Shown piece after piece: positions 1-64,000 of a DNA stretch of 64,000 nucleotides. The stretch's first letter is position 1. Every line of letters starts with the position of its first letter. The notes beneath the pieces were generated by a model, which made no database searches, was not told the DNA's origin, and saw only the letters and a program-made list of their open reading frames with translations. A program made the translations under genes and the position numbers. The stretch is from Zoroaster sp. YZ-2022 (lineage: Eukaryota; Echinodermata; Asteroidea; Forcipulatida; Zoroasteridae): the NCBI GenBank assembly GCA_029582265.1, contig CM055822.1, positions 37,898,679-37,962,678 of the forward strand. Direction: 5' to 3'.

Positions 1-144
1 CGCCCCGTGTACAAAGTGTACACGTTCTCGCCAAAAATCTTCATCCAAACACTTCTTCCCGTGTACAAAATTCTTGCCAAGCTAACGTTATACATGTACA
101 TCCCAAAGATTACACTGAAATGTTCACATAAAAATTTACAGACG

Positions 145-720
145 TATGAATGACGTCATTGGTTTTAGAAACTGAGTCACATTTCGAGCTTTCATACATG
201 TACATGTATATGGTGTATATTTTGTATTTTATGTGAACATGATGCGAAGTGATGTTGAGTTTAGGTCGAGTTGTCACAAGGCTCGCGTTATGGGTTGTGG
301 TGTAGCTCACTGGTCCGTGTCGAGTTGTCACAAGGCGCGACATGTTTTCATCCCCAGCGTCACATTAAACTGTGAATAAAATGATATTTACATGTGTATA
401 CACTGACATAATATTGACGTCATTTGTTTTAGAAACTAAGTCACATTACGGACTTTCATATACATGTACGTTGGATATGAAAATGCCAGGTCGAATTTTG
501 CATGCAATGTACATGTAGGTCGAGTTGTCACAAGGTTCGGGCACAGTCGTGGATCCTAGTTGTTCGTGTTGAGTCGTCACAAGGGTCGAGACGTCCTACC
601 CTCCGCAGCGTCACACTAAAATGTGAATAACATGATATTTACTGATCTTGTTATGGTGACGTACTCTGTTTTAGGCACTAATTAACATTACGGGCTTTCA
701 TATGGTGCATGTTTTGTATT
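145..720. repeat. Diverged tandem cassette, about 250 bp, three copies
   Basis: Three degenerate copies of a block recur at about 250-bp spacing. TGACGTCATT-like cores lie at 151, 415 and 657, each followed by a run resembling GTTTTAGAAACTRAGTCACA, and GTCGAGTTGTCACAAG lies at about 265, 319, 519 and (diverged) 568. No coding potential is visible. The GTCGAGTTGTCACAAG unit reappears inverted at 27012-27118. Confidence 0.7.
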
Positions 721-1070
721 AATGTAACGATGCTCAGTATGACGTCATCCACGTGTTAACTTATGCGGTTTTGGCAGAAACAATAAGAAAAATTATCGAA
801 CGAAAACAATAAAGTTTTGGCGACCAGGCCGAAACCCTATCAATACACATGTGTTAGCCATCAAACCATCAATGGTGTCTTTTTTGACACCATGCTTGCT
901 AATTGGACACCCTGAATAAATATTATATGCAATACACAGGCAACAGTATTGTACAATGTTTTAAGTAATTTCATTTTGACGTGGATACCCTGTTTTTAAA
1001 AAACAAAATTACTAAATTGGGATGCCATACGTACATGTACAGTATGTATAAATTCCAAATTTAGGCCAAC
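721..1070. other. Non-coding, one short perfect hairpin
   Basis: No gene is recognised. ATGGTGTC at 872-879 and GACACCAT at 886-893 form an 8-bp stem around a six-T loop. It may be the junction of an eroded TIR element, but nothing larger is visible. Confidence 0.4.
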
Positions 1071-1250
1071 ATGCGCTCGCGGTGTATTATTTTCAGACAC
1101 TGAGTTCATCTAAAAATATGACACCGATTCCATGCCCTGTCAAAAGTCTGCTGAGATTGTGACGATATTGTCCCTTTAAATTAGGCCTGGAATTTCAAAG
1201 AAGCCACTGATGGCCCGAATTGCCCTGGTCTTGGCCATGGTGCCCCTTCA
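1071..1250. mobile_element. MITE remnant (GTGACGATATTGTCCC-ended family)
   Basis: The stretch is closely matched by 7795-7884 plus 8224-8300 and by 28650-28738, and it shares an end sequence with the complete-looking copy at 54442-54657. The end GATTGTGACGATATTGTCCC matches the TIR of that copy. The opposite TIR is absent here, so this is a half element. Confidence 0.6.
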
Positions 1251-2448
1251 AAATGTTCCCAGAGATTCTGATATTTCTACTGGAAGTGCCATTTACTGAG
1301 GAATGCACAAATGACATTCCAGGCCTGCCAATTAATGTAAATTAGGAACTTTAAATAATAATCATTGACTATCAAAGCAGTGGCAAACATGTATTGTTCT
1401 GGACAGCCAAAACGACCTTCAAAACAATTTATTTTAGCATGCACCTGACACTTTGAAGTCTTTGATATTACTGAATAGTCTATTGAACAACAATGACAAT
1501 GCATTGCAAACTTACAGTGTACAGGTGTCATTGTACAAACACTGTACAGTCTAGCCTTGAACAGGGCTGTTTACTTGCCATCTTGTGGGTTGAACAGTTC
1601 CCATACCGATTTCTTGGCTCAGAAATTCAGCTATACTGTATTATTTTGCGATGAGCAATATCAGCAGACCTGTGGGTACAGCCCAGTTGCGAGTTGCAAC
1701 CTTGTCAACATTTGTAGTAAAGAACAGCCTTATAAGCTAAATGTTTTCCCCACCCAAAAAATGATTATTCTGTACTACACTGTACATGAACTTGTATTTG
1801 AACATTCTTGTTATTTTGTGGGTAGTATAATGTTGTCCAAATCACAGACCCAGTAGCAATTACAAAGTTCAATAAATTTTATTTTACAACCTTTCATTGA
1901 CATACAATGTATTGCTACACAAAGTTATGCAGTTGTGGGTACTAACCAATACCATTAACCAATGAGGATACACCTTCCATTGGCCAAGTTTGAATCTTAG
2001 CTGGAAATGGAAAGAATGATCAAGGCATGTTGCCAAGCCGTAACTGGCGACAGCTGGTCACTGGGTACTGCAGGATCTTGTAAACCATGTACATGTATAA
2101 GTGTAGTCTGTGCTCTGCTTGGAAATAATTTTGTTATCAGCAGCAGTGCGCCTTGACCAAGGATAACAGTATACTGTACACTGTGTACACATACATGTAC
2201 TGTTCTGTACTAGTCTATTTATTCCACCATAGCCCAAAATTATTTAATTTTAAATACATTCTACATGTAGATTTATAATAACGTTTGTATTGTCTCCCCT
2301 GGGCACCAGTGTTTCACTGAAAGGTCTCCACAGGTTAAACAAAACATGTAAATGCCTATACATGTATGTACATGTACATGTACACTTGCATACATACAGT
2401 GTAGCTGAATTAACTGTTTGGTTTGCATAAATTTACATGTATGTACAA
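1251..2448. other. Non-coding, no gene recognised
   Basis: Short open frames exist on both strands but show no domain, splice-site pattern or repeat homology. Several TACATGTA units are present, including a short array around 2362-2384. Confidence 0.5.
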
Positions 2449-2607
2449 CGGCGTAGCGAAGGCATTTTCTTTGGGGGGGGTGTGAAGGCCATTTTGCCGA
2501 CTGACATTACCGAATAAAAGTAAAATCGCCACAAAGACAAATTACACACCTGTTTTGATTTTGTTTGAAATAGAGAAAGAATGAAAACTGACTGGGAATA
2601 AATAAAT

Positions 2608-2941
2608 GACTTTTTAATTTGAGCGAAGAAAATTTGACTGAACCGGGTCTTGAACCCGAGACCTCTGAATTACCGTACCAGCGCTCTACCACCTGAGCTA
2701 TCCAGCCCTATGATGGCGTCCTCCCAAATAGTCAACTATCTTTGCTCGGGTTGGGCTAAAAAGCAGTTAATGGGTTATGGCTTCTGACTGGCATCCCAAC
2801 CCAAGCAAAGATAGTTGACTGTTTGGGAGGACGCTATCATAGGGCTGGATAGCGCAGGTGGTAGAGCGCTGGTACGGTAATCCAGAGGTCTCGGGTTCAA
2901 GTCCGGGTTCAGTCAAATTTTCTTTGCTCAAATTAAAAGTC
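2608..2941. repeat. Long palindrome (foldback) with tRNA-like arms
   Basis: Arms 2608-2755 and 2795-2941 are near-perfect inverted copies around a 39-base loop. Each arm contains a tRNA-like sequence with an A-box-like TAGCTCAGGTGG (TAGCGCAGGTGG on the + arm) and a B-box-like GGTTCAAGACC or GGTTCAAGTCC. The acceptor stem does not pair, and the anticodon arm has a T-T mismatch with C before the would-be GGT anticodon, so these are not functional tRNA genes. The right arm reads on +, the left on -. Confidence 0.8.
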
Positions 2942-3121
2942 TGTTTTAATTTTATTAACTAATACATGTAGCTCACTGACCGCACATTATCAACTTTTAT
3001 CTTGTTTCCAATAACCTCAGGACATGGTACATGCATGGTCAGCAGAGGTCCTAATAACAACACACTTAAAATAATAATATTAATGTAAAATATGAGGAAT
3101 TAAACTTACCAATTGTGGAAC

Positions 3122-6100
3122 TTAGTGAGTAATAACCCGTCGTTTCTTCAGTAAACTCCATTTCTTGGCAACTTTGTGGATGTCTATTTCACCTGTGAGG
3201 TCTTTCTCGCAGGCTAATAGCATGAGTCCCTCCAATCTAGAATCCGTCATTGTTGTCCGCAAACTATTCTTGACAAACTTGAGTCTACTGAAGGTGCGCT
3301 CATTGGACGCCACTGTTACGGGTGCGGTAATCATAAGACGAATGGCTCGATTTGCTAATGGCAGGGCATCTTTATTGGCTTCATTTACCTCTCTAATCTT
3401 GCTGAAGTCAGTTATATCTTGAGGGCACAGTTCTGCCAGAACCTGAAGCTCTGCCTCAAGGGCTGAAGGGTCGGGGGTTTCGGTGGGAGGAAATAGAGTG
3501 GTAATTGCAGACGCCTGTGATGCATCGAAGAGGGGCTTGAGACATGAGAACAGGGGCTTAACAGAATCTTGAAACTAGACTAAATGTTCCCTCATTCTGG
3601 AGATGTGGACATCTAGCACTTCCTTAAACTGTTGCCCATAGAATTGCTGTAGAGTGAGGTGAACACCTGCATGTTCATCAAGTCGGCTTGGTGCTTTTCT
3701 TCGACGATGATGACGGTTAATATCTCCCTCTGGGTCCACTCCGAGCTGTTTGGCAAACTTGCAGGCTGCCTCAATCTGGTCTTCCATCAGTTTGTCATCT
3801 GATCTTATTTTATCAAAGATGCTCAGTGTTGCCTCAACAAGGTCAGCTGCATCAAGAATGTTGAGGTCAACCCGCTGGAGATGTTCCACAAGATGCTTAG
3901 ATTTGTACATAGTGTTCTTCATGAACATCACGGCAGCTATGAAGTCCAAGTTAAGCATTCTTTTGTTCAGACCGAGTGCCTTGGTTTGGGTTTGTTTGTC
4001 TGCCTTGGGACTTCAGGCGATATCACCAAGGACAGCAACAATGATCTCAAATGATGTCCAGACTGCTTGGATGCTTTCCGCCCGTGCCGTCCATCTTGTT
4101 TTTGACAGACTACGGAGCATGAGACAGTTTTCGATTGTGGTTATCTCATCTTGCAGTGGCTGGAATCACTTTGTGCTTGAAGTGAAGAAGACGTACAATT
4201 CCTGAAGGATGTCAAACATATCACGAGTCAATGTGCTTGCATTACAGCTGTGTTCAACTACGGTATTGCAGCGGTGGGCTTGGCAGGGTATGTACGGAAT
4301 CTGTCGGCCAACAATGTCAGATAACATTTTCTGGGCACCATTGAACTTTCCGGACATAGCGGCAGCAAAATCGTACGACTGGAAACACAGTTTAGCTGTG
4401 TCCAATCCTGCTTTTTCCATGGTAGTAACAATTTCGTTAGCTTGGCCTTTACCAGTTTTGTCCAGAGATTTCTTCAATGCAAGAAGTCTTTCGACTGGTT
4501 GAGCAGACTCATTCACATACCTAACAACAACCGATATCCTGTCCGTATGTGACTCATCTGGTGTTGTATCTGCCATTACAGAAAAAGTCCTGCTTCAGGA
4601 CCTCTCCAACCACTCTCTCGCGTATTTCTGTTTCCAGTAATGAAATAAATTCATTCTGGGACTGTGGGCTCAAATACGTCACATGATACGAGTTCATTCG
4701 TTTGTCACTTAGCCAACGTTTGAGGATGGGTACATGTCTGCTGAGAAGGTGAACTATCTGGTAAAAGTTGCCATCTTTTTCATCAGACCCTCTGAAAGGG
4801 AGTGCTTGTCGAGCCAATGTTTTAGTAACATCTAACAAAATAGATGCAACGTCACGATTGTATGCAAGATCATCAGCCTCCTGGAGCTCGCCATCCTCTT
4901 AGCTTTGTCCAGCTGCACGTCGATGTGTCTTGTCTTCTGGATAAAACTGCAATAGCTGGAGAGGGAAGCTTTATGACTTTCTGATGTGAAGTGTTTAGCC
5001 AGTTTAGCATGCTTGTCTTTGCCGGCACCTTTCATTTTATGCCATTTGTTTACACCTGTCTTCACCCACGCTGATTCTGCCTTTTCTTTTGATAGAGCAT
5101 CAGTAAATAAACAGCATACGAAACAAAATGCCGCATCCTCTTTCACGCTATACTCTAAATGAGGATATTCATTGTACCACTTTGCTGAAAAACGACATTG
5201 TTTGCCCTGTGGCGTGGGGGGGTTAACTGGAAAACTGTGCAGTTTTGGTTGACAGGGACCAAGGTGGATCAAATATTCTCTCTGATTATCCTCGGTTACA
5301 TCACCGCGCAATGCCGGATCATGTTCGACGGAAACGTTGGCACTATCCTCTGAGTCATGAACTTGAAGTTTAGCTGCCTTGATTGACTGCAGCACTTTAC
5401 CGCTGGTTTCGAGGAAAAGTGAACTTTTTTCTTGCACTTCTGCTATGGTTTCTCTGGCTTCAGTCATCCAGGACTCTATGTACAATTCAGCTGTTTTCAT
5501 GTCATTCATGAGTCGTTTGCAGTCATCCGTCAGTTGCACAATCCGCGACAGAACTGCAACGGATTCAGTTCATTCAACTGTGTCTGATTTACTTACACAA
5601 TTAGAAGGCATACTCTCTTCGCGCCAAACATCTTCTTTGCTGTCTGATGGGGAGGCATCGTAGTGTCACTTGCCAAGTCTCTACGTGGATTGTTTTCCTC
5701 AGTATGGACGGCCGTTGATGTAGATGAATATGTAGCTTCAGCAGATTCATGGCCGCTTGTTGGTTCAGCTGCCTCATCTGAAACAAAAAAACACAAACAA
5801 AACCCAAAACTGTAAAAGAGATCACGCTGCGAAGATAGAATACACTAAATTAGCAAAAGGAATGATTTAAAGAGTATTTGACCTACAGAAAATAGAGTAC
5901 AAATACTTTATACAAATAAAATTGAATCCATTTTGAGTGATAAGCTGGTCACACAAATTCAAAATCCGACTTTGATAGCCCCCCACCCCCACGGTATTCT
6001 CCAAAGAATATTATAAATATTCAATTTACCTATATTTTCCACAACTGAGCGTCTGGGGCTGTGAAGTGTCCACTGTGGCAACTGATTCTGGTGCTCTTCT

Positions 6101-6220
6101 CTTGATGGCAAATGGATTTGCGGGTGCGCCTTCATGCTGGATTCTACCCGCTTCCCATCGTGACATGCCTGCTCGTGGACGCTTGCGGTAATCGTCGTCA
6201 AACACGGCATTGCATTCCAT
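3122..6220 (-). pseudogene. hAT transposase (TTF-finger / hAT-dimerisation type), broken
   Basis: This is a transposase for cut-and-paste transposition. Reading 5' to 3' on the minus strand: a first exon-like frame from the ATG at 6220 (motif DDDYRKRPRAG) ends near a GTAAAT donor at about 6030. A pyrimidine-rich acceptor ends near 5781. A TTF-type zinc-finger block lies in 4832-5539 (residues about 95-190: CRFSAKWYNEYPHLEYS, AFCFVCCLF, HFTSESHK). Core fragments follow at 4554-4838, 4166-4576 and 3575-3958. The hAT dimerisation tail is at 3122-3334 (NERTFSRLKFVKNSLR, then DSRLEGLMLLACE). Several frame changes and stops separate the blocks, and the exon phases around the intron do not join cleanly, so the copy is inactive. 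The overall order resembles ZMYM/DUF4371-type hAT proteins. Confidence 0.8.
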
Positions 6221-6697
6221 GCATTGGAGTTTATTCTCTTCCTCTTTTAGAGCTCATCCTTTGATCAATAGTAACTCAAAACTTACAACCAAAAACTGTT
6301 TTGTATTGACGTCTGGTCTCGTGGAAAAATATAGTGAAACTGCAGACTGCAAAGCAAAATTACCGTCCCTTCCCGCAAAAAAATCTCAATTCCATACAGG
6401 GGTTATATCCGAAACGGAAATTGGAGCTGTTTCCGCAAATAAACGAGATGTATTACAAAATAAAAACAACTGATAAGAAACGGCTCGGCAAATCTTTACA
6501 GTGCTTTGAATTGAAGCCGACTTATTTCCGTTCGGCAAATCCTTAATTCTGAACACAAAGCTCCACGGGCCGGTTTGCCGAATGGCATTTTATTCTGAAA
6601 TTTTACTACATTTGGTGCTTCATTTGCCGACTGAAGCTCGAAATGCCGACTGAAAAAATTATTGGGGGGGTGCCACACCCCCCCGGTCGCTACGCCA

Positions 6698-7789
6698 TTA
6701 CCTGTCTACAAGTACAATTGTCCCTGAGACATTTAAGACAAAGACTGCAGTTTGTCCACGTCCGGTCACTCCCGGGAGCATTATTTCCCGGGAATATGCA
6801 CAGTCGTTTCACACTCACGATCAAATCCCGGGAAATGCACTAACTGAATCGGCCTATGATGCGGAAGTCCAATCTCTCGCTTCTCTTATCGGAAAAATTA
6901 AAATTGTGAGTTAACAGAATGTTAGCGGAGACACGTAATGCCACCCGCTTGGCATGGTACGCGTGAGAAAAAGGGAGGCTGGTACCTAACCATGCGGACA
7001 TTATAAATACACGTAAATAAGACGGATGCTTTTAAAACATACATATATGTAGCCTTGTCTGCAACAATTCTTTTATTCAAAACAATTTATTTGGTCACAT
7101 TCTATAAAACTAAATATATCGTGTTATTTACAGATTTAGATAATTATATTTTAAGAAGGAAAGTTTCAAAGTACTGAAATACAACATTAGATAATACTGC
7201 ACGAATAACTTGGTGCGCTATTTGTGACCTCGCTGACCTTTCAAGACATGTTGATTTGGCCGGGATTGTCTTGGTTCAAAACTGTCTTTGTATGTTTTTG
7301 ATACATGATCCGGCGGCGCTGCACGAACACTACAATCACGAACCGCTACCACACACACAAACCACTATCAAACATACATGTACATGTACATGTACATGTA
7401 GTCTTGGGAACTTTGTATAATCTCCCCCTGAAAACATGCGTCAATTAGAAATGCTAGCATGTATTCATGCACTAGGGCCGGGAAGATTGACATCATTCAG
7501 CTTTATATGTAATTCATGGAGTTCTATGGTTTGATTACACAGTAACATACATGGAAATGTGAACGGTGATCACTATACACTGTACATATACATACAATGT
7601 GCACATACAGTACATGTATTTTCTACGAAATAGTCCAGATGCATTACATACATGTACATGTACATGTATAGTGCATAGACTGGGGCTTCTTCAGTTTTTC
7701 CCTGCATCTCTGGAACTCATTGTCTTACATGTACCTGATGAGAAGTTGAGGCGGAACCTAATCTACATCTGCTACTGTACATGAAGGCC
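6698..7789. other. Non-coding spacer with a (TACATG)n array
   Basis: No gene is recognised. CCCGGGA-containing phrases repeat around 6770-6835. A perfect array of four TACATG units plus TA lies at 7375-7400. Confidence 0.5.
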
Positions 7790-8300
7790 AACATGTGCTC
7801 GCGGTGTATTATTTTGAGACACTGAATTCATGAATCTAAAAATATGACACCGATTCCATGCCCTGTCCAAAGTCTGCTCAGATTAATAATAATGTATAGC
7901 GCACGTATCCACCAACTGAGTGGTGCTCAAGGCGCATTATATTATTACCCCTGCTCATAAGGCTCATAAATCATTCCTGAAACCATCTCAGCTCCCTGGG
8001 GAGTATACAGCTCAATTGCTGCCATTACAGCGCATATAGGGCTAATCAACCAACTCTGCCCTCACAGGTACCCATTTAACCCCTGGGTGGAGAGAAGCAA
8101 TTATGGTTAAGTGTCTTGCTCAAGGACACAAGTGTCACGGCCGGGATTCGAACCCACATTCTGCTGCTAACACCAGAACTTGAGTCCGGTAAGCTGGTAA
8201 GCTAGACCGCTCGGCCACGACACAGATTGTGATGCTATTCTCCTTTTACAATAGGCTTGGAATGTCAGAAGAGGCCACTGATGGCCTGAATTGTCTTGCC
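7790..8300. mobile_element. MITE remnant interrupted by a SINE
   Basis: Positions 7790-7884 and 8224-8300 are together colinear with 1065-1250, so this is one older repeat split by the SINE at 7885-8223. The duplicated AGATT at the break marks the insertion. Confidence 0.8.
7885..8223 (-). mobile_element. tRNA-derived SINE, full length, minus strand
   Basis: The reverse strand starts with a class-II tRNA-like head: TGGCCGAGCGG (A-box region) and GGTTCGAATCC (B box). A body shared with the other copies in this window follows, then an (ATT)n tail that appears here as AATAATAATG. The element is flanked by a 5-bp target-site duplication AGATT (7880-7884 and 8224-8228). The 5'-head, body and short-tail plan is that of a SINE mobilised by a LINE. 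Confidence 0.9.
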
Positions 8301-9347
8301 TTATGAGGAGTTGAGGCAGAACCTAAATGTACATTTACATTTAATCTCAGTCATTACATCTCAAGAAACACCTTTTTACACCTTGCATTCAATCAAATAC
8401 GAGTATACTGTAACATGTAAAATAGTATGTAAAGTCATGAAAGTGACTCTTTCCTTGAGATGCTTTCTGGAAATGAGTTTTACTCTTCTCATGTAATTTT
8501 TTGGTGTTCTTTTGGCACTTCTGGGTGGGGTCTGCTTTTGTCTTGGGTTAACTAGGACCCCTGGTTGTTTTGTTGAAGGCCTCTTTATATTTTTAATGCT
8601 TTCCTTTGTATTTTTAGTCTTTGTATTTTTATTTCACTCTTAAAATTGTGTTGCACACACACATTCATCCATTATTTTGTCAAAAGTCCCCTACTGCCCC
8701 CTTGTACATGTACAGTACATGTTTGTCTCTGGTCAGTAATTATTACTTTTTTGCCTGTCACTAAGGTAAAGGTTCCTTTTGGTCCTTTTGTAATGTGTCT
8801 GGTATTTTTTTTTCATTTTAACCTTTTGAATTTTCCCGCATTTGAGTATGGTAATTTTTGAAAGTGTGAGGAATGTTTTACATTTTAGCTTGTTTGTTTT
8901 AAAAGCACCTACATACACTTACATTGTACAGCTAGGTCGAAGCATGTACAGTATACATGCATTGGGCACTGCTTTTTTATTTCTTTTTTTTTTACTCAAA
9001 AGCACTGGACAGAGCTCTTTTGATCGTTTTTTTTCTCCAGATTCTGTGCACCTAACAAATGCTCTGCATTATTATTATTATAATCCAAAATTTAGAGCCA
9101 GCAAGATCCCTGTATACATTGTGTATAATTTTTGTGAATTTCTTTTGTATTACATGTAGGTGATAGCTAAATGGTTCTGGTTTCATGCACTGAAAGGTCA
9201 TGACAGGTCCACCTGCCAAGCAGTGACCCTTTGGCAGTGTATAGATACATACATGTACAGTACATGTAATTGTACATGTGTGTGTACACTCCATACTGTA
9301 TACAATATTCTTAACAAATATGGTATGGCACTAGGGTACACGTACGG
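8301..9347. other. Non-coding, T-rich
   Basis: T-rich sequence with scattered TACATGTA and TACAGTACATG strings and an (ATT)n run near 9069. No gene is recognised. Confidence 0.5.
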
Positions 9348-10786
9348 CCCGCTCTATTGTAATGAGGTATGTCCCCCAAATATGAAAAATGAAGATATGC
9401 ATACCATCTAACGAACATTTAACCCTAACCCCTTGGGTATTTTTACTAGAAAGTATCCTGAATCCACCAAAATCCACCAATTTTGTCACACACAAAATGC
9501 TGGTGTCCTGAATCCATCAGAATCCGCCAGTGTAGATATTGGACATAGGCCTATCCTGAATCCGCCAAAATCCACCACTAAATTTTTGGTGGATTTTGGC
9601 GGATTCAGGATACCATGCTCACATGAAAATTTGTATAGTATGTTGCTGCATAGAATCCATCAAAATCTAACATATACAATGTACAGTACATGTACATGTA
9701 CATGTAACTATAATCCATCAACCAACATGACCAAGCAGTTAAAAACTATTGAAATCCTGAATCCATCAAAATCCGCCACATGCTCAATGTGGAGGTATCC
9801 TGAATCCGCCAAAATCTTCCAATACAGGGGGATGGATTTTGATGGATTCAGGGTGGTTAGGGTTAATGGGCTTTCCAATGAAGCCAAACATAAATGTGTC
9901 CCTTTTTCCGTTCCGAAGTTATTAAACAAAGAAGTTGAGATACTGCTGCGATTGTTACAGAAACGTTAAGAGAAAAACGTGTTTTTAAAAAAGTACGCGC
10001 TGCGAACAAAAAAAAATGTTTGAACTTCGCGCGCTGTGTGTACTACGTGTGGGGGCGCGCTGTACATAGTATCTGAACTTGAACGAAATAACTTACCGTG
10101 GCAACGGTAATCTTCCGGAAAGGCTAGAATCACAAAATTTATCAGGCGTATGGACCATGTCTTTAAGAATACTCTGTGAAAGTTTAACGTCAATGCTCAA
10201 ATTACTTTAGAAGTTCTGGGTCTCTGAATGTTTGATAAACAAACACTGTCAAACAACGATCATGCGCCTACTCGTGTACGTGAATAACGTGAACTATACT
10301 ACTAGTACTATACAATGCATGACCTCGTCGCTCCTGGTGCCCAGTGATGCGCCGTGCACATGTATCATGTATGTACGACTGTATGTCTGCTGCATTATTC
10401 AATATTCAGACAGTGATGTCATTGATAAAATTACAGAGGTCACATCATGACCTTTCTAACAGTACCAAACATGCATGCTAAATGATAATGGCGCGGCTCG
10501 AAACGGCGCTTACAAAAGGAGTTCAAACTCGTCTTTTTGGAGCTAACGGGGACGATTTGCAACAAAAATGGACACAGACATGCTTGAGAAAAGGTCTTTA
10601 TTTTCTACTTTATTGATATTTTTCTCAAAAAGTAAAATAACACACACAAACTTTGATATTTAAGGTACCTAAATACACTAAAACCTCAAAATCGATTTCA
10701 ATGCGATTTTTTACGTTATGTGAACTTCAGAGCTTGTTTACGCGAAATGGTCCCTTGGGGGACATTCCTCATTACGATAGAGCGGG
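9348..10786. mobile_element. Non-autonomous TIR DNA transposon, 1.44 kb
   Basis: 30-bp terminal inverted repeats at 9348-9377 and 10757-10786 match at 28 of 30 positions, starting CCCGCTCTATTGTAATGAGG on the left. No transposase domain is seen inside. The left part carries a dense cluster of short repeats in both orientations (9456-9855). The target-site duplication could not be read unambiguously, so the superfamily is not assigned. Confidence 0.75.
9456..9855. repeat. Cluster of CCTGAATCC-CAAAATCC repeats with a 26-bp perfect hairpin
   Basis: A 24- to 26-base unit, roughly CCTGAATCCRCC followed by AAAATCCRCCA, occurs at about 9456, 9507, 9552, 9752 and 9798, and inverted at 9587 and 9830. 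Half units lie at about 9650 and 9710. Copies at 9552-9577 and 9587-9612 are exact reverse complements separated by 9 bases. The cluster lies subterminally in the TIR element and may be transposase-binding sites, but that is inference. Confidence 0.8.
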
Positions 10787-10843
10787 TCACATATGTACTT
10801 CATGTTGTATACAGGTACATGTACATGTACACATGTAGTGATG

Positions 10844-10935
10844 CAGGGGTCAAAATTAACTTGAATTGTATGGTAGCGAGCAGGACCAGCCGCAACTGAA
10901 TTGTTCTAGTCTTCCTTAGTTTTGAGTTAGCTCTT
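10844..10935. mobile_element. MITE fragment (CAGGGGTCAAAATTAACTTG family)
   Basis: The first about 30 bases match the left end of the element at 50192-50309. The opposite end is missing, so this is a fragment. Confidence 0.5.
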
Positions 10936-11215
10936 TAGAAAGTCATTAATTACAATGCACACAGCGTGACTAATAAAACAAAACAATTATTGTTCATGTG
11001 TAACATTACACGTGCCTCAAAAGAGTGCTTTAAAATTAATTCCAAAAATAACACACAATCAAGAGCATGCACATACATGTACATGTAAGTTTTTCTTACT
11101 ATGCCACAGAAATGTAAATTTTTATTTGAATTGTAATGTGTTGCTTATTTTTGTACACTAGCCCTGGGACTCTCAAAGCTATTGTAGTAGATAAGTGTTG
11201 TACTACAATGTACAT

Positions 11216-11370
11216 CAGGGGTGGGCAACCTACGGCCCGCGGGCCACATGCGGCCCGCCAGTGATTTTTTTGCGGCCCGCGAGATGTCTCAAGAAAAAGA
11301 AAAAAAATCAATCTATTTTACATCATCACAAAAAACGAGCCCATTCATTCAAAAAGGTTGCCCACCCCTG
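11216..11370. mobile_element. hAT MITE, 155 bp, with 8-bp TSD
   Basis: The ends CAGGGGTGGGCAACC (11216-11230) and GGTTGCCCACCCCTG (11356-11370) are perfect inverted repeats. They are flanked by an exact 8-bp duplication ATGTACAT (11208-11215, 11371-11378). A CAGGG start and 8-bp TSD are typical of hAT. The interior is GC-rich (CGGCCCGC repeats) at the left and then A-rich. Confidence 0.92.
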
Positions 11371-11378
11371 ATGTACAT

Positions 11379-11909
11379 GTACCTGTAGTCCTTCTGTTAA
11401 TCCACTATCCCTAGGTAGTACATGTATAGGGCTAGTGGTAAATGCAACCCTTGTGTTGACACATGTAATAATAATGTAACACTGGAAAGAGGGGTGCTAC
11501 ACGATGAAGAAAACACACTTATAAGATAAGCTTCTTGGGCCGAACGAATATTTTATTTATTTCTCAGTGGCTATGACAAGAAGTACAAAATTTATTCTTA
11601 TACTCACTATACTGACTGTAGGGTCACAAAGTTATTGGACTAGCAGTACAGCAGAGAGAGAGAGAAGTGTGTTGGAGTAAGAGCAAGAGACAAAGTGAAG
11701 TTTTCTAATCTAACAGAACTTAATAAAATGGGATCTGGTCACTTACAACTGTGGGGTAGTTTGTTTATATTATAATTTAGGGGAGGTCGAAAAGGTCATA
11801 AAATTGGTCTAGGGGATGTCAGTCTTGGAGACAGGGAAATTTATGATCCCACTGACCCCACATGTGGTCAGTGGCCTTAAGTGTAAAATCTACCAGATGT
11901 CAGCTTACA
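11379..11909. other. Non-coding, no gene recognised
   Basis: A short (GA)n-like tract lies near 11652-11665. Otherwise there is only unique AT-rich sequence and scattered TACATGTA. Confidence 0.5.
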
Positions 11910-12258
11910 ATAATAATGTGGACTTATATAGCGCACTTATCCACTAAACTGGTGCTCAAGGTGCATTATATTATTACCCCTGCACATCAGGCTCATAAAT
12001 CATTCCTGAAACCATCCCAGCTCCCTGGGGAGTATACAGCTCAATTGCTGCCATTACAGCACATATGGGGCTAATCAAACACAACAACCAACTCTGCCCT
12101 CACAGGTACCCATTTACCCCTGGGTGGAGAGAAGCAATTACGAAGTGTCTTGCTCAAGGACACAAACACCATGGTCGAGGTTGGGATTCGAACCCACATT
12201 CTGACGACGCGGCCATCAGAACACAAATCCGATGCACTAAACCGCTCGACCATGGCAC
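11910..12258 (-). mobile_element. tRNA-derived SINE, minus strand
   Basis: Same family as 7885-8223: AATAATAATG tail on the left, the shared CCCTGGGGAGTATACAGCTC body phrase, and the tRNA-like head on the right. The head variant here reads CATGGTCGAGCGG on the reverse strand and shares an arm with 20299-20360 and 33237, marking a subfamily distinct from 7885. Confidence 0.88.
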
Positions 12259-12524
12259 TTCATACTGACATTGACAAAGTATAATGTGTACAGTTTTTTG
12301 TAATGTGCACTATCCATAAGATGTACAATACACACAAGAACATGCATAATGTACCCTCATCACCCTACATGTACATGTAATTGCTGAGTAAACTCCGGTT
12401 GCCAGTCAACTTGCCCCCTGGCAAACTCGCCCCTTACAAACTCGTCCCTCAGAAAATTTCTCCCGACAAAGTCGCCCCTCGGCAAACTCGCCTCCCCATT
12501 ATGGTATCGAGACTGATTTAATAT

Positions 12525-12903
12525 TTAAAACCCTCCTACTGTTTGACCAATTTGAAACCATTCAAAATTTCCACTTACCAAAATGCCCATTGGTTTTGTA
12601 CACACATGGTGATACCATTTGAACAGTGTTGGTAGCAAGCTTTACTACCATTCAAATGCATTAAGGGTCCATTGATTCACCACTTAGAAGTATCCAAACA
12701 AGGTTTTGTATTAGCTGTACTACCATTTGGAAAGATCCAAATAAGGTTTTGTATTACAATGTACATGTAGCTGACCTACCATTCAAAACCATATGGGGGA
12801 ATCAATACTGTACAGTTATTTCACCATTCAAAACTACAAAAGCGAATGGTTTCAAATGGTGGATCAACTTGTATGAAAAAGGTACCAGAAGTAGGAGGGT
12901 TAA
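12525..12903. mobile_element. TTAA-flanked MITE, family A copy 1
   Basis: TTAA is followed by CCCTCCTACT on the left, and GTAGGAGGG runs into TTAA on the right. The interior phrase GAATGGTTTCAAATGGT recurs in copies at 28778-29118 (inverted) and 51547-51882. A TTAA target with CCC termini is the signature of piggyBac-type elements, so this is likely a piggyBac MITE. Confidence 0.8.
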
Positions 12904-13143
12904 GACAGTAAATCAACTTAAACATTTCAATTAACGTTTTATTTAACAATTTTAAGTACATATGTAAATCTTACATGTACGTACTGTACATTCATTATTA
13001 CATTATTTACAAATAAAATTAATAGAGAACTTTCTGTTTTGTCTGACAGTGTGTCAGCGTGTGTCTTGACATGGTCAACTCACAATGGTGCACAAATATT
13101 ACCAACCGTTTGGTGCTGATCATCCTACTCTATGTCGCATATT

Positions 13144-13474
13144 AATAATAATAATAATGTGTGGATTTATATAGCGCACGTATCCACCAACTAAGTGGTG
13201 CTCAAGGCGCATTATATTATTATCCCTGCTCATAAGGCTCATAAATCATTCCTGAAACCATCTCAGCTCCCTGGGGAGTATACAGCTCAATTGCTGCCAT
13301 TTCTAGCGCATATAGAGCAAACCAACTCTGCCTTCACAGGTACCCATTTAACCCCTGGGTGGAGAGAAGCAATTATGATTAAGTGTCTTGCTCAAGGACA
13401 CAAGTGTCACGGCCGTGATTCGAACCCACATTATGTTGCTAACACCAGAACTTGAATCCGGTAAGCTAGACCGG
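13144..13474 (-). mobile_element. tRNA-derived SINE, 5'-head truncated
   Basis: Nearly identical in body to 23526-23864, sharing the ATTTCTAGCGCATATAGAGC variant. Homology stops at about 13474, just before the CTCGGCCACGACAC head end. It is therefore 5'-truncated by about 15 bases. Confidence 0.85.
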
Positions 13475-14757
13475 ATTAAATTTGAAAAAGATCCATTTCT
13501 ATGGCAGCACAGTTATCAGCTCTTTCCAAGCTTATAGAAGAGTTCGGAAAGTGGTGTTTAAATCATTAAAGAAGCAGAACAAAATGGAGAGTGATTTCAC
13601 ATGTTCATACATACATGTACATGTATGTAGTTTTATTCTCTGGTTTTGATCATGATGCACATGCACACATTACATGAAAAATCATCCTGAACAAAGAAAA
13701 GATGACCATGTAAATTTGTTCATGATCGCAATAACAATGAAATATCGGAACATTAATCTCAAATAAATTATGTAGCATATCCGGCCCAAAACAGGACGTT
13801 TAAATTGAACACATTCTAATGGAAAATTGATGCGTCTTTTGAAGCTGAAATTGATGTTACAGAGTAAAATACAAATTTTTTGATAATTTCAAAAAATATG
13901 ATTGTGATATCATCAATGATAAAATGATTGAACCAGAAGTTCACACGAACGCTGTGTGTTTGTCCTGCCAACAAACACTTGAGCTTTCTGTATGACAAAT
14001 TCTGGGGACCATCCCTCCCTGGGATTTACAACATGTACAGTAGGCCTGTGCTTGGGTCGACAGGTACATGTACATGTACATATATGTATCCATGTATACT
14101 GCCTTGGGCCATGACTTCTGTGAGAAAAATTACATGTGGTCTCCGCGCAAGACTATTTTTGTTTAATACAAAATACAAAATTTGGAGGTGTGTTACGCAT
14201 ACTGTACATGTACATGTACATGTACATTGTACAGTGTACGTTGTACAAAAACAGTTAAACACCTTGAGTATTTGTCTCTCATCGATCATGTACACTTAAC
14301 TTTTATACATATTACACTATAGTTTGCATACGTACAAGATCCATCAAAAAAGCAATGAATGGGAAAAAACAAAAACTATTGTGCAAGTTCGTAAATTGCG
14401 TCCTGAACAAATACATGGTACATGTATGCAGAACATGCCCAAAGTTACATGTACATGTAGTTGTGTCCTGCAGTTTGCACAAAGCTGTGTTACACCATGG
14501 TTACACAATGTACACAGTATGACCACTGAAGAGTTCTAGTGTACATGTACATGTACTGTACATGTAATGTACATGTACATGATTTGTATCTAGAGTGGAA
14601 TTCCCCAGGTTCCCCTTTACACAGTCCAGGAATGCACTATGACATTTTAACAACTCTGTCCATCTGGTGTCCAAGCACACTGTACAATGTGTAATTACCA
14701 CATGCAGGGATGGCCATGTTTGTATACAGTATGTACTAGTGCAGTGATGTAGTGCCT
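13475..14757. other. Non-coding with many TACATG units
   Basis: No gene is recognised. TACATG arrays occur at about 14066, 14207-14225 and 14540-14580. Open frames here are low-complexity Cys-Thr, Val-His and Met-Tyr runs read from the arrays, and no splice pattern links them. Confidence 0.5.
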
Positions 14758-14880
14758 TGATGCTGAGCCTTGGCCTTAAGGCTTGATTTTAGGGCCTTGG
14801 CCTTAGCCTTAAGGGCAAAAGCCTTGGCCTTGAGGGTCAAAGCCTTGCAACTTTAGGGCCTTGCTCTTCAAGGCCCATCG
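14758..14880. repeat. GCCTTGGCCTTGAGGGTC minisatellite, left array
   Basis: About five degenerate units based on GCCTTGGCCTTGAGGGTC, with palindromic variants such as AGCCTTAAGGCT. A matching array in the same orientation lies at 18163-18280, so the two bracket 3.3 kb containing the THAP and LINE remnants. Confidence 0.8.
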
Positions 14881-15373
14881 ATTTTTGAATTTTTCAGGTA
14901 AATTTGTTTGAAATTTTGCTTTTCTACAAATATACAACTTGGAGTCAGCCGTCTGCAAAGTCTGCAGTATCTAATTTAAAGATGGACTTCAACGAGAGCT
15001 CGTACACTAAATCGTCTCCTGAGTCTTGTTTATGTTGTGTTTAGTTATTATTTCATTATCAGTACGATGGTTTTATTCCCCGTTATTTTGTGTAATTTTG
15101 ATTGTAAAAAATAGCCCCCCTTCTTAGATTTCTGAGCGAGTGGTTTTCTCGCCGTTGGCTGCTTTCATGGTTCCCAGCAAAGGCCCATAGAAATACAATC
15201 TGAAATGAACGGTGAAATACCAGCGGCCACGTAAACCAGCGTAAGTGTGACGTACTATCTGGGGCATAAATAAAGGAAGCCGTTTTGTCTTTGTGTTTGG
15301 CAATGGGGATTTTACTTGCTCGAAGCTGATACATGATTTTTCCCGTTTTGACGATTTTGTGTAAGACGGCATA

Positions 15374-15879
15374 ATGCCTAGCACATGTGCTGTTGGTGGA
15401 TGTACAAGAAGTGCCACCAAGAATCCAGAGGTTAGTTTTTCCGATTTCCGCAGAATCCGGGCGGCTTCAAGGAGTGGGTGAAGTTCGTGAACAATACACG
15501 AAAAGGATTTCACGTTGACAAAATGGTCGTTGATTTGTTCAGCCCATTTTACGGGACTGTAAGATTCTTCCAGTCAAGTGAAAGAAAGTTTTGGTTTGGA
15601 TACCAAATATCGTTTGAAGCAAGGCTCTGTTCCAACTTTGAAAGCGTCAAATATCGAGAGAAGGCAAGTGAGTACGACTGGGAGTTCGTTTCGTACACGT
15701 CGCTTTTTAATGCACTTTGCTGGGGAACACTCATGACATGTGGGCATAAGCAGCGAATGCCAGTCCTTGATTATGCGTCACAACTACGATATGAATTATT
15801 CATGAGTTCGGGCTTTTTGCGAAACACGACTTTTCTAGATAGTGAAATGCTGATCAAAATGAATTTTTTTTTACATTAA
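15374..15879 (+). pseudogene. THAP-type zinc-finger remnant, frameshifted
   Basis: From ATG 15374 the frame begins MPSTCAVGGCTRSATK and continues to EVSFSDFRRIR, matching the CX4C start and the following hydrophobic motif of a THAP DNA-binding domain. That frame stops near 15478. A second frame then gives EWVKFVNNTRKGF and RLCSNFES, where the conserved Trp and the late Cys of the fold are recognisable but the expected CSxHF histidine is not. THAP domains occur in P-element and other transposases and in host factors. Being surrounded by repeats, this is more likely transposon-derived. No transposase catalytic part is seen. Confidence 0.5.
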
Positions 15880-16223
15880 GAAATTACTTTATTTGAATTT
15901 TAATCATATAGAAGTAATCATTACACACTTCTTGTAAGCCTAACAGCATCAAAACACTGTAATATATTCCGTTGAAGTCCATCTTTAATCATGTTTTACC
16001 ATGGAGGAGGGAAAACGCCCTAGATTTGTGTGTTGACACACTTTCACTTTTACAGCATCACATTTTGTTACCATGATAGTACATTTTGCTGCTTCCCCCA
16101 AAACAAAGCTATAATAATTTTTTGTATACTTGTACTTGTGGGGCCAGGGAGATATAATTATACTTAACTTGCATACAGTTATATGGGGTAGATAGAACAT
16201 CATCTGATTCGTGCTGTGGACTG

Positions 16224-17830
16224 CTTTATTTATTTATTTATCGTATGGTTCATACAAAGTTAACATGACAAGGTTAGGTTATGGATCCAGTTTAATACAG
16301 ACTGGTCGAGTTCAGTTAAATTTCCATCACATCTGTAAATAATACAGTCATGAACGATGTGATGTACAGTCTGGTCATCATGACCACAGGTACATAAGCG
16401 TTGTCACTTAGTCCCATGCGGAGCATGTTATGTCCAAATCGGCCATGGCCAGTTCTTAGTCTGTTAAGTTTGACCCAACAGTGGCAAAATGTAGTTAAAT
16501 ATCCATGTCCTGGATTCTGATTCTTGCCACATATTCCGCCACGTGGTTAGTGCCCAAGTCTTTGGGTGTGATCCAATGCTAATTTCTAGCAGTTTGTGGG
16601 CTTGTCGATGTTAACGATTTCTTGATGGCAGTCGCAGTTGTGGTGGAGGTTTTTGATTGGTGTTTGTCAACAGTTGATGAAGCAGATGGGAGTCACACCC
16701 AGCGGCACGTCGCGCAAGAGCAAGGTATTGGTGCTGACGTCTCACTTCATAAGGAGCAATTCCACTGACTACTGGAAGGTATTGAGTGGTAGTTGATCTG
16801 ATACATCCCGAGATGATGCGCATGGTGTTGTTAAGGGCTACGTCAATCTTGCTGGTGTGGGTGCTCCTTGCCTATACCGGTGCACAGTACTCTGCAACAG
16901 AGTATACTAAAGCTATTGCTGAGATTCAAGAACGTTGTAGTCTGCGCCCAGGAAAGGCCTGCTAGTTGTCTAATGAGACAGTTGCAGTGTTGGCTTTCTG
17001 TGCGAGCTGTGTGAGATGGCTTTTGTATGTTAGAGATCTGTCCAAAGTAACACCAAGATACTTGGGGAAATCATCATACGGGATGGTTGTGCCATTGCAA
17101 ATGACTTTGATTTTGTAGTTAGCCAGTCTAGTTGCTAAACAGTTTTGGTGATGTTAAGTCGGAGTCTCCAGTTTTTGAAGTAACGGCTTAAGGATTCCAT
17201 ATCGGTGCCAAGTGTTGTTTCAAGCTTGTTAAAGTTTTTGGCAGAGGTTAGGAGTGCTTTGTCATCTGCGTAGATATATTTCTTTGAGACAGTGGTTGGT
17301 AGGTCAGCAGTGTAAATGTTGAATTAAATCGGTTTCTTCGCCAACCGTCATTGTAAAGCTTCTGCAGGTGATCATTGTCATGAGAAAGTTTACTAAGGTA
17401 TTATCCGGTATGATTTTGTGTAGTTTTAGGGCAAGACCTTTATGCCATACCGTGTCATATGCTGCTGATAGATCGACCAGTACAGCACCGTTCTTGAGAC
17501 CTTTTTGGAAGTTGTCTTCTGTGAGGAGTGTTACTTGGTCTGTTGTACAGCGTCCTGTACGGAAGACGGCCTGCTCAGGTGGGAGTTGAGGATCCACAAT
17601 GGGTTGGATACGATTGTATATTAGTCTCTCCATCACTTTGTAGATTATGCACAGTAGGCTTATTGGACGGTAGCTGCCGGGTCTTGGACCTTGTCCGGTT
17701 TTAGAATTCCCATTACTTTAGCATGTCTCCATATTTTTGGGATTTTCTGAACTTTGATACAGGTGCTGAAGTAATCTCAAAGCCATTCAGTGGATTTTGG
17801 TCCATGATTTTTGACAAATTCTGGGTGATA
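16224..17830 (-). pseudogene. Non-LTR (LINE) reverse transcriptase, 5'-truncated and frameshifted
   Basis: On the minus strand, 17304-17636 encodes the RT fingers and palm start (MERLIYNRIQPIV, PPEQAVFRTGRCTTDQV, VLVDLSAAYDTVWH). The catalytic YADD is at 17261-17272 in another frame. Further 3' come FPKYLGVTLDRSLTYK (about 17040-17090) and a Cys/His tail near 16350-16400 (CTCGHDDQTVHH). The element ends at a (TTTA)n run at 16224-16240, which is a (TAAA)n tail on its coding strand. Layout fits Jockey/CR1-like LINEs. The endonuclease and ORF1 are missing, and frames shift more than once. Confidence 0.82.
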
Positions 17831-18162
17831 TACATGTATGTAGTCTGGTCTGTTTTAGGTAATGCAAATATTTCTAACCATGATGGCCCAGAAAATTAAA
17901 TTACTTCCATGTTACATAATAACGAGGTAACATCAGTTAAAAACAGCCGTTCTTAGATCCCCAGCTTTTGTTATACTCGGTTTAGAATAATGTGCATCAG
18001 TATGGAAGCAAACCATTCTTTTTGTTATATTTAAATGGTATCCACGAAGGCCTGAACTTCTACTCAGTCATAAATTTGTACGTGAAGTTTTTATTCTTAC
18101 TATAACTTATAAGCGATTCGTTATGATGTGACATGTTTTATATTAGTAGTAATTTTATACTA
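17831..18162. other. Non-coding, AT-rich
   Basis: No gene or repeat is recognised between the LINE and the right minisatellite array. Confidence 0.4.
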
Positions 18163-18280
18163 GAGGGCCTTGGCCTTGGCCTTGAGGGTTAAGCCTTGGC
18201 CTTAGCCTTAAGGCTTGAGGGTCAATGCCTTGGCCTTGAGTGTCAAAGCCTTGGCCTTGACCTTGAGGATCAAAGCCTAC
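18163..18280. repeat. GCCTTGGCCTTGAGGGTC minisatellite, right array
   Basis: About five units of the same sequence and orientation as 14758-14880. Confidence 0.8.
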
Positions 18281-18498
18281 ATGTACATTACATGTACATG
18301 TACATGTAAGTCAAGTGTTCAAATTTGTCTTTGCAGTTAAGTGCTTCTCCGACCAATGATGTACTGAATTTGTTGAAACTCCTTCATGCCGCACACATAC
18401 ACATGTACAGTACAGTCCAGAAGTACACATGTAAATAGCTAAATAAATACAAGAAAATAACCAACAGAAATAAACTTTAAAATACACAGATGCACAAT

Positions 18499-18750
18499 TT
18501 AACCAGTTCGCGTCGGAGGCCGTGCATACATGCAATTTTTTTTTGCACCGCAGATCGGAGAGCGTCTAAACACGCCGTAGGAAACTCCGGAATATTTGTA
18601 TGCATGCTCGGTTGAGCCACGCGTGTACGGTGACATGCTTGGAAGACGTGGCCACGCGCTGTGGAAGCTTCCATTAACGTGTGTGTGGAAAAAATAAACA
18701 CGCCACATGGGCCCAGAAAAACTGTTTTATTCCCGACGCGAACTGGTTAA
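18499..18750. mobile_element. TTAA-flanked MITE with CCAGTTCGCGTCGG ends
   Basis: TTTAACCAGTTCGCGTCGG at 18498-18516 is an exact inverted match to 18733-18751. TTAA lies at both borders (18499-18502, 18747-18750), with 14-bp TIRs inside, consistent with a piggyBac-type target. The interior (about 215 bp) is non-coding. Confidence 0.85.
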
Positions 18751-19069
18751 ACAACAAGCTTGAGGATTACCAAAAGGAAACTCATGTACTGTACATGTAC
18801 ATGTATGGCTGTCAAATTATCATTGCCTGTAAAGACCGAAGAAGACAGATTGTACGGACCAGATTCAGATTGTTTGAATGGTAAATGAATCCATGTACAT
18901 GTACGTTTACTCATAGCCCAGATTGGACTTTCACCTTCGCGTACTACAGTGACACCCAGGATTGGAAAAAATAAAATTTGCTAATTTACAGAATTATTTT
19001 TTCGTAAACTGCTTAATGCTTATGAGGGTGTGAAGCTGCTGAAACTCAGCAGTAGAATCCCGTAACCAT

Positions 19070-19560
19070 GTACATGTGGTTCTCCCCACATACAAACTAG
19101 CGTATTGGCCTGATACGCAAAGATTTTTGGCCGACACGCTGCCAAATTGCCGAGCACATTTTTTCCACCCAATACGCTCTAGATATTCTTTTAGTACCTT
19201 TATTGTTCATAGTAAAAAGAGTGGTCCGGGGTATAATAAGTTATAATCCAACTTTTGTGTGCACTCGATCCTCCACCGAAAACGCCATGTCAGCATGTTT
19301 TTGTAACATGAATGCAGCATGCAGGCACCAAATAGCGATTCGCTGATTCCCTTTCCCAGACCCAATAGACAGGTGCTTCTTTTCCAAAGACAGGCAGCAG
19401 TGAAACATCGACCCCCAAAATCATGAATATGCAACATAATGAACATATTCACGATCGAACAGCCAATGAGAAAAATAATAAAATAGCAACTATGCAAATC
19501 TATCCAATCACAACACGATGAAATGGGATCCTGAATTACAACCTTGTACACAATGCACAC
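19070..19560 (-). repeat. Dispersed repeat, copy 1 (minus)
   Basis: Reverse-strand sequence matches 44390-44980: the GCTAGCGTATCGGCC-like block beside GGTTCTCCCCA, and the block with TTCATTATGTTGCATATTC and GGTCGATGTTTCACTG. No terminal repeats or coding capacity were recognised. Confidence 0.65.
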
Positions 19561-20874
19561 AGTCTGCAGCTCAAAGCATGCAACTCAAAAAATACATATT
19601 TTACATTTGTACAGTACAAAAGCAGTTCATAGGGGCACATGCACCACGTGATTCGAAAGCTTTTTAAGCATAGTGCGGGGCACACACCATGGAAGCTTTG
19701 TATTTTTGTGAACAACGAATAACGTCTAAAGAGTGGTCCCTACATGAGCATAAACACTGCTTACAATGGTGATTTTTTGTTTCGTCTTAAGGACTGATTG
19801 ATTTGAAATAAAAGGGGTGACCGTTAACATACACATGTACTGGCATTACTCTTAATGACGACTTGAATACAGCTCGATTGCGTTCATTTTATTACGTTTA
19901 GTTGGCCTTCCCTCTGTCGATATGGGATGAACATAAACGTGCTCGTGAATTAGCATACATGTGCTAATTGTGCTGGAAGTTTCCCACGCTGCCAAAGCAA
20001 TAACAAACTTGTCACGACCATTGGATTTTCACTTACAAATTCTATTATTTCAAGTACAATTTTGCAAGAAATAAAGAGGAAATAATAACAGGCATTCAAG
20101 AACTCAATGTATGTATTTGTCTATGTCTGAAGCTTACAAGTAGGCCTAAAATTACTTTCAAAGTTCATGTTTATGTTTTCGTATATAAACTGCGGGAAAA
20201 CTTTTTGCCAACTACGTATTTGCGAATATATTCGAATATTCGCGAATAGTTGCCACGCGATTAATCAAATAGTAATTTTCACTATTCGCCCAGGCCTAAT
20301 TCTGACGACTCAGCCATCAGAACACAAATCCGATGCACTAAACCGCTCGACCATGGCACTCCACATGACGTCTTATTAGCATTGGAGCTTTCTCTACCCA
20401 TTCATCATTTCAAACACCGATTTTGATTGACCAATTTTGTAATACATTTAGTGCGCCTGCGATATCACTTTTTGACCAACTATTGCTTAGAGACAAACAT
20501 AAATAGTCTTTCGAATTGGTGACGTTACCAACGGCCGCTGTTGGCCAATCACGATCGCGCACGATCACTGTGAGGGCACTCAGTTTTTTATTTCCCCCAT
20601 ATGGCGATCATAAAACTTGTCCCACGTGATACAACAAAGCACGCATGATACGATGTCCAGAGACAAAAAGTGTACTAAACATTGTATTATAATCAGTGCA
20701 CATACAAATAAATACATGTAAATAAATCCCAATGTACTTTTATTGCATGCCATGTAGGCCTCACCATTACAAAATAATAGCCATTCCACCATTTTTTGAG
20801 GTGCCCCTCCCACTTTTTGCCAGCCCATTCTACCAATTAAAACGCTCATAGTCCTACTATAGCTGAACTTGGAA
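19561..20874. other. Non-coding, includes a SINE head fragment
   Basis: 20299-20360 matches only the tRNA-like head of the 11910-12258 SINE (CCGATGCACTAAACCGCTCG). Otherwise no gene is recognised. Confidence 0.55.
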
Positions 20875-21315
20875 AGAATGTCATATCCGACCACTACTTT
20901 TTAAGTGTTTTTGGGAATTTTTTTTTGCAACCACTAACCAATTAAAACATTATTCTATCGATTTTTTGGGGTACAGAAAGCAAAAACTATCTTTAAAATC
21001 CACTTTTATGATGGTTTTTGGACTTTATTTCCCTACTAAAAAAATCCTCCCCTTCAGAAAATAGGATGCTATTATAGTTGCCACTGCGCATGTACAATGA
21101 CCGTGTTGGTCACTAATGGTGAGTTGACAAGATCTGACTGACATGACTGAGGAAGTCATCGTATACCAAAAATGCCCGATTTTTCATGAAATAAATATCC
21201 AGGAATAATTTGAAGTGTATGTCCTTATGTTCTCTACCTTACTACATGTAGGTAGGTAAAATTACATTATTGGTTATAATGAATGAGAAAAAGTGGCGGT
21301 CGGATAAGACATTCT
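20875..21315 (-). mobile_element. TIR MITE, about 450 bp, copy 1 (inverted)
   Basis: Ends resemble AGAATGTCGTATCCGACC and its complement. The body is the reverse complement of 21433-21893 and 27121-27569. With copy 2 it makes a large palindrome around a 117-base spacer (21316-21432). Confidence 0.85.
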
Positions 21316-21432
21316 ACCCCTGCACTTTTGTGGCAAGTAGCCATTTTGGTCAAAAGAACCCCCCAGCTGGTTTTGACTGTCAGTTTGACCACCTTCAACA
21401 TCATAAATTGAACATTCTTAGAGATCTGGGGT

Positions 21433-21893
21433 AGAATGTCATATCCGACAGCCATTTTTTCTCATTCAATATAACCAATAATGTAATCTTACCTACCCAG
21501 TAAGGTGGAGAACATATGGATGATGATGGACTTATACTTCAAATTATTCCAGGATATTTATTTCATGAAAAATCAGGCATTTTTGGTAGGCCTATACGAT
21601 GACTTCCTCAGTCATGTCAGTTTGATCTTGTCAACTCTCCGGTTAGTGACAAACAGGGTCATTGTACATGTACATGCGCAGTGGCAACTATAATAGGATC
21701 CTTCTATTTTCTGAAGGGGAGGATTTTTTTTAGAAGGGAAATAAAGTCTGAAAATCATCATATAAGTGTATTTTAAAGATAATTTTCACTTTCTGTACCC
21801 CCAAAAATTGATAGAATAATTTTTTAACTGGTTAGTGGTTGCAACAAAATTCTAAGAAAACCCTTAAAAAGTGGTGGTCGGATACGACATTCT
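21433..21893 (+). mobile_element. TIR MITE, about 450 bp, copy 2
   Basis: Begins AGAATGTCATATCCGACA and ends GGTCGGATACGACATTCT. Internally it carries TACATGTA at 21665-21672, where copy 1 has only TA (21093-21094 on the other strand). Confidence 0.85.
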
Positions 21894-23525
21894 TTCCGAG
21901 ATCTGAGGGAGTAATGTTATCGTTGTCGTTATAAATTCATAATTGCGACACAATGACTAGGTATGTGGCAATCCCATGCATTGCCGCTAACCTTTTTGGC
22001 CGCGGCCTCAATCTCGGGTTCAATCGCCGTGGCAAAGACACCGTGGAGCTAGCGCTTTGTTATGTTTCACTGAGGGCGTTCTTTTTGGCGTACCTAGTAC
22101 ATGTAGCTCTTTTTTCGAAGATGTAGATCACATATTCTCCTTCAACCTCGTTCTCGAATTTTCTGAATACGGCAATTAGAAGTTTCCAAAATAAATTCTC
22201 GAAATTGGGGTTTGTTCTTGCTCATCAAAACCATCGACGATTTACCCAAAGGTGAGTAAAATACCTTATCAAACCACAATAATAATTTTTCTATACTTGT
22301 TTTCTACCTCTTGGCCAATTTTGACGGCGATTGGACGATTCGCAGTTATGTTTTTTGGATTCGCAGACATCGATGTCAACCAAAGATTGTATTGCGCTGC
22401 GTTCAGCGCGCTACCATCTTTGATGTCAACAAAGCGAATGTTCAATCCGATAAATCGTCCTTCATAATTTTTTTCATCTTTCCAGTCCAATATCATTTAT
22501 TAATTTTTCTAATGTTTAATTAAATCAGGAATAAGAATTTCTCACGGATTTCAATATAAATATTTAAAAATCCTTAGATTTGAGTAATTTTTTTCCCTGT
22601 TTTTTAAATTTATTTTCATTATTTTGTTGAAATCATCTTTCCGGTCCAATATAATTTATAAATTGTTCTAATGTTTAGAACAGGGATGAGAATCTTTTGC
22701 GTATTTCAGTGTAAAAATATGAAAATATTCCTCAGATTTGAGCAACTTTTTTTTTCATTATTTTTGTTAAATTTTTTTTTAACACTTTTTTTGTATTTCT
22801 TATTTCTTGGATTAGTGCAGAAATATGAGCTAAACAATAAATTATCCTCTGATAAAAAACCAGAATGCAGCTCAGACCACCAAAAATGCCTCAGCTTTGA
22901 AGGTATTTGGCAACCCCTTGGCCCAATCACGTGTGCCAAAATGCCATGGATGGCGTCCGCGAAATGCTGCGAATAAAATTTCCTTTTTTTTTCATTTCCC
23001 TGATCTCATCCCTTAACTTTTACAGGTGCCTGTCATTTGTAAATCAGCACTACAATTATAAAATAAACTAATAATTGAATTAGCCTGAAAATACATGTAG
23101 GTTATTATTCTTCCTCTTTTCCCAAGCATTCCAGTGATACCAACCTTTTGAAAATTGGACAAGAATTAAGAAAGTTTATATATGGAATCCGAGAAAATCC
23201 CAGAAAATCTTGGAAACGGGTCACAAGTCAAATTTACATTTCTTTTGTTTTTCTTTATAAAATAATTGACCGAAACGGGCCTAAAATTGCCGGATTCAAC
23301 ATGTCATAACTAAGGAAGATGATCCTTATACATGTATCATTGTAAAAAAATGTAAATGTCTTTTCAAGACCTTGACAATGATGCCACTAACACTATTGGA
23401 ATCTGTTGATTTTGACATATTTTGTCACATGACACATACCCACATGGCTACAATCATAATAATGACAATGTTGCCTTTTTGTGTTCTATTTTTATTACAT
23501 GTTTTAGATTATCAATCTATTTTCT
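21894..23525. other. Non-coding, AT-rich, with a 159-bp tandem duplication
   Basis: 22475-22610 and 22634-22765 are diverged direct copies (CATCTTTCC-GTCCAATAT, then CTAATGTTTA, then CAGATTTGAG-like). No gene is recognised. Confidence 0.6.
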
Positions 23526-23864
23526 TAATAATAATGTGTGGATTTATATAGCGCACGTATCCACCAACTAAGTGGTGCTCAAGGCGCATTATATTATTAT
23601 CCCTGCTCATAAGGCTCATAAATCATTCCTGAAACCATCTCAGCTCCCTGGGGAGTATACAGCTCAATTGCTGCCATTTCTAGCGCATATAGAGCAAACC
23701 AACTCTGCCTTCACAGGTACCCATTTAACCCCTGGGTGGAGAGAAGCAATTATGATTAAGTGTCTTGCTGAAGGACACAAGTGTCACGGCCGTGATTCGA
23801 ACCCACATTCTGTTGCTAACACCAGAACTTGAATCCGGTAAGCTAGACCGCTCGGCCACGACAC
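23526..23864 (-). mobile_element. tRNA-derived SINE, full length, minus strand
   Basis: AATAATAATG tail at left, shared body, and intact head ending CTCGGCCACGACAC at right. Near-identical to the truncated copy 13144-13474, indicating a recently active subfamily. Confidence 0.9.
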
Positions 23865-24710
23865 CTCACCTCACGACACCTTCTTGGCCTTTGTGGGGGA
23901 AAATAAATAACACAGGTACTCTACTTACAATTTCAACTATCCGTAAAATCCCAGGGATAGAGAAAATATAACCCCTGTCCAATGTCAGCGGGGGCGACTG
24001 CACTGTGGTTGTGGTGGTTGTGGTGGTACTGTGGCTGTCTGGAAAAGCAGGGTCGTCCATTTTTTGGCTCGCTGATTTCTAGTGTACTCTGTTACTTTGT
24101 AGAATGCTGACACAATGGTCCAAATAACTAGATATTTAATGTTTCAGGCTTACACAGTCGATTCGATAATAGAATAATATACGAACTAACGTCGTTAGTA
24201 ACCAACCGAATTACTTTGGGTATTATCGGACCATACACTGACAGCAGGCAGGGCGAGGCTGCGCGATGCGCTTAGTTATAGCAAGTTAGCTAGCTGCGCT
24301 GATGCTGCTGCTGCAGGCAGCAGGTTGATTGTTTGTCTACATACAGCTAGCGCCAAAATCATAGTGCAATGAAGGCGCCCAAAAGATGATACAATGTGAT
24401 TTCTCGTACATGCTGATTTTGAAAAGTAAAAACCGCCCAAGTGGGCTTTACAAATTGATATGATCAAGGCGTCAGGGAACCCCTCTTCTATATCCATGAT
24501 TATACGCAGTACATGAAACTTGCGTTTGAACTTGCGCCTTGCAAAACAAAATCCACAGGTTACAGACTATTATGACACATCCAATTCCCATCATTGACAA
24601 ATTGTCACGTGGAACTATAACAGTTATGATCTCATCAACACAACCGCTGTGGCACGAATGATGTCAACTTGAAACACGAAAAGCAATATACCTTTATATA
24701 ATTTGTATTG
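23865..24710. other. Non-coding, no gene recognised
   Basis: A GTGGTTGTGGTGG tract lies near 24005-24030. Nothing else is recognised. Confidence 0.45.
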
Positions 24711-25442
24711 CAGGCCCGTACGCAGGGGGGGGGGGGTGCGACGGGTGCGTACGCACCCCCCCAAATTACCAAAAGGTCCACATTTTCCGGGGTAAATAAT
24801 GGTATTTTGATGTAGAAATAACGGTACTACTGGCACACGAAAATGGACTTGGCTTAGGCGAAATTCGACTCGGACCTTCCTCCTTGCAATAATGTCAACT
24901 AAAAACTTTACGCGGGCGCGTAAAATATGCAAATTATACACATACGCCGCCGCGCCAGGTGGCCGGGCGCGGCCGGATGGAGGTGTTATCTGTACTTGAA
25001 AATTACTTGAAAATGAAAACACCCCGTTGTTTATCTAAATTACATGTCGTATGCGCAATCGCTTTCGTATCTTCCAGATCGAATCATGTACAATTAACGC
25101 TATTTTATTTATTTATTTGAACATACACTTTTAAAACAGTGGCACACGCCTACCCGGCGGTGCGTTCAGAAATACATCAAAAAGAACTACTGAAAACAAT
25201 ATATACCAACAATATTATAATATTAATAGTATTATTATGTGAAAGGGAAAAACATACGGTCCTACATGGTCCACCGACTCCTCCCACTCTGCAAACACGT
25301 TCCAATTCTAAACATATATATAGCCTACCTGTACATGTAGATGAAAGGGCGCGAAACCGACGTTATATAGTTTCCCAAGGCATTTTTGGTCCCATCAGTA
25401 CAAATTCGCACCACCCCATAAAAAATCCTGCGTACGGGCCTG
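24711..25442. mobile_element. Non-autonomous TIR element, 732 bp
   Basis: CAGGCCCGTACGCAGG at 24711-24726 and its exact complement at 25427-25442 are the termini. A candidate 5-bp duplication TATTG lies on both sides (24706-24710, 25443-25447, allowing overlap with the terminal base). The interior encodes nothing recognisable. Confidence 0.75.
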
Positions 25443-25447
25443 TATTG

Positions 25448-25630
25448 GCCTATAAAAATGATTTGATTTGATTTGATATTATTTGATTTGATTTGATTTG
25501 ATATTTATTGGATTTGATTTGATTTGATTTGATTTGATTTGATTTGATATTTATTTTATTTTATTTTATTTTATATTAATTTAATTAAATTTTATATTTA
25601 ATCTAATCTAATCTAATCTAATCTAATCTA
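25448..25630. repeat. Pentanucleotide microsatellites (TTTGA)n, (TTTTA)n, (ATCTA)n
   Basis: Three successive 5-bp repeat tracts, each a small change from the previous one, directly abut the 3' end of the TIR element. Confidence 0.9.
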
Positions 25631-27011
25631 TTTTTGGGGGGTTGTTAATGGGACCAAATGGGTCACACAGATGAAGGGGCATAGCGAAGACATTCTTTTG
25701 GGGGTGTGGAATACAATTTGCCGACTGACAGGATGCAGTTTGCAGTCGAGGATTGTTTAATTTGACTGCATCAATCCGTCGCGAAAAGAGTGCGAGTAGG
25801 CCCACCAACTATAAAGCAGGGATCGGATACAGCCAGTAGGACCATCATTCGTTCATGCGGCTTGTCACTCGGTATACGTACGGACACTGCTACACTGAGA
25901 GATGGACGGCTGGTCAGTGTTGACGACGGGGACCACCAGGGCTTGACTACACGGATAGTCTGGACGGGGCCAGAGTGTGTATCGATCAGACTGCACTAGC
26001 TAGGCGAACCAATGGTCATATCAACGCACTGCACCATTGGGTTGTAGCTCTATGGTTCAACGAACGAGGCACTGGACTGTCATATCTCGGTGGTTGTAGC
26101 TCTATGGTATATCGCACTGTCATGGATCGGATCGAGTCGCACAGATAGGCCTATCATTCGGAACCGCACTTCCCCGAGATCAGGAAATCTGATGGGAGAA
26201 ATCTGGGGCCTAGGAATGAATAAAACATTAACCTAGTTTAGCGTCTTGGCCAATGAGTAGCTTGCCTTCCGCGTAGAAATGTGTGCAAAATCAGATGATA
26301 CAACAGATCCTTGTTCCATACAAGGAAAGGTATTTAAAGTATTTGACGAAAGTAAAGTGAGTGACAACTCAGAAAAGAGGGCGTGTTCAAGGGGACGATG
26401 CTTACTGGGGTGCTAAGCTATTGCATGAGGGGAGCAGCGGTTGCGCATGGGAGCACGGCACATGGACCAAGGCCTATGACGGAGCGGGTCAGTCACAGTG
26501 ACTGTTTGGCCGTGCTACATCCACAAACTGTGTTCGGTGTGTAGGGTGGACTCCGATGAAAGTAGGAGAAAAATAGACTAAGTCCAAAGGACGGCTCCAA
26601 GCCATGTGGCGGGAGGGTGTGGCACGCCACAAGGCTCTCGCTGGTGTGTTGCATTATGCATTGCGTTGGCGCTGGATATGCATATGAGCAAAAGTAGCGG
26701 CCTCGCAAGGATTGCATATATTCATAGTGGACAATCGAGGGTCCGGGGAAACAACCCTGGGACTTAGAGTGCTTAGTTAGAGTGCTAGAAATTGCATCGT
26801 AAGCAAATTATTGGAAGTGGAAGAAGTGGAAGGAAGTGAAATAGAGGGCGCTAATATTTATCAAAATTAAAGGATAAGATTCGTAACAGTATGCACATCC
26901 AATAAGACGTTGGCGCCATTTTGTCGTCTGCTATAACCACATGCTTCTAAAAACATTGTGCACAAGTGGCATTTGTGGTCTACATTCTTTGACATGTTTT
27001 GAGGGTCATAA
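25631..27011. other. Non-coding, with an hAT end fragment
   Basis: 25677-25735 matches the left end of the hAT element at 2449 (GCATAGCGAAGACATTC, then TTTGCCGACTGACA). GTTGTAGCTCTATGG occurs twice near 26041 and 26093. No gene is recognised. Confidence 0.5.
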
Positions 27012-27118
27012 GACAACTCGACCATTGTGACAACTCGACACGGACAACTCGACCCACGAGACAACTCGACCCTTGTGACAACTCGACCCACAAGACAACT
27101 CGACCTTGTGACAACCGG
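27012..27118 (-). repeat. Minisatellite of GACAACTCGACC units
   Basis: About six units of ACAACTCGACC separated by CCTTGTG, CACGG or CACAAG. Its complement, GGTCGAGTTGTCACAAG, is the unit seen at 265-590. Confidence 0.85.
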
Positions 27119-27120
27119 GT

Positions 27121-27569
27121 AGAATGTTGTATCCGACCGCCACTTTTTCTCATTCAATATACATGTAACCAATAATGTAATCTTACCTACCCAGTAAGGT
27201 GGAAAACATATGGATGATGATGGACATATACTTCAAATTATTCCAGGATATTTTCATGAAAAATCAGCCATTTTTGGAATATGATGACTTCCTCAGTCAT
27301 GTCAGTCTGATCTTGTCAACTCACCCATTAGTGACCAACACGGTCATTGTACATATGCGCAGTGGCAACTATAATAGGATCCTTCTATTTTCTGAAGGGG
27401 AGGATTTTTTTAGAAGGGAAATAAAGTCCGAAAACTATCATAAAAGTGGATTTTAAAGACAGTTTTCGCTTTCTGTACCTCCAAAAATCAATAGAATCAT
27501 TATTTAACTGGTTAGTGGTTGCAAAACCCCACAAAACCCTTAAAAAGTGGAGGTCGGATACGACATTCT
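27121..27569 (+). mobile_element. TIR MITE, about 450 bp, copy 3
   Basis: Starts AGAATGTTGTATCCGACC and ends GGTCGGATACGACATTCT, with the same body as 21433-21893. It has TACATGTA at 27160-27167 where copy 2 has TA at 21472-21473. Confidence 0.88.
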
Positions 27570-28259
27570 TTCCACCCGAATACCAAGTTTTTGTGAAGAC
27601 AAAAACGTACATGTATGTCTAGTTATTATTATTATTTTTTTTAATTGAAAAAATGTTTCGAAAATGTCATGAAAGTGAGATATCGAAAAGAAAAAAAAAT
27701 CTATTCCAAAAGTGTCTGCTTGGGCAAAGTGACCTAATTACTAAGTTTTAGGTTGTAATAATTAGTAGATCAAAAGTTGAAAAAAAAGAAAAATCGCTCC
27801 ATTTTTTGTATTGGTTATAGTGCCCTCTAGCAGTAATCTAAGTGGCGTCACTTTGTTACTTGTACTGAAGACACATTTGTGCAACACAATGCAACAACAG
27901 AAAAGTGTGCATCGAGATCCACCAAATTTGTTCTCAGTTGAGGGAATTAGGGCAACAATATGCAATGTCAACTTTTTATTTTGTTGCGTATTGCATCTCT
28001 GTGGAGTGTCAGGGCCAAGCCAAAGAACCCCATAATGACACTAAGAGTAGGGGTTTACACCAGTGTTTTAATAGCAAATTGATGGCCTATAAATTATAAT
28101 CATGTACAGTATGCACATGCACAATTACATGTACATGTACCTTTTCAGTGGAGAAACAACTGTCCTTTTCTGGGATTCCTGATTTTAACCAGTTGCCTTT
28201 TCAAGAAGCAACTCCTTGGTGACTTGACTGGAGTGGTGGTGGTATCCCTTGCTTCTGAT
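27570..28259. other. Non-coding, no gene recognised
   Basis: Unique sequence upstream of the possible leader exon. A TACATG array lies near 28125-28140. Confidence 0.45.
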
Positions 28260-28371
28260 ATGACGATGTTATCATCACAGATGAAGCTACTACATGTACA
28301 CGTATCATCATTACATGCATTCATGCTGATCTTCATCATCACCAACATCATCAGCAGCACAAATGGACAAG
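28260..28371 (+). CDS. Possible signal-peptide exon
   Basis: From ATG 28260 (in-frame ATGs also at 28281 and 28323) the frame runs open to CAA-G and a GTTAGT donor at 28372. The last 16 codons read MLIFIITNIISSTNGQ, a hydrophobic core then polar residues, as in a secretory signal. The donor leaves one base (phase 1), exactly what the SRCR exons starting at 36322 need. Those exons lie 8 kb downstream on the same strand. It could be the leader exon of the SRCR gene, but no transcript evidence exists here and short open frames of this kind arise by chance. A TACATGTA sits inside the frame (28291-28298). Confidence 0.35.
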
Positions 28372-28649
28372 GTTAGTTCATTATTTCACTTTTCTTTCGG
28401 AAGCACGTAAGCATGTTACATGTCACAGGTCAGAGCGGACTTTGGATGGGGCGTGGAATCAGATGAACTGATCAGCGCATGTTGGCAATGTACATGTAGA
28501 TAATAGGGTTTGATAAGATCATAAAACCGTGGCTGTTGCATGATGAGCCAGTAGTTGCATCATAATTATATACAACATACATGTATAGCAGCAGAATAAT
28601 GTAATGATTTGATCATAGTGTTATCTACGTGTACAATGTACATAGGCCA

Positions 28650-28738
28650 GTGCACTCTTGTGTGGTATTATTTTCAGTCAATGAGTTCCATGCCATTTCG
28701 AAAGTCTGCTATGATCACGGTGATTGTCCCTCTAAAAA
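28650..28738. mobile_element. MITE remnant (1071 family)
   Basis: Shares TATTATTTTCAGTCAATGAG, AAAGTCTGCT and GTGATTGTCCCTCT with 1071-1185, diverged and partial. Confidence 0.55.
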
Positions 28739-28777
28739 AAAGTGCTGCAGCTCAGATAAAATTATTATTAGGAAATA

Positions 28778-29118
28778 TTAACCCTCCTACTTCTGGTACC
28801 TTTTTCATACAAGTTGATGCACCATTTGAAACCATTCGCTTTTGTGGTTTTGAATGGTGAAATAACTGTGTACAGTATTGATTACAAAACCTTGTTTGGA
28901 TCTTTCCAAATGGTAGTACAGCTAATACAAAACCTTGTTTGGATACTCCTAAGTGGTGAATCAATGGACCCTCTATGCATTTGAATGGATTTGAATGGTA
29001 GTAAAGCTTGCTGCCAACACTGTTGAAATGGTATCACCATGTGTGTACAAAACCAATGGGCATTTTGGTAAGTGGAAATTTTGAATGGTTTCAAATGGTC
29101 AAACAGTAGGAGGGTTAA
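28778..29118. mobile_element. TTAA-flanked MITE, family A copy 2
   Basis: TTAACCCTCCTACT at left and AGTAGGAGGGTTAA at right. The body is the reverse complement of 12525-12903. Confidence 0.88.
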
Positions 29119-29223
29119 TAACATCATCAGCTTTAAGTAAGGTACAAGTACATTATGCCCTAATGTACATGTATTTATGTATATTGTAGGATTGGATATT
29201 CAAAATACAAGACTTTTTTTATT

Positions 29224-30071
29224 AGGTGTTCGGGCACCACCCGAACACCTCTTTGAAATCGTTCTGTTTTTTCTTTTTCTCTTCGTCGTCTTCTTCTTCT
29301 TACTGAACCTTGTCGGCAGAGAATCCCATACTTGCGAAGCTCACAGAGACCTGAAACTTGACACATACCTAGACCTTAATTAGTATGTACCTAAAAGTTT
29401 AAACGTCACGATTACATCATCGGGTGTCAAATTACACAAAATCAAAGTTTAATATTTAAAAAATTTGTAACTCCTTAACTACACAATGGATTTTTACAAT
29501 CTATATATCATCGGAAAGGTCTGGAAAATCCAAACATAATTTACATTGACATGACCCCATTTGACCTTGTCTTCCGGTACAAACCGGAAGTTAAAGATAC
29601 AGGCTCGTCAAAACATAATAGCCATCGGCTATCTCTCGCAATTAGAAAGGCGACTTGTTTCACGTTGTACGCGTGTACATGAATGTACGTTGTTATGCAT
29701 ACGTAGTATTGGACACACAAGATAATTTATGTGAATGTTTGACCACAAGAGGGTGTTCGACTCGGTTTCATGAATGTAACAATGGAACATTCTACGGCAT
29801 TCTAGTGCGCTGTAAGCTTACTATTTTTGGAAACATGTAATTGTAACAAGTCTCTAGAAACCTATAGTTTATAGTAATTTCTGGGAAATATGAAAAGCTA
29901 TAAATACGGGCAGAAAAAGCATTTTGAGCAGGATTTTGGGGACTATGAGTTTAGTCTCTTTGCATGTTTGAGCAAGATTGATTGCAGGGACAAAAAATCC
30001 TTCCCGAGGACACGTGAAAAACTTACACATCGCCCTCGGGTGGCAGGTCTTAACGTCAAACCCGAACACCT
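29224..30071. mobile_element. Candidate element with AGGTGTTCGGG ends
   Basis: AGGTGTTCGGG at 29224-29234 is followed after 5 bases by its exact complement (to 29250), making an 11-bp terminal hairpin. The same complement CCCGAACACCT recurs at 30061-30071. A TC-rich tract follows the left end. No target-site duplication could be read. Confidence 0.5.
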
Positions 30072-30882
30072 GCGTGTTATCGACAAACACTGCACGTCTA
30101 GTTTTTATTTACTGTCAGTCACCCTAAACAATGCCAATAGCCACTAGAGTGTAAGGGGTCACATACATGTACAAAATGTATGTGGGCAATTCCACGCAAG
30201 TGCGACATGAGGGTCAAAATTTCAAAATGCTTTTTTCTCAAATATCTTTTGCAAAATCAATAGGGTATATTCTGAAGTTTCTAGAAATGAAAAAAAATTG
30301 TTCTAGACCAATTACTTTGTGAGTTACATCACTCTGAAGTTGACACTATGTTTATGCCACTAATCGTAGATAAGAACACAAAACTTATTTCTTTAGATAT
30401 TTTTCATTAATCTAATGATATTTAATTTATTTTTGTGTTAAAATAACAACTCTCAGTGTCTATTTTTAGGAAAATAACTTTTATTTATATGAAATTAATG
30501 TTAGGTACCCAGGATGTGCCGTCAAAATGACGCTTAGGCTTAGTGTAATGTCAGTCACAAAAAACGATGATTTTTCCCATAAAAGCATACAGGATAGTAA
30601 TTAAAATCTGCCCTTTATTATTTTCTTAGTATGGGGTCTGGGTTGGGCAATAATGTTATCAAGTGGGCAAATAATTGTTATTTAAAGATTTGGTCAATTG
30701 AACAAAAGTGTAATGTCAGTCACACGTAATGTCAGTCACGATATAATGTCAGTCACGTTATTACATAAGTCAATGGAAGAAATTTTCAACAGTTGATGGC
30801 CTGATAACTTGTCTATTACCCACAATACAACTTAATGAAGCTCATAATAATCCTGAAACAATGCTCTTGGATCCATCATAAT

Positions 30883-31115
30883 CAGCGGCGGCACCAGACG
30901 TGTTAAACTGGGGGTGGGGGGGGCAAGCTTAAATTTAAGGGGGGCAAACATTAATCTTTAATGTAATTTTGTACTGCTGAAAAAGCAATTGACTTACCAT
31001 CGGGGGAAAAATTGGGGGGCAATTTGTGGGGAAAATTGGGGGAGCAAATTGGGGGACAAATTGGGGGCATTTGCCCTCCCTTGCCGCCCCCCCCTCCCCC
31101 CCAGCGCTGCCGCTG
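30883..31115. mobile_element. hAT MITE, 233 bp, nested, with 8-bp TSD
   Basis: Starts CAGCGGCGGCACC and ends GCGCTGCCGCTG, with G-rich then C-rich flanks that pair. Exact 8-bp duplication ATCATAAT lies at 30875-30882 and 31116-31123. It inserted into the older TGTCAGTCAC element. Confidence 0.92.
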
Positions 31116-31559
31116 ATCATAATTTGTATTTTTAATACACCATCATCCATCTTATACAGGTAAGTTTTTTATTTCACCCTTGCAATGAAACAAAGCAGGT
31201 GGCTGCTTCAGTTTACCTCATCTCTCTGAAGAGCCTTGGGGTATGCCATTAATCTTCAGATAAGAAAGTTGTGTGCCGCAAAATGTAATAGGAGGGTTAT
31301 GAAAGTACATGTACAGATAAGTGTAATGTTGTCAACCGATCACGAATCAACTTAAACACAAACTATAACATCTCTCCCGTGTTTAAAATATCTTCTACGT
31401 ACACTGTAGATCGACTCAATGGATACAGAGTGCTGGTTTGATGAGAAGGACGAGACTGTTTTGTGGAGTATTTTACTTGTACATGTATTATTTAGTGCAG
31501 TAAAAACTTAAAGAAATGTAAACTAATCTGCTACTACACCAAGCTGTAGATTTACAAAG

Positions 31560-31587
31560 TGGTGTGTGTGTGTGTGTGTGGGGGGGT
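31560..31587. repeat. (TG)n microsatellite with poly-G
   Basis: About ten TG units followed by GGGGGGG. Confidence 0.95.
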
Positions 31588-33236
31588 GGTTCAACCCTAA
31601 ATTATGTGTAGATTTAACAATGTGGTAACATAATTTCTTGGAACCTGACCACAATCTGACAACGTTGGTGTTCTGTTTGCTGTACATGTACATCATGTGG
31701 CCTCTACTTAAACCGTCGCTAAGTACATTTTACACATATTATGTAGATTGGTTCCTGCTGAACTACATGTGTAAATTTTTCTCAGCGATAGTAGATACCG
31801 CATGGTGTACTGCAAATTAAAAAAACAAAAAAACAAAACTAGAATCTTATACCTGACCATGTTGAATATTGCTCACCCGCTAGGATGGGAGAGTATGTGT
31901 AAACAAATGTATACTGAACAAAATTATAAATGCCCCATGTGGCACTTTGAAACTTTTATTAGCCTTAGAGGTTGCAAAATCATACAAAATTCATTTTGTT
32001 GTTCAATATGCTACAGATTACTGTCCGTTAGAACACGATAGTGGCGTCTGGCAATCATGGACATGCATGTGGACACGGTGGGGGTCAGGTTGAAACATGG
32101 GGCGTTTATATTTTTGCTCAGTGTACATGTAGGCATATATTTGTAGCACATATCCAAATACAAGTTACAACAATGCTTGAAAATTTTGAAATAGCAGTTT
32201 TACATGTCTTGTCTTCTCTCAATTCTTTCATGCATGTGAAAAGCAACACATCTGTTATTTTACTGACAAAGACTATTTTATTAAAAAGGTGAGCGCCTAT
32301 CTCTTCCTATCCATTTTCTTCAATGAAAACTGCCTCCCGAATTCAGCTTGTATTTTATACATTTCGTGACATTTAATGCATGTTCCAACCTTTAAACATC
32401 TTAAAATTATAATTATTCCTTTAAAAAGAGCATTTAGTTAATTGATACATGTACTTCTCTTGTTGACAGAAAATTTATCGTTTTAGTGTTAAATTGTTGT
32501 TACTGTTAACGGGTGTTATGAATCTAAAGCGTAATGTCAGTCACGGTAATGTCAGTCACGGAGGTGAATTTGCATATTTGTTGAAAAATTCATGAAGAGT
32601 TTTTCCCATCTTACTACATGCGTTACTTACCCTTTTAGCTACATACATGTACATGTATGGTTTTAGATCTGCAGCACTTTTAACTTGAAGAGAAATTTTA
32701 AAAACATGTTTGACATTTTTTGGTTGCGTCGCTTTTTGTAATGTCAGTCACGGCATTAAACAACCCCCCTAGTCGGAAAAGCTGAACATGAAATTTCAAA
32801 GTTTCAATACTGTATTGTGTATTCAGGTCCTAGTATCCCCCATGCCAAACATGGTTCAGCTGGCTGTAATTGTTCAGACATCAGAGCTGATTTTACATTC
32901 AAATTTAGTAAAAACCGTAATGTCAGTCACGGTGGAATTGCCCACGTGATACAAATGTATGTCATCCACCATTTAAGCAAGATTACATTTGTTAAAGAAA
33001 AACTTAAAAATACTGTAGATGGTAAGTTGGTGGAAAGCAATCAGCTGGAAGGGCGTTCCATTGTAATGCTGTTCTAGGGAAGAAGCTATCCAAATGGAAC
33101 TTACTCTTGATTTTGGGGTGTCGAAGATAGTGAGGGTGTTCACCTGCTTGTTTAGCAAAGCGAGTAACACGCTTACATGTACATGAACATGTACATGTAC
33201 AATGTAGGTACTACAGCTCATGTAGCTCAGCATGGG

Positions 33237-33460
33237 GTGCCATGGCCGAGCGGTCTATAGCGCATCGGACTTGTGTTCTGATGGCTGAGTCATCAGAATG
33301 TGGGTTCGAATCCTGGCCGCGACCGTGTGCTTGTGTTCCTGAGCAAGACACATAAAGTTCTATAATTGCTTCTCTCCACCCAGGATTATAAATGGGGACC
33401 TTTGAGGGCAGAGATGGTAATTGTGTTTGATTAAGCTCGTTGCGCTACACATTTGGCAGC
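33237..33460 (+). mobile_element. tRNA-derived SINE, 5' part
   Basis: Plus-strand head GCCATGGCCGAGCGGTC and B box GGTTCGAATCC, then the body as far as the GATTAAGC segment. The matching 3' part (CTCCCCAGGGAG to an (ATT)n tail) lies at about 35085-35241, so the SINE is split by about 1.6 kb. Confidence 0.75.
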
Positions 33461-33519
33461 ATGGGCTGCATACATGTATGTAATGGGGGGTGGGTGGCTA
33501 ATTACCCTTGGATTACCGG

Positions 33520-34896
33520 CTGAAAAGGAGAGAGACAGAGTGGACAGTGGTTAGGATCGATGTTGGTAAAGCACTTTAATTAATAAAACAATTAATCCAA
33601 TAAAACAGATTTTACATAATTTCCTTCGAAATTAACACTAAGAAAACTTTAACTTTTGTGAAATAATTCAGAACTTGGAACTAGTTCATAAGTCAATAGA
33701 ATAAAAAATAAGCAAAAGTTAAGAGAAAAACATAAATTAATTACTACACGGTACAACAGGATTGGCCACTTCATAATCAAATTTATACTCGGATGTGGAG
33801 TATAAAGAAAAAGTTCAACTAGTCTTAGTTCTTACAGGAGAATTAAGAACTCAAATAAAAATAATAAATAAAAAAGTAAGTAATAAAATACACAAAAGGT
33901 GGAAATCCAGAAGGGAAACATAAATTGATTACAGCTGGCCAATTCTCCCTAAAACCATGAATTGCCAGAATGCAAAGTAAAACTTAGGTTGTATAAAGTA
34001 CAATTTGACAGAACTATAAATATAATCATGGGGTATTAATTCCTCATCCCTTCTCTCTACAAACTAAACTTAATAACTGTAAACAAATAAAATCATGAAA
34101 GTTTCCTTTCGACTCAAAGACTGGGCCAGTCTAATATCGAGTCAGTACTAAAATTATCAAAAACAAACTGAACTACTGTGTGCAATTTCGGCCCCCTCTG
34201 TTACCTAATCTAAAGTAAAGGAAAACATAACATCAAAACAAGGCAATTTAAGTCCATTCTAGCTCTACCTAAGAAGACTATTATAAACAAACTCTAGCCA
34301 GTGTGCACTTATAAGCCCCCAGGGCATTGAGTTAACTACTTTACCATATGGCCAAAGGAATGTCCACACAGGGGTTTGTCTCAGTGACCATGAGACAGAG
34401 GTGCCCTATGCCTACAATACATACTGTGAAAATGGCACACTTAAGAAATTAAACCTTCAGTCAACTTTTCCCTTCAAAATACACTAAGTTAAGAAAAGTT
34501 AACAACTGCAAAAGTAAAAGAAAATATGCTCTTTAAAGTCTGAACTCTCATGAACTTTAGTTACCTATTTACAATATCCCTGAATTAAAGGGAAAATTTA
34601 AAGAATAAAACTCTCACTCTGATCCAGAATATAGCCGATTTTGGACCAGTGTGACCATTGTTACACACAGAGAAAAAATAGTAAATATCTCAAACTTTTC
34701 TTAAGTTTAAATGTAATAAATTAAAACATTCCCTCAATCAAAGTAAGTCAAAAATCATATCAAAATAATCTATACCTCCCTACTTCTGTGTGACAATAAA
34801 AACTTCCATTAAAATGTAAAAATAAAAGAACTTTTCCTACCTGAAAAGGAGAGAGACAGAGTGGACAGTGGTTAGGATCGATGTTGGTAAAGCACT
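33520..34896. mobile_element. 1.27-kb insertion between perfect 56-bp direct repeats
   Basis: 33520-33575 and 34841-34896 are identical over 56 bases, beginning CTGAAAAGGAGAGAGACAGA. The enclosed 33576-34840 is AT-rich and non-coding, with no TIR or transposase recognised. It could be a short terminal-repeat retroelement, an insertion with a very long duplication, or a tandem duplication product. Confidence 0.6.
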
Positions 34897-35084
34897 GAGG
34901 AATGCTGACCACATCAACCCAGATCACTGCACCCTCATGGCCCAGGGGTCATTCCACTTTCAAGTAGGGGTTGAAAAGGCTTTAAACAAATGGCATCTTT
35001 GAGAAACAGGGCTGTACTATAAGAAACTTTATAAGGTAAAACAAATCAAATTTGGGGGGGGGGGTGAATCATAAAAGTCTCATC

Positions 35085-35241
35085 AAGGGCCCTATTTACA
35101 TGTACTCCCCAGGGAGTTGAGATGGTTCTAGGAATGAACTGGCCTGATGACAGGGGTAATAATGTTGATGCGCCATGAGCGTCACTGCGTGATGGAATTG
35201 AGCGATACATGTATATATTAGAAGCCATTATTATTATTATT
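35085..35241 (+). mobile_element. tRNA-derived SINE, 3' part
   Basis: ACTCCCCAGGGAGTTGAGAT, then GGGGTAATAATG and an (ATT)n tail ending at 35241. It is more diverged than other copies and carries TACATGTA at about 35098. Confidence 0.65.
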
Positions 35242-36321
35242 GGGATAAGCACACTTCTCAAAACTTACAAGCAGGTTGTACATTACGTACATATGTACAT
35301 TGTAAATGAAAGATAAATATTTGGTGGATATTACATGTAGGTGGGGGGGTCGAAATTGACAAATAAATCATAAAATGGTAGTTATTGACTTTTTTTCAAA
35401 ATGGACGATGTATACAAACATGCACACATGAGAATTTCACATGCTGTCACTGCAAACGGGCTTTTCACCATGTAAAGCTACAAATATTATTACTAAACAT
35501 GAACACATGCACACAAGAGTGAGCAGAAGTTTAAAAAAAGTAAACTACATACATGTACGTACGTCCACGTACATGTACATGTACGAATGCACGCACGCAC
35601 GAGTTAATGGTCTTACGTTTCAAACTCATAGTACGTGTACATGTACGTGTAGGTTCTTTCTCAAAGGCAAAATGGACGATATACAAACATACACAGATCT
35701 ACATGTACATATACTGTACTTTTAAACACAAGACTGGCAGAAGTTAGTCAGATCTGCGAAAGGAACACATCAGAAGAGTATACAAGAAGCAGAGTCATGT
35801 ACATGTACATGTACTGTTCCTGGGACTAGACAGTTGAGGTTTAAACATTCAGTACAATGTACATTGTAGGTACAGGGAGAGCAGGAGTGATACCTGAAAG
35901 AAGAAATTTAGAAGAATAGTGAAAAGGAAAGAGTCAGACAAGGAGATGTAACAAAACAGACGGAACTTTGCAAAGAATCAAAATATGTACATTGTATGGT
36001 TTTACAGTGTAAATGACTGCAGATGTGGTGTACATTGTAAGACATTTTTATGCCTTTTCTGAAGAGAACCGGATATGGTTACTATAGTGCATAGTATCAA
36101 CTTTGAAGTATTGTATGTAATTTGATTTCAATAAAAAGCTATACATGTACAGTGGCTTTTGAATATTGGTCGAAAAGTGTTTACAACATTTGTGTGCATC
36201 AAAAGGGAGGTGCCACACCCACTTTGGACAGACTTACCTTCCAAACCGCTTGGAATTACAATTGTACATGTACACGTATGTAAGATCGTATGTAAGATAT
36301 TTTCTTACTTCAATTCTGCAG
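35242..36321. other. Non-coding, upstream of the SRCR array
   Basis: Contains ACGCACGCACG and many TACATG units. No promoter element or additional exon could be identified. The last bases form the CAATTCTGCAG acceptor of the first SRCR exon. Confidence 0.5.
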
Positions 36322-36728
<407 letters not shown>

Positions 36729-36921
36729 GTTGCTGTGATGTTTTTATATTCTGTGTGTCTATACTGCTGTTCATCGTCAGTTTATATATGTTTGTAGGAA
36801 TTGTTTCCTATTCTTGCAATATGGCATGTTTTCCACACTTCTATGAGAATATAGTGACAATTTACATGTATCACCCCTACATACATTGTATTTTCATTTT
36901 TTCTTACATTCACTTCTGCAG

Positions 36922-37257
36922 TTGAATACACTATACGGCTTGTGGATGGTGGTAGTAGCTTGGAAGGCCGTGTTGAGGTGTATGTAAATGGAACATGGGG
37001 GAGAGTACATGTATGTGATGACAGCTGGGACATTAATGATGCTACAGTGGTGTGTCGACAGCTTCGCTATGGGTCAGCTTTATCAGCTGAAACATCAGCA
37101 TATTTTGGCCAGGGTAGTGGAGACATAGTTCTTGATGATGTAGCCTGCACAGGATTAGAAACTAACATGGGTCATTGCCAAGCGTCAACCAGTCACAATT
37201 GTGGCCATAGTGAAGATGCAGGTGTTATCTGCAGTGGGAATGATGGGGACCATACAG
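36922..37257 (+). CDS. SRCR domain exon 2 (intact, two-codon insertion)
   Basis: Encodes one scavenger-receptor cysteine-rich domain, an extracellular ligand-binding fold used in innate immune receptors and mucosal proteins. It is 336 nt, phase 1-1, with acceptor TTCTGCAG and donor GTATGG. Visible motifs: [20 protein letters not shown], then [44 protein letters not shown]. Six cysteines are at the group-A positions. TACATGTA at 37006-37013 adds two codons (Val-His inserted in the WGRVHVCDD stretch) just before the first Cys, which the sister exons lack. Confidence 0.9.
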
Positions 37258-37299
37258 GTATGGCTATATGCTTTAATTTTCATCTAACAGAATGTCACG

Positions 37300-37337
37300 T
37301 ACATGTACATGTACATGTACATGTACATGTACATGTA
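37300..37337. repeat. Perfect (TACATG)6TA array in SRCR intron
   Basis: Thirty-eight bases of uninterrupted hexamer in the intron after exon 2. Confidence 0.95.
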
Positions 37338-37472
37338 GGCCCCTAGTTGCTGTGATGTTTTTATATTCTGTGTGTCTACTGCTGTTCCTCGTCAGTTTAT
37401 TTATGTTTGTAGGAATTGTTTCCTATTCTTGCAATATGGCATGTTTTCCACACTTCTATGAGAATATAGTGA

Positions 37473-37858
<386 letters not shown>

Positions 37859-38106
37859 GTATGGCTATACACTTTAAATTTCATCTATTACAACAGAATG
37901 TCACCTACATGTACATGTACAATGTACATGTAGTTGCTGTGATGTTTTTATATTCTGTGTGTCTACTGCTGTTCATTGTTAGTTTATTTATGTCTGTAGG
38001 ATTGGTTTCCTATTCTTGCAATATGGCATGTTTTCCGTGCTTGCTTGAGCGGTGACAATTTATCATCCCTATATATTTTCATATTTTCTTCCATTCACTT
38101 CTGCAG

Positions 38107-38430
38107 TTGAATACACTATACGGCTTGTGGATGGTGGTAGTAGCTTGGAAGGCCGTGTTGAGGTGTATGTAAATGGAGCATGGGGGACAGTATGTGATGA
38201 CGGCTGGGACATTAATGATGCTACAGTGGTGTGTCGACAGCTTCGCTATGGGTCAGCTTTATCAGCTGAAACATTAGCATATTTTGGCCAGGGTAGTGGA
38301 GACATAGTTCTTGATGATGTAGCCTGCACAGGATTAGAAACTAACATGGGTCATTGCCGAGCGTATATCAGTCACAATTGTGGCCACGATGAAGATGCAG
38401 GTGTTATCTGCAGTGGGAAAGACCCTACAG
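38107..38430 (+). CDS. SRCR domain exon 4 (intact)
   Basis: 324 nt, 108 codons, phase 1-1, between TTCTGCAG and GTATGG. A complete six-cysteine SRCR domain: [59 protein letters not shown]. It differs from exon 2 mainly by ETLAYF and RAYISH. The following intron (38431-38667, 237 nt) is a multiple of three with no stop in this frame, so exons 4 and 5 read continuously even unspliced. Confidence 0.92.
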
Positions 38431-38667
38431 GTATGGCTATACACTTTAAATTTCATCTATTACAACAGAATGTCACCTACATGTACATGTACAATGTACA
38501 TGTAGTTGCTGTGATGTTTTTATATTCTGTGTGTCTACTGCTGTTCATTGTTAGTTTATTTATGTCTGTAGGATTGGTTTCCTATTCTTGTTTTCCGTGC
38601 TGCGTGAGAACGGTGACAATTTATCATCCCTATATATTTTCATATTTTCTTCCATTCACTTCTGCAG

Positions 38668-38988
38668 TTGAATACACTATACGGCTTGTGGATGGTGGTA
38701 GTAGCTTGGAAGGCCGTGTTGAGGTGTATGTAAATGGAGCATGGGGGACAGTATGTGATGACAGATGGGACATTAATGATGCTACAGTGGTGTGTCGACA
38801 GCTTGGCTATGGGTCAGCTTTATCAGCCAAAACATTAGCATATTTTGGCCAGGGTAGTGGAGTCATAGTTCTTGATGGTGTAGCCTGCACAGGATTAGAA
38901 ACCAACATACATGAGTGCACTGCGTCTACCATTCATAATTGCGGCCACAGTGAAGATGCAGGTGTTGTCTGCAGTGAGACTTTGATAG
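38668..38988 (+). CDS. SRCR domain exon 5 (intact, end of tight array)
   Basis: 321 nt, phase 1-1, donor GTACAT. Six cysteines. Its second half differs from exons 2-4 ([33 protein letters not shown]), resembling the exon at 42754 more in this part, so it is probably the oldest member of the tandem array. The weaker donor (GTACATG) coincides with a TACATGTA-type motif. Confidence 0.88.
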
Positions 38989-39879
38989 GTACATGTACGT
39001 ATGCCTTCATCAGCTCGGTCCTTAATGCCTGTGATCACACCCTAACCGGTCATTAACCTGCGGTAAAGACATGGCTTATCAAAATCAGAGCAGCACGTAC
39101 ATGTATGTGCCAGCTGTTCACCAGCTGTTTTGTGCGACGCGCGACATGGATTTGAACCAATCAGAGTGACGAAGATTGGCATCGCGTGCCTTACTCGTGT
39201 ACTTTGGAAGTATTTTGTGTGTTTGCCCATTTCTATTTGACATTTTTCAACAAATATTTTAATTTTTTTTAAACATTTTTTCAATACGGGCATTTATGAG
39301 TGGGAATAACGGTCCTTATTGCCCATGACCACACCCAAAACCGGTCATTAATTCCCTTAATACACAATGTACTAGTGCTGCGCGATTACTACTCGAATAA
39401 TCACTACTCGAATATATATATATATATATACACTATTCGAATAATCACTCCTCGAATATTCACTACAACTACTCGAATAATCGCACAGCAATTACTTGTT
39501 AGTAATTGACCACATTTTTTACAATTGTACCTAAGCTGTTACATGTATAAACCATACATGTAGTTGTACATGTATGCATTAATGTTAGTCATAGCTGATA
39601 GGTTATTGGTTATTCACATATTTCAAAATTACCCTCACAAAAATGCTTTTTTATCATGTTTTATGAAAATTATTCTGAAAAATAAATTAACGATCATAAC
39701 CCATTTTATTTATCAGTTTTAGTGTAACTTTCAGCGATATCGATGTAGACGAAACATGAGAAATAATATTTCATAGCGTAACAAAGTGAGTTGTCTCAGA
39801 ACCACATGACCATGACGCAGGTCTAGCCAACTACATTATATACTTGGTAGTACAGCCCACCGCATGCCCCGTAATATGA
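38989..39879. other. Intron or intergenic; (TA)n and ACTCGAATA repeats
   Basis: (TA)n at about 39412-39430 is flanked by repeats of ACTCGAATAATCAC. No exon is recognised. Confidence 0.6.
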
Positions 39880-40232
39880 ATAATAATAATAATAATAATA
39901 ATGTGTGGACTTATACAGCGCACGTATCCACCAACTAATTGTGGTGCTCAAGGCGCATTATATCATTACCCCTGCTCATAAGGCTCATAAATCATTCCTG
40001 AAACCATCTCAGCTCCCTGGGGAGTATACAGCTCAATTGCTGCCATTACAGCGCATATAGGGCTAATCAACCAACTCTGCCCTCACAGGTACCCATTTAA
40101 CCCCTGGGTGGAGAGAAGCAATTATGGTTAAGTGTCTTGCTCAAGGACACAAGTGTCACGGCCGGGATTCGAACCCACATTCTGCTGCTAACACCAGAAC
40201 TTGAGTCCGGTAAGCTAGACCGCTCAGCCACG
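39880..40232 (-). mobile_element. tRNA-derived SINE, minus strand
   Basis: Long (AAT)n tail at left (39880-39902), a body matching 7885-8223 including GCGCATATAGGGCTAATC, and a head ending CTCAGCCACG at about 40232. Confidence 0.9.
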
Positions 40233-42753
40233 TTCACACAGTCCATGTGCTCTGATTTCTTGATCACAGTAAATTATTAATTTTGCCGGCCTTCTGTGGG
40301 CGTTGTACTATGAATAACCAGTCCATCGTTTCATACACCCCACATTAGGACATTACACCCGGTGCCAATTCAACATGTTCACGGGCCATCATAAGAAAGC
40401 AATATCGGTGGATTCGCTGCTTGGCATGGCCCACCACCAATGGCTATGGAGAAAACAATCAAATAAATAACTGTTTCAAATTTTTTTTTTCATTTTCAAG
40501 CAGTATCTTATGGAATTATTAAATGCTGCATTCATTATTCAATACTTGGGATAACATGAGTAGTTACTTCTTACGATTAGTTGCCGGATGATTTGAGAGT
40601 AACATTGAAGATCGAATGGATTTTCTACACACAAACGACTCTCCATGGCAAAATATACATCCATGCACTGAGAGTCCATACTCCATGCCACCGAGCTGCC
40701 CATTGGCAACCTACACATTGAACACTGTTGGTAAAAAGAGTATTATTCCTTGTGAATACGAATGAAGTGGGGTATCAATCATGGATACTGAGTGTGGATC
40801 AGCCAATCACTGCATTTCAAGCACATCGTCATGCATATATATTCATGTATGGATATTTCTAGAAAAGGCCTTTCGCTCCTTGGTACAGGCCTGGACGATA
40901 TAACGATGATCGTAATGATACAATATTAAAAAAATTATCGTCTAAATCAGTGTTCAAGTTTTTGGAGATATTGAAATATCGCCATATTGACGATATTAAA
41001 AAAAATTGCAGATACAGTATTCCAAAAATATAGCCGATATCAAATAAAACATTGCCGAGTTTGCTTAAGGCAAATAATTGATATATGCGATAAATTGTCT
41101 CAAAATTTCATGTCATATCAGGGTTAATATTAACGAAATGGAGTTACCGCACCGGGAAGAGCTGAAAAATCATGGTGGCGCCACACAGGTTCCCGGAACC
41201 ATACCATTATGAAAGTGGCATCACTTGAAAGGGGTGATCATGGGCCACATATTGAGGGGTCAACCAAAAAGTTGGCTGAGAATTGCCAAAACGGCACCAA
41301 AAATAAGATACCTGTATAACATCATTTTTCTTAACAAAATAAATGTAAAAGGATCTATGGTCTACGTTTGGACAATAACAACAGTTGATGATTGTATACA
41401 TATACATGTAAAATATGTCAAAATTTTAATCATAAACTGGTTGGCCCTTTTTTCGAGTGGTATATTTTGTAAGCAGCTAGCCTCGAAAAATATGATCTGG
41501 CTTCCATCTTCCCATCCATCCGGATGCAACATGCCACATTCATCAGGTACTACACTGCATACATGTACTAGCTTCGCATCCATGCGGTCACACATAGTTT
41601 GTCATACCGACCAGCTTAAACCAAAGCACTCGGCTCGTTTTGAAGTGATTCATTTTGAAATTTTGACAATTTTCAGCACCGTTTATTAACTATGCAACTT
41701 CTCTGTAGTACTTGCATTTTGGTGTCCAATGTCGTTTAATGTCATTTTATGTATTGGGACGATAATGTCGTATATTGACGATATCACGGTCGATGATTAT
41801 CAAAAATCGACTATCAAAAAACGAAATGGAGTTACCGCACCGGATCGAAGAGCTGAAAAATCATGGTGGTGCGATGATTATCGACTATCAAAAAACGAAA
41901 TGGAGTTACCGCACCGGGAAGAGCTGAAAAATCATGGTAGACGATCAGAGCATACTGATCGAAACGTCGAGTTGTACCTCCAGTTCTTTTCAGAACTAAT
42001 TACTACTCAATTGAGCATTTCACATGGTGTCACCGCAATTATTCTTACTTAAAAATATTAAATATTGTCACCACTGTAAAAATATATACATGTACGTTGC
42101 GTGCATTGTACATTAATGTGGTGCGTTACAACTTGCATAATATCGCTTGACAACTTAGTAATCGTGAATCAGTAACTATTCATAAATGTACTTGCTGCAG
42201 GATGATTTACTATGTAGTATACCACATGCTGCCATGCATTGTATTGGTACACTGTGGTGATTGTACAATGCCATGTACAGTACCTGTGTGGATGTGTTAC
42301 TACTCACGCATGTCGCCAAATCAGTAGGTACTCGGCGAATCAGTAGGTGTTACTGTGTTACTACTCGCGAGTGCTTTTGCAGTAATTGCAGCAGGACGAT
42401 TACATCGAGTATGTAAAATTCGTGAGTACGAGTGCGATTAGTAATTCCTACGCGCGAATACTCGAGTAATCCCACTACTCTACCAATAAGTGGAGATTAT
42501 TGAAACAATCCCTAAAAAAAACTTCAGGAGCTGCAGAGCAAAACTAAAAAAAATCTTGCACACATGAATCCGAAATGACACTCATGTTTAAACCTTCTAC
42601 TGTCAATCGTACAAATTTGTACAAAATTAATGCATTCTGCACAAAATGTAGGTACATGTAATGAGCTATTTGTTTTGTGGGTGGAGTCACTTTGTGAGGA
42701 CAGTGATGATTTCTCATCTCTAATTTCATTTTTTCTTACATTCACTTCTGCAG
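40233..42753. other. Non-coding, with a thrice-repeated 45-base block
   Basis: ACGAAATGGAGTTACCGCAC followed by a GAAGAGCTGAAAAATCATGG phrase occurs at 41134, 41819 and 41896, the last two in tandem. 41985-42052 matches the complement of 50837-50897. ATATCG-rich text near 40890-41050 resembles diverged MITE sequence. No exon is recognised before 42754. Confidence 0.6.
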
Positions 42754-43074
42754 TTGAATACACTATACAGCTTGTGGATGGTGGTAGTAGCTTGGAAGGC
42801 CGTGTTGAGGTGTATGTAAATGGAGCATGGGGGACAGTATGTGATGACAGCTGGGACATCAATGATGCTACAGTGGTGTGTCGACAGCTTGGCTATGGGT
42901 CAGCTTTATCAGCCAAAACATCAGCATATTTTGGCCAGGGTAGTGGAGACATAGTTCTTGATAATGTAGACTGCACAGGATTAGAAACCAACCTAGTTCA
43001 TTGCCCTGCATCTACCAGTCACGATTGCGGCCATAGTGAAGATGCAGGTGTTATCTGCAGTGCAGCTTCAAGAA
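42754..43074 (+). CDS. SRCR domain exon 6 (intact)
   Basis: 321 nt, phase 1-1, acceptor TTCACTTCTGCAG, strong donor GTAAGC. Six cysteines: [55 protein letters not shown]. It shares the first 60 percent with the tandem array almost exactly, including about 30 bases of upstream intron, so it belongs to the same recent expansion although 3.8 kb away. Confidence 0.92.
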
Positions 43075-44389
43075 GTAAGCTTTTAATCTTGTCTGTGGAT
43101 CTCTAAGCAAATATATATAGTTAAGCTTGGGCAATAACACAGTAACATCGAATATCGCGATACTTTTTTTAATTCAATTAAGTTATCAAGAACTTTTCAA
43201 GTTATCGAGATATCGGCATATTGTGATGAAAAAAATATATAGCGATTAAAAAAAAAAAAATGCGATTGTGAACATGGAAACAAAATTAGACCAGTCTTTT
43301 CAGCTTTCAGAAGTGTGAAACAAAAGTGAACTACTTCAGTGGTAAGCCGACTGTTGTGTGACGCGGCAGTCGGTGGGGGCGCTGTTGCAACTCTAGTGCC
43401 AGTGTCTCCAATCTCAGGGTTCTCCCCAGGATTTTTCAAAACTGTGGGAGTTTTATTTTTGGCGATTAAATCTGCAAGCGCGTAGCGCGAAGCCCTTCAC
43501 GTTGTGGGGTCCGGGGCCCGCTTAAGGGCAGTGGGAAAGTTTTTAGTTTTAGATGCTCTCTGGTGCATTCTGGTGCATTTTAGGAGATTCCAGGAGGTTT
43601 TAGAAATTATTTTCAGTCATACATTTTTTCCACACTCTAATTTACCAGAAAGCCTCATTAGTCAGTGACCACTATTTTACATTTTCTGCACAAATATTTA
43701 AACTGATACATGTAGTTTTAAATCAGTTATCAATTTTATTTAAACCTTACTGTGAGAGTTATATGAAGATATACAGTGTAAATTTTTAAAAATAATATAA
43801 AGATAATATAAGATAATATAAGATTGAGGCATCGCATGGTGGAGTATCCATTTAATACCCGCCGGCCATTTTGAACGAAAAAGTTACTTCTGATTTAAAT
43901 ACATTTCCTGTAGTCTATTCTGTACCGAAAACTAGATAAAAAAAACACTGATTTTCGCCCATTTTTTAAAAGAAATATTTGTTATTTAGCGGCTATATGC
44001 CGCGTGATCAAGCCAACAAGTTGCTTACGATTCAGACGCCGCCTTCATCACAGCATAGTGCACACTCTGCAAGCAGTCATGTCTCGTTCACGGCCAGCCG
44101 TGAACGAGGAGACATTACACATCAGCCATATTTCATCCGTTTCAAATAATTATGCTACATGTAGCAACTTGAAATTGAAAGACATAACGTTATATTCCCG
44201 ATCCCATAAACAAGAATTGTCGACACAAAGTTTTGAAAGGGAATTCCCCTGCATGTGCAATGTACATGTATAATTCGTACATGTACATACACAGGGTCCG
44301 CCACCGTCCGTGCAGTCTGCTGTAGACTGTGTGTGCAATGCATGCAGTGTGCACGTGGTTCATGGTTATTCAGGACCAGTATCACATGC
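43075..44389. other. Non-coding, no gene recognised
   Basis: Contains diverged repeat text (GGGTTCTCCCCAGGATTTT at 43424, ATATCG-rich at 43150-43220) and GATAATATAA microsatellite near 43800. Confidence 0.5.
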
Positions 44390-44980
44390 CATTTCCGCAC
44401 GTCGCAATTGGATAAATTTGCATAGTACCAATTTTATATTTGTTTCATTGGCTGTTTGGTTGAGTGTTATGAATAAATTCATTATGTTGCATATTCATGT
44501 TTTTTGGGGTCGATGTTTCACTGTGATTTCACTGGTGGCCGTCTTTGGAAAAGAAGTGCCTTTCTAATGAGTCTGGGAAAGGGAATTAGTTTCCTAAGTG
44601 AATATGGCGGCGATACGCGATGAGTAGTACAGTAGCCTGCATTCATGCCTCATTACGAGTTTTCTGTGATGTGAATTGTGGATGCGCTGTGTACATGTAT
44701 GTAACGATACACATGCTGACATGTAAAAAGAGTGTGTTCGGTGTAGGCCTCCAAACGAAAGTTGGACAACAACTTATGTTTCCCTGGACCACTAAAACTG
44801 TGACATGACAGTGATGTGATCGTTTTCGCTACCAACAATAAAGGTCTAGGTACATGTATTAAAAAAAAAAGGTACCTATCAGGTGAAAAAGTGTATCTGC
44901 AATTTCGGCAACGTATCGGCCAAAACTCTTTGCGTATCGGGGCCGATACGCTAGCTTGTACGTGGGGAGAACCCTGAATC
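44390..44980 (+). repeat. Dispersed repeat, copy 2 (plus)
   Basis: Plus-strand counterpart of 19070-19560: TTCATTATGTTGCATATTC, GGTCGATGTTTCACTG, and the terminal ACGTGGGGAGAACCCTGAA block. Confidence 0.65.
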
Positions 44981-45236
44981 TGATCACCGTGGTACAAATA
45001 AATCTTCACCAAGTCCGTTGGGTTGAAATATACAACCAGGCAGCCAATAAATATTATTACTGAAGAGATGGACTACAACGTAAGAACTAAGAATGACGCC
45101 TGACTAACAGTTTCAACAATTTATTTACATCTCAACTCAAAATATGTTAAAATTATAGCAATCATACAATAATAATGTGCTCTGTTTAACTCCGTCAATA
45201 CTCTAAATGTAGCCCTCCGCTCTAAGCTAATGAATA

Positions 45237-45660
45237 ATTACTCTGCCAGTCCTAGACTGGGTTATCGTCAGCTACCGGCTGATGAATTTAAGTTACTCCG
45301 CCAGTCCCAGACTGGGTTAAATGTCTTAATCGTCAGCTCTCCGCGCGCTGAATATAAATTACTCCGCCAGTCCCAGACTGGGTTATCGTCAGCTACCGGC
45401 TGATGAATATAAGTTACTCCGCCAGTCCCAGACTGGGTTAAATGTCTTAATCGTCAGCTCTCCGCTGAATATAAATTACTCCGCCAGTCCCAGACTGGGT
45501 TATCGTCAGCTACCGGCTGATGAATATAAGTTACTCCACCAGTCCCTGACTGGGTTAAACGTCTTAATCGTCAGCTCTCCACTGAATATAAATTACTCCG
45601 CCAGTCCCAGAATGGGTTATCGTCAGCTACCGGCTGATGAATATAAGTTACTCCGCCCGT
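45237..45660. repeat. Tandem repeat, about 118-bp unit, 3.6 copies
   Basis: Units start near 45237, 45359, 45475 and 45592. Each holds two CCAGTCCCAGACTGG hairpins (CCAGTC-GACTGG) and one TCAGCTACCGGCTGA hairpin. Confidence 0.9.
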
Positions 45661-46624
45661 TCTGGATAGATGTACAAAAGCTCCTATACTGATATCGCAA
45701 TGAACGCATCCACTGGTAGTATAGGCCCCCGTTTATCTACTCGTAAACTTGACTGACTCCTCCAGTTATAGTGTAAACACCCCGTGGTGATGCAGAGTCA
45801 TGCGGAGGAGTTGCTGCTCAACCTCACGTAACCTGATAATTACAGTGAGCTTAACTTCCAGCAACTCATAATTACCTCCTAAATATGCACAAATATATGT
45901 TCCTAAACGACCAAAGCCTCAGTAAATAAGTCAAGTTCCCCACATTAAGTCATAACGGAGATAGTAAACGAGATGGCCTATAATTTATATATTTATACGG
46001 TGTACCAAGAAAATGTCACTTAAATTCCTCTAATATTTACTATTATCTTGAGAACAAATTAGAATGCAAAACACACATTTTATCCAAGCAATGTTATTTA
46101 TATAATTCAATAAATCAAGTCATTTAAAAGCAATCAATGTGGGTTCAATCTGTTTCATATAAACATTACAACACTAACCTGATAATTACAGCGAGCTTAA
46201 CTTCCAGCAACTGATCGTAAAAGCTGAAACACTGCCTTGTATACAACGGTGCAGCAAAGTTGGCGGCGCAGCATCCAAAACTCGTGCGCTTGCAATGCAG
46301 ACGATTATCACAAATAAAAGTTAAATATGCACAAGTTCATTACTTTAAACAATTATTCTTGAAGGAATAACTATTTAAGAATAATACAATTTACAAATCC
46401 ATGTTTAAATATGCTATTGGTGATACTGGGATCAAAAAGAAGTAATAAATTGATGTACATGTATCCTTATATGGTCACAGAGTACACATGATATCTAAAT
46501 ATGAATATTAATGAGCAGCAGTCAAGTGGCCGCGGCAAGATTTTATTTAGAAAACAAATATGATTTAGAACCCTAAACAGCTTGTTTTTGAAGGTAACAC
46601 TCTGAATTAGTTAAGGAATAATTT
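45661..46624. other. Non-coding; one 40-base repeated phrase
   Basis: CCTGATAATTACAG followed by GAGCTTAACTTCCAGCAACT occurs at about 45832 and 46180. No gene is recognised. With the tandem repeat this may be the interior of an unidentified element. Confidence 0.45.
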
Positions 46625-46937
46625 ATTTAATTTTGCCCTACACAAATAGCACTGTATACTCGGTGTTTTCCAAGTGTCTGTGAAAAAAACTGCACAGGCG
46701 ACGCGGGCGGGATTCGAACCCACGATATATATCGCGGAACCCGCTGCTATATGGGATTCTAGCCGGCCAATTGTCATCGAGCAAGCTCGGTGGTTGAGAG
46801 GTTAAGACGTCTGCACTAGTAAGCAGGAGGTCGTGGGTTCGAATCCCGCCCGAGTCGCCTGTGTAGTTTTTTCTAGGCACTCGGAAAGCACTGAGTATAC
46901 AGTGCTATACACACGTCGGTGTAGGGCAAAATTAAAT
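46625..46937. repeat. Long palindrome (foldback) with tRNA-like arms, second example
   Basis: Inverted arms are about 46625-46725 and 46831-46937, from TTTTGCCCTACAC-type outer ends to TCGTGGGTTCGAATCCCGCC inner ends. The right side reads as a tRNA-like sequence from about 46785 (GCTCGGTGGTTGAGAGG, ACTAGTAA anticodon loop, GGTTCGAATCC B box, CCGAGTCG). The anticodon would be AGT (Thr) but pairing next to the loop is imperfect. The left arm holds a second, inverted B-box half. A functional tRNA gene is not supported. Confidence 0.75.
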
Positions 46938-47382
46938 CAATTGTTTATCTCCTGACGCAAGAATTTCACCAACCTATAGTTAAAGAATACTTAAAAAGAT
47001 TAATTTAGTGAGACAAAGCGACGTGTACACCATCTCACGTCACAGTTGGATCACATAGCAGCCGCCCCACAGGGCGTTGTTTCTCTTAATCCACAGCCAC
47101 TCAAAGAAACCTTTTCAGATGGATTAAGCATTGGGAATTGAATGTGTTTTCAGATCGTGTAGAAAAGGTTAATGTCTCACTTTCTAGCCCTGGTGGTCTC
47201 TGATCCTCTGATTAAATTGGTATATTATATTGGTATAGTGGCTGGATATGTATTGTAACATAGCATGTAATGGACATAACATATACATGTAATAGATCAG
47301 GCTTGGGTAGTTTTCTATTTATGGAATGTATTTATGTTTAGTTTTCCAGATGACATGACCTTTCTCTAAATGTAAATTATTA
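46938..47382. other. Non-coding, no gene recognised
   Basis: Unique AT-rich sequence preceding the duplicated SRCR unit. Confidence 0.4.
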
Positions 47383-47660
47383 ATATTACCACTTTAAAAG
47401 AGGTAACAGGAAAACAAATTGAGTGACATTTTGCTTAAAAGTTAACCATTGTTGTTTTACCAGCAATAAACTTTCACATGTTAGTATTTTTCCTCAAGCT
47501 TGTACCATAGCCACAGTGCAGCTCATAATCAAGTGTATATTGCAGACTATAAAATATGTTCTTGTTCTGAAATAAATGATTTACATACATGTACATGTAA
47601 CTTCAATTGCTATGGCCAACTTGTGACTTACAAGCAATGGTCTCTTCATTACGATGACAG

Positions 47661-47990
47661 ATTCTGACGGGAATGTCCGACTGATCGGTGGAAGCACTGC
47701 CTCTGAGGGCAGAGTTGAAATCTACTACAACACCCAATGGAATACGGTCTGCGATGATGACTGGGACCTTACTGATGCCTCAGTAGTCTGCCATCAATTG
47801 GGGTACCTTAAAGCCATTAGTTACTATACAGACGCCTACTTTGGTGAAGGGAGTGGTGACATATTGATCTCTGAAGTGACCTGTACAGGGGGGGAGTCAC
47901 GAATACTTGACTGCTCACATAATAACTTTTATAACGTACATGTACCATGCAGCCACTCAGAAGATGCCGGTGTTGAATGTGAAGAACCTG
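47661..47990 (+). CDS. SRCR domain exon 7 (intact, two-codon insertion)
   Basis: 330 nt, phase 1-1, acceptor ACGATGACAG, donor GTAAGT. Motifs: NVRLIGGSTASEGRVEIYYN, VCDDDWDLTDASVVCHQLGY, FGEGSGDILISEVTCTGGES, CSHSEDAGVEC. Six cysteines. TACATGTA at 47937-47944 inserts two codons between FYNV and PCSH, absent from exon 8. This subfamily differs from exons 2-6 (YYN rather than YVNG), so the locus holds at least three SRCR lineages. Confidence 0.92.
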
Positions 47991-48412
47991 GTAAGTTAGA
48001 CCATGGGGTTAATTTACCGATCCATTCAGCTTCGACCACCATAGTGACTGCCTAGCAACGGCACACATGGGTGCAACACATGAGCCATGCCCCGATGCAT
48101 ACCATGCGCGTACACAGCAGACGCGTCAGTCATAGTAAAACGTGATATTACCACTTTAAAAGAGGTAACAGAAAGAAAAAAATTTAGTCACATTTTGCTT
48201 AAAAGTTAACCATTGTTGTTTTACCAGCAATAAACTTTCACATGTTAGTATTTTTCCTCAAGCTTGTACCATAGCCACAGTGCAGCTCATAATCAAGTGT
48301 ATATTGCAGACTATAAAATATGTTCTTTTTCTGAAATAAATGATTTACATAATGTCCATTGCCATGGGCAACTTGTGACTTACAAGCAATGGTCTCTTCA
48401 TTACGATGACAG

Positions 48413-48736
48413 ATTCTGACAGGAATGTCCGACTGATCGGTGGAAGCACTGCCTCTGAGGGCAGAGTTGAAATCTACTACAACACCCAATGGAATACGGT
48501 CTGCGATGATGACTGGGACCTTACTGATGCCTCAGTAGTCTGCCGTCAACTGGGGTACCTTAAAGCCATTAGTTACTATACAGACGCCTACTTTGGTGAA
48601 GGGAGTGGTGACATATTGATCTCTGAAGTGACCTGTACAGGGGGGGAGTCCCGAATACTTGACTGCTCACATAATAACTTTTATAACGTACCATGCAGCC
48701 ACTCAGAAGATGCTGGTGTTGAATGTGAAGAACCTG
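48413..48736 (+). CDS. SRCR domain exon 8 (intact)
   Basis: 324 nt, phase 1-1, donor GTAAGT. Almost identical to exon 7 but with CRQLGY restored to the consensus and without the two-codon insertion. Six cysteines present. Confidence 0.93.
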
Positions 48737-48900
48737 GTAAGTTAGACCATGGGGTTAATTTACTGATCCATAAGCTTCGACCACCATAGTGACAGCCGAG
48801 CAACTGCACACATGGGTACAACACATGAGCCATGCCCCGATGCATACCATGCGCGTACACAGCAGACGTGTCATCAGTCATAGTAAAGTGTGACACTAGC

Positions 48901-49442
48901 GCCACGCTAAAAGAAAAAAATCAGGGTTTCGCACCACGCATAAAAAAAATGACGTGCCACACAGAAAAAAGCCCTGATGCGCAAAAGACTTACAGGCAGT
49001 CATGCAGACAAATTACCTGATTAACATTCATTTATACAGATGGTGGTGAGGTTTAGAATAATTTTGGCACCAATTATTATCACCCTATCAACCACGGTGA
49101 GCCACTCATGCTTGATTGACAAAGCTTGAATTTTTAATAAGCAACATCAAGCTTGATTATGCCACAAAGTACTCTCGAAATTCACTTGAATTTCACCCGA
49201 GCACGTCACTTACAGTGTAAAGAAACCAAAATGGACAGAGGACTAACTTTTGTGAATGACTACAACTTTACCAAAATAAGGAAGAACTTTACCTGGAAGA
49301 AAGATACTTGAAGTTCTTTGGTCATTTGTTATGCCTTATGGCCCAATTTCCGGACATTAAAGATATTTATTTCTCGTAACATCTGGGCACATGATTGACC
49401 AAACAGCAGTATGAACACTGCACTATGGAATTTTTCAGCATT
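48901..49442. other. Intron or intergenic, no exon recognised
   Basis: No repeat with terminal structure and no SRCR-like frame. Confidence 0.45.
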
Positions 49443-49740
49443 TTAACCCCTCCTACTACTACAAGGGTCAAAATCACTCAAAGGTATTATCTAGTGCACA
49501 TAAAAGTCAAACACTGTCAAACCTTACGTGTAGTAAGTACATTTACAGGTCAAAATGAGTCGACCGTTTTTGACTGGTAAAAGCATCGTCTGGTATTGTT
49601 CAGGGTGGTCAAAATGACAGTAAAACCAGTCAAAAATGCCCCTGTGTGCACATTTGGATCAACAGTCAAAACAGGCAGTTGACTGATTTTGACCTCTGTA
49701 GCAACTTCCCACTAAAGTGCAGCTATAGTAGGAGGGTTAA
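49443..49740. mobile_element. TTAA-flanked MITE, family B copy 1
   Basis: TTAACCCCTCCTACTACTAC at left, GCTATAGTAGGAGGGTTAA at right. The interior phrase GGTCAAAATGAGTCGACCG distinguishes it from family A. Confidence 0.88.
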
Positions 49741-50191
49741 ATTTGCTATACAAAATTCACTGGTCTAGACTGCTGCATACAAAACTATGATTTTGCCATG
49801 CAAGTTTTTTTTAGCAACATTTTTGAACGAAATCGTTCCCTGTGTTTAATAACAATTGTGTATTTCTCTTATAATTGTTTGAAGTGATTGCCACATTGTC
49901 TGTGACGGAGTTGCACTTGCAGATGCAACCTGCAGGTGATAAATATCCATTTTCCCCTACTCTCAATGTAAAGGGCCCCATCCTTAAACTCAAACATTAT
50001 TTAAAATTTCCCCCCACCCTAAATGAAAATCCTGGTGAGACTGCTGGCGTACGCACATACTGCACATACGTAATAGTGGCGTGTTTATGTTTGTTATCGA
50101 CGCGATACAGCTATTTTAGCTTTTGGACTCGTAATCGTGGCTGTCATTGGTCAATACATGTACAGTTACTTCATGTCAAAGTGCCCTATTA
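49741..50191. other. Non-coding, no gene recognised
   Basis: Unique sequence between MITEs in the presumed intron before exon 9. Confidence 0.4.
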
Positions 50192-50309
50192 CAGGGGTCA
50201 AAATTAACTTGATTTTTATGGTAGCCCACAGGACTACACAAATGTAGTTATGTTAAAATTTTACTAGTCCTTCTCATTTTTAGTAGACTAGTGATAACTT
50301 TGACCCCTG
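50192..50309. mobile_element. MITE, 118 bp, CAGGGGTCAAA ends
   Basis: CAGGGGTCAAAATTA at left and TAACTTTGACCCCTG at right are inverted repeats with one mismatch. The CAGGG start suggests hAT, but no 8-bp duplication is visible. Confidence 0.75.
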
Positions 50310-50408
50310 CTGGTATCAAGACACCAGGTGCATAATTCCTCACTAAAGAGCTATGATGTGCACAGAGCGCATACAAGACCAATTAAAACTTTGTCATTTA
50401 CTTTTCAG

Positions 50409-50576
50409 GATATGGCGCAGTACGGTTGGCTGATGGTAGCTCGCAGTACGAGGGGCGTGTAGAGGTTTACATTAATGGACAATGGGGTACCATTTGTGAT
50501 GATTCTTGGAGTCGAACTGATGGTGGTGTCGTCTGTACAGAGCTCGGTTTTGATAATGCTGAGTCTATATTTGATG
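50409..50576 (+). CDS. SRCR domain exon 9, N-terminal half
   Basis: 168 nt, phase 1-1, acceptor CTTTTCAG, donor GTATGT. Encodes YGAVRLADGSSQYEGRVEVY, INGQWGTICDDSWSRTDGG, VVCTELGF, ending ESIFDG. This is the first half of an SRCR domain with two of its cysteines. The rest continues in 53374-53523 after a 2.8-kb intron. The domain is thus two-exon, unlike exons 2-8. Confidence 0.88.
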
Positions 50577-50836
50577 GTATGTCACAGGCCTGCAATTTCA
50601 TTCTTGTATGGGGCAAGACCACTTTTCCAGAGTAAAGGGCACTTGACTTTACCATTAGATTTATCAGAATGTCTATGGGAACATTTCTAAGGGGCACCAA
50701 GGCCAAGACCAGGGCAACTACATGTAAGGCAATGACCTCTCTGTAATTCCAGGCCTGATTCCATTATTCCAATTTTAATAATAATTTTTATTTCGTAAGA
50801 CTTGTAGCTTTGCATGGTGAGGAAGGTTAAGTAAGA

Positions 50837-51106
50837 CTAATTGCGGTGACACCATGTGAAATTCTCAATTGAGTAGTAATGAGTTCTGAAAAGAACATTT
50901 TTTACTGGTTTTTACCGTCATTTTGACTACCCTGAACAATACCAGACAATGCTTTTACCAGACAGTCGGCTCATTTTGACCTGTAAATGTACTTACATGT
51001 ACTACACGTAAGGTTTGACAGTGTTTGACTTTTTAAGTGCACTAGATATACCTTGGGAAGTATTTCAACATTTTGACTGATTTTGAACCTTGTAGTAAGA
51101 GGGTTA
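50837..51106. mobile_element. TTAA MITE family B copy 3, partial, plus repeat block
   Basis: 50895-51106 is the complement of family B (GCTCATTTTGACCTG, then AGTAAGAGGGTTAG at the right). 50837-50897 matches the complement of 41985-42052. TACATGTA at 50994-51001 replaces TA found in the two other family B copies. Confidence 0.7.
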
Positions 51107-51546
51107 GAGATAGAACCTGTCACCAATTCTTTTCAGTACATACACTGTACATTACATGCATTTGCTGTAAACCCATGCTTCTCACAGAAAAATGTCATTT
51201 TAAAGTGTCATTTGTTTTCTCTTCTTCAAGTGCAAATAGCAATATTCTGATGAAAAAGATAATTTCTGGAAGTTGCAATATGTTTAACCGACCTAAACAG
51301 CACTAACCGTTTAGAAATTTGCTAACCGGCTAACCGAACCCAATATTTATTGAAAAGTTTATTTATTCTTTTTGATTGAAAATTTGTAGACGATTTTCGG
51401 TTAAATGGTTAGCGAACTAACCAGTAACTTCCTGCACTACAGTTGTACGTCTTCAATGAACAAAATGAAATAAGCTGAAACTTACATGCAGATTAGATTT
51501 ACAGTCATTTTACTAAAAGGCTTTTGGTAAAATATCTGCAAATGCA
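51107..51546. other. Intron, no exon recognised
   Basis: Contains repeated AACCG/CTAACCGG phrases around 51286-51425. No gene is recognised. Confidence 0.4.
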
Positions 51547-51882
51547 TTAAAACCGTCCTACTTTTTGTGCCTTTTTCAGACAAGTTGATGCACCATTTGA
51601 AACCATTCGTTTTGTAAAACACCAAGGTGTAGTGTATCCACCATTCAAAACCATTTGAATGATTTATAAGCCACTGTGTAGTACATTCACCATTTGAAAC
51701 CATTCGGCTATGGAAACACACCAAGGTCTAGTGTACCCACCATTCAAAAACCATTTGAATGGTAGTAAAGCTTGCTACCAACACTTTTCAAATGGTATCA
51801 CCATGTGTGTACAAAACCAATGGCCATTTTGGTAAGTGGAAATTTTGAATGGTTTCAAACGGTCAAACAGTAGGAGGGTTAA
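51547..51882. mobile_element. TTAA-flanked MITE, family A copy 3
   Basis: TTAA at both ends, left terminus mutated to AACCGTCCTACT, right end CAGTAGGAGGGTTAA. Internal CACCATTTGAAACCATTCG block is duplicated relative to copies 1 and 2. Confidence 0.82.
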
Positions 51883-52733
51883 TTCATTGTAAGAACAAAC
51901 CTGTGAAAGTATCACCTTATTTCATTGTATAGTGAAAATAGTGAAAATGGCACTCATTGATCAGTTAATGATAAACTCGTTAAAATAAATGCATTCAGAT
52001 TGTTTGTCTTCATTCCAATGTGGAATTTCTGTCTTTGGATGACAGAAACTCATTTTGGAAATTATTTCCCTAATTTTACGATTACAAAGGATAGCACCTG
52101 AGACAAATATTTAAAAGGATGTTTGATTCGATCATCAACTTTACACCAAGTAATTTAGCTTGTTGTAAAACTTTCATCATTGAGACTATTGGCTTCAGTG
52201 TGGTCAATTCTGTGACAATGGTATTAAGAATAAGATCAACTAATGATTTGAAGGAAATAATACTTTGGCTGGCACTCAATTAACAAGCTTTAGGTCCTAA
52301 AATTAGACCTTCTCACAAATCCAAACCTCAAAATTCATTTACCCGCCTTCAGTTAGAGAAGTATTTTGGCTGTACATCTGATACTCTAAATAATATCATG
52401 TGGAGGTTACTATAATACAAATAATGTAAGCAAGTACACTTGTACAGGTACAAGAACCTGTATTCATAAGATGGCTATTAAACTCATGAAGATGGCTATG
52501 AAGATGGGTGACTTGATGGCTTAATTGCTGTAGTACTTCTAAGCTTTGTGTGCTAAGTGTGGTACGTGTACCTGTATATATAACCACTTTCTGGCAAGTG
52601 CCCAAGGCTGTGTAAAACCTTTTCCCAGACACTGTAATAATAATAATAGACATTTATAGTGCGCCATGTCTGTCAGAAATGATGCATGGCTATAACAGTT
52701 TTTGGAATACATAAGTGGGTTTTAAAGTTCATA
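51883..52733. other. Intron, possible SINE tail near the end
   Basis: AATAATAATAATAGACATTT at about 52635 followed by TATAGTGCGCCATG looks like the tail and 3' end of a different tRNA-derived SINE, but no head is present. Otherwise no gene. Confidence 0.4.
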
Positions 52734-53027
52734 TTAACCCTCCTACTACTACAGGGGTCAAAATCAGTCAAACTGTTGATGTACTTGCCAAGGTATATCT
52801 AGTGCACTTAAACGTCAAACACTATCAAACCTTACGTGTAGTAAGTACATTTACAGGTCAAAATGAGTCGACCGTTTTTGACTGGTGAAAGCATTGTCTT
52901 GTATTGTTCTGGGTGGTTAAAAATGCCCCTGTGTGCACATTTGGGTCAACAGTCAAAACAGGCAGTTGACTGGTTTTAACCTCTGTAGCAACTTCCCACT
53001 AAAGTGCAGCAATAGTAGGAGGGTTCA
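52734..53027. mobile_element. TTAA-flanked MITE, family B copy 2
   Basis: TTAACCCTCCTACTACTAC at left, ATAGTAGGAGGGTTCA at right (one base off TTAA). Same interior as 49443-49740. Confidence 0.85.
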
Positions 53028-53373
53028 AGGTTGAGTATGTGTCTGCATTGAGGTGGGGGCTGTTCCACAGAGAACGCCCAGGGTGTGAGAAGGAAAGGTC
53101 CCTCCCATGAGTGTTTGGAATGTGGAGTTTAAGTAGTCAGCTTCACTGTGGCCCACAGCTGCCATTTGAAGCACAATGTGAGTTAGTGCAAATTCAGTGT
53201 ATAGCCAGTGGAGTGTTGGGATAATTATACTCTCCACGGCGATAGAGTACTTTGTGTACAATAAAAGGACAACATGTGTCTGGTGTTGATGAGACCTCTC
53301 TAGACACATGCTTCACCACAGAAAACAATTTAATTGATAATTACAAATGTACATATGTTCTTTTTCTAACTAG

Positions 53374-53523
53374 GCTCATACTTTGGGTCTGGGACTGGCC
53401 CCATCGTCCTTACTGACCTCGGCTGTAATCGTTACCATGAAAGATTAATATCTTGTGGCTATACTCTGTGGGATAATACCCAATACTGTAATAATGCTGG
53501 TGTTGGAGTTAGATGCAATCCAC
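53374..53523 (+). CDS. SRCR domain exon 10, C-terminal half
   Basis: 150 nt, acceptor TTTTTCTAACTAG, donor GTAAGT, phase 1-1. Encodes SYFGSGTGPIVLTDLGC, ERLISCGYTLW, YCNNAGVGVRC, completing the domain begun in 50409-50576 (318 nt together, six cysteines). The strong GTAAGT donor and phase 1 end show that more coding exons follow, but none could be identified before the window ends. Confidence 0.88.
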
Positions 53524-53618
53524 GTAAGTATATCTATGCTTTGGCCTATTGGACCTATAATACATGTTTGTGAACTTACATTGTACTACATTAATTACTT
53601 TGGGATACCATGACCAAA

Positions 53619-54064
53619 TGTGACCTGTCACCACGAAACCCGGACAAAGTCGCACCGATCCATTTCGAGTAAACAGCGTGCAAAGTCATTTCAGGGTGGA
53701 ATCGTCCATTTTTGGATTTTGGGATGACCGTATGCTTCACATTCATCTATCATTTTACTTTAAAAATAAATTAAATCTGTTAAGGTAAAATACTTTTTTA
53801 CCCTATTTTCGGAGCGATGTTGGTGAACAACAAGAAGCGTGGACTTCCTGTACAAAAGCCTTCTTTTCTCTGATTGACTTGTTATTGATTGGGCATGCTG
53901 GGGGGGGGGGGGGGGCTTAATCCCCTCCTGAGGGGATTACAGGAAAGGGTTACCCCGACAAGTTTATAATCATTCAAAAGCTTATGAACTGGAGAATGTG
54001 AAAATAACAAAAACTCAAAATAAAATTTTCCAACTTTGTCCGGGTTTCGTGGTGACAGGTCACA
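53619..54064. mobile_element. MITE with perfect 32-bp TIRs
   Basis: 53619-53650 and 54033-54064 are exact inverted copies beginning TGTGACCTGTCACCACGAAA. 446 bp in all, with a 17-base poly-G near 53900. No clear target-site duplication. Confidence 0.9.
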
Positions 54065-54441
54065 AATGCACATCATACACGTAGACTGAATGCACGTCGT
54101 AGCCCTGCTAGAGGTGAAAATTCACTTCGTCACCAAGTATGGGATATTTTGCAATGCCATTTTATTGTCAGTGAACGACAAATGTATGCAATGACATCGC
54201 TGCCTTTATGTCACTGAATGATTAGTCATTATATTTACAGACTGGAAATATTCCTGCTGCATCACATCCTCTTTATACTCACATTCTTCATCATGTATTT
54301 GATCATAAAATGTACAATCAAGGTTGTGATTACATTTACATTGTGTGAATGAGAAACATATGGCATTTTATGAGTATTGTCTGGGCTTGCGAAATCGGTT
54401 GCCCTACCAAAAAATCTTGTTGAACAACCACAGCTTACTTA
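54065..54441. other. Non-coding, no gene recognised
   Basis: Spacer between two MITEs. Confidence 0.4.
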
Positions 54442-54657
54442 AAGGGACAGTATCGTCACAATCAGAACAAACTTTCAACAGGGCACGGAATCGATGTCCT
54501 AGTTTAAAATGAACACAATGACTGCAAATTACTGGCTCATTTATGCAGCAGCAATGGTAATATATGACCTTATCTTGTGGGAAATTATTTTCAGTCACTG
54601 AGTTAATCTAAAACAAACTCTCCGATTCATTGTCCTGTCGATCGTGACGATACTGCC
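54442..54657. mobile_element. MITE, about 216 bp, GGACAGTATCGTCACAATC ends
   Basis: GGGACAGTATCGTCACAATC at left, GATCGTGACGATACTGCC at right. The complete relative of fragments at 1071, 7790 and 28650. Confidence 0.75.
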
Positions 54658-55368
54658 GTATCAATGGGTAACCACTTTTGTTTGTAAACATTTTCTTTTA
54701 TCTTGTTTTATTCACATGTAGCAACGATGTTGGTGTCAAACTTTTGAGTTAGCAAGGCCAAAAAAATGTTTTAATTTAAAATGAGGTCGCAAATAACTGA
54801 AGACTTAGGATACGGACATTAACGATGCATGGCAGCCATCTTGTATTGTCCATGTATGAAGCACGCCCTCTATTGACACACATTTTCTCTTATTAATTCA
54901 AGATTTGACTACGTTAGAAAAAATTGTGGGTTATGCATAGTATTTCTAGAAGGGTAGCAGAAAATAAATTTCTGGCAACCAGGTTTACAAACATTTAAAA
55001 AGATTTTCAAGCTCTAGCCCTTATTCAAAGAGTTGGAAGGTTGTTAAAAGCACCAGTGGTTTCAAACTTGCCTTTGTTTTCAAAACCAAACATCAAAAAT
55101 ACAATGAAAAATTTACAAAACATACACAGACTAGGGCTGTGCGTTTTCGGATATTTTTGGAACCGGATACCCGAAATCAGGAAATTTCGGATACCCGGAT
55201 ACCCGTTTTCATTTTTGTTGAAAACATGCATCCGGTGGTGCACAAATCCGCGCGGTGTATAAGCCGCACTACCCCACCAAAACCAAAACAAGATTCATGC
55301 GTCAACATATAAGCCGCACCGCGTATAAGCCGCACACACAGAGGCCCGCCGGACGCCATTCCCAGGGA
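54658..55368. other. Non-coding with short repeated phrases
   Basis: CGGATACCCG repeats at 55165-55205. TATAAGCCGCAC repeats at 55257, 55310 and 55324. No gene is recognised. Confidence 0.5.
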
Positions 55369-55495
55369 GTGTCGTGGCCGAGCGGTCTAGCGCACCGAAC
55401 TCAAGTTCTGGTGTTGCCAGCAGCAGGGTGTGGGTTCGAGCCCAGGTCGTGACACTTGTGTCCTTGAGCAAGGTACTTAACCATAATTGCTTCGT
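55369..55495 (+). mobile_element. tRNA-derived SINE, 5' part only
   Basis: Head TGTCGTGGCCGAGCGGTCTA with B box GGGTTCGAGCCC, body to CCATAATTGCTTC, then homology ends. Confidence 0.85.
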
Positions 55496-55555
55496 CCTTC
55501 GGATGGGACGTAAAGCCGTAGGTCCCGTGTGTTGTATAATGCACGTAAAGTGGAT

Positions 55556-55902
55556 TGTCGTGCGGTCTAGCGCACTGAACTCAAGTTCTGTGCTAGCAGC
55601 AGAGTGTGGGTTCGAGCCTGGCCGTGACACCTGTGTCCTTGAGCAAGACACTTAACCATGGTTGCTTCTTCCACCCACGTGTTAAATGTGTACCTGTTAA
55701 AGCAGAGATGGTTTGCTCTATATGCGCTAGAAATGGCAGCAATTGAGCTGTATACACTCCCAGGGAGCTGAGATGGTTTCAGGAATGATTTATGAGCCTT
55801 ATGAGCCTTATGAGCAGGGATAATAATATAATGCGCCTTGAGCGCCACTTAGTTGGTGGATACGTGCGCTATATAAATCTATACATTATTATTATTATTA
55901 TT
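55556..55902 (+). mobile_element. tRNA-derived SINE, near full length, plus strand
   Basis: Head with a 5-base deletion in the A-box region (GTCGTGCGGTCTAGCGC), B box GGTTCGAGCC, full body, (ATT)n tail ending 55902. It follows the partial copy directly, giving two heads in tandem. Confidence 0.9.
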
Positions 55903-56010
55903 AGTACATCGCCACAAAAGGCGGTCATTGTGTTGCGTTTGAGTCCAAATGTATTGAAAGAGACACAATAGCATACCTGCCAACCTTGACAAGTGAAAAT
56001 TCGTAATACT

Positions 56011-56367
56011 GTTATGGGTGTTGTTTAGTCGTGGCAACGGCCGCCACACCCATCGGGATCGACACAACAGACAAAATGGAATAGCCAATTTAAACGTGTC
56101 TTCTCAATCTACAACTTAGTATTTTATTAACATCAATAACATGTTATACGGTAAATAGGAATCCAAATATTACAGTAGTCTAAATGAGCCCGAGCGACCC
56201 GACGGCACGGTTGAGGGACACAGACCCCGAGAACTCGGACCTCACCCTTTTTATAGGGTTCTATAAAATAGGTGTTACATAACATAAAATAGGTGTTACA
56301 TTATAACTTGCATTCCAAACCTCAAGAGCCGAGACAGGAATGCGAACAATGAGGTAGCGGCATTACA
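56011..56367 (-). repeat. Gypsy 3' LTR
   Basis: Starts TGTTATGGG and ends GGCATTACA as read here. Differs from the other LTR mainly in the first 45 bases and at a single site thereafter. Confidence 0.93.
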
Positions 56368-56390
56368 TACGCCCTCCTTTTTAAATTGGC

Positions 56391-57042
56391 TCCTGACACC
56401 TAATTTTAAACAATTATATTTATATTAAATTACCTATGTTTTCTTTTCTTTCGTTATGCTGACAAATGCTGGCCAGTCAAATACCAACAATACGACAAAA
56501 TCAAACACAAACAATTCAATATAAATGTTTGGCAATTATTATAAGCAATTGGTATTAATTTAACGTTGTTCAACGCTGCAGTCTGTAGTCCGTTTACGGG
56601 CATGAGACGTCCAGTCTGCGCACAGCGTTGTTGCCATCTCCAAGTCTAGTCTGTATAGACGGCTGAGAAGGATCAGGACGACGTCCCGGGAAACTTCTGC
56701 ACGGCTGCCTATGTGGTGGTCGTAGCTACTTCTCGCAAGCCGAGCTGAAGGTCGTCGCCTTTATTCGTGATAAGGAATAATCCGCAATCCTTAATAAACT
56801 AAAACATTACAATCATTATTCAAAATAATAAATACATCAATGATGATATTAGCATGTTTCAGTTTAGGTGAACACTCAAAGTGTTGACTTAAAACAAATT
56901 CATATACACAAAAAGTACTTATTTCCGGTACCTCTCAAAATACATTAAATTCAAAATTTTACATCCATATCAATTAAATTTTGAATAATAATGTCAACAC
57001 ACCAAAACTTTAAAGTCAAAACAACTTAAAATCCTTGCTGAC
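56391..57042. other. Gypsy 3' untranslated segment
   Basis: AT-rich sequence between the chromodomain stop and the polypurine tract; no further domain is seen. Confidence 0.6.
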
Positions 57043-57642
57043 TTATTTAACTTTACCAGTTATTCTAACAGGATTATTTTGAAGAAACTTACGGAGCGTT
57101 TCATTCAAATTTTCAACTGGCTCCCATGAATTTTGATTATTGGGAAAATCTTTCCACTTTATCAGATAATGCAATTTGCCGTTTATAAACTTTCCTCGTA
57201 GGACTTTCTCAACTTGGAACTCTTGGCTGTTTGGTTTTCCAACATTTGGTAAACCAGGTATTTGGGGGCTTCTTTGTTGTGGTTCGTGAATTGACATGTG
57301 TGGCTCAAACGAATCTTCAGGGCAATCACTATCTTGTAGGTGTTCAAGTGGATCCCTTTGAACAAAATCACGTGGTACTTCTTCGTTAGATGGTCTAATA
57401 AAACGATTATAAGCAAATTTCATTCTATTAACATGAATTGGAGCATGGAGCAGTTTGTTGTTCTCCAGGTTTCTAACCTTAAAATTTACAGGACCAGTCT
57501 GTTGTACAAGTAAATATGGACCACACCAGAACTTTTGGAGTTTTCTAGATAATCCTTTCTGTATTGCTGGTATATAAATATACACAACATCTCCAACTTG
57601 GTAAGCTACTTCTTGCGTACGACTATCATAACGGTCCTTCAT
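57043..57642 (-). CDS. Gypsy integrase C-terminus plus chromodomain
   Basis: The 199-residue open part starts inside the integrase C-terminal domain (VGDVVYIYIP, KFWCGPYLLVQ, VHVNRMKF-like). It continues through a Pro-rich linker into a chromodomain at residues about 141-188 (FQVEKVLRGKFINGKLHYLI, then KWKDFP and SWEPVENL), with the aromatic cage positions largely kept. In chromoviruses this domain is thought to direct integration to marked chromatin. It is probably continuous with the 57877-58455 integrase but separated by a frame change near 57860. Confidence 0.88.
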   Translation of the reverse strand: MKDRYDSRTQEVAYQVGDVVYIYIPAIQKGLSRKLQKFWCGPYLLVQQTGPVNFKVRNLENNKLLHAPIHVNRMKFAYNRFIRPSNEEVPRDFVQRDPLEHLQDSDCPEDSFEPHMSIHEPQQRSPQIPGLPNVGKPNSQEFQVEKVLRGKFINGKLHYLIKWKDFPNNQNSWEPVENLNETLRKFLQNNPVRITGKVK

Positions 57643-57876
57643 AGATGCTTGGTTAGATTCTAAATGTTGCTTTGAAATTTCTCTGGCTACTTCAAGTTGA
57701 GTGATTAAGTTATGAATATAATCTCTTACGTTACGTTCAGAGTATTCTGGTTTAGGACAAAGTGATACATCAATCGAGTACTGCCTCTCTCCCCATACAA
57801 CATAAAAAATGGACTGAAACCAATCGAATTATCTGCTGGTGTACTACGATATGCGAACTGGATAGCAGGGACAAAA

Positions 57877-58455
57877 TTATCCCAGTTTGTGTGAAATTTG
57901 TTCACATAATGAGACAGTCGTTAAGATTACAGCATTAAACCTTTCTTGTACTGCATTACACTGAGGGTGATATGGGCTAGTATTAACCTTTTCGGTACGC
58001 ATTATCTTACATACTTCTTGAATCAGTTTGCTTAAGAAATTTGTACCTCTGTCACTAAGAAGAATACGAGGACAGCCATGGTTACATATAATCTCTTTAA
58101 AGAACACAGTAGCTATTGTGGCGGAATCAATTTTGGCAACAGGCACTAAAATTGGCCATCTAGTGCAGTGATCCATGAAACATAAAACATACCGATTCCC
58201 AGTTTCAGTGACTGGTAGAGGTCCTAAAATATCTACGCTTACTCTCTGAAATGGCCCTGGTACTGTCATGGTAAGTAATGGTGCTACGACTTTATGCTTA
58301 TGGGTTTTCACACGAGGACACGAGTCACAAGATCTAACCCAGTTATCAATATCACGATACATAAATTTCCAAAAATACCTTTGGCGTATCTTACTGTAAG
58401 TTCTGTGGAATCCAAAATGGGCTGAGAGTACTTGATCATGACAATGATGGAGCAA
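57877..58455 (-). CDS. Gypsy integrase core
   Basis: Zinc-binding HHCC region (His13, His17, Cys43, Cys46 of this frame) followed by the catalytic core with Asp75 (VSVDILGPLP), Asp135 (LLSDRGTNF) and Glu171 (QERFN), the D,D,E triad. It inserts the cDNA copy into host DNA. The frame is broken from the RNase H part upstream and the C-terminus downstream. Confidence 0.92.
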   Translation of the reverse strand: MLHHCHDQVLSAHFGFHRTYSKIRQRYFWKFMYRDIDNWVRSCDSCPRVKTHKHKVVAPLLTMTVPGPFQRVSVDILGPLPVTETGNRYVLCFMDHCTRWPILVPVAKIDSATIATVFFKEIICNHGCPRILLSDRGTNFLSKLIQEVCKIMRTEKVNTSPYHPQCNAVQERFNAVILTTVSLCEQISHKLG

Positions 58456-58462
58456 TCCGTAT

Positions 58463-59086
58463 CTATATATGATGTTGGAATATATAACTGGACAATACTA
58501 CGTTCCGGAAATCTTCTGTTCGAGGTGAATACCAAATATGATACAAAATACCATCATGTATAAAATACTGATCTATTTCTAATAGTAAATTACGAGCTAC
58601 TTTATCATCATCAGGTAAGACATTCGATTCCAGATATTCGATAACTAACTTGGAAAATTTATCGACTCTTTGCTCAACCTTGAATTTGTCTAAATCAATA
58701 TATTCGTGAATCTGTGGCAACTGGTTTTTAAATTTCTCCTGATTATGATTCTGAACCCGTTTACCACGTTGATATCTCAAATTTCGAGTTTCATCAACAT
58801 TAGATGAGCTATCTATTTGAACTGATTCAGTCGTTTCGTTTACCATAGCTGGCAGTACATCAAGATATTGATTAGATTTAAGCTCATTGTCAGCTATAAC
58901 TGAACTCTTCGGTTTCACAACACTTAATGGTTTAGGTGTCTCATTAACTTCATGATTATGTATCCTGCTAAGAGCATCAACATTAGTAAGTTTCTTTCCA
59001 GATCTATGTTCAATTTCATAACTGTAAGACTGTAGATACAGAGACCAACGAGCTAGTCGGCTGGAAGAATGTTTCTGACCAAACAA
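58463..59086 (-). CDS. Gypsy RNase H end and linker
   Basis: Begins near the end of RNase H (FGQKHSSSRLARWSLYLQSY, then VDALSRI, the typical end of the domain), followed by a linker to the integrase. 59087-59365 holds the rest of RNase H in broken frames. Confidence 0.8.
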   Translation of the reverse strand: MFGQKHSSSRLARWSLYLQSYSYEIEHRSGKKLTNVDALSRIHNHEVNETPKPLSVVKPKSSVIADNELKSNQYLDVLPAMVNETTESVQIDSSSNVDETRNLRYQRGKRVQNHNQEKFKNQLPQIHEYIDLDKFKVEQRVDKFSKLVIEYLESNVLPDDDKVARNLLLEIDQYFIHDGILYHIWYSPRTEDFRNVVLSSYIFQHHI

Positions 59087-59365
59087 CCACTTGAGAGCTT
59101 GGTGATCCGTGACTATTTTTAAATTTACTGTTATGTTCAGGTAGGTTGAAAATTGTTTACACCTTCTACTACTGCTAATGCTTCTAATTCTGTCACCGTA
59201 TAATTTCGTTCCGCAGTTTTAAGTTTTCTACTTGCGTATGCAATTACTCTTTCATGTCCGTCTTGTATTTGGGAAAGCACAAAACCTAGTCCGGACAAGG
59301 ATGCATCAGTCTGTACACAAATTGTGCACTTCCATCAAATCTAGGGTGAGCTAATACTGGAGGTT

Positions 59366-60418
59366 CTAGAAGTTTTGTTTTAAAATCTCAAACGCCTTTG
59401 CACATTCTGTTGTCCACTGGAACAAGGCATTTTTACGGGTTAGGTTGGTTAAAGGTTCAGCAATTTTACTGAAATCTTTTATGTAACGTCTGTAATAACC
59501 AACAAAACCTACAAAAGCTCTAACCTCAGAGACATTCCGAGGTACTGGGTATTCTTTCATGACAATGAGTTTGGCTGGATCTGTGGCAACACCGTTTTGA
59601 CTAATAATGTGTCCTAGATAATTGATTTTATCCCATGCAAATGAACATTTTTTTGGCTTTAGCTTGAGATTAGTGTTCCTAAATTTCTGAAATACCTGTT
59701 GGAGGTGGCTAATATGTTCTTGGAAAGTGTTACTATAAATGATTATGTCATCCAAGTAAACTAAACAAAATTTCCAATGTAAACCTCGTAAGACTTCATA
59801 CATAGTTCTTTGAAACGTACTAGGTGCATTATGTAATCCAAAAGGTAGAACATTGAATTCGTATAGTCCATCTTGTGTAATAAAGGTAGTTTTCTTCTTG
59901 GAATCTTTATCTAGGCCTATTTGCCAGTAGCCTGATGCCATATCTAAAGTCGAGAAATATGCGGGTTTAGTCATACCCAGGTTGTCAAATGTATCCGAAA
60001 TATTGGGTAAAGGAAAATTGTCTCTCTCTGTGATTTGGTTCAGAGCTCTGAAATCTATACAAAATCTATACTCTCCTGTTTTCTTAACCATTACCACCGG
60101 ACTTGAAAATGGCGAAGTTGATTCTGAAATAATACCATCATTTAACATTTTGTTAACGTGTTCTCTAATGGTCTTCTGTAAATTAGGCGAGTGCCTATAA
60201 GGACGAGCTCTAACGGGACAGTTATTACCAGTATTAATTCTATGTTGAACTTTGTCATAAAATCCACGAGGGCTATTTTTGGTTTCGAAGACATCTGCAT
60301 AATTATCAATTAAAGATTCAAGTTGTTGCCGTTGAATAGGCTCTAAGCGAGTTGGTGAGATATTAATTTTATCTAGTATCTCTCGTGTCAAATGAAACAG
60401 ATTCTGTTCCTTTAACAT
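59366..60418 (-). CDS. Gypsy reverse transcriptase
   Basis: The 350-residue frame holds all main RT motifs: RPYRHSP, FCIDFRALNQ, STLDMASGYWQI (Asp159), LPFGLHNAPSTFQR, the catalytic YLDD (residues 221-224), then LGHIIS and VRAFVGFVGYYRRYI leading into RNase H. Copies element RNA into DNA. It is the longest intact block of the element. It overlaps the preceding frame by about 50 bases, marking a frame change. Confidence 0.95.
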   Translation of the reverse strand: MLKEQNLFHLTREILDKINISPTRLEPIQRQQLESLIDNYADVFETKNSPRGFYDKVQHRINTGNNCPVRARPYRHSPNLQKTIREHVNKMLNDGIISESTSPFSSPVVMVKKTGEYRFCIDFRALNQITERDNFPLPNISDTFDNLGMTKPAYFSTLDMASGYWQIGLDKDSKKKTTFITQDGLYEFNVLPFGLHNAPSTFQRTMYEVLRGLHWKFCLVYLDDIIIYSNTFQEHISHLQQVFQKFRNTNLKLKPKKCSFAWDKINYLGHIISQNGVATDPAKLIVMKEYPVPRNVSEVRAFVGFVGYYRRYIKDFSKIAEPLTNLTRKNALFQWTTECAKAFEILKQNF

Positions 60419-61224
60419 TTATGTCACCTTTAGGTTCAATATCATCAAAATTGGCAAAATTTGAGACATCATTTTCTGAGACAATGGTGAACGTGCCTAC
60501 TTTAGTACGAGAAAATATGGTTATTGGATTTACAGATGGATTCATAATCATTACAGTTACATCTGAACCAGAGTTCGTCAATCGTCGGGAGCGAGATATA
60601 GTGTTAGCTACTACAAGTCCAATACTTTGTATGTTACGTCCTCCATGACAATGACCTATTATTCCGTCAGGCAGGGAATTTTTAATTCTTACTTTACAGA
60701 CCGATTGGGAATGTGGAGGGATGGTGATTTTATCTGTGGTACGCAACTGGCTTTCTTACGAATACAAAGTTTGGATCTGCCAAAATCAATAGATACCTTT
60801 TGAGCGTCAAGAAATTCAGAACCAAGGATAATCTTTTGATGCAATTTACTTGCTACATAAAATGGTACAATGAATCTGGAAGTTAAAATGTAAATTGGTA
60901 CATTTAGATATCCTACAATAGCTATGTTACCTCCATTAGCTGTTGTTGCATGGTTAAATTTAGGTTTCATTAACCGTAATTGTTTAAGACAGGGTTTTCC
61001 TTGTAGAACGATTCTGAAATAAGATTGCTAGTTGCACCTGTATCAATAAGACAATTCAGAGTCTCTTCACCTATGGTAACAGGAATCATACTACGTTTAT
61101 CCAAACCAATCTCAATGGGATGTTCTGTTTGGATTTCTGAGCCATCTACAATGATCCCCAATTTGTCAGTAGACGGCATAACTAGTTTAAAGGATAACCA
61201 TCCTTGTGAAATTTTGAAAAACAA
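60369..61224 (-). pseudogene. Gypsy protease region, frame-broken
   Basis: Three overlapping fragments: 60970-61224 with the aspartic protease active site (LIDTGATSN), 60689-60970 with ILGSEFLDAQKVSIDF, and 60369-60746 linking to RT. Single-base shifts near 60972 and 60720-60746 separate them. The protease would process the polyprotein. Confidence 0.85.
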
Positions 61225-61974
61225 TCGGCTTGCTTATGACCATATTTCTGACAGCGATTGCAAACACCATTAAATCGTTTAGATGACGACTTATGATTAG
61301 TACTTGACCGTTTACCCTGATAATTTCTTATATTTTGATGTTTGATTCGAATTTATTGTGGTCTCAAGCTTATTGACTTGGATTTGAAGTTGCTCAAGTT
61401 TTCCAGTAATTTCATTCACCATAGGGTTTTGTTCTATGGTGTTAATTTTCTGTTGGGGTGTTGAAATTTTCTCAACACTTTCACCAAGTCGGGCATAATT
61501 TATAGCGTCTGTCATATTTACAGGCTCTTTTGAGACAACAAATGCCCTAAGTGATGGTCTAAGACCACGAACAAATCTGGCTAATTGCTCGTTTTCTGAG
61601 CGGTGCAGCTGCCTACTTAAATGAACAATCTCAGTAAAGTATAAATCTAAAGATTCATTTTCACCTTGTTGACGTTCTGCTAACTTGGCTTCTCGTATCC
61701 ACCTAACATTCGTACCTTCAAAAACTGATCTGAGAGCACAAACAACCTTACTATAATCGCCTTTTAAACTATCAGATAAGTCGGCAAACCATAATGCAGC
61801 AGGACCTGTTAATCGTAGACCTAACGACAGAACTTTCTTGTCATTTACAAAATCTCGCAATTTTGCATAATTCTCAAATCTACTTAAAAAAAGATCAAGG
61901 TCTTCAGTTCCTGAATATGTGTCCTTAAAATTACATTCATATTTACTTGCCATCATGTGAAAGTTGGTGTACAA
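61190..61974 (-). pseudogene. Gypsy Gag with zinc knuckle, frame-broken
   Basis: 61312-61974 encodes 220 residues of a retrotransposon Gag core (YSGTEDLDLFLSRFENYAKL, ALWFADLSDSLKG, YFTEIVHLSRQL). The frame stops at 61312. The CCHC zinc knuckle CNRCQKYGHKQADC lies at about 61210-61270 in another frame, and protease starts in a third. This could be programmed frameshifting, but the number of later breaks argues for decay. Confidence 0.88.
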
Positions 61975-62154
61975 ACAATTACAAAATATAACAATAATAC
62001 AATAAACTTACGCTTGGGGATAGAACTACAACAAAATAATACAATAACAAACTTATTTACATACCTGAGCTCAACCCCATAGCGGTTCTGTGTCCCTCAC
62101 ATGTCCCTCACCATGTCGTGCAGTCGGGACGTTGTACCCGGATCTTCCACCATA

Positions 62155-62511
62155 TGTTATGGTAAGTTTAGTCGCGGCAACGGCCGCACACCAGCATCGG
62201 GATCGACACAACAGACAAAATGGAATAGCCAATTTAAACGTGTCTTCTCAATCTACAACTTAGTATTTTATTAACATCAATAACATGTTATACGGTAAAT
62301 AGGAATCCAAATATTACAGTAGTATAAATGAGCCCGAGCGACCCGACGGCACGGTTGAGGGACACAGACCCCGAGAACTCGGACCTCACCCTTTTTATAG
62401 GGTTCTATAAAATAGGTGTTACATAACATAAAATAGGTGTTACATTATAACTTGCATTCCAAACCTCAAGAGCCGAGACAGGAATGCGAACAATGAGGTA
62501 GCGGCATTACA
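62155..62511 (-). repeat. Gypsy 5' LTR
   Basis: 357 bp, TGTTATGGTAAG to GGCATTACA, near-identical to 56011-56367. Confidence 0.93.
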
Positions 62512-62515
62512 ATAC

Positions 62516-62790
62516 TAATACTAAAGTTTGGCACATTTTACGCATGTCTGAAATACATGTGCATGTATGTACAGGAATCAACGGCACTGCTTGTGGGATC
62601 GACTCCACGTGTTTCTTGACATCGTTAAGGCCACCATGGCTAATGCAGAAATCCGTGCTGCATATTTTACAAAATGCGTGAAGTTCCCCAAGTTTGGAGG
62701 CAGCAATAACTGGGTAGCTTTCTGAGTATTTATCTTGACATTTCTGCACCGCAGCTTTCTGCGACATTTTTATTTTGCTGTTCCGTTCCC
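62516..62790 (-). pseudogene. Zinc-finger (BED/hAT-like) N-terminal remnant
   Basis: Minus-strand frame with CQDKYSESYPVIAASK and CKICSTDFCISHGG, then NDVKKHVES, a CxxC...HxxxH-type finger common at the start of hAT-type transposases. It is cut off toward the gypsy insertion and has no catalytic part here. Confidence 0.55.
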
Positions 62791-62879
62791 GTATCACTAT
62801 TTACGGCATTCGGGAATGTCGAACGTAGTCCCGCTGGTTGCCTGCTTTCTGCACAACGTACATGCAAACTCCTTACCCT

Positions 62880-64000
62880 CCACCGTGCCGGTGGCCTCTC
62901 CATCCAACTCTACCGACATCTCAGACCATCCAGCTCATCCTGCCCTAGGTTCTTTGGCCAGCCGAAGATTCACAAACCTGATGTTCCTCTCCGCCCTATT
63001 GTCGCCTCCAGAGGTTCACCTACGTACAACGCAGCCCGTCATTTAGCTAAGATACTCCGACCCTTGGTGGGTCTCACTCAACACCATGTGTCCAACTCCA
63101 GTCAGTTCGTTGAGATCACCCAGGGCCTCACACTTCAACCCAGCGACATCTTGGTTAGTTTTGATATTGTCTCCCTATTCACCAATGTCCCAACTACAGA
63201 GACATGCCTCCTGGTGAAGGACAGACTCGTACAAGATCTTTCTCTTGATGATCGCACATCACTCACCCCGGACCAAATTCATGATTTGCTAACATGTGTC
63301 TCTTCAAGTTGTTTTCAGTTTCAGGGCAAGTTCTACGAGCAGACAGCTGGGACCTCCATGATCTCTCATCCCCGGTCCTTGCTGACATTTTCATGGAAGA
63401 GTTTGAAAACCTTCCCTCAACACCGCCGACCTCCAACCCAAGCTGTGGCTCCGATACGTGGATGACACCTTTGTGGTTTGGCCACGGCAGAGACACACTC
63501 CAGGATTTTCTACAACATCTAAACCAGCAACACCCGAGCATCAAGTTCACCATGGAAACGGAAGAAGATGACAAGATCGCGTTCCTTGATGTTGGGATTT
63601 CAGAAACCCAGACGGCTCCCTACACCACAACGTCTACAGAAAGCCCACGCACACAGATCGGTACCTGAACCAGCGCCCTTCCATCATCCAAGCATCAAGT
63701 CATCGGTCAACCGTACGCTCGTACAACGCGCCTACAACATTTGTGACAAGGACAGCCTTCCCAAGGAACTACTGCACATCCGAACTACCTCAAACGCAAC
63801 GGTTACAATCCCAACAAGATCAACAGCGAAGCTGGTTCCAAACTCCAAAAGCAAGGTAAGGATCTAACCTCTCTGCTTGTCTCCCCTATTCTAGGTTCGA
63901 CGTCTCACAAACTACAACGCATCCTCCGACAAGCAGGCATCGATGTGTTCCACTCAGCCCCCAGCAAACTCCAAGGACTTCTACATACCCACAAGGACAA
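62880..64000 (+). pseudogene. Penelope-like element reverse transcriptase, frameshifted, runs off window
   Basis: Plus-strand motifs in order: FFGQPKIHKPDVPLRPIV and SRGSPTYNAARHLAKIL (from about 62945), ILVSFDIVSLFTNVP, KFYEQTAGTSM (frame stops soon after), SSPVLADIFMEEFE in a second frame, the catalytic YVDD at 63455-63466 in a third, then DKIAFLDVGI. KIHKP and SLFTNVP are hallmarks of Penelope-like RT, which usually carries a GIY-YIG endonuclease after RT; that part would lie beyond the window. At least three frame changes make it non-functional. Confidence 0.85.

Follow-up and report, generated by a model that had tools for sequence, protein, structure and literature searches.

How did a single palindromic octamer, TACATGTA, become so frequent in the 64-kb window considered here (the whole stretch of DNA that was analysed), and what do its copies record? 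The sequence-only reading had called the octamer strikingly abundant, and counting agrees: with 146 copies, TACATGTA ranks first among the octamers of the window, where an order-2 Markov formula predicts 5.0 and 12 simulated sequences average 4.5. The copies are held in 109 runs, of which 84 comprise a single unit, 17 two units and 8 more, and none was found in the window 3' of position 50994. The high density, 2.28 per kb compared with 0.41 per kb in a 200-kb genome sample, is a local feature of the window, and the sample is itself patchy, since 3 of its 20 stretches contain 53 of its 82 copies. Across 1.00 Gb of this animal genome, probably that of a sea star, TACATGTA occurs 393,335 times and TATGCATA 29,659 times. 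Gene content was considered as the cause of the patchiness and set aside, because the Pfam result for 20 ORFs of TACATGTA-rich and TACATGTA-poor stretches, in which L012 yielded a receptor gene and L013 a reverse transcriptase, is too slight to account for it. A Ty3/Gypsy-type retrotransposon (Table 1) is a young comparison stretch, which lacks TACATGTA and carries a single TAGGCCTA, at 59912.

Comparison of related copies reveals the form in which the octamer appears. It had been claimed that, at eight sites, one copy has TA where another has TACATGTA between colinear flanks. Re-alignment of these sites as nine pairs confirmed the pattern at six of them, namely 47937, 37006 (with one nearby substitution), 36381, 36524 (previously given as 36534), 27160, and 50994 when set against either partner. 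At these six the empty copy holds no unit, in agreement with the remark that most empty sites offer no hexamer to slip on, and the change is not confined to a pre-existing (TACATG)n repeat. The remaining two sites were less satisfactory: the alignment at 47586 is untidy, and the partner of 21665 already carries TACATG, so that slippage could account for this site.

Polarity can be judged best in a family of SRCR exons. The inserts at 37006, 36381 and 36524 are each absent from 19 of 20 paralogous exon copies and, judged by these copies, are therefore gains and not losses, as had been supposed; here too the change is not confined to a pre-existing repeat. Among the 19 copies without the insert, the plain site is seen in 18 and a 2-bp deletion in one, both at 37006 and at 36524. 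In 120 animal homologues, the longer spacing of the 37006 type (WGxxxVC) was matched 0 times and WGxVC 501 times, and the RVEV-WG spacing is two residues longer in 1 of 474 homologue matches. At 47937, in a second SRCR-type exon, gain polarity depends on a single paralogue, and the cysteine-spacing test of this site matched different cysteines in the homologues. A SINE search aimed at polarity yielded 40 close copies from 910 candidates.

A broader comparison pooled the window with 20 stretches of 10 kb from the genome sample and with 12 transposase loci. Alignments shorter than 60 bp or below 75% identity, same-sequence alignments with starts at most 400 bp apart, and gaps flanked by less than 10 matching columns out of 12 were dropped from the indel counts; in the merged insert counts, where two entries of the same length lay no more than 8 bp apart, one was dropped. 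In the window self-comparison, 12 of 18 six-bp indel rows were of the ACATGT type, some rows representing one site twice. The merged pooled set contained 39 six-bp inserts, 19 of them of the form TA-X-TA. The question raised earlier, whether TA plus CATG dominates such indels, received a positive answer: X was CATG in 14 of the 19 (4 of these from beyond the window), GGCC in 2 and each of three other tetramers in 1. The TA-X-TA inserts are net gains at TA with the TA duplicated, as in a Tc1/mariner excision footprint. Since the insert is common to both tandem copies, 36863 and 37478 probably represent one event, and the same probably holds for the longer form shared by 36882 and 37497.

Table 1. 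Features of the window, with the comparison or observation that identifies each
Feature	Position	Strand	Basis or remark
TACATGTA where a related copy has TA	21243..21250	+	Window self-comparison, pooled indels
TAGGCCTA where the opposite arm of an inverted repeat has TA	21587..21594	+	Window self-comparison, pooled indels
TACATGTACATG where the opposite arm has TACATG	21665..21676	+	Re-alignment
TACATGTA against TA in L020	23092..23099	+	Pooled indels
TACATGTA where two related copies have TA	27160..27167	+	Re-alignment, pooled indels
TACATGTA in a degraded SRCR exon copy	36381..36388	+	1 of 20 exon copies; plain site in 19
TACATGTA in the degraded SRCR exon copy that also holds the 36381 insert	36524..36531	+	1 of 20 exon copies
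(TACATG)n array	36686..36728	+	Length varies among tandem copies
TACATGTA against TA, common to the tandem copy at 37478	36863..36870	+	Window self-comparison, pooled indels, exon-copy comparison
TACATTGTA, one-base-longer form, 7-bp gain at TA	36882..36890	+	Common to 37497; pooled indels
TACATGTA in an SRCR exon, open frame, two residues added (GRVHVCDD for GTVCDD)	37006..37013	+	1 of 20 exon copies
Six-unit (TACATG)n run, longest perfect one of the window	37299..37337	+	Run count
Two-unit run against the 48350 copy without the run	47586..47599	+	Untidy alignment, gap in two parts
TACATGTA in a second SRCR-type exon, open frame	47937..47944	+	Two residues longer than the 48689 copy
TACATGTA where six other places, some beyond the window, have TA	50994..51001	+	Re-alignment, pooled indels
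Ty3/Gypsy-type retrotransposon	56023..62511	-	LTRs 98.6% identical

We consider it likely that TACATGTA marks places from which TA-inserting cut-and-paste elements, Tc1/mariner in type, were excised, and that TAGGCCTA and TACANTGTA are rarer footprints of this kind. An element with CA...TG ends would reside between duplicated TAs; on its exit, two terminal bases per end would remain and closure of the break would yield TA-CA-TG-TA, which adds six bases net, while a third base, retained or added, would produce TACANTGTA. Because the ends of the element are inverted repeats, two bases kept on each side would always give a palindrome. We infer that excision is the source of the gains and of most genomic TACATGTA, and the repair step would have kept both 3' overhangs or followed blunt cleavage two bases in from each end.

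The related octamer TAGGCCTA and the longer form TACANTGTA point the same way. When all 16 terminal dinucleotides were compared in the form TA-XY-rc(XY)-TA (observed versus simulated, k=0), enrichment above fourfold was found for CA and GG alone: the CA type numbered 146 against 4.5 expected in the window and 82 against 8.5 in the sample, and the GG type 5 against 0.2 and 21 against 1.6, respectively. Mild increases were noted for AC (7 against 2.2) and TC (5 against 1.9) in the sample, for TA in the window (9 against 2.4), and for the AT type extended by one base (28 against 9.2). The CA type with one extra base was observed 28 times against 4.1 expected in the window and 30 times against 11.1 in the sample; this one-base-longer form, TACANTGTA, is in excess and occurs with all four middle bases. 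TAGGCCTA, a second octamer that is palindromic and built in the same way, numbers 88,276 in 1.00 Gb against 8,687 for reversed TAGGCCTA, and its distribution does not track the patchiness of TACATGTA. The single-overhang forms (TACATA, TATGTA, TACAGTA and TACTGTA) show a slight excess at best in the sample (1.1-1.6x), and none of them appeared among the TA-X-TA inserts of the pooled set. The suggestion of TACAGTA and TACTGTA as sister scars is thus not upheld, as they reach just ~1.5-1.6 times expectation in the sample and neither CAG nor CTG is among the 3 five-bp TA-X-TA inserts; the one ACAGT-type five-bp insert in the pooled comparison is not of TA-X-TA form.

Elements with the required ends do reside in the genome. 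A genome search with PF13358 returned 1,709 candidates, of which 150 matches were scored, and TA-flanked elements with CA...TG ends are present at four loci (L025, L031, L022 and L019), L022 affording a clean comparison of an occupied with an empty copy. The CATG between the TAs equals the terminal bases of these resident elements, and these TA-flanked Tc1-type examples agree with the earlier expectation of Tc1/mariner-type elements ending CA...TG. Within the window, no convincing CA...TG or GG...CC element was found as a direct donor. A search for sites both occupied and scarred chained BLAST pieces into 116 chains, of which 23 showed both TA and inverted ends; AT repeats made up 10 of the 23. 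In this small sample of chains, occupied and empty copies could be compared, and no site turned up in all three states, with an element, with a scar and empty. The GG-ended elements L030, L032, L034 and L036 were considered as donors of TAGGCCTA and not tied to it, because the empty copies of L036 suggest that these elements may really end in TAGG. The proposal of a Tc1/mariner scar is thus supported in part, in respect of the gains, the dominance of CATG and the CA...TG elements; its sister scars find no support, and the CA...TG elements are candidate donors. Points that count against excision are the outcome of the chain search, the slight excess of the single-overhang forms, the mild increases of other dinucleotides, the patchiness of TACATGTA that TAGGCCTA does not track, the weak flank preference, the one homologue match with longer RVEV-WG spacing, and the GG-ended elements that are not tied to TAGGCCTA.

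The footprint of Minos comprises four bases, and a variant of this type, with a 4-nt stagger and self-complementary CATG (or GGCC) ends whose overhangs anneal, would account for one uniform palindromic footprint. We regard it as unlikely, as the clear CA-ended elements, which represent part of the genome's families, start CAGT, CACT or CAGG and not CATG, and TACANTGTA with all four middle bases better suits two bases from each end.

Hexamer slippage, in which TACATG microsatellites grow and shrink and a single unit represents an array at its shortest or what is left of one, finds support in arrays that reach six units and vary in length between tandem copies, in the unit already present at 21665, and in the 37 of 146 window units that sit past the first unit of a run, where ~4 would be expected for placement on random TAs. 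Nevertheless, it is an unlikely origin of the octamer, given the unit-free empty copies at six named and three exonic sites, the parallel excess of TAGGCCTA and TACANTGTA, and the behaviour of the 39 six-bp inserts, among which no other hexamer acts alike. The gains at plain TA in the SRCR exons oppose slippage as the sole source, and it may lengthen arrays once present. An (TACATG)n array was also sought in viral contigs, where the one matching contig was judged a chance match.

Element-free break repair at TA, by a domesticated transposase or another nuclease with CATG added during repair, would suit a scar-rich window without a convincing CA...TG element and the small chain sample, in which no occupied allele was found at any scar; it seems quite unlikely, as it predicts neither the match of the added bases to resident element ends nor the second type, GGCC. 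A selected binding site, for example that of the Iroquois (Irx) homeodomain factors, for which a passage of PMC3520976 gives TACATGTA as the preferred sequence, is hardly credible for exact 6-bp gains at TA, coding exons included, whose pattern TAGGCCTA follows.

Excision footprints of this kind have precedents. The octamer taCATGta, identical and with TA on either side, is a rare Tc1 footprint in Caenorhabditis elegans (Eide and Anderson 1988, as cited in a passage of PMC3520976), whereas here CATG makes up 14 of 19 inserts and the octamer exists in hundreds of thousands of copies. Thus TACATGTA as a Tc1 footprint is already known, and novelty seems to lie in the scale and in the palindromic result. 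Sleeping Beauty and Frog Prince, Tc1/mariner cut-and-paste elements, leave C(A/T)GTA, an overhang plus the duplicated TA, similar to what is proposed here; according to the relevant section of PMC3878927, however, they keep three bases (TACAGTA/TACTGTA), the forms at most weakly raised in our sample. Plant Stowaway/mariner MITEs likewise leave a small duplication with short terminal sequence, but the description excerpted from PMC4561436 includes no single uniform palindrome at such abundance. In the accounts cited here, footprints usually retain one overhang of 2-3 bases; if the octamers are footprints, the repair outcome is instead a palindromic two-plus-two join. In Phytophthora, the same highly abundant octamer, motif-1, lies upstream of 12,070 genes and, in the part of PMC3520976 concerned with it, is treated as a factor-binding promoter motif and expressly not as a transposon footprint; in view of the present result, the Phytophthora motif may merit renewed scrutiny.

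A wider proposal is more tentative, and we would place it slightly below an even chance: at least two lineages of TA-inserting elements wrote several hundred thousand TACATGTA and TAGGCCTA footprints, some in coding exons with the frame kept, and the scars may be better next targets that seed their own arrays. Cut-and-paste elements are normally counted through their remaining copies. If the octamers are footprints, past excisions could be counted and dated directly and paired extra residues within gene families traced to them, and repeated genes would keep a readable record of past jumps, partly in protein-coding exons; if the wider proposal holds, the octamers would form a countable fossil record of jumps that includes lost elements. 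With regard to target choice, the flanks of TACATGTA are enriched, relative to all TA, for A at -3 and a purine at -1, and the preference relative to other TAnnnnTA is weak (30 of 106 half-sites, compared with 503 of 2,158).

The palindromic octamer TACATGTA (TA-CATG-TA) is the commonest octamer of the window, with 146 copies in 64,000 bases without N against 4.5-5.0 expected, and the striking abundance described in the sequence-only reading is thus real and strong. In the whole assembly (1.00 Gb in 616 contigs, with the window on contig C7), 393,335 copies were found, compared with 29,659 of the base-matched palindrome TATGCATA; the reversal of TACATGTA, present 190,587 times, is an unfair control because it arises inside TACATG arrays. 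A second palindrome, TAGGCCTA (TA-GGCC-TA), is present 88,276 times and its reversed sequence 8,687 times; for TACANTGTA, longer than TACATGTA by one base, and its reversal the counts are 103,259 and 48,281, although some of the places listed for both lie in tandem repeats, so that these totals do not equal the number of independent events. One tandem repeat on contig C1 (1125574-1126809) carries TACATTGTA in many units, at a spacing of about 33 bp.

Gain of TACATGTA at a plain TA was demonstrated at several sites. Eight paralogous TA/TACATGTA differences had been proposed, and realignment upheld six as clean differences within colinear flanks, including 37006, with a single substitution nearby; the octamer behind one named position, 36534, actually lies at 36524. 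The remaining two were less clear: at 21665 the empty copy already contains one TACATG unit, and at 47586, a double unit, the alignment is untidy. The direction of change, previously only supposed, could be addressed in an SRCR exon represented by 20 copies (six window units and 14 copies from nine fetched places). The inserts at 36381, 36524 and 37006 each occur in one copy and are missing from the other 19, which are related by duplication and are not 19 independent witnesses; at 36524 and 37006, 18 of these are plain and one carries a 2-bp deletion there. In 120 animal homologues, the protein spacing that corresponds to 37006 never varies (501 WGxVC, 0 WGxxxVC), and that at the 36381 site is the usual one in 470 of 474 matches and two residues longer in one. 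Judged from this rarity among exon copies and from the homologue spacing, the three inserts are gains rather than losses, as had been proposed. The 37006 insert keeps the reading frame open and adds two residues, as does that at 47937, for which one paralogue only serves for comparison; those at 36381 and 36524 both lie within a degraded exon copy. The first SRCR exon type of the window has more copies on contigs C7, C1 and C2.

Mutual alignment of the window, 20 sampled 10-kb stretches and 12 transposase loci yielded 1,051 distinct inserts. After neighbours were merged, 39 were six bp long, and 19 of these had the form TA-X-TA, in which X was CATG 14 times, GGCC twice, and TGCA, CAGT and ATTT once each; the indel test suggested earlier therefore returned CATG as dominant. 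The TA-X-TA share was 18/157, 4/93, 5/70 and 3/17 at 2, 3, 4 and 5 bp, and 3/12, 2/20, 3/26, 1/13 and 2/4 at 7, 8, 9, 10 and 12 bp, with two of the three seven-bp cases being a single CATTG event seen in tandem copies. Four CATG inserts came from sampled stretches outside the window (L011 and L012, one each; L014, two) and ten from inside it, where the entries at 36863 and 37478, being tandem copies, probably record a single event.

We also counted TA-XY-N(k)-rc(XY)-TA for each dinucleotide XY against 12 simulated order-2 Markov sequences, with long AT runs masked in the sample. At k=0, CA was found 146 times in the window, where the simulations gave 4.5, and 82 times in the sample, where they gave 8.5; the corresponding figures for GG were 5 (0.2 simulated) and 21 (1.6 simulated). 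No other dinucleotide exceeded fourfold in either set, the runners-up being TA in the window (9 against 2.4) and AC in the sample (7 against 2.2). At k=1, CA was again in excess (28 against 4.1 in the window, 30 against 11.1 in the sample) with any of the four bases in the middle, and GG (8 against 1.9 in the sample) and AT (28 against 9.2) were likewise raised; the TATATATA excess of the unmasked sample is AT microsatellite. From k=2 to 5, CA was close to background or moderately raised in the sample (12-14, with 7.4-9.0 expected) and 2-4 fold up in the window, and its k=6 excess in the window is the period of the TACATG array. Retention of two bases per element end, and sometimes three, would produce the excess at k=0 and k=1.

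It is likely that the gains of TACATGTA are best explained by excision of CA...TG-ended Tc1/mariner-type elements, the donors still being candidates; slippage may act on top, via array growth. In the excerpts consulted, Tc1/mariner footprints comprise an overhang plus TA, usually 2-4 bases (PMC3878927, PMC7913693, PMC9976928, PMC2874221), and taCATGta is a rare Tc1 excision footprint in C. elegans (PMC3520976). According to the same source, TACATGTA is a motif found in great abundance upstream of genes in Phytophthora, where a footprint origin is argued against, and is the site that Irx homeodomain factors prefer (PMC3520976). Among the literature matches listed, which mostly leave out subscription journals and come from queries other than TAGGCCTA itself, no report of genome-scale footprints of either octamer appeared.

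The TA-flanked, CA...TG-ended Tc1-type elements anticipated earlier are present in the genome. Tc1/mariner-type DDE_3 transposases gave 150 scored matches among 1,709 candidates genome-wide, many with long open frames, and two of the 12 fetched loci have such ends adjoining TA (L025, TA-CAGTTTTTCTC...; L031, TA-CACTGCTC...). In the random sample, an inverted-repeat element of 597 bp (L022:3402-3998, TA-CAGGGTGTCCCC...) has its site empty, with a single TA, in tandem units of the same stretch and in one copy in stretch L009 (four empty places examined), and the empty sites of a TA-CACTCACTGGCC... element in stretch L019 are less tidy. In these comparisons, drawn from a small sample, no site was seen in all three states, occupied, scarred and empty. 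The GG-ended elements of four fetched loci (L030, L032, L034 and L036) were not retained as candidate donors of TAGGCCTA, since L036, when compared with copies in stretches L013 and L018, seems to end in TAGG instead. The transposase at L031:754-1773 shares up to 91% identity along its length with proteins including those of salmonid fish, which points to a likely recent horizontal transfer.

Compared with all TA, the flanks of TACATGTA favour A at -3 and G at -1 and are depleted of T at -1 (232 flanks, decayed-unit look-alikes removed; p 0.003 at -3, 1e-4 at -2 and 2e-8 at -1), and the 50 flanks of TAGGCCTA favour A at -3 (p 0.012) and A or G at -1 (p 9.5e-4), with -2 non-significant. Full symmetric sites surround 6/53 TACATGTA against 416/11,545 TA (p 0.012) and 2/25 TAGGCCTA (p 0.33); half-sites differ little between TACATGTA (30/106) and other TAnnnnTA (503/2,158), and more for TAGGCCTA (22/50). 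As a sign of target choice, this preference is supportive at most.

Features of the window
Feature	Position	Description
Ty3/Gypsy-type retrotransposon	56023-62511	LTRs ~346 bp, 98.6% identical; gag, RT and integrase/chromodomain in separate open frames
Interspersed SINE-like repeat, ~340 bp	7895-8225, 11909-12262, 13140-13473, 23526-23860, 39881-40223, 55562-55906	close copies on many contigs
Duplicated SRCR-domain exon cluster	36297-39000, 42721-43062, 47383-48914	copy 36297 frameshifted
Two tRNA-Thr genes	2612-2938	inverted pair within ~327-bp palindrome
Imperfect inverted repeat	20865-21903	kilobase-long; related single arm at 27117-27573
Tandem repeat	45236-45657	unit 117 bp, 3.6 copies, 95% match

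TACATGTA is strongly clustered, with 53 of 82 sampled copies in three of the 20 stretches (L011, 20; L012, 20; L014, 13). Its density falls with higher CpG observed/expected (Spearman -0.59, p 0.006, n=20), an exploratory result for one of nine features with p uncorrected, and is not tracked by that of TAGGCCTA across the sampled stretches (-0.13). Within the window, TACATGTA is absent from the retrotransposon, which contains one TAGGCCTA, and from the six SINE-like copies. Either age-related accumulation or preferred activity in some chromatin would fit this patchiness. Stretch L012 also contains a single-exon receptor gene, which, as one gene, makes a sea star the probable host: its top matches reach 82%, and its best named relatives are those of sea stars, at 61-62% in Asterias amurensis and 44-45% in Patiria miniata and Acanthaster planci.
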